A stretch of DNA of 25,573 bases, taken from the IMG/VR virus record IMGVR_UViG_3300025127_000241, positions 1 through 25,573 of that record, one strand, 5' to 3'. Source of the stretch: a virus. A program made the translations under genes and the position numbers. Under the pieces are notes generated by a model that saw nothing but the letters and a program-made list of their open reading frames with translations, had not been told where the DNA came from and searched no databases. Shown here one piece after another: positions 1 to 25,573 of this stretch (position 1 is its first letter; each line of letters opens with the position of its first letter).

Positions 1-3000
1 CAAACGAACCAGTTGAGGTTGATGAACCACTTACATTAGCAAATGTTCCATCTGAGTTAATAATAGTTGGATTACTATAAGATCCTAATGTAACTTTATT
101 ATCACTAAATGCCTCAATAATAGGCATTCCAGAAATTGTACTTACACTAAATAAACTACCAGTCATAATATTTGAAACATTAAATAATTCATGGTTTGAA
201 TTAGCAACAGAAAATAGTGTAGATCCAGTAGCTGATCCTGAAGCATTAATTGATATTTTACCAAAAGAACCTGTTGAAGTTGTTGAACCACTTATATGTC
301 CACTAGCAGTCACGTGTAAAACATTTTTTATAGAGTTACTTCCTAAATTTAAATCTTGTGTTGCTGTATGATTACCTAAATTATCACCACCAGCGACAGC
401 GGCTGCTAATGAAGCAGATACATCTGGTATATCAGGTATTGATAATGTGCCACCAATAACAGAAGCACCAGCAGTTTCCAACCTACCAAATGAACCAGTT
501 GATGTTGATGAACCACTTATTTTTGCATTAGCTCCTAAAGATACAACATCAGAAATAAAATGAGCTTGGTTTCTAAGAGATGTAAATCCAGTATTAGTAG
601 AAGCATATAATCGAAAAAGTTCATTGTTACCAGAATCTTTAAATATGTATCCCTCATTTGAATTTGTAGAAAAAACAGAGTAATAACTTTCTAAACCGTA
701 ATTATTTTTCCAACTAGATTGACCAAATCTTATCTTTGGTGTAGTTCCTAAACCATCTCCAAGATGTAAATCATCTCCAACTGCAGGAGCAGATAATCCA
801 TCATTTAGTGTTATTTCATTTGCAAATGTAGCATCTGTTGCGTTTACTCTACTTACATCAACTCTACTTGCTTCAACTCTTCCAAACGAACCAGTTGAGG
901 ATGCTGAACCACTTATTGTATTTTGTGAACCATCAGTTGCATTTGGTGATGAGCCTCCACCACCACCACCAGCAGCTAATGAAGCTGATGTAAAGTGACC
1001 ACCACCAACTTCTATAACACCAAATGAACCAGTTGAGGTTGATGAGCCACTTACACTTCCAACAACTTCTAAAGCAACACCTGGAGTTGTTGTGTTTATA
1101 CCTACTCTATTGTTTGCAGCATCTGTTGCTAAAATTTCTGCTCCATTATCAGCCATCACATGAAAATCAACATTTTCATTTGTATTATTTATAATAATTT
1201 TACCAGCGCTCGCTTCATATTTTATCGCTGATTTTCCACCAGCAACTAAATTTACTTTATTAGCATCGAATAATAAGTGAGTATCTGTATCTCCATTGTG
1301 AATTAATTTTACCTCATCAGTACCACCACCGCCACCAATAAAGATATTCTGACCTTGTACTAAAAAATCTCCACTCGCAGTAACTTCTTCATTACCAAAA
1401 TCTATACTAAGTACATCTGTATTATCACTACCTCTTCTAAATTTAAAATTATTATTAGCATCCGATGTTTTTATATAACCTACAGTACCAGACTGACCTA
1501 AAGCTAGAAAATCACTAAAGTTATCATCAGATAATCTTAATTGAGCAAAAGAGGAATTTATATTAACTTGACCATTTGCAATTACAGCACCAAACGAACC
1601 AGTTGAGGTTGCTGAACCACTTATGAGATTTGAACCACCACCTTGAAAAGAACCACTAATACCAGCCGCAGTAAATGAACCACCACCACCACCACCAGCT
1701 TCAGCCTCTTCAACAGTTATCCTAGCTGCTAATGAAGCCGATACAGAGGTAAATGAACCGCTTATTCCTGTAGCGGTAAATGAACTACCGCCGCCTCCAC
1801 CGCCGCTTCCAAATCCAGCAGCAGCAACTGATGCTGATATGTTAGCATAGAATCCGAATGAAGCGGTTGAGTTAGATGAGCCTGAAATATTTAAGTCTGT
1901 GTTATCCCACTCTATATATTGGTTTGCATCTCCTAATTTAAAATGTCCTGTGTTATACCAATAGTTGTTGGAGTTTCTAACCAAACCATCACCAGTTGTT
2001 AGGAATGATTCGTTTCCATCCTCATCTACAGTTATGAATCCTATGTCTACTATTGAACCATCTGATCCCGTGACGAATCTAGACATGTTTGATGAACCGC
2101 TTACGGGTATTCCATTACTATTTTTACCGACATACATACTACCGCTTGGTCCCGTATTTATATCCATTTGACCAAAATAAGAACCTGTTGTAACTGTTAA
2201 ATCCCCTCTAACCTTTAATGTGTTCAAGCCAGCGTCATATCTGACGTGTTGATTAGCACTACCTAATTTGAAAAAGTTGTTATTATACCAATAGTTATTA
2301 GGATCAGAATATAAACCATCACCTATTCCTGTTATTACTGTTACACCATTATCATCAATTGTGGTAAATCCTAAATCTATTATTGAACCATCGCTAGTAG
2401 TTACATATCTAGAAGCATTCGCAGATCCGCTAACCTCTATACCACCTGAATACTTACCAATAAACATTTTACTCTCATTGGTATCTATGTATAGCTCTCC
2501 TTCTAATGAACCTGATGGAATAAATAAAGAACCTGTAAATGAGTGTCTGTCATCAGAACTATCACCGAAATTTGTTGAACCACTTACATCTATGGTTGTT
2601 ATGTTTGTAACGGATGATGAGACTATAAATTTTTTCGCTTCTACAATTTCAGCCTCAACTCTTCCAAATGAACCTGTTGAGGTTGCTGAACCGCTTATTA
2701 CATTTAAACTACCAGATAAAGCTCCCTGCCACGAACCACTTACAACCGTTGGACTTAATCCAGCAGCAAAACCTGATGAACCACTGACAGCAGCTGCTGT
2801 TAAACTTCTTAAAAATACTGCATTTTCGCCTAACGAACCGCTTATATCTGTAGCTATCTGAGCTGAACTGCTTAATAATGTATTACTTAATTCATCTTCA
2901 GCGGTAGTAATTCTGGAGGAAAATGAACTAGAAACCAGCCCAATATCAGAAACCGACATATCTGAAATTCTTAGATTACCAAAAGAACCTGTTGAAGTTG

Positions 3001-3391
3001 ATGAACCACTTATTTTTGTTGCTTTTGGAAATAAAACATTATCAGAATCAGCATCGGTTTGAAAAAGAATATCACCATCATTATCTTCAACCTTAAAATC
3101 AATATTGTTTCCACCTGGATTAATCGTAACATGATGAGGAGAACTACTATCTTTTTCTACATCAACAAATGTGATATCACCTGCTTTAAATCGAATCCTA
3201 TTATTAGTAAAATTAATTCGTGTATCTGTGTCATCTTTATGTTGAATGGTTGAATCAACAAATAAATCTCCATTTATTGTCGCATCCCCATCTACTGTTG
3301 CATCTCCACCTATTGTTATATCGCCACTTACATCTGAGGTGCTTGATTCTACTCTACTAAATGAACCAGTAGATACTGATGAACCGCTAAT
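1..3391 (-). repeat. Ten dispersed copies of the ISGSxxSTGSFG module in the fibre gene
   Basis: On the plus strand the repeat reads approximately CCAAAYGAACCWGTTGARG followed by TTGMTGAACCRCTTA. Copies lie at about 1-33, 261-295, 486-520, 882-915, 1020-1053, 1590-1624, 1853-1889, 2663-2698, 2979-3014 and 3355-3391, with irregular spacing. The encoded peptide is kept (ISGSSTSTGSFG, ISGSATSTGSFG, ISGSASSTGSFG and so on) while codons drift. The copies at 1853 (STASFG) and 3355 (STGSFS) are the most diverged. All copies are in the reading frame of the fibre gene, so these are protein repeats, not an array of non-coding units. Confidence 0.9.
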
Positions 3392-4027
3392 TTTACCTAA
3401 ATTATCTATTGTTAAATTTGAACTTGATACAGTTAAAGAGCCGGTAAACTGATGTGTATCATCTAAAGTATCTCCAAATATAGTTGAACCACTGCTGAAC
3501 GATTGAGTCATATGAGTTATTGATGACGAAACTATGTAGGTTTCAGCTATTATGTTTCCTTCTACTGTTACATCACCTGTGGTTTTTATGGTATCAAATA
3601 TTACATTATCAGTAGTTCCTAAACTCTGAACAGTTGAGAAATCATTTATTAGTGATGAAGCTGTTGTCTCTGTATCGGTTACCCTTACAGAAAAACTCCC
3701 ACTATCCACCTGTAAAGCATCAACATTAGCCTCCTCAGTTGTCAATCTTGTAGAGATTGAACCGCTATCTGTGGTAATTCTTGTTGAGAAAGAACCGCTA
3801 TCGACTACTAATCCAGCTATGCTAGCAGTAGCATTAGTTGTTGATACACTAAATGAAGCGCTTGTGTCTGTAAAAGAACCGCTAATATCTGAGGCAATCT
3901 GAGCACTGCTACTCAACATTCCAACAAACGTGGTAGCGGTTAACGGACCAGTTACATCAAATGAACCGCTTACAGCAAAAGAACCTGTTAGATTAGGATT
4001 TAACTGTTTTGACTTAATTGTTGCCAT
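1..4027 (-). CDS. Giant repeat-built tail fibre/adhesin-like protein (3' end outside window)
   Basis: The frame opens at ATG 4027, directly after an in-frame TGA, and stays open to base 1, giving about 1342 visible residues with no stop; the C-terminus lies outside the window. The protein is low-complexity, rich in Ser, Gly, Thr and Ala, and built of modules: ten copies of an ISGSxxSTGSFG-type motif, a duplicated unit of about 100 residues ending in NNYWYN...FKLG, two HNGDTDT-type modules, two SSAQIAxDISGS modules, several SASLAA segments and four polyglycine hinges. This architecture is typical of distal fibres or adhesins of marine T4-like phages, whose C-termini often carry a receptor-binding or chaperone domain; that part cannot be seen here. 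The start overlaps the end of the zinc-finger/NUMOD3-like gene by 28 bases, with a purine-rich AAGAGAG upstream as a possible ribosome binding site. Fibre identity is inferred from composition and position after the neck genes; the exact structural role is unknown. Confidence 0.8.
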   Translation of the reverse strand, partial: MATIKSKQLNPNLTGSFAVSGSFDVTGPLTATTFVGMLSSSAQIASDISGSFTDTSASFSVSTTNATASIAGLVVDSGSFSTRITTDSGSISTRLTTEEANVDALQVDSGSFSVRVTDTETTASSLINDFSTVQSLGTTDNVIFDTIKTTGDVTVEGNIIAETYIVSSSITHMTQSFSSGSTIFGDTLDDTHQFTGSLTVSSSNLTIDNLGKISGSSVSTGSFSRVESSTSDVSGDITIGGDATVDGDATINGDLFVDSTIQHKDDTDTRINFTNNRIRFKAGDITFVDVEKDSSSPHHVTINPGGNNIDFKVEDNDGDILFQTDADSDNVLFPKATKISGSSTSTGSFGNLRISDMSVSDIGLVSSSFSSRITTAEDELSNTLLSSSAQIATDISGSLGENAVFLRSLTAAAVSGSSGFAAGLSPTVVSGSWQGALSGSLNVISGSATSTGSFGRVEAEIVEAKKFIVSSSVTNITTIDVSGSTNFGDSSDDRHSFTGSLFIPSGSLEGELYIDTNESKMFIGKYSGGIEVSGSANASRYVTTSDGSIIDLGFTTIDDNGVTVITGIGDGLYSDPNNYWYNNNFFKLGSANQHVRYDAGLNTLKVRGDLTVTTGSYFGQMDINTGPSGSMYVGKNSNGIPVSGSSNMSRFVTGSDGSIVDIGFITVDEDGNESFLTTGDGLVRNSNNYWYNTGHFKLGDANQYIEWDNTDLNISGSSNSTASFGFYANISASVAAAGFGSGGGGGGSSFTATGISGSFTSVSASLAARITVEEAEAGGGGGGSFTAAGISGSFQGGGSNLISGSATSTGSFGAVIANGQVNINSSFAQLRLSDDNFSDFLALGQSGTVGYIKTSDANNNFKFRRGSDNTDVLSIDFGNEEVTASGDFLVQGQNIFIGGGGGTDEVKLIHNGDTDTHLLFDANKVNLVAGGKSAIKYEASAGKIIINNTNENVDFHVMADNGAEILATDAANNRVGINTTTPGVALEVVGSVSGSSTSTGSFGVIEVGGGHFTSASLAAGGGGGGSSPNATDGSQNTISGSASSTGSFGRVEASRVDVSRVNATDATFANEITLNDGLSAPAVGDDLHLGDGLGTTPKIRFGQSSWKNNYGLESYYSVFSTNSNEGYIFKDSGNNELFRLYASTNTGFTSLRNQAHFISDVVSLGANAKISGSSTSTGSFGRLETAGASVIGGTLSIPDIPDVSASLAAAVAGGDNLGNHTATQDLNLGSNSIKNVLHVTASGHISGSTTSTGSFGKISINASGSATGSTLFSVANSNHELFNVSNIMTGSLFSVSTISGMPIIEAFSDNKVTLGSYSNPTIINSDGTFANVSGSSTSTGSF
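1870..2510 (-). repeat. Diverged tandem duplication of a ~100-residue fibre unit
   Basis: Two successive segments of the fibre protein align along their length. The upstream unit (about 2510-2200) contains MFIGKYSGGIEVSGSA, SDGSIIDLGFTTIDDNG, GDGLYSDPNNYWYN and FKLGSANQHVRYD. The downstream unit (about 2180-1870) contains MYVGKNSNGIPVSGSS, SDGSIVDIGFITVDEDG, GDGLVRNSNNYWYN and FKLGDANQYIEWD. Order and spacing of the four blocks are preserved. The DNA has diverged clearly, so the duplication is not recent. Confidence 0.8.
3436..3510 (-). repeat. Module duplicated between the gp15-like gene and the fibre gene (copy 2)
   Basis: This is the partner of the segment at 4666-4740. The protein similarity extends upstream in both genes over IIAE(T/N)YI and a short Ser/Thr/Met stretch, to about 3556 here and 4788 in the other gene. 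Its location close to the fibre N-terminus makes it a plausible shared assembly or trimerisation motif. Confidence 0.8.
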
Positions 4028-4278
4028 TCACGTTCTCTCTTATCATCCCACCATCTTTTCACACTATGGGATATCTTTTCTTTGTGTTCAATAGTCTTAG
4101 GTTGTTTCATCTTTTCAATCGTATCCATAGTAAGCTTTCTATCCGACTGAGCGCATGATTTACATACACTGTTATTACCTACCGCCCTATCAAACGAATC
4201 TTTTCTTGTATAATAAATTACCCTATTACAATCAGGACATTTTCTGTTCTTTCTATCCTTCCAATGTCTTTTTCTCAT
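4000..4278 (-). CDS. Small zinc-finger / NUMOD3-like DNA-binding protein
   Basis: This 92-residue basic protein starts at ATG 4278 (MRKRHWKDRK); an in-frame GTG at 4293 would add five residues. It has a CPDC ... CKSC pair of cysteine knuckles about 23 residues apart, which looks like a zinc ribbon. A C-terminal segment MKQPKTIEHKEKISHSVKRW matches the style of NUMOD3 motifs, DNA-binding modules attached to homing endonucleases. No GIY-YIG or HNH catalytic motif is visible, so nuclease activity is not supported. It sits between the gp15-like gene and the giant fibre gene and overlaps the fibre start by 28 bases. It could be a remnant or stand-alone DNA-binding module of a mobile endonuclease, or a small regulator. 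The assignment rests on motif resemblance only. Confidence 0.6.
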   Translation of the reverse strand: MRKRHWKDRKNRKCPDCNRVIYYTRKDSFDRAVGNNSVCKSCAQSDRKLTMDTIEKMKQPKTIEHKEKISHSVKRWWDDKREREWQQLSQNS

Positions 4279-4282
4279 AGTA

Positions 4283-4290
4283 ATAAATAT
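4283..4290. promoter_or_regulatory. Intergenic ATAAATAT element, site 6
   Basis: ATAAATAT on the plus strand (ATATTTAT on the coding strand), in the gap between the gp15-like gene and the zinc-finger gene. It is only 4 bases upstream of ATG 4278, so if it is a promoter the small gene would be nearly leaderless, and it may rather serve the fibre gene. It is the least symmetrical of the six sites. Confidence 0.35.
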
Positions 4291-4317
4291 CACGAAATGG
4301 TAAAAGAAAAGTGGGAT

Positions 4318-5874
4318 TTAGGAATTAAATTTACCTTGTGCGATAATTTCATCATCATTTTCTAAAATGTATCCGATACTATCAGTATCAACTTTTAACA
4401 GAAAGTTAGAGCCTGCTTGCTGCACTGTTAATGCGTCATGTTCCATATACTGACCATTTAAGAAAAATATAAAATCATTTTCGCTTGTAGCAGTCAATTG
4501 TGTTGGAGCAGATGCTGTAACCGCTGTAAAGCTTGCTGTTGAGTTTCCTGTTATTGATGAGGCTTTTTTAACAAAAGATTTTCTCAAATAAGTATCCATA
4601 GGTCTTAGTGAGTTTTCATTTATTAAAGTTTCACCTTCTAAATTTATAGAGCCTGATATATCTAATGAGCCTGTAAACTGATGTAAATCATCTAATGTAT
4701 CACCGAAAATAGTTGAGCCGCTACTAAACGATTGAGTCATAGTAGTTACAGTAGAATTAATTATATAATTTTCTGCTATAATATCACCTAAAACAACCCA
4801 ATCTGTATTAACCTGAGCTTTGTTATCAGGTCTTTGAGATATTTCAAAAGATGTAGGTCCTACATGAATAGCGTTTGATGCACTAACATTTTGAAATTGA
4901 ACTGTGCTTGTAGTTCCAACATCCTGTCCAATACTAAAAGTAAATGTTTGAGGAATACCACCGTTAAACGAACCAGCACCACCAATGGTAACTCCAGTTC
5001 CCTCAGATATCGTTATTGGATTTGCTAAACTACTCTGAGCGCTTGGAGCTTGAGAAACAGAGACCCTGACATCTTTTTTACCATCTGTTAAATCTCCTAA
5101 ATCTATTCCAACACCATCATTTATTATTATCCTTTTTGGAGTTAATTGCTTTTGAGTTGTTACAACATTATTAAATTCTTCAGGTATCAGATAACCGTTT
5201 AATGTTACTGTAAAGTTTGTTCTTATTAATCTTTCTGTATTTACGCTTACCTCACTAGCATCTGTATAATTATCTATTTGTGTTCTAAATTTAAATTTAC
5301 CATCCTCACCCCAATATGAACCCTCTGAGTAAATTATCTGTTCAACAATTTTATTCATCTGTTCTATATAAGATGTCCAAATTATAAAATCATAACTCAA
5401 TGTGACATAATCAGGCACAGCAACACTATACAACTCTTTCTGTTTATTCAATCCTTGTTGAACCGAAAACTTATCATATCTGTTCTTATCAGTATATTGT
5501 TTTTGAAATGTATAGAAAAGCTTTGGATCTTTTGGATTTAATTTATCAACCCCTAAATTAGAATCTTTTTCAATAGATGTTCTTTTAAATACTATTAAAG
5601 GTATGACTAATTGTTTTTTATTATCTAAAAGATAACCACTCTTTTGAACCATATTCCATCTTTCAGGATTAGAGTACATAATTGGGACTTTTATTACATC
5701 ACCATTTTCCTCTACTTTTGGTTGAAGAACATTGTTAAAATAAAACATTATTGTTGCATCAATATCCATCAAACCAATAGAAAAGTTTTTTACATTATCG
5801 TCATCTCTTGAGCGAATTAATCCTCTGTTAAATAACTTTCTTCTATTTCGTGGTATTGGTTTTTCTCGAGCCAT
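4318..5874 (-). CDS. gp15-like tail completion / sheath-stabiliser protein with fibre-like C-terminal extension
   Basis: The 518-residue product has an N-terminal part (about 1-240) that follows the pattern of T4 gp15: FYFNNVL near the start, DVIKVPIMYSNPERW, a central LSYDFIIWTSYIEQMNKIVE segment matching the gp15 region that reads ELSIFTRYEDDMFQIVEQI, and FTVTLNGYLIPEEF near its end. In T4, gp15 caps the tail tube and sheath and joins the tail to the neck. T4 gp15 is about 272 residues; here the protein continues for about 280 more. The extension holds a Ser/Thr-rich linker, a module shared with the giant fibre (about 363-404, FGDTLDDLHQFTGSL), and a C-terminal domain (about 460-518, FFLNGQYMEHD ... 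IIAQGKFNS) of a type I recognise from other marine phage structural proteins. ATG 5874 shares its A with the stop of the preceding gene (TAATG). The gp15 call fits its position after gp13- and gp14-like genes. Confidence 0.72.
   Translation of the reverse strand: MAREKPIPRNRRKLFNRGLIRSRDDDNVKNFSIGLMDIDATIMFYFNNVLQPKVEENGDVIKVPIMYSNPERWNMVQKSGYLLDNKKQLVIPLIVFKRTSIEKDSNLGVDKLNPKDPKLFYTFQKQYTDKNRYDKFSVQQGLNKQKELYSVAVPDYVTLSYDFIIWTSYIEQMNKIVEQIIYSEGSYWGEDGKFKFRTQIDNYTDASEVSVNTERLIRTNFTVTLNGYLIPEEFNNVVTTQKQLTPKRIIINDGVGIDLGDLTDGKKDVRVSVSQAPSAQSSLANPITISEGTGVTIGGAGSFNGGIPQTFTFSIGQDVGTTSTVQFQNVSASNAIHVGPTSFEISQRPDNKAQVNTDWVVLGDIIAENYIINSTVTTMTQSFSSGSTIFGDTLDDLHQFTGSLDISGSINLEGETLINENSLRPMDTYLRKSFVKKASSITGNSTASFTAVTASAPTQLTATSENDFIFFLNGQYMEHDALTVQQAGSNFLLKVDTDSIGYILENDDEIIAQGKFNS
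4666..4740 (-). repeat. Module duplicated between the gp15-like gene and the fibre gene (copy 1)
   Basis: Plus-strand bases 4666-4740 align without gaps to 3436-3510 in the fibre gene, at roughly 85% identity by eye, and encode QSFSSGSTIFGDTLDD followed by HQFTGSL in both. A more diverged third copy lies at about 2520-2655 in the fibre gene (SGSTNFGDSSDDRHSFTGSL). Confidence 0.8.
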
Positions 5875-6362
5875 TAAATACTCCTAACCCTTTCTATTTG
5901 AATAGAGCTTTTTCTTATTAAAAATGTGTTTGCAACTACAGAATAGTTTTGTTCAAACATACCACCAATCAACTGATTTTCATTTATTGAACCAACTTCA
6001 AAATAACCGTAGTTCCAATCTATTAAATCTCCTATTTCTAAAACCATTGAAGCGTCAATAAATGCTTGTCTTAAAAATGAGAATGTAGCAGTCTGATTAT
6101 TATCCGGCCCAAACTCATCTTGATTATAATCAAAATCTTGAGCATCAATTAGAGCAGCCATTTGCACACCATTTTTGTATGCTTTTTTGCCACCAGCGCT
6201 CTCTCCATACATATTCGTCATTGACTCTTGCAAAGATGGTTTGTAAATAACAACTTCTTGATTTATTATACCATCTTTATTTCGCTGTTTATCTCCAACT
6301 AATTCTCTACTGACTCTTGTTATTAAATCAATATCTTTCTGTGGTAAAAATCTACCTGCCAT
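5874..6362 (-). CDS. gp14-like neck / head-completion protein
   Basis: This 162-residue soluble protein begins MAGRFLPQKDIDLITRVSRE and contains a conserved-looking core FGPDNNQTATFSFLRQAFID ... VLEIGDLIDWNYGYFEVGS followed by NQLIGGMFEQNY. It has no signal peptide or membrane segment. It lies 4 bases after the gp13-like gene and immediately before the gp15-like gene, the same 13-14-15 order as T4, where gp14 joins gp13 to form the neck that seals the DNA-filled head and docks the tail. T4 gp14 is longer (about 256 residues), so this is a reduced or distant form. The functional call depends on context and on resemblance to proteins of marine T4-like phages; it could also be another connector or structural protein. 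Confidence 0.55.
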   Translation of the reverse strand: MAGRFLPQKDIDLITRVSRELVGDKQRNKDGIINQEVVIYKPSLQESMTNMYGESAGGKKAYKNGVQMAALIDAQDFDYNQDEFGPDNNQTATFSFLRQAFIDASMVLEIGDLIDWNYGYFEVGSINENQLIGGMFEQNYSVVANTFLIRKSSIQIERVRSI

Positions 6363-6366
6363 TTTA

Positions 6367-7518
6367 TTATCCTATGTAAATTGGGTATGGAACTTTAGCT
6401 AACTTTTCTTGTAAAAACTCAGCCTCATCTTTATCAGCCTCTAATAAAGCTTTTCTGCTTGTTTGTTCTAACATCTCTCTGAGTTGTGTAACCAAAGTTT
6501 CTTTTTCAGCAGTAGCCTCCGATCTCAATGTTTCACCATCTAATGTGGTTTCTGCATTGGGTATCGGAAGAGAAGCGTATTTACTACGAATAGTTCCTAA
6601 TAATTCTTTACAAAGAGCTAAACCATATTTTTTTATCCACTGTTTTCCCACATCATTGATATGCCTAAACTCCATATTGTCATATGGCGCATTTGAAAAA
6701 TCAGAAACCACAGCTGTGGTAACCCCTTGTCCTGTATTGCTTCTATCATTCTTTAATATGTATTTGAAATGTAATTTATAATTTGTTTCTGGATTTGGAA
6801 ATATCCTAAGTTTGTTATTTTGTAATTCAAATGAGTAAGCAGATTTTCTTATCTGATCGTTGAATTCAATAGCTTGAATTTTTAATATGTCAGCATACAT
6901 TGGCATCAACATAAACTGAACTGCTGGAGAGCTATTTCCAAAACCAAAGCTATCCAACATATTATACGAACCATCACCTGTTCCAGCATAGGGATCAAAG
7001 TATCTAGTGATTGCTGGAGAAGCCTCATAGAACACTTTTCTAACCTCTATAGCATTACCGCTTTCTGAAACATTAGCCCATAAAGCATTTAAGTCATAAA
7101 CTTGTGAACCGCTAACAACATCGATAGATCCACTTTTAAAATCTATTGTACCACCCACACCAGCTTCTGTACCATATTGTTCGGCTAACTCTACATTTCT
7201 ACCAAATGTAGGAGTTACTTTAGTATGCGTTATATTTGAACCTGTAGATTGACCTTGTAAAGATAACATATTGTCTTTAATATTAAATTGATTTACTTGA
7301 GCTGAGTATTCTGTAATAGATTCTTCGTAACAAGCATAAAACTGTTGTTCTTGTAATTCAACAGCCACTATTGGATAACCCAATCTTTTAGCAGCCCAAT
7401 CAGCAAACTTATCTACGGAGTGATTGCCTGATCCTGAAAACTCTGTATCTGTATCGTAAAATCCATAGGGAGTTTCACCAGCTTCAAATGAACTACTTCC
7501 TGGCCAAATTGCTTCCAT
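6367..7518 (-). CDS. gp13-like neck protein
   Basis: The 383-residue product has a segment LGYPIVAVELQEQQFYACYE followed by SITEYSAQVNQFNIKDNML, which matches the pattern of gp13-type neck proteins of T4-like marine phages; further blocks are AEQYGTEAGVGGTIDF, QVYDLNALW and a C-terminal charged helical region ending PYPIYIG. In T4, gp13 (about 309 residues) binds the portal vertex after packaging and, with gp14, forms the connector for the tail. This protein is longer, with an N-terminal Gly/Ser-rich leader (EAIWPGSSSFEAGE). ATG 7518 has a strong ribosome binding site (AGGAG, seven bases away). It is the first gene after the terminator that follows the capsid gene and has an ATAAATAT element in its leader, so it probably heads its own transcript. 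Confidence 0.65.
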   Translation of the reverse strand: MEAIWPGSSSFEAGETPYGFYDTDTEFSGSGNHSVDKFADWAAKRLGYPIVAVELQEQQFYACYEESITEYSAQVNQFNIKDNMLSLQGQSTGSNITHTKVTPTFGRNVELAEQYGTEAGVGGTIDFKSGSIDVVSGSQVYDLNALWANVSESGNAIEVRKVFYEASPAITRYFDPYAGTGDGSYNMLDSFGFGNSSPAVQFMLMPMYADILKIQAIEFNDQIRKSAYSFELQNNKLRIFPNPETNYKLHFKYILKNDRSNTGQGVTTAVVSDFSNAPYDNMEFRHINDVGKQWIKKYGLALCKELLGTIRSKYASLPIPNAETTLDGETLRSEATAEKETLVTQLREMLEQTSRKALLEADKDEAEFLQEKLAKVPYPIYIG

Positions 7519-7541
7519 TATATTCTCCTAAAAAGGTATAG

Positions 7542-7560
7542 TTATTCAATAATAAATATA
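7542..7560. promoter_or_regulatory. Intergenic ATAAATAT element, site 2 (19-base exact repeat)
   Basis: The plus-strand sequence TTATTCAATAATAAATATA is identical to 24015-24033. It contains a TTATT/AATAA dyad around CAAT and the ATAAATAT core (7552-7559). It sits just past the capsid-gene terminator and about 34 bases before the gp13-like start, where a promoter would be expected. Confidence 0.5.
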
Positions 7561-7568
7561 CAAGGCAC

Positions 7569-7598
7569 AAAAAAAGGGTGAGAAAACTCACCCTTTTT
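7569..7598 (-). terminator. Rho-independent terminator after the major capsid gene
   Basis: A perfect 12-bp inverted repeat (AAAAAGGGTGAG at 7571-7582, CTCACCCTTTTT at 7587-7598) encloses an AAAA loop. Read on the minus strand the stem is followed by a run of T residues (complement of 7569-7575). It starts 22 bases after the capsid stop codon and ends the capsid-gene transcript; the symmetrical A/T runs could allow it to work from both sides. Confidence 0.9.
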
Positions 7599-7620
7599 AA
7601 GTTGTTCAATTGTTATTCAA

Positions 7621-9276
7621 TTAAACTTGGTTTATATCAGTAACGATAACTTTACCATAGAATTCGGTTCTTACCATCTTCTTAGCATAGCGAGTCATTA
7701 CACCTTTACGTGGAGTAAAGTTCTTTGGATCATAAACCAATGGTGTCATAATCATCGGCACATATGGAGCATATACAGCACCAGTTTCTAAGAAATTGCT
7801 TCCTCTGAAACCAACAAGTATAGTATTATCCAACATGTAAGGATTCTTATAAACTGTGTATCGGTTGTTGATTGAACCAACAGCTTCTACACCCATAGCG
7901 TATGTTTTACCCTCAGCATTACCTGTATTGGCAATATATCCACTTACAGATTCTAATATTGTAGCAGTTTCAGGTGAAACAACAACAAAGTTAGCACCAC
8001 CACGTAGTGTTTTCTGATGTATAGCGTTAGACACAGATTGTATCTTAATACCTAATGTTTGAAACCAAGATGGCTTGGTATAAGCATTAGAAGCACCACT
8101 TATCTCTGAGAAAGCAGGTGCGCCTGTTCCACTTCCATCATACTCGAATCCAACTTTAGCTGACCAGTATTCTGTCTTAGCACTAGCATTTATCTTTAAC
8201 ATATCTAGGATTTCTAAATCGATTTCCATAGCGATGTATTCACTTAACATAGCAGTTAATTCAGCTTCTGCATCAACAGAGTGATAAGCGTTAAGGTCTT
8301 GAGCAAGCTCAGGAGTCCAAACAGCTTTCAACTTACGAGTCTTAGCAACGATAGCTTCACTCTTTAGTGATATGTCAATCTCTGGAATGTCAATATCCAA
8401 TTCAGGATTATTGTCAATCTGAGCTGCAGTAGCTTCAAAATCACCACGATTAGTAGCAACTGGAGCTTCATGATAATTAACAACTAAGTCAGCAGGTGCT
8501 GCAGCTGTATCTTTCCTTGCAATAAAGGAAACTTCTGTTTCAGCAGCATTTAGTGTTGTATAAGCTGGAAAGAATTCATCAAAACCTGAACCAGAAACTT
8601 CCCATGCTCTAATACCTTCTAAATCAGGTCTTGTAAAGGCAGCTGTAGAAACAGTTAGCTTTATTAAACCATCATCAGCTAAATGTCCAGTAGCTACAGA
8701 AGCAGATAAATCTGGTTCAAACTCAACATCTTTCCAAGTTACTGAACCGGAAATATAATTTCCTGAACTTGCAGCGGAAGCATGTATAGATTGAGCAGCA
8801 GTTGCTTTATCGTTAATTGAATATCCAAATTTACCAGCACCATACAAACCGCCCGTAGCATCTACGTTAGATCCAGAAGTATTACCAAATACATCTGAGT
8901 TCTCTTCGGTATTAGTTTGGTTAGCAGATCCATATTTGAAATCCAAAAAGAAAATTAGACCAGATGGTAGATTCATCGGCTGAACACTAACAAACTCTTG
9001 TGCTGATAATTCACCAAAGATTCTACGAACCAATGGTAAAGCAACACCAGACCATTCTTCTTTAGATCCACCAATACCAGTTTGAGAAGCCTCTTTAATT
9101 AACTGAGTAGCTTGGTTTTCTAAAAGAACAGCCATTCCTGTTTTCTTAGTGGAGTCATCGATTCCGTCTAATAATCCGGTTGGCTCCCATTTGCCGACTA
9201 ACTTACGAGTCTGCTTTAGGAGCTCTTGATGAGGGTTGTGACCACCCATCAAGTCGTTTATTTTTAAATCTGACAT
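7621..9276 (-). CDS. 23: Major capsid protein, gp23 family
   Basis: The 551-residue protein carries gp23 hallmarks: WEPTGLLDGI (about 30-39), MAVLLENQATQLIKEAS (about 48-64), VALPLVRRIFGELSAQEFVS and QPMNLPSGLIFFLDFKYGS. The C-terminal half contains the floor/axial part with KLKAVWTPELAQDLNAYH and the VVSPETATILESVSGY segment. T4 gp23 is about 521 residues and is cut after residue 65 by the prohead protease; here the matching site would be IKE|A after Glu62, giving a mature protein of about 489 residues. It forms the hexamers of the head shell. ATG 9276 has a GGGAG ribosome binding site. It follows the scaffold gene by 15 bases and is closed by a strong terminator, as expected for a highly expressed product. 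Confidence 0.95.
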   Translation of the reverse strand: MSDLKINDLMGGHNPHQELLKQTRKLVGKWEPTGLLDGIDDSTKKTGMAVLLENQATQLIKEASQTGIGGSKEEWSGVALPLVRRIFGELSAQEFVSVQPMNLPSGLIFFLDFKYGSANQTNTEENSDVFGNTSGSNVDATGGLYGAGKFGYSINDKATAAQSIHASAASSGNYISGSVTWKDVEFEPDLSASVATGHLADDGLIKLTVSTAAFTRPDLEGIRAWEVSGSGFDEFFPAYTTLNAAETEVSFIARKDTAAAPADLVVNYHEAPVATNRGDFEATAAQIDNNPELDIDIPEIDISLKSEAIVAKTRKLKAVWTPELAQDLNAYHSVDAEAELTAMLSEYIAMEIDLEILDMLKINASAKTEYWSAKVGFEYDGSGTGAPAFSEISGASNAYTKPSWFQTLGIKIQSVSNAIHQKTLRGGANFVVVSPETATILESVSGYIANTGNAEGKTYAMGVEAVGSINNRYTVYKNPYMLDNTILVGFRGSNFLETGAVYAPYVPMIMTPLVYDPKNFTPRKGVMTRYAKKMVRTEFYGKVIVTDINQV

Positions 9277-9291
9277 TATATGTCTCCCAAT

Positions 9292-10401
9292 TTAAATAAG
9301 GTTAGCCAACTTCTTAAACCTATCTCTCAAATCTGTGCTTTCAGAAATTACTTTCTTTTCAGATTTGGTAGATGCGACTGGCTTTGAAGCAGCTCCCTTA
9401 GATTCATTAATATTGTTTCTAGCATTAATAAAAGATTCACCAAGTGTGGAATAAACCAACTTGACTTCTCTTAGATTATTTGCTCTGTCGAATTGCTCAA
9501 CGACTTTCATCTTCTGTTCATTGTTAAGACCATACTTACGGAACAACTTGTTTGTAAATAATAGTTTAGCATTTAGCAGATTGACTTCATTTAGCTTTCC
9601 ACGAAGTGTTTCGATTACGGAACGATGTTCTTCAAGATCTGATTTAAGCTCTTTAACTTCATCCTTCTTTTCATCTTCTTCTTCTTCCTCTGAAAGTGCT
9701 TTAAGGACTTCATCAAGATCAATATCTTCATCCATATCATCTTCCTTATCCTCACCCTCTTTGAGTTTAGCTTTTCCGTCAGCTCCAACACCTGTTGTAT
9801 CGTTAGCTTTCTTATTGACTTTGTTATCACCCTTACCGATATCAGAAGAAACATCATTTTCATCCATCTTTTCATCTTCATCTTCTTTCTTAGCAATTTC
9901 GTCAATTTCAGATTCCAACTCTTTGATTACAGATTCTAAGTCAAGATCTTCATCCATATCATCTTCTTTTTCTTTCTTAGCTATCTCATCCATATCATCT
10001 TCATCTTCTTCCTCAGCGACTACAGGTGCGTACTTTACGCCATCTATTTCAATGATTTTGGATTCATCCATTTCTTCATCATCATCCATCTTCATTTCTT
10101 CCATGTCCTCATCATCATCCATCTTCATTTCTTCCATATCTTCATCGTCATCCATTTTCATATCATCCATTTTCATCTCATCCATATCATCATCTTCTTT
10201 TTCCTTCTTAGCGATATCATATACTTTGGAAACTTCGTTCTTTTCATCATCTTCATCTTCGATTTCATTCTGAATCTTCTGTGAAAGCATAGACTGTAGT
10301 TTAGGTGTGAAAGCCTCTTCTAAAGCCATCTTTGCATTTTCTAAAGCAGTCTCACGAACAGCTTTTGCGTCAGCAATTGCTTCTTTTAAGAGATCATCCA
10401 T
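9292..10401 (-). CDS. 22: Prohead core scaffold protein, gp22-like
   Basis: The 369-residue protein is strongly acidic. Its N-terminus MDDLLKEAIADAKA is helical and has an LKE|A motif that fits the gp21 cleavage rule. The centre (about 70-250) is a highly acidic, Met/Lys/Asp/Glu-rich region with short tandem repeats (DDDEDMEEMKM). The C-terminal third (LNEVNLLNAKLLFTNKLF ... VVEQFDRANNLREVKLVYS) is the recognisable gp22-type scaffold domain. Scaffold proteins form the internal core on which the capsid assembles and are then degraded by the prohead protease. T4 gp22 is about 269 residues; the additional length is the acidic repeat block. It lies directly before the capsid gene, with a good AGGAG site before ATG 10401 and a leader of about 120 bases holding an ATAAATAT element and a hairpin. 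Confidence 0.87.
   Translation of the reverse strand: MDDLLKEAIADAKAVRETALENAKMALEEAFTPKLQSMLSQKIQNEIEDEDDEKNEVSKVYDIAKKEKEDDDMDEMKMDDMKMDDDEDMEEMKMDDDEDMEEMKMDDDEEMDESKIIEIDGVKYAPVVAEEEDEDDMDEIAKKEKEDDMDEDLDLESVIKELESEIDEIAKKEDEDEKMDENDVSSDIGKGDNKVNKKANDTTGVGADGKAKLKEGEDKEDDMDEDIDLDEVLKALSEEEEEDEKKDEVKELKSDLEEHRSVIETLRGKLNEVNLLNAKLLFTNKLFRKYGLNNEQKMKVVEQFDRANNLREVKLVYSTLGESFINARNNINESKGAASKPVASTKSEKKVISESTDLRDRFKKLANLI
10060..10200 (-). repeat. Acidic tandem repeat in the scaffold gene
   Basis: In-frame short repeats encode EMKMDDDEDME-type units of about 11 residues (33 bases), three to four copies, with further DDMDE echoes on either side. On the plus strand they appear as repeated CATCCATCTTCATTTCTTCC blocks. 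Confidence 0.8.
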
Positions 10402-10469
10402 TGTTATTCTCCTATTTAGGATTTAGTATAGTTATTGGGAACTATAATAGAATTATTACATTTCGATTA

Positions 10470-10494
10470 CACCGTATGCGATAGGAACGGTGTT
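10470..10494. other. Hairpin in the scaffold-gene leader
   Basis: An inverted repeat ACACCGT (10470-10476) / ACGGTGT (10488-10494) with an 11-base loop. It is followed by TTTT on the plus strand only, so in the coding direction it is a leader hairpin without a U-tract, while in the antisense direction it resembles a weak terminator. Confidence 0.5.
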
Positions 10495-10510
10495 TTTAGT
10501 TTTGATATAT

Positions 10511-10518
10511 ATAAATAT
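10511..10518. promoter_or_regulatory. Intergenic ATAAATAT element, site 3
   Basis: The core lies in TGATATATATAAATATAAG, with a TATAT/ATATA dyad around AA. It lies just after the bS21 gene and about 110 bases before the scaffold start, upstream of the leader hairpin. It could start a scaffold/capsid transcript. Confidence 0.45.
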
Positions 10519-10524
10519 AAGAAA

Positions 10525-10752
10525 TTAGAATTTTTTACCCTTTTTGCGTGAATCTTCCTCTAAAAGTTTAATTTTTTTCCAATAATTACGGGCTTTAGCC
10601 TTATTTTTCATTTCTTTTTTAATATCGGATGGTTTTTTATAGAACTCTCTCTCCCTTAATTCATACATCATACCTGATTCTTTTACCTTTCGTTTGAATA
10701 CACTGAGAGCCTTGTCAATATTATTATTCTTTACGACAACCTTTATACCCAT
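10525..10752 (-). CDS. rpsU: Ribosomal protein bS21 homologue
   Basis: The 75-residue basic protein MGIKVVVKNNNIDKALSVFK continues with RKVKESGMMYELREREFYKK, which is the diagnostic bS21 pattern (V-V-N-x-x-I-x-x-A-L-x-x-F-K-R-K-V followed by E-L-R-E-R-E-x-Y-x-K-P). Length and charge are normal for the family and the C-terminus is Lys-rich. bS21 is a small-subunit protein near the anti-Shine-Dalgarno end of 16S rRNA and supports initiation. Phage-encoded bS21 genes are known in aquatic phages, so the presence is established in kind; its place inside the head operon, between a core protein and the scaffold, is notable. It follows the 211-residue gene by 9 bases. It may enter host ribosomes during late infection; this is inference. 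Confidence 0.9.
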   Translation of the reverse strand: MGIKVVVKNNNIDKALSVFKRKVKESGMMYELREREFYKKPSDIKKEMKNKAKARNYWKKIKLLEEDSRKKGKKF

Positions 10753-10761
10753 ACTTACCTC

Positions 10762-11397
10762 TTAATCTGTTTCTTTTTTCGCCTTGTAGTTTCTATCCAC
10801 ATAATTGAAGAAATCTTTTTTATCTTCATCACTCATACTTCCTACATTGGATACATTAAATTTTTTCATAGCTTTTTTAAAGAATGCTTTATAATCATCT
10901 TCCTCTCTGAACATCATCTTATCAGCTTCATCCATATCGCTTCTGACATCTCTATCATCATCGTCATGACCATACACATGCTTTTCATTTATCTTATAAT
11001 ATCTACTCAATATGTTGCCCATGTCCTCATAAAGACCTGTCATTCTTTCTTGAAGAGAATTAGCTTCCATAGCTACTTTGCCAAATTGTTTAGATAAACC
11101 AGTGAGTTCTTTCATATTACGACTAACTGTAACCTTATCAAACATATCATCTGTTTCAGATAAGGTATGTTGTGCAGCACCCTCAGCGATTGCTGATAGT
11201 GATTCCGCTACCTCTTTAAGATTTCCGCTACCATAGATACTTTCACCTATGGAATTATAATTACCGATTTTAGAAACTAATTCCTTAACATTTATCTGTG
11301 GCGTATCGTCATTTTCTTTAATCCATGGATTATGAGAAACAACACCACTAGCAACTCTAACTTCTTTTAGTAAATCTTTTAATTTTATATTAGCCAT
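10762..11397 (-). CDS. Putative prohead core / internal virion protein
   Basis: This 211-residue protein has no known catalytic motif. It begins MANIKLKDLLKE|VRVASG, an amphipathic leader with an LKE site that fits the gp21 cleavage rule. A helical middle (about 55-140) is followed by an acidic patch (HDDDDRDVRSDMDEAD) and a C-terminal module DYKAFFKKAMKKFNV ... DKKDFFNYVDRNYKAK, which I recognise as recurring in small marine phage proteins of unknown function. ATG 11397 has a strong GAGGAG site and an ATAAATAT element 19 bases upstream, so it may head a transcript including bS21 and perhaps the scaffold. A core or packaged role is inferred from leader and position. Confidence 0.72.
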   Translation of the reverse strand: MANIKLKDLLKEVRVASGVVSHNPWIKENDDTPQINVKELVSKIGNYNSIGESIYGSGNLKEVAESLSAIAEGAAQHTLSETDDMFDKVTVSRNMKELTGLSKQFGKVAMEANSLQERMTGLYEDMGNILSRYYKINEKHVYGHDDDDRDVRSDMDEADKMMFREEDDYKAFFKKAMKKFNVSNVGSMSDEDKKDFFNYVDRNYKAKKETD

Positions 11398-11415
11398 AAT
11401 ATTATCTCCTCAGAT

Positions 11416-11423
11416 ATAAATAT
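11416..11423. promoter_or_regulatory. Intergenic ATAAATAT element, site 4
   Basis: The core lies in GATATAAATATC, a perfect GATAT/ATATC dyad around AA. It is 19 bases upstream of ATG 11397 and directly precedes the GAGGAG ribosome binding site. Confidence 0.45.
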
Positions 11424-11437
11424 CTACCTTTCAAATT

Positions 11438-11764
11438 TTATTTCTGAAACTTATCATCTAAACCATCCTTACCATCTAAATAGTTATAAACTGATTGTAA
11501 GTAATCCATAGATTTTGTAAGTTTGGATTGAACCCAAGCAGGCATGCTAACCTCACCTCCTTTTCCCACATTATCAACTATGTTATAAATCATCTTAGCA
11601 TACTCCATAGATCTCTCTAATTGTTGTTTAGCCATCTTACCCTCATGGTCATCTGCTTCATAAACATTATACTTTTTCTTTCTATATAACATATCCATCT
11701 TATCAACATCTTTATCTACATAGTCTGCTGGGTTTTCTAATATTAAGTCTTTTAACTTTAACAT
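11438..11764 (-). CDS. Small conserved phage protein, putative prohead core component
   Basis: This 108-residue protein opens with MLKLKDLILE|NPADYV, again a short amphipathic leader with an (I/L)xE motif. The remainder (EGKMAKQQLERSMEYAKMIY ... MPAWVQSKLTKSMDYLQSVYNYLDG) is a helical domain I recognise as recurrent in marine T4-like phage genomes near the protease and capsid genes, without assigned function. Its ATG at 11764 overlaps the preceding stop by one base (TAATG), so it is translationally coupled. Position between terminase/portal and capsid genes is where T4 carries the small core proteins gp67 and gp68, but I see no sequence proof of homology with those. Confidence 0.75.
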   Translation of the reverse strand: MLKLKDLILENPADYVDKDVDKMDMLYRKKKYNVYEADDHEGKMAKQQLERSMEYAKMIYNIVDNVGKGGEVSMPAWVQSKLTKSMDYLQSVYNYLDGKDGLDDKFQK

Positions 11765-12744
11765 TACATACCTCTCGATGATTTTACAAACTTAAATGCT
11801 ATATTTGACATTCCCACAATCGATAACTTTGAAAATTTCTTTTTATTAGCAGTGTTTATAGCATCATAAACCTGAGTTATAGCGGAAGCCGTATATGTAT
11901 CAACCTTCATCTTTCTACCCAACTTAGGATCTTTTACCGATGAGTATCCTTTCTTTAAAACATTCCTTAAATCTTTAATAACCTGAGGATCTTTCATTTC
12001 ATTGAGATCACCATTCTTTTTCTTTTTCAAAAGATGTGGTCCCGCTGGTTGTTCTCCGAGGTTTCCATCTATACCATAACCACAGGTTCCCTCTTGTAAT
12101 GCTTTTTTAGCCTTTATGGAAAACTCTACCCAATGTTTTTTATAGAGTTTCATCAGCTCTAAAGCTTTTTTCTTATCTGTTTTTCCGATATCCTTAATTG
12201 AAGTTTTTATATCATTATCAAACTTATTCATATGGTTGTTAGCTATTTTATTAATCATAGAGGAAACTTCATTTACGGATTCTTTCATCCTATCTTTTAC
12301 TTTTTCAATTGGAGTTATATTTTTAGTAAACATATCTGCCAATCCCCTATCCTTTCTCGATATTTTATTTCTTAATTCTTTTAATCTATTTATAACAACT
12401 GATAATTTATATTTTTCACCTCTGTTATCGGTATAACTAAACTCTTTACTACCAGTTCTAGCATCTCTTTCAACAGCGTTTTTAATTCTGCTATATTGTT
12501 GGTCAAAATATTTTCTTATCTGTTGTATTCTTCTGTTAGCCATCCTATCACCGATACTAACCTCTCTGACCTTTTTAGGTAGATCATCATGCTTTGTTTG
12601 AGCATACTTCTTAACAGACTTTTTACTCATTGATTTTGCAGCATCCCTAGCCTTTTTGGAAAACTTTGACGCTGGAGCATCTCCCTTTTGAATAGCCCTA
12701 ACTATACCCATAAATTTTTGTTGTTGTTTAGAAGCTGCAGGCAT
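11764..12744 (-). CDS. Basic conserved protein with DUF3008-like N-terminus
   Basis: About 326 residues from ATG 12744. The N-terminus MPAASKQQQKFMGIVRAIQK ... AAKSMSKKSVKKYAQTKH matches the DUF3008-type pattern, which normally begins with MPA; this is why I chose 12744 over the in-frame ATG at 12798, which would overlap the preceding gene by 53 bases. A Lys-rich helical middle (about 70-230) leads to CGYGIDGNLGEQPAGPHLLK and a C-terminal DTYTASAITQVYDAINTANK module, both recurrent in marine phage structural regions. It is strongly basic, suggesting nucleic-acid contact inside the head. No catalytic motif is visible. If 12798 were used the protein would begin MLLNE|SIV, which also fits the leader rule of its neighbours. 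Function is unknown. Confidence 0.75.
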   Translation of the reverse strand: MPAASKQQQKFMGIVRAIQKGDAPASKFSKKARDAAKSMSKKSVKKYAQTKHDDLPKKVREVSIGDRMANRRIQQIRKYFDQQYSRIKNAVERDARTGSKEFSYTDNRGEKYKLSVVINRLKELRNKISRKDRGLADMFTKNITPIEKVKDRMKESVNEVSSMINKIANNHMNKFDNDIKTSIKDIGKTDKKKALELMKLYKKHWVEFSIKAKKALQEGTCGYGIDGNLGEQPAGPHLLKKKKNGDLNEMKDPQVIKDLRNVLKKGYSSVKDPKLGRKMKVDTYTASAITQVYDAINTANKKKFSKLSIVGMSNIAFKFVKSSRGM

Positions 12745-12745
12745 T

Positions 12746-13033
12746 TTAGAAAGCCATGTATATGTCGTGATAGTTACTATACTTTCGTTTAGCAGCATCC
12801 ATCAACATACCGTCTAATTTATTTCTAGCGGCCATCATTTCATTCATTTGACGAAACATATCATGTAATACCCTAATTGCCTCATATCCCTTTACCAAAC
12901 TTTTCAATTTCATCTCTTTAGCCAACATAATTCTAGCCCCATTATGGTCATTGTAATCCGTAAGTTTTGAAATTTTGCTAATTATTCTTTTGTCCAACTC
13001 GACCTTTTCTAACAATAAGTCCGTTAACTTCAT
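12746..13033 (-). CDS. Small putative prohead core protein
   Basis: This 95-residue helical protein begins MKLTDLLLE|KVELDKRI, the clearest of the capsid-targeting-like leaders in this region with an LLE site at residues 7-9. The rest is charged and Met-rich (FRQMNEMMAARNKLDGMLMD) with no recognisable domain. It follows the protease gene by three bases and ends one base before the ATG of the next gene. Location next to the prohead protease and small size are like those of T4 core proteins; identity with any T4 gene is not shown. Confidence 0.7.
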   Translation of the reverse strand: MKLTDLLLEKVELDKRIISKISKLTDYNDHNGARIMLAKEMKLKSLVKGYEAIRVLHDMFRQMNEMMAARNKLDGMLMDAAKRKYSNYHDIYMAF

Positions 13034-13036
13034 TAT

Positions 13037-13645
13037 CTATCCCCTAAGTATGTCGTTAATCACCGCTTCAACCCTACCATATTTAGAATCACGAACAGAT
13101 GCATTCCTATCCACACTCTCATTCATACCCTGTGGATACATAAAAGCACCATGCGTTGATGGATTGGAAACAAAATCGAAAGCGATTAGTTCAAAATCAT
13201 CCTGCACCTCCTGTGCACCATTTTCATTTATGGATTCAACCGATCCCATACCACGCGAAGAGATACCAAGCTTTATTCCATTCTTAAATAACTCTCTTAA
13301 AATATTTCCGCTTGGTGTGGTTAGTATCTCAACAGTTCCAACCAAATCATCTCCATTGAATGCCATCTCTGTAATATTATGAGATACATTGGCTAGGTTT
13401 ACAACAGATGATTCTGGATGATCTAACTCACCCATCGCTCTTTTTTGCTTTACGAATCCTTCCGAATACTTTTTAGCCTCACGCATCAGTATTTCTTTTG
13501 GGTAAACCCTACCGTTTTGGTTTTTAGTATCCGCTCTCTGTAACACACCCTTAACAACGAGCTTTCCATTGTTTTCCTTCATAGCCTCATTTATCTGATC
13601 GGCCTGTATTTCAAATGGTAGGTAATCTACTATTAATTGTTTCAT
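13037..13645 (-). CDS. 21: Prohead core maturation protease, gp21 family (S77)
   Basis: The 202-residue protein shows gp21-family landmarks: GVLQRADTKNQNGRVYPKEI (about 33-52), MGELDHPESS with the likely catalytic His76, LGISSRGMGSV with the likely nucleophile Ser at 129/130, and FDFVSNPSTHGAFM near 160-173. These proteases are assembled within the prohead, activated there, and cut scaffold, core and capsid proteins after (L/I)xE. T4 gp21 is about 212 residues, so this is full length. The ATG at 13645 overlaps the preceding stop (ATGA). Its substrates are probably the neighbouring proteins with (L/I)xE leaders and the capsid protein. Confidence 0.93.
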   Translation of the reverse strand: MKQLIVDYLPFEIQADQINEAMKENNGKLVVKGVLQRADTKNQNGRVYPKEILMREAKKYSEGFVKQKRAMGELDHPESSVVNLANVSHNITEMAFNGDDLVGTVEILTTPSGNILRELFKNGIKLGISSRGMGSVESINENGAQEVQDDFELIAFDFVSNPSTHGAFMYPQGMNESVDRNASVRDSKYGRVEAVINDILRG

Positions 13646-14463
13646 TTTTTATCTCCGAAAAATCTTTCGTAATTTTCTTTTAGTATGTGTTGTTTTGATT
13701 CTTTTATTGGTTTGTATTTTTGTCCATTGATTGTAATTGTCTCATTTTGTTTTTGATACATCAACTCTTGTTTAGCATCTTCATATGCTTCAGGTGTTGG
13801 GTTACCATCTGGTCCTATCGCATCACCACCATACCCTTCATCTTCTATATATTGCATTATTTCTGCGTGAGTTGGTTCATCATCCCCATCATCTTCTGGT
13901 TCATAATCCAATATCTGTTTTTTCAAATCACCCAAAGTCATATTAGAATCATCGGGTATGGATGCTACTGTAGCATCATCAAACTTTGAACTTACCAAAT
14001 CCATACCATCCCAGTATATATCATCACCGCCTATTTTATCCATTATTTCAGAATCGTTTTTTAACATATCCATAATATCATCAAGATCGATAGGACCAGA
14101 GTTAGCATCGGATATTTCTACATCATCACTTTCAGCATTATCATCTTCTGCATCAGCATCAAATCTCGCATCCCTATCCATATCATCAGCCTCATCATCG
14201 GCTGCTCTATTTGCATCTCTATCAAAATCACTACCGCCTAAAGATGAACCTTTTGGCTTTTCCTCACCACCATCTTTTTTGTCTTGATAATCATCATATT
14301 TAGTCATTGTATCATAAGCTATCTTTGCTGGATGATCTTGGGGAAGTTTTTTTGCAGAACCGGCTGGCATCTCTTGAGACTCACCTTCTTTATCCCTATA
14401 CTTAATCATTCTATCATCATCTATTTCGGTGATACTTTTTGCTAACTCCAATAATGATATCAT
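13642..14463 (-). CDS. Acidic putative prohead core protein
   Basis: This 273-residue protein is very acidic, with a disordered Asp/Ala/Glu-rich middle (about 85-125, DRDARFDADAEDDNAESDD) and a C-terminal ITINGQKYKPIKE module resembling a segment in the scaffold protein (IIEIDGVKYAPVV). It begins MISLLELAKSITE|IDDD, fitting the (I/L)xE leader rule, and ends with an ILKE site (KQHILKENYERFFGDKK). Acidic, cleavable, disordered composition and position directly before the protease are characteristic of core proteins that fill the prohead and are degraded. No domain of known function is visible. ATG 14463 overlaps the preceding stop by one base (TAATG). Confidence 0.72.
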   Translation of the reverse strand: MISLLELAKSITEIDDDRMIKYRDKEGESQEMPAGSAKKLPQDHPAKIAYDTMTKYDDYQDKKDGGEEKPKGSSLGGSDFDRDANRAADDEADDMDRDARFDADAEDDNAESDDVEISDANSGPIDLDDIMDMLKNDSEIMDKIGGDDIYWDGMDLVSSKFDDATVASIPDDSNMTLGDLKKQILDYEPEDDGDDEPTHAEIMQYIEDEGYGGDAIGPDGNPTPEAYEDAKQELMYQKQNETITINGQKYKPIKESKQHILKENYERFFGDKK

Positions 14464-14648
14464 TAATCTTTCTCCATCATAATTTCAGTTCTAAGACTCT
14501 CCAACTCCTCTATCCATTGGTTGAGTCTTGTTAACATATAATTCTTTGTTATCTCCTTTTTCTGTATCTCAATCTGCCATCTCTTTAACAATGTTGAAAT
14601 ACTAAAAAGAGTGTCCATATAGGACTTCTTTTTATCCTCAAACGCCAT
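14463..14648 (-). CDS. Small helical protein of unknown function
   Basis: A 61-residue protein (MAFEDKKKSYMDTLFSISTL ...) rich in charged residues and predicted to be almost entirely helical, possibly a coiled coil (LNQWIEELESLRTEIMMEKD). It is accepted as real because it fills the space between two genes with an 11-base gap before it and a one-base overlap after it, on the same strand. I do not recognise a family. Confidence 0.6.
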   Translation of the reverse strand: MAFEDKKKSYMDTLFSISTLLKRWQIEIQKKEITKNYMLTRLNQWIEELESLRTEIMMEKD

Positions 14649-14659
14649 AGTAATCTCGG

Positions 14660-15088
14660 TTATTGTAACTGACCTACTTTATTTGCTAGTTTTACTAACC
14701 TTTCACTTATTTTGTTTAAAGCTTTATGTGTATTTTTCCAATATGACTTAGAATCCACGTTCAATTCGTTCTTTAAACGCACATTCATTTTTACCAACCT
14801 ATTCAATTCATTGAGACTATCCCTAATCTCTCTCATAGATCTACCAATTTTTTGCTTAGGAGTCATAGTCTTATCATTTCTATAATCGTGATATCTACCT
14901 TCATTTACCCTATCATATCCTGTAGAGTTGGTAGCTATCTTTTTCTCTTTATCTTTATCTTTTTTTCTCTTACCTCTGAAAGCATAAGGTGTCTGATAGC
15001 CAGGCACATTAGCAGAGGTTGAAGCCTCCTCAAGCTCATTTTTAATTAGCTCACGAATAATCTCTTTTAGCTTATCCAGCTTTGACAT
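14660..15088 (-). CDS. Conserved phage protein with capsid-targeting-like leader
   Basis: This 142-residue basic protein begins MSKLDKLKEIIRELIKNELE; the leader ends LEE|ASTSANVPGYQTPYAF, fitting a gp21 cleavage site before Ala22. Then come a Lys-rich linker (about 40-52), a GYDRVNEGRYHDYRNDKTMT block and a helical C-terminal domain ending SERLVKLANKVGQL. I recognise the post-leader segment as recurrent in marine T4-like phages without a named function. It overlaps the preceding gene by 17 bases. An internal, packaged or core role is likely from the leader; it has no enzymatic motif. Confidence 0.74.
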   Translation of the reverse strand: MSKLDKLKEIIRELIKNELEEASTSANVPGYQTPYAFRGKRKKDKDKEKKIATNSTGYDRVNEGRYHDYRNDKTMTPKQKIGRSMREIRDSLNELNRLVKMNVRLKNELNVDSKSYWKNTHKALNKISERLVKLANKVGQLQ

Positions 15089-15935
15089 TCTTTAGCTCCT
15101 TAACCAATTCATAATATCTCATAAGTGTGACAACCTGTTTATCCTCAACTATCCTACCTTTCATTAGGGTATCTGCTTGATTTACAGCCTCATTAAGCTT
15201 AATCTTTGTTACTTTATCATCAACTGTTGGAAGAATTGATTGGAGTTTTTTCTTTACCCTTACAGTTTCAGATTCTATGAACTCTTTTAAAGAATTTGTA
15301 TTAGAAATGTTATTTATATATTCCTTTAGAAGTTTTTTCTGTGAATCGCTTAGATTTTTGTACTTTTTATTAAATTTTTCTACCAATATACCATAAGCTA
15401 ACAATCGTAAGTCCTTTTCTTGCTTTTTATATCCCTCAACAAGCTTTTTTTCATTTGTTTTGTTTGAAATATTCTTTCTGGTGATGTGTTCAACTATTGT
15501 AAAACGATTTTGTGTCTTATCCGCTGGACTTTCTGTATTTTTATCTTCAAATAGCTTATAAATTGACGCACTAACCTTATAGTTTGATATTCTAGCCATA
15601 AAGAAATCATTTACATCGTAATTTTTCTTAATTTCTTTAATTAAGTTATATTTTTCTCTTTTTAATGATGAACTATTTAATTTTTGATGTGCTTTTATCA
15701 CTGCATCTACTAAATGATTAGCTTTAGATTCTGATTTGTAATTTTCTGTTGTTAAAACCCTATATAAATCATATTCCTTTCCTAATTGTGTTTTTTTATT
15801 AAAAAAAGACTTTAAAATGTTAGCAGCCTCAGCTTTTTTATTATTATTTAAGACATCTACTGTTATTTGGCGTGTCAATAATTCAAATAATATTCCTGTA
15901 TTACGAATTTTTGAGTGCTTTGTCTTTGAACTCAT
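15072..15935 (-). CDS. Conserved phage protein of unknown function after the portal gene
   Basis: The chosen start is ATG 15935 (MSSKTKHSKIRNTGILFELL), which has a GGAG ribosome binding site six bases away; a TTG seven codons upstream lies over that site and is less likely. The 287-residue protein is basic and mostly helical, with blocks LLTRQITVDVLNNNKKAEAA, LGKEYDLYRVL and RISNYKVSASIYKLFEDK. It resembles proteins found next to the portal gene in other marine T4-like phages, all without known function as far as I can tell. No catalytic motif, signal or membrane segment is visible. Confidence 0.8.
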   Translation of the reverse strand: MSSKTKHSKIRNTGILFELLTRQITVDVLNNNKKAEAANILKSFFNKKTQLGKEYDLYRVLTTENYKSESKANHLVDAVIKAHQKLNSSSLKREKYNLIKEIKKNYDVNDFFMARISNYKVSASIYKLFEDKNTESPADKTQNRFTIVEHITRKNISNKTNEKKLVEGYKKQEKDLRLLAYGILVEKFNKKYKNLSDSQKKLLKEYINNISNTNSLKEFIESETVRVKKKLQSILPTVDDKVTKIKLNEAVNQADTLMKGRIVEDKQVVTLMRYYELVKELKNVKAG

Positions 15936-15940
15936 ATTAA

Positions 15941-15945
15941 ACTCC
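15941..15945 (-). promoter_or_regulatory. Ribosome binding site fixing the start at 15935
   Basis: GGAGT on the minus strand, with six bases between GGAG and ATG 15935. It lies inside the longer alternative reading frame that would start at TTG 15956, and so argues for the shorter protein. Confidence 0.75.
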
Positions 15946-15966
15946 AATTTATACAATTCTTCATAT

Positions 15967-15974
15967 ATAAATAT
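15967..15974. promoter_or_regulatory. Intergenic ATAAATAT element, site 5
   Basis: The core lies in CATATATAAATATATG, a perfect CATATAT/ATATATG dyad around AA, the most symmetrical of the six. It lies between the portal gene and the gene starting at 15935, 32 bases before that ATG. Confidence 0.45.
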
Positions 15975-15982
15975 ATGATTAA

Positions 15983-17791
15983 TTAATTTTTGTTAGTATT
16001 AAGAGAAGAAACTTCTTCCTTATACTGTTCCTCAACCTCGCTTGACTCTGAAATTAAAGATTTTGCGTTGTTTCCTAAATATTTATACAGATTTTCATAG
16101 TGAGCCTTAGCTATTTTACCATATGCGTTACTTTTATCAACCGCACCTAATGGATCTCTACCCCTCACACCGCTGTCCTTACTATATTTATTAGCTTCCT
16201 TAGGCCTTCCAGCGCCCGGCTGTCCACCTTCCTCTGAACCACCCTTATCATCCAACTCATGACCTGTTCTACCCATAGCCATATCCGATGGTGTGCCTTG
16301 AGACTGTCCTGTTTTAGCTGGATCATTACCCTCTGTCTCTATCTGTTGCCTTCTAAATTTATTTTTATAATCAAAAATAATCTGTTCATCATTTTCTTTT
16401 ATCTGTTCATCTGTAAAACTGAATACATTTTTATAAATCCACTCAGATGAAACCAAACCATCGTTTAACATAGATGATGCTAATGATGTTTTATTATTCC
16501 ATAGTTCAATCTTTTCTTGTTCATATATTGTGGATGGATTTGTTAAACCTAAATCAAAATTAACAAGCTCTTGATCTCTAAAACCTTGAGCGTATAGGTG
16601 AACAACAGCTACTTTTGTCAATTCGCTAACTACAATTCTTTGAATTCTTTCTATTGTTCGGGCAAACCTAACATCCTCAGCAGCTAAAGTAGCTTTTGAA
16701 CCCAATCCCTCTTCATATCCTAAGAAAGCTTTAGGCACTCTGAGGGAAGCAAGCAATCTATTTTTTAAATATTCAATATCATCAACCGCTTCATATGTTA
16801 AACCAGCTAAACTTTCTATATTTGTTCCACTATCACCACCACGAACAGGTAAAAAGAAATCTTCTGTAAGGTTTTGGATATTATATCGTAGGTTATAATC
16901 ACCTGTTTTCTCATCAATAACAGGAGCTTTTTTCATTTTATTTATTACCTGTTGCATATAGTTATCAACCTCAGCAGGTGGTATGTTTCCAATGTCTAAT
17001 TTGAATACTCTCTTCTCAGGTGCTCTCATTATCCTATGAATCAACATAGCATCTTCCATCAAAGTTAATTGTTTCCAAACTTTTCTACCAGCCTCTAACA
17101 TTGAACGGCCATACGGAACATAATTAGCATCTGAAAGTAGACGAAAATGTGCAACCTCATAATTTTCAAATGTTTTTGAATCCTGTTTTTTTAATGTATG
17201 TTTATTAGTATCACCTGATTGAGGTGTTAACATAAACTGAACTAATTGAGGATTTGTTTCATCATGCCCTTCTAATCTAGCCACATCATAAGCAGACATA
17301 GGTGTTACATTTGTAATTCCATACTTATCTGTAATTTCTAATTGTAAAAAGAAATCACCATATTTAGTCATATTTCTAATCCAAGGCCATAAATTAAACT
17401 CTATATTTATAATATCGTAAAATAAATTGTGTAATATATCATATATTTGATTATTATCTGTTTTTATATCTAAAACCTTACCATATTCATTTTTCATTGT
17501 TGATTCATCAGAGTAAATATCTAAAGCAGAGGATACTATTGAATCTGAATCCATTTGTTCATAATCTCTAAATAATCCTAATCTCATTTGTTGAGCAAAA
17601 AGTTGATCGTTGTATCCATATTGCATCATATTAGAGTACAATTTCTGATATCTATCAACTAAATTAGTTTGAATATTTGATTGTAATTGTCCTGTATCAA
17701 CTATTTTTAGTTTTTTTCCACCGATATTTCTAACAATAGTATTTGTAGAAAATAATCGTTTTAGTCTTGAAAATAAATCTTTATCAGCCAT
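15983..17791 (-). CDS. 20: Portal protein, gp20 family
   Basis: The 602-residue protein matches gp20-type portals: an N-terminal region with NLVDRYQKLYSNMMQYGYND and MDSDSIVSSALDIYSDEST, a central PEKRVFKLDIGNIPPAEVDN segment, and the stem/crown region EGLGSKATLAAEDVRFARTI followed by ERIQRIVVSELTKVA. The portal forms the twelve-subunit ring at one vertex, nucleates the prohead and passes DNA in and out. T4 gp20 is about 524 residues; the extra length here is a Gly/Lys/Asp-rich disordered C-terminal tail (about 500-602). It follows the large terminase by 10 bases, whereas in T4 the sheath (18) and tube (19) genes lie between 17 and 20. Confidence 0.93.
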   Translation of the reverse strand: MADKDLFSRLKRLFSTNTIVRNIGGKKLKIVDTGQLQSNIQTNLVDRYQKLYSNMMQYGYNDQLFAQQMRLGLFRDYEQMDSDSIVSSALDIYSDESTMKNEYGKVLDIKTDNNQIYDILHNLFYDIINIEFNLWPWIRNMTKYGDFFLQLEITDKYGITNVTPMSAYDVARLEGHDETNPQLVQFMLTPQSGDTNKHTLKKQDSKTFENYEVAHFRLLSDANYVPYGRSMLEAGRKVWKQLTLMEDAMLIHRIMRAPEKRVFKLDIGNIPPAEVDNYMQQVINKMKKAPVIDEKTGDYNLRYNIQNLTEDFFLPVRGGDSGTNIESLAGLTYEAVDDIEYLKNRLLASLRVPKAFLGYEEGLGSKATLAAEDVRFARTIERIQRIVVSELTKVAVVHLYAQGFRDQELVNFDLGLTNPSTIYEQEKIELWNNKTSLASSMLNDGLVSSEWIYKNVFSFTDEQIKENDEQIIFDYKNKFRRQQIETEGNDPAKTGQSQGTPSDMAMGRTGHELDDKGGSEEGGQPGAGRPKEANKYSKDSGVRGRDPLGAVDKSNAYGKIAKAHYENLYKYLGNNAKSLISESSEVEEQYKEEVSSLNTNKN

Positions 17792-17801
17792 AATATTATC
17801 C

Positions 17802-19373
17802 TTATTTAATTAACCAATCTAATGATTCCTTTTGTCCGTTCACTTCCCATTCCCAACTATTATTCTCTTTAGTTGGTTTTTGTGGGATCATTTGAGAGGA
17901 AACACCACTTAGTGTTCTTCTTTGTAAATCTATACCCTCATTTCTTAACCTTAATGCAGTATCTCTAACCCATAGTGTTAAAGCAAAGCTCATTACTAAG
18001 TCATCATTGTAACCCTGCATAGCTTCAGCTTTATTATTGTTATATATAAATACAAAAAGTTCATCAATTAATCTATTTGAACGAACAATTACTGTCTTTT
18101 CTCTAAAATATTCCTCTAATTTAGCAACAACCAATGGTCTTGTTTTCATTGTCATACTAAATCCAGCAACCATATTACGATCTTGATTTCTATATCTATT
18201 TGTCATTTGATGTTGCGTATCTACATATTTTAAATCTTTGCTCATATAAAATAAATTTTCATAACCCCTATCAATACACTGTTGAAGAGCAGCCCAACCT
18301 ATGTTATTGTTTTCAATAACTAACAATGCATTGTTATATTCTGTAGCTGTGTTCACACAGAGGTTTCCAAAATCCTTTGTAGATATTTTACCCCTATATT
18401 CTGCAACCTGTTCCATAGTCTCAACATCCATAATATGAAATGCAGAGAAATCTGTTCCATCGCCTCTACTTACATCAGCACTTAATACATAATCCTTAGT
18501 ATAATTTGCTGGTTGCCATATCCAAAGATTACTATCTATACCTCTTTTTTCTAACGGATTTTGAACATGAGTTTTTCTATATTCATCTAATATAACACCA
18601 TCTATAACATTTTGTCCAGAAGTTAAGAAGTCACAATCACACTCTTGTGCAGCTAATGAAGGACCTAAAAGTCTATCCTGTTCAGTTCTCCACTCATCAT
18701 TTCTTTCAGGATGTAAGTTCCAATGTAGTTTAATAAAGTTCCAATCATTCTCACCCTCTTCAGCACCAACCCAAGTCTTATGAAACCAATTACCAATACC
18801 ATTTGGTGTGGATAGTGCGATACACTGTCCACCAGTTGATAGTGTCTGTGAAGCAGCAGCCCATATCGGTTCAATTTTATCGATGAAAGCAGCCTCATCC
18901 AATATCAGTAAAGATAATGCTTCTGAACGACCACTATCCTCACCGCTTGATACAGCCTTTATTTGTGATCCGTTACTATATCTTAAAGAGAGTTTATTAT
19001 CCTCAGTGCATTTCTGTTTTAACCAACTCGGTAGATTAGCATGCATCACCCTAACTTTAGTTACTAAGTTTTTAGCAGTATCCTGTTTTGTCGCAATTAC
19101 CAATATGTTTTTGTCTTGATGAAAAGTCATCATCCATAATGAGTATCCAGCGGTTAGTGTTGATAATCCTAACTGTCTAGCTTTTAGTATAATATTAAAC
19201 CTATGTTCTTCAAAAGTCTGTAATGATTTTTCTTGATACTCATATAGATGAAAGGGTACTTTACCCTTCATAGGATGTTGAACCACACAATATTTTTTCA
19301 TAAAGTACGCAGGATCTTTAGCGCATTTTAGATACTGTTTTTTTATTACATCTTTTATAGGTGTTGGTTTCAC
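17802..19373 (-). CDS. 17: Terminase large subunit, gp17 family
   Basis: From GTG 19373 the protein has 523 residues. The ATPase domain has Walker A KARQLGLST (about 64-72), Walker B LLILDEAAF (about 155-163) and the coupling motif STPNG (about 188-192). The nuclease domain has acidic residues of the RNase H-like fold: SADVSRGDGTD (Asp about 300), VIENNNIG (Glu about 354) and YNDDLVMSFAL (Asp 457/458). It pumps DNA into the head through the portal and cuts it. I prefer GTG 19373 (VKPTPIKDVIKKQYLKCAKD): it has an AGGA site eight bases away and shares one base with the preceding stop (TAGTG). A TTG at 19409 would add 12 residues and overlap the previous gene by 37 bases. No small terminase is recognisable next to it. 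Confidence 0.95.
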   Translation of the reverse strand: MKPTPIKDVIKKQYLKCAKDPAYFMKKYCVVQHPMKGKVPFHLYEYQEKSLQTFEEHRFNIILKARQLGLSTLTAGYSLWMMTFHQDKNILVIATKQDTAKNLVTKVRVMHANLPSWLKQKCTEDNKLSLRYSNGSQIKAVSSGEDSGRSEALSLLILDEAAFIDKIEPIWAAASQTLSTGGQCIALSTPNGIGNWFHKTWVGAEEGENDWNFIKLHWNLHPERNDEWRTEQDRLLGPSLAAQECDCDFLTSGQNVIDGVILDEYRKTHVQNPLEKRGIDSNLWIWQPANYTKDYVLSADVSRGDGTDFSAFHIMDVETMEQVAEYRGKISTKDFGNLCVNTATEYNNALLVIENNNIGWAALQQCIDRGYENLFYMSKDLKYVDTQHQMTNRYRNQDRNMVAGFSMTMKTRPLVVAKLEEYFREKTVIVRSNRLIDELFVFIYNNNKAEAMQGYNDDLVMSFALTLWVRDTALRLRNEGIDLQRRTLSGVSSQMIPQKPTKENNSWEWEVNGQKESLDWLIK

Positions 19374-19777
19374 TATATTTTTCCTAAAATAAATCCAATA
19401 CCCAACCAAAGATATGTATTTTCATACCATTTTGGTTGAAGTGTTTTTATGAGTTCTTCATTTGTTTTTTCACGTTCTTTTAACAAGGTGATTTGTTTAC
19501 TCTTTGCTTCTGATAGAACTTTTTCCACTTCAGCATACTTTTGTAATTCTTCAATTAATTCATCACTTTCAGAAAGCATAACTTTGTAATCCTCTATCAA
19601 TGTATCTGCTTTAGCTAATTTACCTTCCCACTGTGCATCACGAGCTTTCAACATTTCCAATGCTTCGTCATAAGTAAAAGTAGTTGGTTTTTCACCACCT
19701 TTTTTTATTTCCACCCCGTTACCTTTGGTTAAGGATAGAGCAAAAAAACATATTATAAAATATCTTAATATCTTCAT
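19373..19777 (-). CDS. Secreted/membrane coiled-coil protein, possibly spanin-like
   Basis: From ATG 19777 the protein has 134 residues. The N-terminus MKILRYFIICFFALSLTKG is a signal-peptide or membrane-anchor sequence. The middle (about 35-115) is a charged, likely coiled-coil region (ALEMLKARDAQWEGKLAKAD, LIEELQKYAEVEKVLSEAKS). The C-terminus YLWLGIGFILGKI is a short hydrophobic segment that could be a second membrane anchor. An upstream GTG at 19789 would add four residues, but ATG 19777 has a better-placed GTGAG. Signal plus coiled coil plus C-terminal anchor is the layout of unimolecular spanins that fuse the two membranes at lysis, but I see no lipobox cysteine. The spanin idea is a hypothesis; a virion or membrane accessory role is equally possible. 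Confidence 0.62.
   Translation of the reverse strand: MKILRYFIICFFALSLTKGNGVEIKKGGEKPTTFTYDEALEMLKARDAQWEGKLAKADTLIEDYKVMLSESDELIEELQKYAEVEKVLSEAKSKQITLLKEREKTNEELIKTLQPKWYENTYLWLGIGFILGKI
19382..19385 (-). promoter_or_regulatory. Ribosome binding site supporting the GTG start of terminase
   Basis: AGGA on the minus strand, eight bases before GTG 19373. It lies within the end of the preceding gene, consistent with coupled translation through the TAGTG junction. Confidence 0.55.
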
Positions 19778-19785
19778 AGTTAATC

Positions 19786-20097
19786 TCACTTACTCTTAGC
19801 AAAGTTTCTAAGAAAATCTTCGGCTGATTCAACCTCATCGTTATCATAAGCTTCTTGCATTTTCTGTGTTTTCTTTTTACTGTTAGTTAGTTTTCTTTTT
19901 AAATTACCGACTTCTTTTTTAGAAGCAGTTTTGGCTTTTTCTAATTCCTTAATTTGCTTTTCAACTTTTTTTTCTTGTTTTTTATTTTCTTTTATAACTT
20001 TTTTTAATTTTTTAACTTCTTTACTCTTAGCAGCACCAGCCGCAAAAAGTCCACCAACTAAACCTAAAAAACCTAATACTAATTTCCAAATCTTCAT
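19786..20097 (-). CDS. Small membrane-anchored, Lys-rich coiled-coil protein
   Basis: This 103-residue protein has an N-terminal hydrophobic helix (MKIWKLVLGFLGLVGGLFAA, with GxxxG-like glycines) followed by a long Lys/Glu coiled coil (about 25-85) and a short acidic tail ending FLRNFAKSK. Topology resembles an i-spanin (Rz-like) or a small membrane accessory protein. It lies immediately before another coiled-coil membrane protein, so the two could act as a pair at the envelope, perhaps in lysis. No endolysin or holin is visible nearby, which weakens that idea. Its ATG shares a base with the preceding stop (TAATG). Confidence 0.62.
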   Translation of the reverse strand: MKIWKLVLGFLGLVGGLFAAGAAKSKEVKKLKKVIKENKKQEKKVEKQIKELEKAKTASKKEVGNLKRKLTNSKKKTQKMQEAYDNDEVESAEDFLRNFAKSK

Positions 20098-20624
20098 TAC
20101 TCTTTCTCCAATTTTTCTAAAGCATCTTCATATTTTTCTATAGCCTCATTTGCTTCTTTTTTTACTCTTTCCATATCAATATCCCATTTTTCTTTTTTTA
20201 ATTCAGGATAATTAACACCAACATTATTATACCACTCAGGAGCTTTTGAATCTTTCCACTCTGATATTACTTGTATCTGATCTTTGATAAAAGCAATTTT
20301 ATTTTTTTTAATTTTTTCTTTAGCCCACTTCTCATATTTACCTTCAATACGAAGTTTATTTTCTACTTTTACCTGACAATCAAAACAATGTCCGAAAAGT
20401 CTCCACATTTTGTCATCTAATTTTTGTTTCATAACTTTTTTACAATCAGGACAAAACCAAGGCATTCTGACATCTTGCATTATTTCTGTCATTTTAGAAA
20501 TCTTATCTTTCTTTTTTTCTTTAGGTTTATTATATCCAACCATTACTCTTTTCTCAGGTTCTCTACCAGCTAATAAATCACCCAATACTTTGTTTTGTCT
20601 TTCTGTTTCTTTACTATAACCCAT
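20097..20624 (-). CDS. Zinc-ribbon protein of unknown function upstream of terminase
   Basis: The 175-residue protein has a four-cysteine zinc ribbon: MPWFCPDCKKVMKQKLDDKM (about 54-73) followed by FGHCFDCQ (about 77-84). The N-terminus is basic and polar; the C-terminus (about 145-175) is a charged helix. I recognise this zinc-ribbon arrangement as a conserved unknown near terminase genes in marine T4-like phages. Since no gp16-like small terminase is evident, a DNA-recognition role in packaging is conceivable, but nothing in the sequence proves it. ATG 20624 lies two bases after the stop of the large nucleotidyltransferase gene, with a GAGG site overlapping that stop codon, so the two are likely coupled. 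Confidence 0.7.
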   Translation of the reverse strand: MGYSKETERQNKVLGDLLAGREPEKRVMVGYNKPKEKKKDKISKMTEIMQDVRMPWFCPDCKKVMKQKLDDKMWRLFGHCFDCQVKVENKLRIEGKYEKWAKEKIKKNKIAFIKDQIQVISEWKDSKAPEWYNNVGVNYPELKKEKWDIDMERVKKEANEAIEKYEDALEKLEKE

Positions 20625-20626
20625 AA

Positions 20627-23600
20627 TTACCTCGCAAACTTTAATATTCCTAATATCTGATTAACAGGAGCAAAAGCGCCTGTATACTTATATAACTTTC
20701 CTTTAAACATAAATGTGACTCCTTCGCTCGGTATGATAGCATCAAATCCACCCAAAGCGTTTAATCTGTCTAATTGTGTTTTCAGTAATCCCATCTGTTT
20801 TGGATCTTTTGCTTTCCTTATACCATCGATAGCCTTAGTTAAATCTTTTTTTATCTTCTGTACAGCTTTATCAGGATTAGCTGCTATAAAATCTTTTATG
20901 TTTTTTAATACCTCAGCACCTAATTCAAAGAAAAGCACCTCCCAATCCCTTATGTGTTTTTTCTGTAACTTAGCGTGATCCATTTTATCGGTTGTTAAAA
21001 CCCATTCTAAAAATTTTGGATAATCCTTCAAATCCTTTTTTATCTGTGGTATCTTATATGACTTATCAAAGAATGCCCATCTTTTTAAAAGTCCACCCAT
21101 AACATTACTCGTTACATTTGGATTATCTGTTTGTTTTCCTGCGTTATAAATATACTCATACCAATAAGCCTGATGATAGTCTGCTAATGTGTCTGTATCT
21201 TTTAATCCATATAGTTTTTGTAATTTATTCAATTTACCTAAAAAGTAATTTTGTCTAGCAGAAAAGTCCTTTACCTTCGGTAATGAAGAAACAAATGGTT
21301 TTGTTATGCTATAGGTTTTTTGAACATTTTGATTTATTTGTTTTATCATACCAGCTAACATTCTAGCACTACCCCTATCCTGTGAAACAGGTGAACCATC
21401 TGCATCATACTCTATGGTGCCGTGAAACTGTAATAATGCTTTATCATAAGGTATTACATTTGCTGTTTTCGGATATATAACCTCTAACGACATAAACTTC
21501 TTACCCTCTGCAAATATTTTATCCTTTTGTTTTTGACTCAATCCTTTAATGGCTATCTGTAAATCTCTCATAGCGTATACAAAGGCTTTCTCTATATCAC
21601 CCCTACCAGCAAACATATTAGCGATACCCTTTATATCAGGTGCGTTTGCTCCAAAATTCTTAATATGTCCTTTATTACGAGCAGCTATGAGCTTTCCATT
21701 CTTCCAACTAATCATAATATTCTGACCATCGGTTTTTTCTGTAACAGCACCCTCACTGCTGAGATTGCCTTGTAGCGTATTAATAATTAGTGTTCTGAAA
21801 TCTGAAAATGTAAGATTTTTGTTGTCAAACGGATGACTTAAATGTCCGTATGCACCACCCATAAGCAGTAACTCCTTTCCTTTATTTCTTTGTGTTAAAA
21901 TATTTCTAGCATTAATACTCTCATAAAATGTATTTTTTGTAACCTCATATGAGTCACCATCAGCACCTGTTAACATCAAATCACCTATGATATTATCTAT
22001 AGCTGCCTCTGTTCCCATCCAATCAACTACTTGCCAACCTAAAGGTTCTACAACAGTTGTCATCCATTTCTTATAATTATTTATGGCACGTTTGGATCTT
22101 TTTTGTTGGCCATGATCTAAAAATGTTAAGGGAGCTGATACATAATGTTCCTCACCAACATTTCTTCTCTTATGAACATCATCAGCCCTCGCTACATTAT
22201 CCTTTGGGTCTATGGCTCTTTTATTAACAATGTAATCCAAAACCTTCCAACCTGCGCCACCATATATTGAGTTTATCCAATCCGTAGAATCCTTCTTATA
22301 CTTTTCTAAACTCCTATAGTAAGTTGATGGTCCATCATCTAAGTTTCCTTGCGGAGTTGATGAGGATTCTAGTAAAAACTCCTCTATGAGTTCATCTGTT
22401 AGGGTGTAGGTTTCAAACAACTTTTTAAAGCTATTTGTCATCATATCATAAATGGACTTATCATAATATCCAAAAGATTTTTTGAATAACTTCTGTCTCT
22501 TATCATCATCAATCTTAGGATCTCCTAAAATCTTTCTCATCTGTGTTCCGCTAACAGTGCCCGATTGCGGTGCTGTTATGAAATATCCATGCTTTTCAAA
22601 TCCAACCAAATCATTCTTATTCTTATTATAATCCTGATAGTATGATTTGCTACCATCCTTCTTAGTTCCCGATTTTAACCTACCAGCATCCTTCTCACCA
22701 AAAGCATAAACAACCGCTGTCTTATCCGAATTCAATTTCTTTAGAACATTCGTTGCTATGTATGGTGATTTTTCCATAACTATGCGATTTTTGGGAACGC
22801 CCATCTTTACAATATGTTTAACCTTTTCATTAAAATTCAAAGGATGCCGAGGTGGTTGTTTTATGTTGGATGTCGTTATGTAAACATCATCAAATTTTTT
22901 CTTTAGAAAATTATAGGTGGCTAAATGGCCTGAATGAAATGGTTGAAACCTACCACCATAAACCGCCACAGTTTTTGTAATTTTGTTCTCTTTCAAAAGG
23001 GTCGTATTATCCATATTATCAACTATGGAATTTACGAATTTTTTAGTATACAAGTCAAGACTTTCTTTTATTTTTTTATAACCGCTACCATAAGGAACTG
23101 ATGTGTTTCCTTTCCTCTTCATCTTCTTTACCATCTTACGGCTTGGTGATGGTAAGAATCCTTTAGGTGCACCAAACTCCTCATTCTTCTTTTTGGTTTT
23201 CTTTTTCATCTGATTGATGTAAGCCCTATAGACAGCGGCTTGTGAAGCCTTACCCATCTCCCTAGCTCTCTGTTCCATAGCTACAGCAGCTTGTATTTTA
23301 TGTGCATGAGATTTACCGCTGTTTCTAATTTTGCTGACTGATGCTTTTGCATCTTTGACTGTAGCAAACTTCAATCCCTTTATCGTACCCTTTGGATTCT
23401 CATCTGTGTATAAATCAGAATGAGACTTAGAACCCCTATGCTGTCCTTTCTTACGGGGCACCCTCGGTGCCTCATTCTTCATCAACTGTTTCATCTGTTT
23501 TTCTAAATCAAGAATCTTCAATTTTAATTTATAACTACCTGCCTGTGGCCCGAACCCACCATACTTTCTTATCAGCTCCATTCTTTTTCTATGTAACCTA

Positions 23601-23998
23601 CCGTACTTCAATTGGGTTTTTCTATCAACCTCACCCAAAAGAGAAAGTCCTATCAAAGCCATAGCCTTATCTCGTGGAGTCTGACCTTTGAATTTTTTGG
23701 CTACCTTTTTATAATTTTTCTTCATCATATCCGTAGCATCTTTAGCAGAGTTTCCAAATCTTTGAAGAAGAGCATGTATGTTTTTCTCTTCGGATTCATT
23801 TACCTTTTTTAAAATTCTGAATTTCAACGCAGGTCTGCCGTTGATGAGGAGATCACCATTATCGTTGTAATCTATCGATTTAACCACCACCTTTTTATTC
23901 TTAAACCTACCCATAAGGACGGTATCACCCACCTCTATGGGTATCTTAACATCTTCCTCTATGATTGGTTTTATAAGGCTATCTACTAATTTTTTCAT
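20627..23998 (-). CDS. Multidomain nucleotidyltransferase and ligase-like protein, possibly capsid-packaged
   Basis: The 1123-residue protein begins MKKLVDSLIKPIIEE|DVKIP, a capsid-targeting-like leader. Residues 21-63 (VGDTVLMGRFKNKKVVVKSI, INGRPALKFRI) resemble a KOW-type beta domain. Residues 85-320 are basic, with KGLKFATVKDAKASVSKIRN, seen in other marine phage proteins. Residues 341-500 form a cytidylyltransferase-like domain with GGRFQPFHSGH (348-358) and SGTQMR (483-488), as in NMN adenylyltransferases. Residues about 700-1123 carry ligase/nucleotidyltransferase motifs: EKTDG (Lys755 as possible adenylated lysine), ARNKG (773-777), FMSLEVIYP (835-843), EGVTF (1092-1096) and KLYKYTG (1101-1107), with a long helical insert of about 250 residues between the last two blocks and the first three. 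LLKE|N (334-338) and LLE|S (542-545) precede the two enzyme domains and also fit the protease rule. Substrates are unknown; NAD-related or RNA/DNA end-repair chemistry is possible. Confidence 0.82.
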   Translation of the reverse strand: MKKLVDSLIKPIIEEDVKIPIEVGDTVLMGRFKNKKVVVKSIDYNDNGDLLINGRPALKFRILKKVNESEEKNIHALLQRFGNSAKDATDMMKKNYKKVAKKFKGQTPRDKAMALIGLSLLGEVDRKTQLKYGRLHRKRMELIRKYGGFGPQAGSYKLKLKILDLEKQMKQLMKNEAPRVPRKKGQHRGSKSHSDLYTDENPKGTIKGLKFATVKDAKASVSKIRNSGKSHAHKIQAAVAMEQRAREMGKASQAAVYRAYINQMKKKTKKKNEEFGAPKGFLPSPSRKMVKKMKRKGNTSVPYGSGYKKIKESLDLYTKKFVNSIVDNMDNTTLLKENKITKTVAVYGGRFQPFHSGHLATYNFLKKKFDDVYITTSNIKQPPRHPLNFNEKVKHIVKMGVPKNRIVMEKSPYIATNVLKKLNSDKTAVVYAFGEKDAGRLKSGTKKDGSKSYYQDYNKNKNDLVGFEKHGYFITAPQSGTVSGTQMRKILGDPKIDDDKRQKLFKKSFGYYDKSIYDMMTNSFKKLFETYTLTDELIEEFLLESSSTPQGNLDDGPSTYYRSLEKYKKDSTDWINSIYGGAGWKVLDYIVNKRAIDPKDNVARADDVHKRRNVGEEHYVSAPLTFLDHGQQKRSKRAINNYKKWMTTVVEPLGWQVVDWMGTEAAIDNIIGDLMLTGADGDSYEVTKNTFYESINARNILTQRNKGKELLLMGGAYGHLSHPFDNKNLTFSDFRTLIINTLQGNLSSEGAVTEKTDGQNIMISWKNGKLIAARNKGHIKNFGANAPDIKGIANMFAGRGDIEKAFVYAMRDLQIAIKGLSQKQKDKIFAEGKKFMSLEVIYPKTANVIPYDKALLQFHGTIEYDADGSPVSQDRGSARMLAGMIKQINQNVQKTYSITKPFVSSLPKVKDFSARQNYFLGKLNKLQKLYGLKDTDTLADYHQAYWYEYIYNAGKQTDNPNVTSNVMGGLLKRWAFFDKSYKIPQIKKDLKDYPKFLEWVLTTDKMDHAKLQKKHIRDWEVLFFELGAEVLKNIKDFIAANPDKAVQKIKKDLTKAIDGIRKAKDPKQMGLLKTQLDRLNALGGFDAIIPSEGVTFMFKGKLYKYTGAFAPVNQILGILKFAR

Positions 23999-24014
23999 AT
24001 GATCCTAAGTGCAT

Positions 24015-24033
24015 TTATTCAATAATAAATATA
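24015..24033. promoter_or_regulatory. Intergenic ATAAATAT element, site 1 (19-base exact repeat)
   Basis: TTATTCAATAATAAATATA on the plus strand is identical to 7542-7560. Here the dyad is extended to ATTTATT (24013-24019) / AATAAAT (24024-24030) around CAAT. It lies between the glycine-rich gene and the large nucleotidyltransferase gene, about 27 bases before ATG 23998. Confidence 0.5.
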
Positions 24034-24054
24034 AGGTTTGGAAATAAATGAGGA

Positions 24055-25573
24055 TTATACTTGGATGTAAACTAATTTACCTGCTGTACCAGCACCTCCG
24101 GCATTACCAGCTACGCCAGCTTCTGTTCCAGCACTTCCATTTGCTGCACCTCCTAGTCCTGCTGAACCAGCATTTCCACCAGCTACACTCTCTGTCTGAC
24201 CATTTGATGCATTAGGTGTGGTTGAACAGATAACAAGAACACCACCTGTACCTCCTCCACCGCCTCCACCGCCGGATCCACCTGCTCCTGATGGTTGTGA
24301 GGATATAGCACCAGCACCACCGGCTCCTCCAGCTGCAGCATCTGTTCCTATTATACAGAAAGTATTAGCATCACCAGCTGTTCCATTAGATCCTGCTACA
24401 GCACCACCGGAATCTCTAGGAACACCGCTAGTTCCACCGCCACCTGAACCAGCACCTGCTCCAGGAGTAAGTCTTGTAGCGGTATTGGTATCATTCATAA
24501 CATCCCTCATCATCTGTACGATATGTGGATCAATAACATCAATTCTTGTGGTGGCTGCTGATGAACCACCTGCTCCACCGGCTGTACCTGCTGCAGCATT
24601 TCCCGTATTAGTGTCTTTAGCAGTTTGCGCAGGTCCACCATTTCCACCGTTTCCACCGTTTCCACCTTTGGCTTGTATATTTCCTGTTCCTGCAATATTT
24701 CTTGCAAATATCAAAACAATTCCACCACCGCCTCCGGAACCACCTCCGCCGCCTCCTTGAGATCTTATACCCTCACTACTTGCATAACTGTATTGTCCAG
24801 AGCCACCAGCTCCACCTGCTTTTCCAACTATTCCTGGAGACAAAGTTCCGCCAGGTGCAGCTGCACCAGCAGTACCACCAGATCTCGCAACAGTTACAAT
24901 ACCACCATTATCACTTCCAAATGAATCATCCCCACCTCTTCCGGCTCCACCATTACCGGCATCACCACCATTATTATGAATAGTTCCATTATTAGTTAAA
25001 GTACCAAATACATATAATCTGAATCCGTTTGTTTTTAATGTCACACTTGTACTTACCGTTAGATCAAAAGTGTACCAATCACCCTGCATAGTCCATATAG
25101 CACCGGCTCTTGTACAAACTTGAGTTCCGTTTGCATCATTTATTTCATCATCATCCACCTTTGCACCAACACCATTTCCACCATCTGAAACTGTACAATT
25201 ATTTGTCTGTAATACAACCGTTCCATCACCACCGACACCGAACAATCTTGATTTCTCAATCAGATAATCAGCAGCGGTAATCGTACCAGCTGAGTTAAAT
25301 TCAATCATTGTGGTGTCTGTACCACCGGAATCCTTATTAACAATTCGCACGGCATCGGATGTCATAACCAACCTAGATTTTGAATTAGCCACCTGACCTA
25401 TTGTGGTTGTGACTCCAAATGATGCTACTGTAGCATTTGTTCCGCTCACATCCTCTATTATATCAACCGAATCGCTGTCTATCTGAACAAAGGTTGAATC
25501 ATTCTCATCAACACCTATCTTTGTCGTTGCGCCGAATGAGGCTTGAGTTTTGTTCGCAGCCACAACATCAACA
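24055..25573 (-). CDS. Glycine-rich fibre/adhesin-like protein (5' end outside window)
   Basis: The frame is open to the window edge. A GTG at 25563 could serve as a start, but residues before it (VDVV) continue a repeat, so I treat the gene as 5'-partial with about 505 visible residues. The N-terminal visible part has repeats of the form ASFGATTKIG ... SDSVDIIED / ASFGVTTTIG ... SDAVRIVNKD. Then comes a beta-rich domain (WTMQGDWYTFDLTVSTSVTL, FRLYVFGTLTNNGTIHNNGG). The last 300 residues are dominated by glycine clusters (GGGGGSGGGGGIVLIFARNI, GGNGGNGGNGG). Polyglycine clusters like these form sandwiches of left-handed glycine helices in some phage adhesins (T-even gp38 type); homology is not shown. 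No hairpin terminator is apparent after the stop. The likely role is host recognition at the tail tip or a fibre tip. Confidence 0.8.
   Translation of the reverse strand, partial: VDVVAANKTQASFGATTKIGVDENDSTFVQIDSDSVDIIEDVSGTNATVASFGVTTTIGQVANSKSRLVMTSDAVRIVNKDSGGTDTTMIEFNSAGTITAADYLIEKSRLFGVGGDGTVVLQTNNCTVSDGGNGVGAKVDDDEINDANGTQVCTRAGAIWTMQGDWYTFDLTVSTSVTLKTNGFRLYVFGTLTNNGTIHNNGGDAGNGGAGRGGDDSFGSDNGGIVTVARSGGTAGAAAPGGTLSPGIVGKAGGAGGSGQYSYASSEGIRSQGGGGGGSGGGGGIVLIFARNIAGTGNIQAKGGNGGNGGNGGPAQTAKDTNTGNAAAGTAGGAGGSSAATTRIDVIDPHIVQMMRDVMNDTNTATRLTPGAGAGSGGGGTSGVPRDSGGAVAGSNGTAGDANTFCIIGTDAAAGGAGGAGAISSQPSGAGGSGGGGGGGGTGGVLVICSTTPNASNGQTESVAGGNAGSAGLGGAANGSAGTEAGVAGNAGGAGTAGKLVYIQV

Follow-up and report, generated by a model that had tools for sequence, protein, structure and literature searches.

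Unrelated head-module proteins of an uncultivated far-T4 virus share leader peptides resembling the capsid-targeting sequences of T4

In an uncultivated marine far-T4 virus and its relatives, proteins whose bodies lack detectable similarity to one another start with short leaders (9 to 21 residues) that end in a motif of the type cut by the T4 prohead protease gp21, and a gp21-type protease of family S77 is encoded among the leader-bearing genes. We interpret these leaders as cleavable and capsid-targeting-like, and propose that the T4 system of capsid-targeting sequences (CTSs) and gp21 serves here as a modular cargo-loading scheme; judged from the comparisons below, this reading has a probability of about 0.8. 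In T4, CTSs are carried by the internal proteins IPI to IPIII and by Alt and are taken off by gp21. The specificity of the T4 enzyme is L/I-X-E, and the propeptides of the internal proteins comprise 10 to 19 residues (PMC9026906). The internal proteins of T-even phages are diverse, the CTS being their sole common part (PMC3012670).

Results

Head module and prohead protease

The window analyzed here is the entire 25,573-bp record of the virus (IMG/VR IMGVR_UViG_3300025127_000241). On the minus strand and in the order of transcription, it starts with the gene for a 1123-aa protein (23998-20627), three small genes, TerL, and the portal gene gp20 (17791-15983). These are followed by a 294-aa ORF (15956-15072), the genes for proteins of 142, 61, and 273 aa, and gp21. 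Downstream of gp21 lie genes for a 95-aa protein, a DUF3008 protein, proteins of 108 and 211 aa, a bS21 ribosomal-protein homologue, the scaffold at the gp22 position, and the major capsid protein gp23. In a comparison of capsid proteins, the named phages closest to the window virus were Microcystis phage Mel-JY01 (51%), Flavobacterium phage immuto (49.5%), and Rhodothermus phage RM378 (36%); it is a far-T4 virus.

The gp21 homologue that had been placed at 13037-13645 by an earlier, sequence-only reading of this DNA was borne out by Pfam (Peptidase_S77, 3.8e-29) and PHROG (207, head maturation protease, 4.9e-53). It is a gp21-type prohead protease (MEROPS S77; minus strand) with an intact triad H76, S129, and D157. 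In the alignment with T4 gp21, H76 and S129 correspond to H85 and S140, and the invariant Asp157 is aligned to the T4 Asp. The protease itself starts with a predicted propeptide, MKQLIVDYLPFEIQADQINE↓A (residues 1 to 20; 13586..13645, minus strand; ↓ marks the predicted cut). At its site, INE20↓A, P3 is I or V, P2 is N, T, or S, P1 is Glu in 48/48 sequences, and P1' is restricted to A or S. Similarly, a 62-residue propeptide ending in LIKE62↓A is predicted for the major capsid protein (7621-9276; propeptide 9091..9276, minus strand), where the site reads (I/L)(K/D/Q)E62↓(A/S) with Glu at P1 in 13/13 sequences. These two sites, together with E337 and E544 of the 1123-aa protein (see below), were absent from the sequence-only reading.

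Seven proteins with leaders

The sequence-only reading had listed seven leader-bearing proteins. All seven N termini indeed belong to ATG-started ORFs of the minus strand, with 5' ends at 13033, 11764, 11397, 14463, 15088, 10401, and 23998. That their bodies are unrelated past the leader was also confirmed, since with the leaders removed no pair among the seven matched by blastp even at E<=1.

The 95-aa protein (12746-13033) carries the leader MKLTDLLLE↓ (residues 1 to 9; 13007..13033, minus strand), and its orthologues start with MKLKSLLLE↓KV and MKLKDLLVE↓KV (L024, L026, L031, L033, and L034). In the 108-aa protein (11438-11764), the leader is MLKLKDLILE↓ (residues 1 to 10; 11735..11764, minus strand). 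Orthologues of this protein in L010 and L017 have MIKLKDIL(N/T)E fused straight onto the conserved body ADDHEGKMAK, and in the family P2 is variable while P1 is Glu in 7/9 sequences. The leader of the 211-aa protein (10762-11397) is MANIKLKDLLKE↓ (residues 1 to 12; 11362..11397, minus strand), with L or I at P3, K, N, or E at P2, and Glu at P1 in 26/26 sequences. The 273-aa acidic protein (13642-14463) has MISLLELAKSITE↓ (residues 1 to 13; 14425..14463, minus strand), with Glu at P1 in 19/19 sequences.

For two further leaders the predicted cut was corrected. In the 142-aa protein (14660-15088) the leader is MSKLDKLKEIIRELIKNELEE↓ (residues 1 to 21; 15026..15088, minus strand), and the conserved site is E21, (L/I/V/M)xE21↓(A/V)(S/T), with Glu at P1 in 48/48 sequences and seven residue types at P2. 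Likewise, the 1123-aa protein (20627-23998) has a leader, MKKLVDSLIKPIIEE↓ (residues 1 to 15; 23954..23998, minus strand), but its conserved Glu is E15 (5/5) and not E14. Relatives have M(D/K/N)KLT..L.KPFL(N/V/E)E↓ ahead of differing N-terminal domains.

The site proposed for the gp22-position scaffold (9292-10401), MDDLLKE↓A, was abandoned: the corresponding sequence is MDDLLKD, with Asp at P1, in L050, L061, and L066, and DLLKQ in phage immuto. A cut at LEE29↓AFTP, conserved in 11/11 sequences, is better placed, at the end of the N-terminal 29 residues (10315..10401, minus strand). The DUF3008 and bS21 genes lack a leader, although both sit inside the head module.

Across orthologues in the gp23, gp21, 211-aa, 273-aa, and 142-aa families, P1 Glu was near-invariant while P2 drifted. 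Furthermore, P3 was L or I in 72/75 leader 9-mers, although V, M, F, and A are also permitted by the pattern used to find them.

Enrichment in the head module

Internal Met-anchored segments carry a loose form of the leader pattern, [LI]xE with the Glu at residue 7 to 15, at a rate of 10.6%. It was found in 7/25 called genes of the window (binomial p=0.013) and in 6/12 genes of the gp20-gp23 module (p=7e-4). By itself, this form is only weakly diagnostic. It is present in 16-18% of the genes upstream of TerL or distant from the head module, and a looser form of it matches a likely endolysin (MLTKFDDIIEVVLHHEGGYVNDP) in G001, a 164.8-kb relative. With about 16% of ordinary genes carrying it, the loose pattern alone does not predict cargo, and we rejected it as a genome-wide cargo predictor.

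A specific pattern, M-x(0-5)-K-[LIMV]-[KRTSQEN]-[DENSKQRLTA]-[LIFMV]-[LIVMFA]-x(0-1)-E (KLKDLLxE type), was applied to 80 related loci and five longer contigs, with a single gene-calling rule and start codons assigned by rule. It was detected in 94/245 distinct accessory N termini of the head module, but only in 5/633 N termini elsewhere and in 5/6,211 internal Met-anchored segments. This form is highly specific. Counted by body family, the ratio was 16/54 versus 5/259 (p=8e-10); clustering divided some homologues, such as the FGxPLPTL bodies, among families, and therefore fewer than 16 families are independent. Because the pattern had been devised after inspection of the first locus set, it was frozen and then applied to 68 further loci of the same wider clade, where it was found in 54/179 versus 0/105 N termini (p=5e-13). 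The families new to the set, taken alone, pointed in the same direction without being significant by themselves (4/22 versus 0/15, p=0.13). An equal frequency in non-structural genes, which the sequence-only reading had named as a refutation, was not found for the specific form, which is rare outside the head module in both locus sets. From the enrichment in the gp20-gp23 module we infer that the leader mediates incorporation into the prohead.

When the 25 window genes were ranked by a leave-one-family-out profile, the top eight were the seven proteins listed earlier plus gp21; the score of the 273-aa protein was low (1.5). On G001, a leave-family-out profile put two KLKDLLxE proteins alone clearly at the top, with the other classes amid background. 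The idea that the leader predicts cargo elsewhere is therefore tenable in longer relatives for the KLKDLLxE class, while the remaining classes are lost in the background. Up to six strict leaders were counted per genome (L073 and G011).

Leaders are exchanged at the predicted site

The leaders fall into several classes: KLKDLLxE, SLLEIAxxINE, MKILESYxxM...LxxE, LSKITTRYxNRLxE, xLKEQYxRFFGxLxE, and KLTxxLxKPFLxE. Near-identical bodies were found behind different leaders. The body AGVPNHLRAGFKKLK (E↓AGVPNHLRAGF; 97% identical) stands behind MIKLKSLLE↓ in L076 and behind MDLRQLSKITTRYTNRLDE↓ in L075. The body E↓EQPFxGRxTPDIA is preceded by MIKLKSLLNE in L128 and by MKNLKEQYIRFFGSLNE in L074, and E↓AVDEGDF by MIKLKEVMNPIKE in L121 and by MDLKELSKITTRYNNRINE in L077. 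For the RDPGIFKA body, E↓G(A/Y)RDPGIFKA, the leader is MDKLTEFLTKPFLNE↓GA in G001 and MIKLSELLHE↓GY in G011. The body of the 273-aa protein occurs with three leader types, MISLLEIAxxxNE↓, MKILESYxxM...LxxE↓, and MIKLSSILLE↓. In these cases the switch was located at the predicted Glu or one to two residues away. A body in L126, taken as leaderless and as proof of a detachable leader, was discarded as a start-codon error, since its leader begins at a GTG immediately upstream and in frame. Leader exchange is the strongest new evidence for the CTS/gp21 reading, and it lends indirect support to the predicted removal of the leader in mature virions.

Within genomes, codons for the same leader residue differed in 30% of comparisons, while free choice predicts 34-67% depending on the residue; part of the leader copies therefore arose by recent copying of DNA. 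The leaders of the window vary synonymously (AAA/AAG, GAT/GAC, and TTA/CTA/TTG).

The likeness to T4 CTSs drawn by the sequence-only reading is thus upheld by the sharing of leaders, the vicinity of gp21, the site pattern, and the exchange between bodies. It had to be amended in that there are several leader classes, not one, and in the site of gp22.

Leader-bearing enzymes in relatives

In related loci, KLKDLL-type leaders stand ahead of a NUDIX domain (L100:7563-8345; 5.7e-11), in a protein that also has a sub-threshold MPTase-PolyVal match, and ahead of a Zeta-toxin/P-loop kinase domain (L104:1043-1798; 7e-9). Leaders were nearly absent outside the head module, except for cargo-like clusters; in G010, the KLKDLLxE class marks such a cluster of likely cargo, including a NUDIX protein. 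In Flavobacterium phage immuto, a cultured relative, three proteins encoded near the head genes, gp092, gp077, and gp076, share a separate leader class, NFxLxxFLxENKLTxNxxxLxE. Further cuts are predicted for this phage after IVSE in the capsid protein and at (L/I)xE sites in adjacent head-module genes. The same leader classes were not seen in the Kyanoviridae head-module genes listed (cyanophage ACG-2014g and pelagiphage Mosig). Our search of the open literature found no paper on immuto virion proteomics and no CTS-like leaders in marine phages, an absence that is not proof.

Predicted internal sites in the 1123-aa protein

In the 1123-aa protein, the module in the middle (residues 338 to 544; 22367..22987, minus strand) is bounded by the predicted sites LLKE337↓ and FLLE544↓. 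It is clearly a HIGH-superfamily adenylyltransferase, of the NMN/pantetheine type (Pfam CTP_transf_like, 2.9e-9; top Foldseek match nicotinic acid mononucleotide adenylyltransferase, E 2e-3). The C-terminal module (residues 545 to 1123; 20627..22366, minus strand) resembles the nucleotidyltransferase of RNA ligases: the KxDG and EG motifs (motifs I and IV; K755-x-D757-G758 and E1092-G1093) are invariant. Its best Foldseek matches, the T4 RNA ligases 1 and 2 (Rnl1 and Rnl2), were weak (E>=0.28; model pLDDT 58), and VIA re-alignment gave Z of 4-5 to several RNA and DNA ligases with models of modest quality. A sequence search of this module against the PDB yielded nothing beyond sub-threshold ribosomal protein matches. 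For the 1123-aa protein as a whole, Pfam returned CTP_transf_like alone, and no polyvalent hallmark domain such as ArdC-N or MPTase-PolyVal was found.

Around all three predicted sites of the protein, the model has low confidence (stretches 1-20, 269-337, and 529-726). In L062, the ligase-like module is a separate ORF, and its own N-terminal leader, MKTLSEDLIKRFLKE↓, matches the internal TLTDELIEEFLLE↓ of the window protein. In addition, an FGxPLPTL domain is N-terminal behind MNDKYLKE↓ in L166 and internal behind SDKFLTE↓ in L081. Because of these cases, we hypothesize that the 1123-aa protein is a polyprotein with internal gp21-type sites and with NMNAT-type and RNA-ligase-like modules.

Discussion

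Under the proposed cargo-loading scheme, every core or cargo protein would dock into the prohead core, as this grows, by means of a short amphipathic N-terminal leader, and the gp23 shell would then be built around this core. The protease gp21, brought in with its own leader-like propeptide, would cut after (L/I)xE in core, shell, and cargo, so that mature cargo would be freed ahead of DNA packaging and presumably be ejected together with the DNA. In the far-T4 clade the scheme would be strongly modular, with a few leader classes swapped among unrelated bodies, enzymes included, and at least one large cargo protein would be polyprotein-like, carrying such sites internally as well.

Alternatively, the leaders could be core-assembly helices that bind gp22 and are not removed, the (L/I)xE ending being a helix cap. 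Two observations would suit permanent helices: the amphipathicity of the leaders, whose hydrophobic moment averages 0.45 compared to 0.31 in internal 9-mers with a final E, and the occurrence of Asp at P1 of the gp22 leader, where in T4 Asp stops processing but not targeting (PMC9026906). However, within each family (13 to 48 distinct sequences) P1 Glu stays invariant while P2 drifts, and leaders of differing length and class switch precisely at this Glu. Moreover, helix capping cannot account for (I/L)xE↓A/S at E62 of gp23 and E20 of gp21, and we consider permanent helices improbable.

It is still less credible that the shared N termini arose as a side effect of modular recombination of DNA, with a functionless conserved 5' segment as the crossover point. 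Bodies are exchanged frequently, and codons for the same residue are shared beyond the free-choice expectation, as recombination would predict, but synonymous differences build up while the peptide is kept. Shared DNA also cannot explain why non-homologous leader classes swap at one peptide position, and the near-confinement of leaders to the head module and cargo-like clusters speaks against it as well. Chance, finally, would require that a charged amphipathic N-terminal helix plus an LxE triplet is common in phage proteins. This describes the loose pattern, with its background in ordinary genes and its match to a likely endolysin, but not the KLKDLLxE form, given its scarcity in internal segments, its replication with a frozen pattern, and the finding that non-structural genes do not carry it at equal frequency; we give chance hardly any weight.

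The putatively cleavable, capsid-targeting-like leaders share with the T4 CTS their short N-terminal position on unrelated proteins and their (L/I)xE ending (PMC3012670, PMC9026906). As in T4, the protease belongs to S77 and has the same triad, and protease and core are encoded in the same gp20-gp23 neighborhood. In contrast to the T4 CTS, several leader classes are exchanged between bodies, the cargo is encoded mainly between gp20 and gp23, and internal sites are predicted in a polyprotein-like enzyme. For T4, targeting and cleavage have been demonstrated, while the leaders described here are known from sequence. In T4, gp21 also removes a propeptide of 10-20 residues from gp24 (PMC5694885), whose start, MAKINELLRE↓S, fits the leader pattern found here; unlike core cargo, gp24 is a vertex protein of the shell. 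The phages SPN3US and phiKZ also have a gp21-related protease that cuts after Glu, and the SPN3US paralogues gp53 and gp54 have identical N termini (PMC5694885). Their sites are A-X-E (SPN3US) and S/A/G-X-E (phiKZ), with propeptides often >100 residues, in contrast to L/I-X-E and 9-21 residues here.

Packaging in virions has been proposed from gene neighborhood for enzymes like those that carry leaders in the relatives (PMC9503650; PMC5512222). Like polyvalent proteins (PMC5512222) and NUDIX/ADP-ribose enzymes (PMC9503650), the putative cargo includes enzymes, putatively multidomain, whose genes adjoin the head genes and which would enter the cell along with the DNA. Those predictions were based on gene neighborhood and fusions, whereas here the leader peptide and the protease site provide a sequence-level signal. 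A tentative and rather doubtful extension is that gp21 acts as an in-head polyprotein processor: precursors with one leader would be cut at internal (L/I)xE sites into enzymes that are injected as an NAD+/RNA-repair kit against host defenses, and new cargo would arise by gene fusion behind interchangeable leaders. The precursors would contain the adenylyltransferase module together with the RNA-ligase-like one, and a P-loop kinase in relatives.

No function has been assigned to most genes in the head modules of uncultivated T4-like phages. To our knowledge, the CTS idea has so far been established in the T-even phages of E. coli. If the cargo reading is true, a leader and a protease site readable from sequence would mark those head-module genes whose products are carried in the virion. 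Such cargo would probably be injected right at the onset of infection, the time at which defense and counter-defense are decided. The predictions are exact, falsifiable N termini for proteomics, and phage immuto is an isolate on which to test them. The CTS idea thereby becomes testable across a diverse marine clade, and uncharacterized virion cargo could be predictable from sequence alone.

Leaderless proteins of the head module

Two head-module members do not carry the leader, the short N-terminal peptide that ends at a predicted (L/I)xE site of the gp21-type protease. The DUF3008 protein (MPAASKQQQKFMGIV...; 11764-12744, minus strand) was found almost constantly in the head module of the window and its relatives, and no leader was seen on any copy. 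Its length is highly variable, reaching up to 790 aa among relatives, in the longer relative G011. The second, a bS21 ribosomal protein homologue (10525-10752, minus strand; TIGR00030, 4.1e-14), is flanked by predicted cargo genes within the module, and its own N-terminus is without a leader. Similarly, RpsU is present in the corresponding head module of the Microcystis phage Mel-JY01.

Shared motifs and other genes

The short motif I(E/T)I(D/N)GxKY(A/K)P(V/I) is common to the scaffold gp22 (9292-10401, minus strand) and the 273-aa acidic protein (13642-14463, minus strand), and was also observed close to the N-terminus of L004:10607 (MKRIIEINGKRYKAINE), in a related locus. It is possibly a core-binding hairpin common to all three proteins. 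Furthermore, the C-terminal tail of the 273-aa protein, HILKENYERFFGDKK, is similar to MKNLKEQYERYFGxLxE, an N-terminal leader class of other module genes (L073:6658 and L074:6439); this also concerns the L044 and L052 orthologues. The C-terminus of T4 Alt is also processed (PMC9026906).

Elsewhere in the window, NCBIfam searches gave no match for a repetitive, Gly-rich protein that looks like the tip adhesin of a tail fibre (24055-25563, minus strand) or for a small ORF (4000-4293, minus strand), whose CxxC...CxxC pattern and TIEHKEKISHSVKRWWD stretch recall DNA-binding modules of homing endonucleases. The 164.8-kb relative G001 harbors a long gene run at approximately 135-161 kb (L088-L090), comprising hypotheticals and genes whose products' N-termini resemble sugar-metabolism or glycosyl enzymes.

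Additional candidate leaders in relatives

Several small head-module proteins of relatives (L071:10612, L073:10918, L104:17248 [G011 37248] and L064:6056) bear ...KW(K/R)D(F/W)RL(x)E, an additional candidate leader class ending at the predicted cleavage site. In the longer relative G010, approximately five clustered genes with leaders, one encoding a NUDIX protein, are located far upstream of the head module (L100:3721-8345). This cluster resembles a second cargo locus.

What the first reader, a model, noticed from the sequence alone, without database searches (positions are those of the whole stretch)
20627..23998. A nucleotidyltransferase + ligase-like protein that may be packaged in the capsid and cut into parts
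One 1123-residue protein combines a KOW-like domain, a basic region, an HxGH cytidylyltransferase-like domain (GGRFQPFHSGH, SGTQMR) and a ligase-type adenylation core (EKTDG, ARNKG, SLEVIYP, EGVTF, KLYK). Its N-terminus (KKLVDSLIKPIIEE|D) looks like the leaders of the core proteins in this operon, and (L/I)xE sites occur exactly before each enzyme domain (LLKE|N at 334-338, LLE|S at 542-545). Known: T4 Alt is a large enzyme packaged with such a leader and injected with the DNA. Inference: this is a packaged, ejected and possibly proteolytically separated enzyme set, joining nucleotide (NMN or similar) activation with covalent nucleotidyl transfer onto a nucleic-acid end or other acceptor.
Basis: partly seen in the sequence, partly recalled or inferred. 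Interest (0 to 1): 0.85.

Follow-up and report, generated by a model that had tools for sequence, protein, structure and literature searches.

The report
Cut-up phage polyprotein of packaged enzymes
A marine T4-like virus appears to pack a string of interchangeable small proteins and enzymes, including an RNA-ligase-like and an NAD-synthesis-like one, as one long chain that its own head protease would cut into separate pieces to be injected into the host.

Summary
The 1123-aa ORF is real (minus strand, 20627-23998) and lies in a T4-type head-gene cluster. Its C-terminal core has two confidently modelled domains, NMN-adenylyltransferase-like (aa ~340-528) and RNA-ligase-like (aa ~714-1123, Lys755 in KTDG), joined by a poorly ordered linker. 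Added cassettes include CCA-adding enzyme, P-loop kinase, HD and an Ntn hydrolase. Cassette junctions carry the prohead-protease motif (hydrophobic)-x-E far above chance: 58/61 before the NMNAT-like domain (7.9 expected), 62/79 before another cassette (11.9 expected). The gp23 maturation site of these phages has the same motif. The Ntn cassette, whose catalytic Cys must be N-terminal, begins with Cys directly after hxE in 34 distinct sequences. Best reading: a head-packaged polyprotein cut by the gp21-type protease into free effectors, probably for RNA/NAD repair after injection. Cleavage, packaging and activity are inferred; no proteomics was available. I rate it a new variant of packaged 'polyvalent' proteins.

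The parts
23954..23998 (-). Leader, aa 1-15 (MKKLVDSLIKPIIEE|), T4-core-protein-like, ends in (I)xE sites
   Evidence: relatives have M..KLTEWLTKPFLEE| type leaders
23795..23953 (-). KOW-like cassette, aa 16-68, ends KKVNE|
   Evidence: Pfam KOW E 0.0018, below cutoff; 49 occurrences among 63 relatives, hxE at its start in 46
23630..23794 (-). MIK cassette, aa 69-123, ends LLGE|
   Evidence: shuffled in relatives, hxE at start 7/7
23471..23629 (-). basic linker cassette, aa 124-176 (pI 10.3), ends MKNE (not a strict hxE)
23180..23470 (-). SHS cassette (SHSDLYTDENPKGTI), aa 177-273, pI 10.6
   Evidence: found in 79 distinct upstream contexts, hxE at start in 62 vs 11.9 expected; also in cultured phages P-TIM68, Mosig, Bellamy
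23063..23179 (-). PSP cassette (PSPSRKMVKKMKRKGNTSVPYGSGYKKIKE|), aa 274-312, pI 10.4
22988..23062 (-). short segment aa 313-337 ending LLKE|N, directly before the NMNAT-like domain
   Evidence: hxE within a 9-aa window at this position in 58/61 relatives vs 7.9 expected
22412..22987 (-). NMN-adenylyltransferase-like domain, aa 338-529 (HSGH 355-358, SGTQMR 483-488)
   Evidence: PF01467 E 2.9e-9; phrog_395; AF2 pLDDT about 90; Foldseek NadM/NaMNAT E 2e-5
22367..22411 (-). site-rich segment aa 530-544 (KLFE|TYTLTDELIE|EFLLE|S)
   Evidence: low pLDDT
21860..22366 (-). variable middle cassette and linker, aa 545-713 (FYE|S at 691-694; KELLLM before the ligase)
   Evidence: low pLDDT; 35/63 relatives have hxE|GG here instead
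20630..21859 (-). RNA-ligase-like domain, aa 714-1123; Lys755 of KTDG encoded at 21734-21736; EG 1092-1093
   Evidence: AF2 pLDDT about 88; BFVD RNA ligase hits; invariant motif residues
13037..13645 (-). prohead protease, S77/gp21 type: the predicted cutter
   Evidence: PF03420 E 3.8e-29; phrog_207 E 4.9e-53
7621..9276 (-). major capsid protein gp23, site LIKE|A: motif yardstick
   Evidence: PF07068 E 2.9e-76; I[KDQ]E at the site in 53 of 57 MCPs
11764..12798 (-). second cassette protein of the same phage (DUF3008 cassette ...KKVRE| ... LNE|MKDP...)
   Evidence: PF11450 E 7e-7; cassettes re-joined at hxE in relatives

Best explanation
The gene encodes a head-packaged modular polyprotein. A leader and core-protein character would bring it into the prohead. 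The gp21-type protease would then cut after hydrophobic-x-Glu at the cassette junctions, releasing small basic cassettes, an NMN-adenylyltransferase-like enzyme and an RNA-ligase-like enzyme that enter the cell with the DNA. New cassettes are swapped in at the same sites, so each becomes a separate freed protein. The constant NMNAT-ligase pair, with the kinase, CCA-adding and HD cassettes of relatives, is most likely an RNA (tRNA) and NAD repair kit that acts before phage gene expression. SHOWN from sequence and models: cassette shuffling, hxE at junctions, both folds, intact motifs, protease gene present. INFERRED: packaging, cleavage, ejection, substrates.
For: Folds. Shuffling: 43 architectures in 63 relatives; permuted order in L152 and a ligase protein without NMNAT in LR756500. 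Junction motif: 58/61 vs 7.9 before NMNAT and 35/63 vs 2.1 before the ligase; 62/79 vs 11.9 before SHS, 27/36 of those in proteins without an NMNAT domain. Of 20 possible P1 residues only Glu stands out at homology breakpoints with meaningful numbers: 101 vs 34.4, null maximum 51 of 200 draws. The gp23 site of related phages is I[KDQ]E|[AS]. hxE is rare inside the ligase domain (0.35 of shuffles for strict (L/I)xE) and enriched in the linker between the domains (2.1x). Ntn cassette: Cys invariant in 47 sequences, model pLDDT 91.6 matching isopenicillin-N acyltransferase, penicillin V acylase and bile salt hydrolase (best E 6e-9), and Cys directly after hxE in 34 sequences. RNA-repair cassettes in relatives: CCA-adding enzyme (E 1.2e-32 to 1miv), AAA_33/Zeta kinase with a polynucleotide-kinase PHROG match, HD.
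Against: No virion proteomics or cleavage data. The family sequences are related, so counts overstate independence, and the shuffles do not correct for that. In 28/63 relatives, including the window, the residue before the ligase fold is Met (KELLLM|GG), with the nearest site about 20 aa upstream (FYE in the window). Some junctions (MKNE, KKNE) lack a strict hxE. hxE is not depleted inside the NMNAT domain (ratio 1.10). Profile comparison of the ligase with T4 Rnl1 is not significant (P 0.18), and no sequence library finds a ligase. The window's own protein carries no kinase, CCA or HD cassette.
Confidence: 0.68

Rival explanations
1. One uncut multidomain protein: hxE is a recombination scar or flexible hinge at cassette borders, not a protease site.
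For: Cassettes clearly recombine at these borders, and a short conserved border could guide recombination. Some borders (KKNE, MKNE) are not strict sites.
Against: The motif equals the gp23 maturation motif of the same phages. The Ntn cassette needs a free N-terminal Cys and has it exactly after hxE. Only Glu at P1 is clearly enriched. hxE is depleted in the ligase domain.
Confidence: 0.17
2. A late cytoplasmic enzyme, not packaged; its place in the head operon is incidental.
For: No direct evidence of packaging. T4 Rnl1, Rnl2 and Pnk act in the cytoplasm and are not packaged (general knowledge).
Against: Leader and hxE sites as in core proteins, contiguous with head genes; the SHS and WSD cassettes occur near the MCP gene in cultured P-TIM68.
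Confidence: 0.13
3. The ligase-like domain acts on DNA ends or transfers a nucleotide to another acceptor, perhaps using NAD+ so that the NMNAT-like domain recycles the NMN released.
For: The two domains are nearly always together (61 of 63 ligases directly follow NMNAT). NAD+-dependent ligases release NMN (general knowledge). The RNA-ligase assignment rests on fold and motifs only.
Against: The fold hits are RNA ligases. The domains can be permuted, and the ligase can occur in a protein without NMNAT. Relatives add the tRNA enzyme CCA-adding nucleotidyltransferase.
Confidence: 0.15
4. The NMNAT-like domain mainly restores NAD+ against NAD-depleting defences, independent of the ligase (compatible with the polyprotein reading).
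For: NMNAT fold. Phage NAD+ synthesis as a counter to NAD depletion is discussed in PMC9503650.
Against: Substrate untested; in 24 of 63 relatives the HxGH motif reads GPHH, which may change or abolish activity.
Confidence: 0.35

Closest known systems
Polyvalent proteins of phages and conjugative elements (Iyer et al. 2017, PMC5512222)
   Same: Many unrelated effector domains in one polypeptide, predicted to be delivered with the DNA and released by proteolysis
   Different: There, release is ascribed to embedded peptidase domains. Here the cutter would be the phage's own prohead protease acting at hxE punctuation, and the domain set (NMNAT, RNA ligase, CCA, P-loop kinase, Ntn) differs. The paper has no mention of cyanophages and names prohead protease only in a reference title
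T4 Alt and internal proteins IPI-III
   Same: Head-core location, removable N-terminal leader, gp21 cleavage, injection (PMC9958956)
   Different: T4 proteins are single genes from which one short N-terminal peptide is removed; here one chain would be cut at several sites into separate proteins
NadM/NMNAT adenylyltransferases
   Same: Rossmann fold, GRFQPFHxGH and SGTxxR motifs
   Different: No Nudix domain; embedded in a polyprotein; many relatives lack the first His (GPHH)
Phage RNA ligase 1 family (T4 RnlA, RM378 Rnl1)
   Same: Predicted fold, KxDG nucleotidyl motif, E..P.N.I..Y-type motif III and EG motif
   Different: No significant sequence-profile match; N-terminal GGxxGH(L/M) motif; would be freed from a polyprotein
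Giant-phage head maturation (SPN3US gp245, PMC10052503)
   Same: Prohead protease cuts many head and ejection proteins at a short motif ending in Glu (AXE)
   Different: Reported cuts remove propeptides; no release of several enzymes from one chain is described in the passages read

Membership tests
T4-type head-packaged core/internal protein | gene in the head cluster with gp20, gp21, gp23 and terminase | tested here: met
   S77 protease, Portal_T4, Gp23, Terminase_6N on the same strand
T4-type head-packaged core/internal protein | N-terminal leader ending in (L/I)xE | tested here: met
   IIE|E and IEE|D at aa 12-16; KLTE..FLxE| leaders in relatives
T4-type head-packaged core/internal protein | present in virions and injected | not testable with these tools
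   needs virion proteomics
Polyvalent proteins | several unrelated effector domains in one polypeptide, with variable architecture | tested here: met
   43 architectures in 63 relatives; Pfam domains of several superfamilies
Polyvalent proteins | embedded peptidase domain that releases the domains | tested here: not met
   no peptidase domain in the window protein or in the scanned relatives; the protease is a separate gp21 gene
NMN adenylyltransferase (NadM/NadR type) | HxGH and SGTxxR motifs on an NMNAT fold | tested here: met
   GPHH replaces HxGH in 24/63 relatives
NMN adenylyltransferase (NadM/NadR type) | NMN + ATP to NAD+ activity | not testable with these tools
   substrate unknown
RNA ligase 1 (Rnl1) | nucleotidyltransferase motifs I (KxDG), III, IV (EG), V (K) | tested here: met
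   K755-T-D-G, LEVIYP, EG 1092, K1104; motif residues invariant across the core alignments
RNA ligase 1 (Rnl1) | significant profile similarity to T4 Rnl1 | tested here: inconclusive
   hhalign P 0.18, but motifs I and III align; fold matches to viral RNA ligases E 7e-5 to 1e-3
KOW domain | Pfam KOW at the gathering score | tested here: not met
   18.5 bits vs 22.3

The most novel reading that the evidence does not exclude
Marine T4-like phages share an open cassette system. Any protein placed between prohead-protease sites of a head-packaged polyprotein is packaged, cut free and injected. One motif thus serves as both maturation site and shuffling joint, and phages reload their injected enzyme payload by swapping cassettes, here around a constant NMNAT plus RNA-ligase repair pair.
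Probability: 0.55. Interest if true: 0.9.

Novelty: new variant of a known kind. Interest (0 to 1): 0.8.

Why it matters
If true, one of the commonest phage groups of the ocean injects a changeable set of enzymes at the first moment of infection, and the cassettes can be listed from sequence alone by their bordering sites. It would link head maturation to counter-defence, explain many unannotated genes near capsid genes, and give a rule for finding injected effectors. The pre-made RNA/NAD repair kit is directly testable in cultured relatives.

Tried and rejected
Sequence searches for the ligase domain (Pfam, PHROGs, PDB) found no ligase; weak eS6 and other hits were judged chance. hhalign against T4 Rnl1 was not significant. 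PDB and Pfam sequence searches of the Ntn cassette found nothing useful; only the fold search did. I took the split ORFs in L028, L100 and L139 as probable frameshifts, not as evidence of separate genes. Raw BLAST endpoints were noisy, so I merged them and compared all 20 P1 residues. No paper on Mel-JY01 was found, and no virion proteomics for close relatives turned up. The genome-contig hits to cellular MAGs are probably phage contigs binned with bacteria, given the small contigs; this was not tested further.

Full report
WHAT IS THERE. The window is a 25,573-base IMG/VR virus record. The named ORF is intact on the minus strand, 20627-23998, 1123 aa, in a same-strand block with a T4-type terminase, portal, S77 prohead protease, major capsid protein gp23 and tail sheath stabiliser. 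By major capsid protein the nearest named cultured phages are Microcystis phage Mel-JY01 (51%) and Flavobacterium phages 'immuto' (49.5%).

THE TWO ENZYME DOMAINS. The sequence supports a cytidylyltransferase-like domain (PF01467 E 2.9e-9; phrog_395 E 4.4e-11). No library finds the ligase by sequence. An AlphaFold2 model of aa 331-1123 with 80 relatives gives two confident domains, aa ~340-528 and ~722-1123, and a low-confidence stretch between them, aa ~531-721. Foldseek against the PDB gives NMN/NaMN adenylyltransferases (best E 2e-5). Against viral models it gives full-length relatives and, for the second domain, phage and giant-virus RNA ligases (E 7e-5 to 1e-3, including Rhodothermus phage RM378 RNA ligase). 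The top 50 PDB hits were all adenylyltransferases of the NMNAT/PPAT type, so the ligase was not separately tested against solved structures. Motif I (E754-K755-T-D-G), LEVIYP, EG and the terminal K motif are kept across the core alignments. Profile comparison with T4 Rnl1 is not significant (P 0.18), although it lines up KxDG and the E..P.N.I..Y motif. I therefore call it RNA-ligase-like by fold and motif, not a proven Rnl1.

RELATIVES REVEAL CASSETTES. Viral contigs hold at least 561 relatives of the core. The C-terminal NMNAT-ligase core is constant; the upstream half is not. Scoring 21 signatures over 63 non-redundant proteins gave 43 architectures. Cassettes change order (KOW-kinase-SHS versus SHS-KOW-kinase). 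In L152 the ligase precedes the NMNAT, in L151 the KOW cassette sits between them, and LR756500 encodes a ligase-like protein without an NMNAT domain. Identified extra cassettes in relatives are a CCA-adding enzyme (PolyA_pol E 1e-30; 1miv E 1.2e-32), an AAA_33/Zeta-type P-loop kinase (also phrog_505 polynucleotide kinase E 2e-7) and an HD domain. L002, 85% identical in the core to the window, carries CCA and HD cassettes.

PUNCTUATION. At the border before the NMNAT domain, unrelated upstream cassettes end in hydrophobic-x-Glu (KKVNE|, KKLKE|, VKLME|, GMNE|, GIRE|, SIVE|). Counts are 58/61 against 7.9 expected from local shuffles; strict (L/I)xE gives 39 against 4.4. Before the ligase, E|GG occurs in 35/63 against 2.1. 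The SHS cassette, found in 79 distinct upstream contexts, has hxE at its start in 62 against 11.9 expected, including 27 of 36 in proteins without an NMNAT domain. In the stand-alone SHS genes inspected it simply starts with Met. Among all 20 P1 residues, only Glu is clearly enriched at homology breakpoints: 101 against 34.4, null maximum 51 in 200 draws ([LIVM]xC has a similar ratio but rests on one case). Strict (L/I)xE is depleted in the ligase domain (0.35 of shuffles) and enriched in the linker between the domains (2.1x), but not depleted in the NMNAT domain (1.10). The sequences are related, so these numbers overstate independence.

IS IT THE PROTEASE SITE? At the aligned gp23 maturation site of related phages, I[KDQ]E is found in 53 of 57 and LKE in one more; the window reads LIKE|A. 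The strongest point is the Ntn cassette of several relatives. Its first Cys is invariant in 47 sequences. Its model (pLDDT 91.6) matches isopenicillin-N acyltransferase, penicillin V acylase and bile salt hydrolases (best E 6e-9), enzymes whose nucleophile is an N-terminal Cys. In 34 distinct sequences with many different upstream cassettes this Cys directly follows hxE. Distant stand-alone genes mostly start with Met a few residues before the Cys, or MC, without it. Cutting exactly at hxE would create the active enzyme. Caveat: some enzymes of this class process themselves, but that would not require hxE.

A SECOND EXAMPLE. ORF 11764-12798 of the window behaves alike: its DUF3008 cassette ends KKV(K/R/S/T)E| before unrelated partners, and its last cassette starts after (V/L/I)(N/D)E|. 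In cultured Prochlorococcus phage P-TIM68 the protein two genes after the capsid gene carries the SHS and WSD cassettes with the same punctuation.

HOW IT MOST LIKELY WORKS. Shown: cassette shuffling, junction motif, the two folds, the protease gene. Inferred: the leader and basic cassettes place the chain in the prohead core; gp21-type protease cuts it; the pieces are retained with DNA and injected; NMNAT and ligase, with the kinase, CCA and HD cassettes of relatives, restore NAD+ and broken RNA. tRNA repair is the best substrate guess because CCA addition is tRNA-specific and phage RNA ligases with kinases repair cleaved tRNAs (PMC7824862, PMC9503650).

KNOWN OR NEW. T4 injects Alt and internal proteins after removal of one leader (PMC9958956). 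Polyvalent proteins combine many domains in one injected chain, with release ascribed to embedded peptidases (PMC5512222). Giant phages cut propeptides at AXE (PMC10052503). In the library searched I found no description of a prohead-protease-punctuated, cassette-shuffled polyprotein releasing several enzymes; most subscription journals are not in it. I rate it a new variant of a known kind.

Noticed in passing
window 11764-12798 (-): A second hxE-punctuated modular protein (DUF3008 cassette plus others) lies between the scaffold and protease genes; its cassettes are re-joined at the same motif in relatives.
   Followed up: partly
relatives L108, L109, L021, L024, L045 and loci L251-L329: An Ntn-hydrolase cassette (penicillin acylase/bile salt hydrolase fold) occurs in many phages; its substrate is unknown.
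   Followed up: partly
core alignment A2, NMNAT domain: 24 of 63 relatives read GRFQPFGPHH instead of GRFQPFHxGH, losing the first catalytic His while keeping the rest.
   Followed up: no
L059 aa 116-405 and L150: A conserved cassette with FHVGSAE..LSTFTAVDKG, without a significant Pfam or PHROG match; by eye it recalls an ADP-ribosyltransferase, untested.
   Followed up: no
L150:1081-1818: A possible ParB-like cassette (phrog_1033, E 0.02) upstream of the CCA cassette.
   Followed up: no
L136, L154 (core region): Extra sequence of unknown nature lies inside the core (between the NMNAT and ligase in L136, inside the ligase in L154); an intein or homing insert is possible.
   Followed up: no
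window 2-4027 (-) and 24055-25563 (-): A 1342-aa open-ended structural-looking ORF and a glycine-rich repeat ORF of 502 aa flank the head genes; probable tail-fibre or adhesin proteins.
   Followed up: no
window 9292-10401 (-): Acidic scaffold-like protein (DDDEDMEEMKM repeats) next to gp23; likely the gp22-type core.
   Followed up: no
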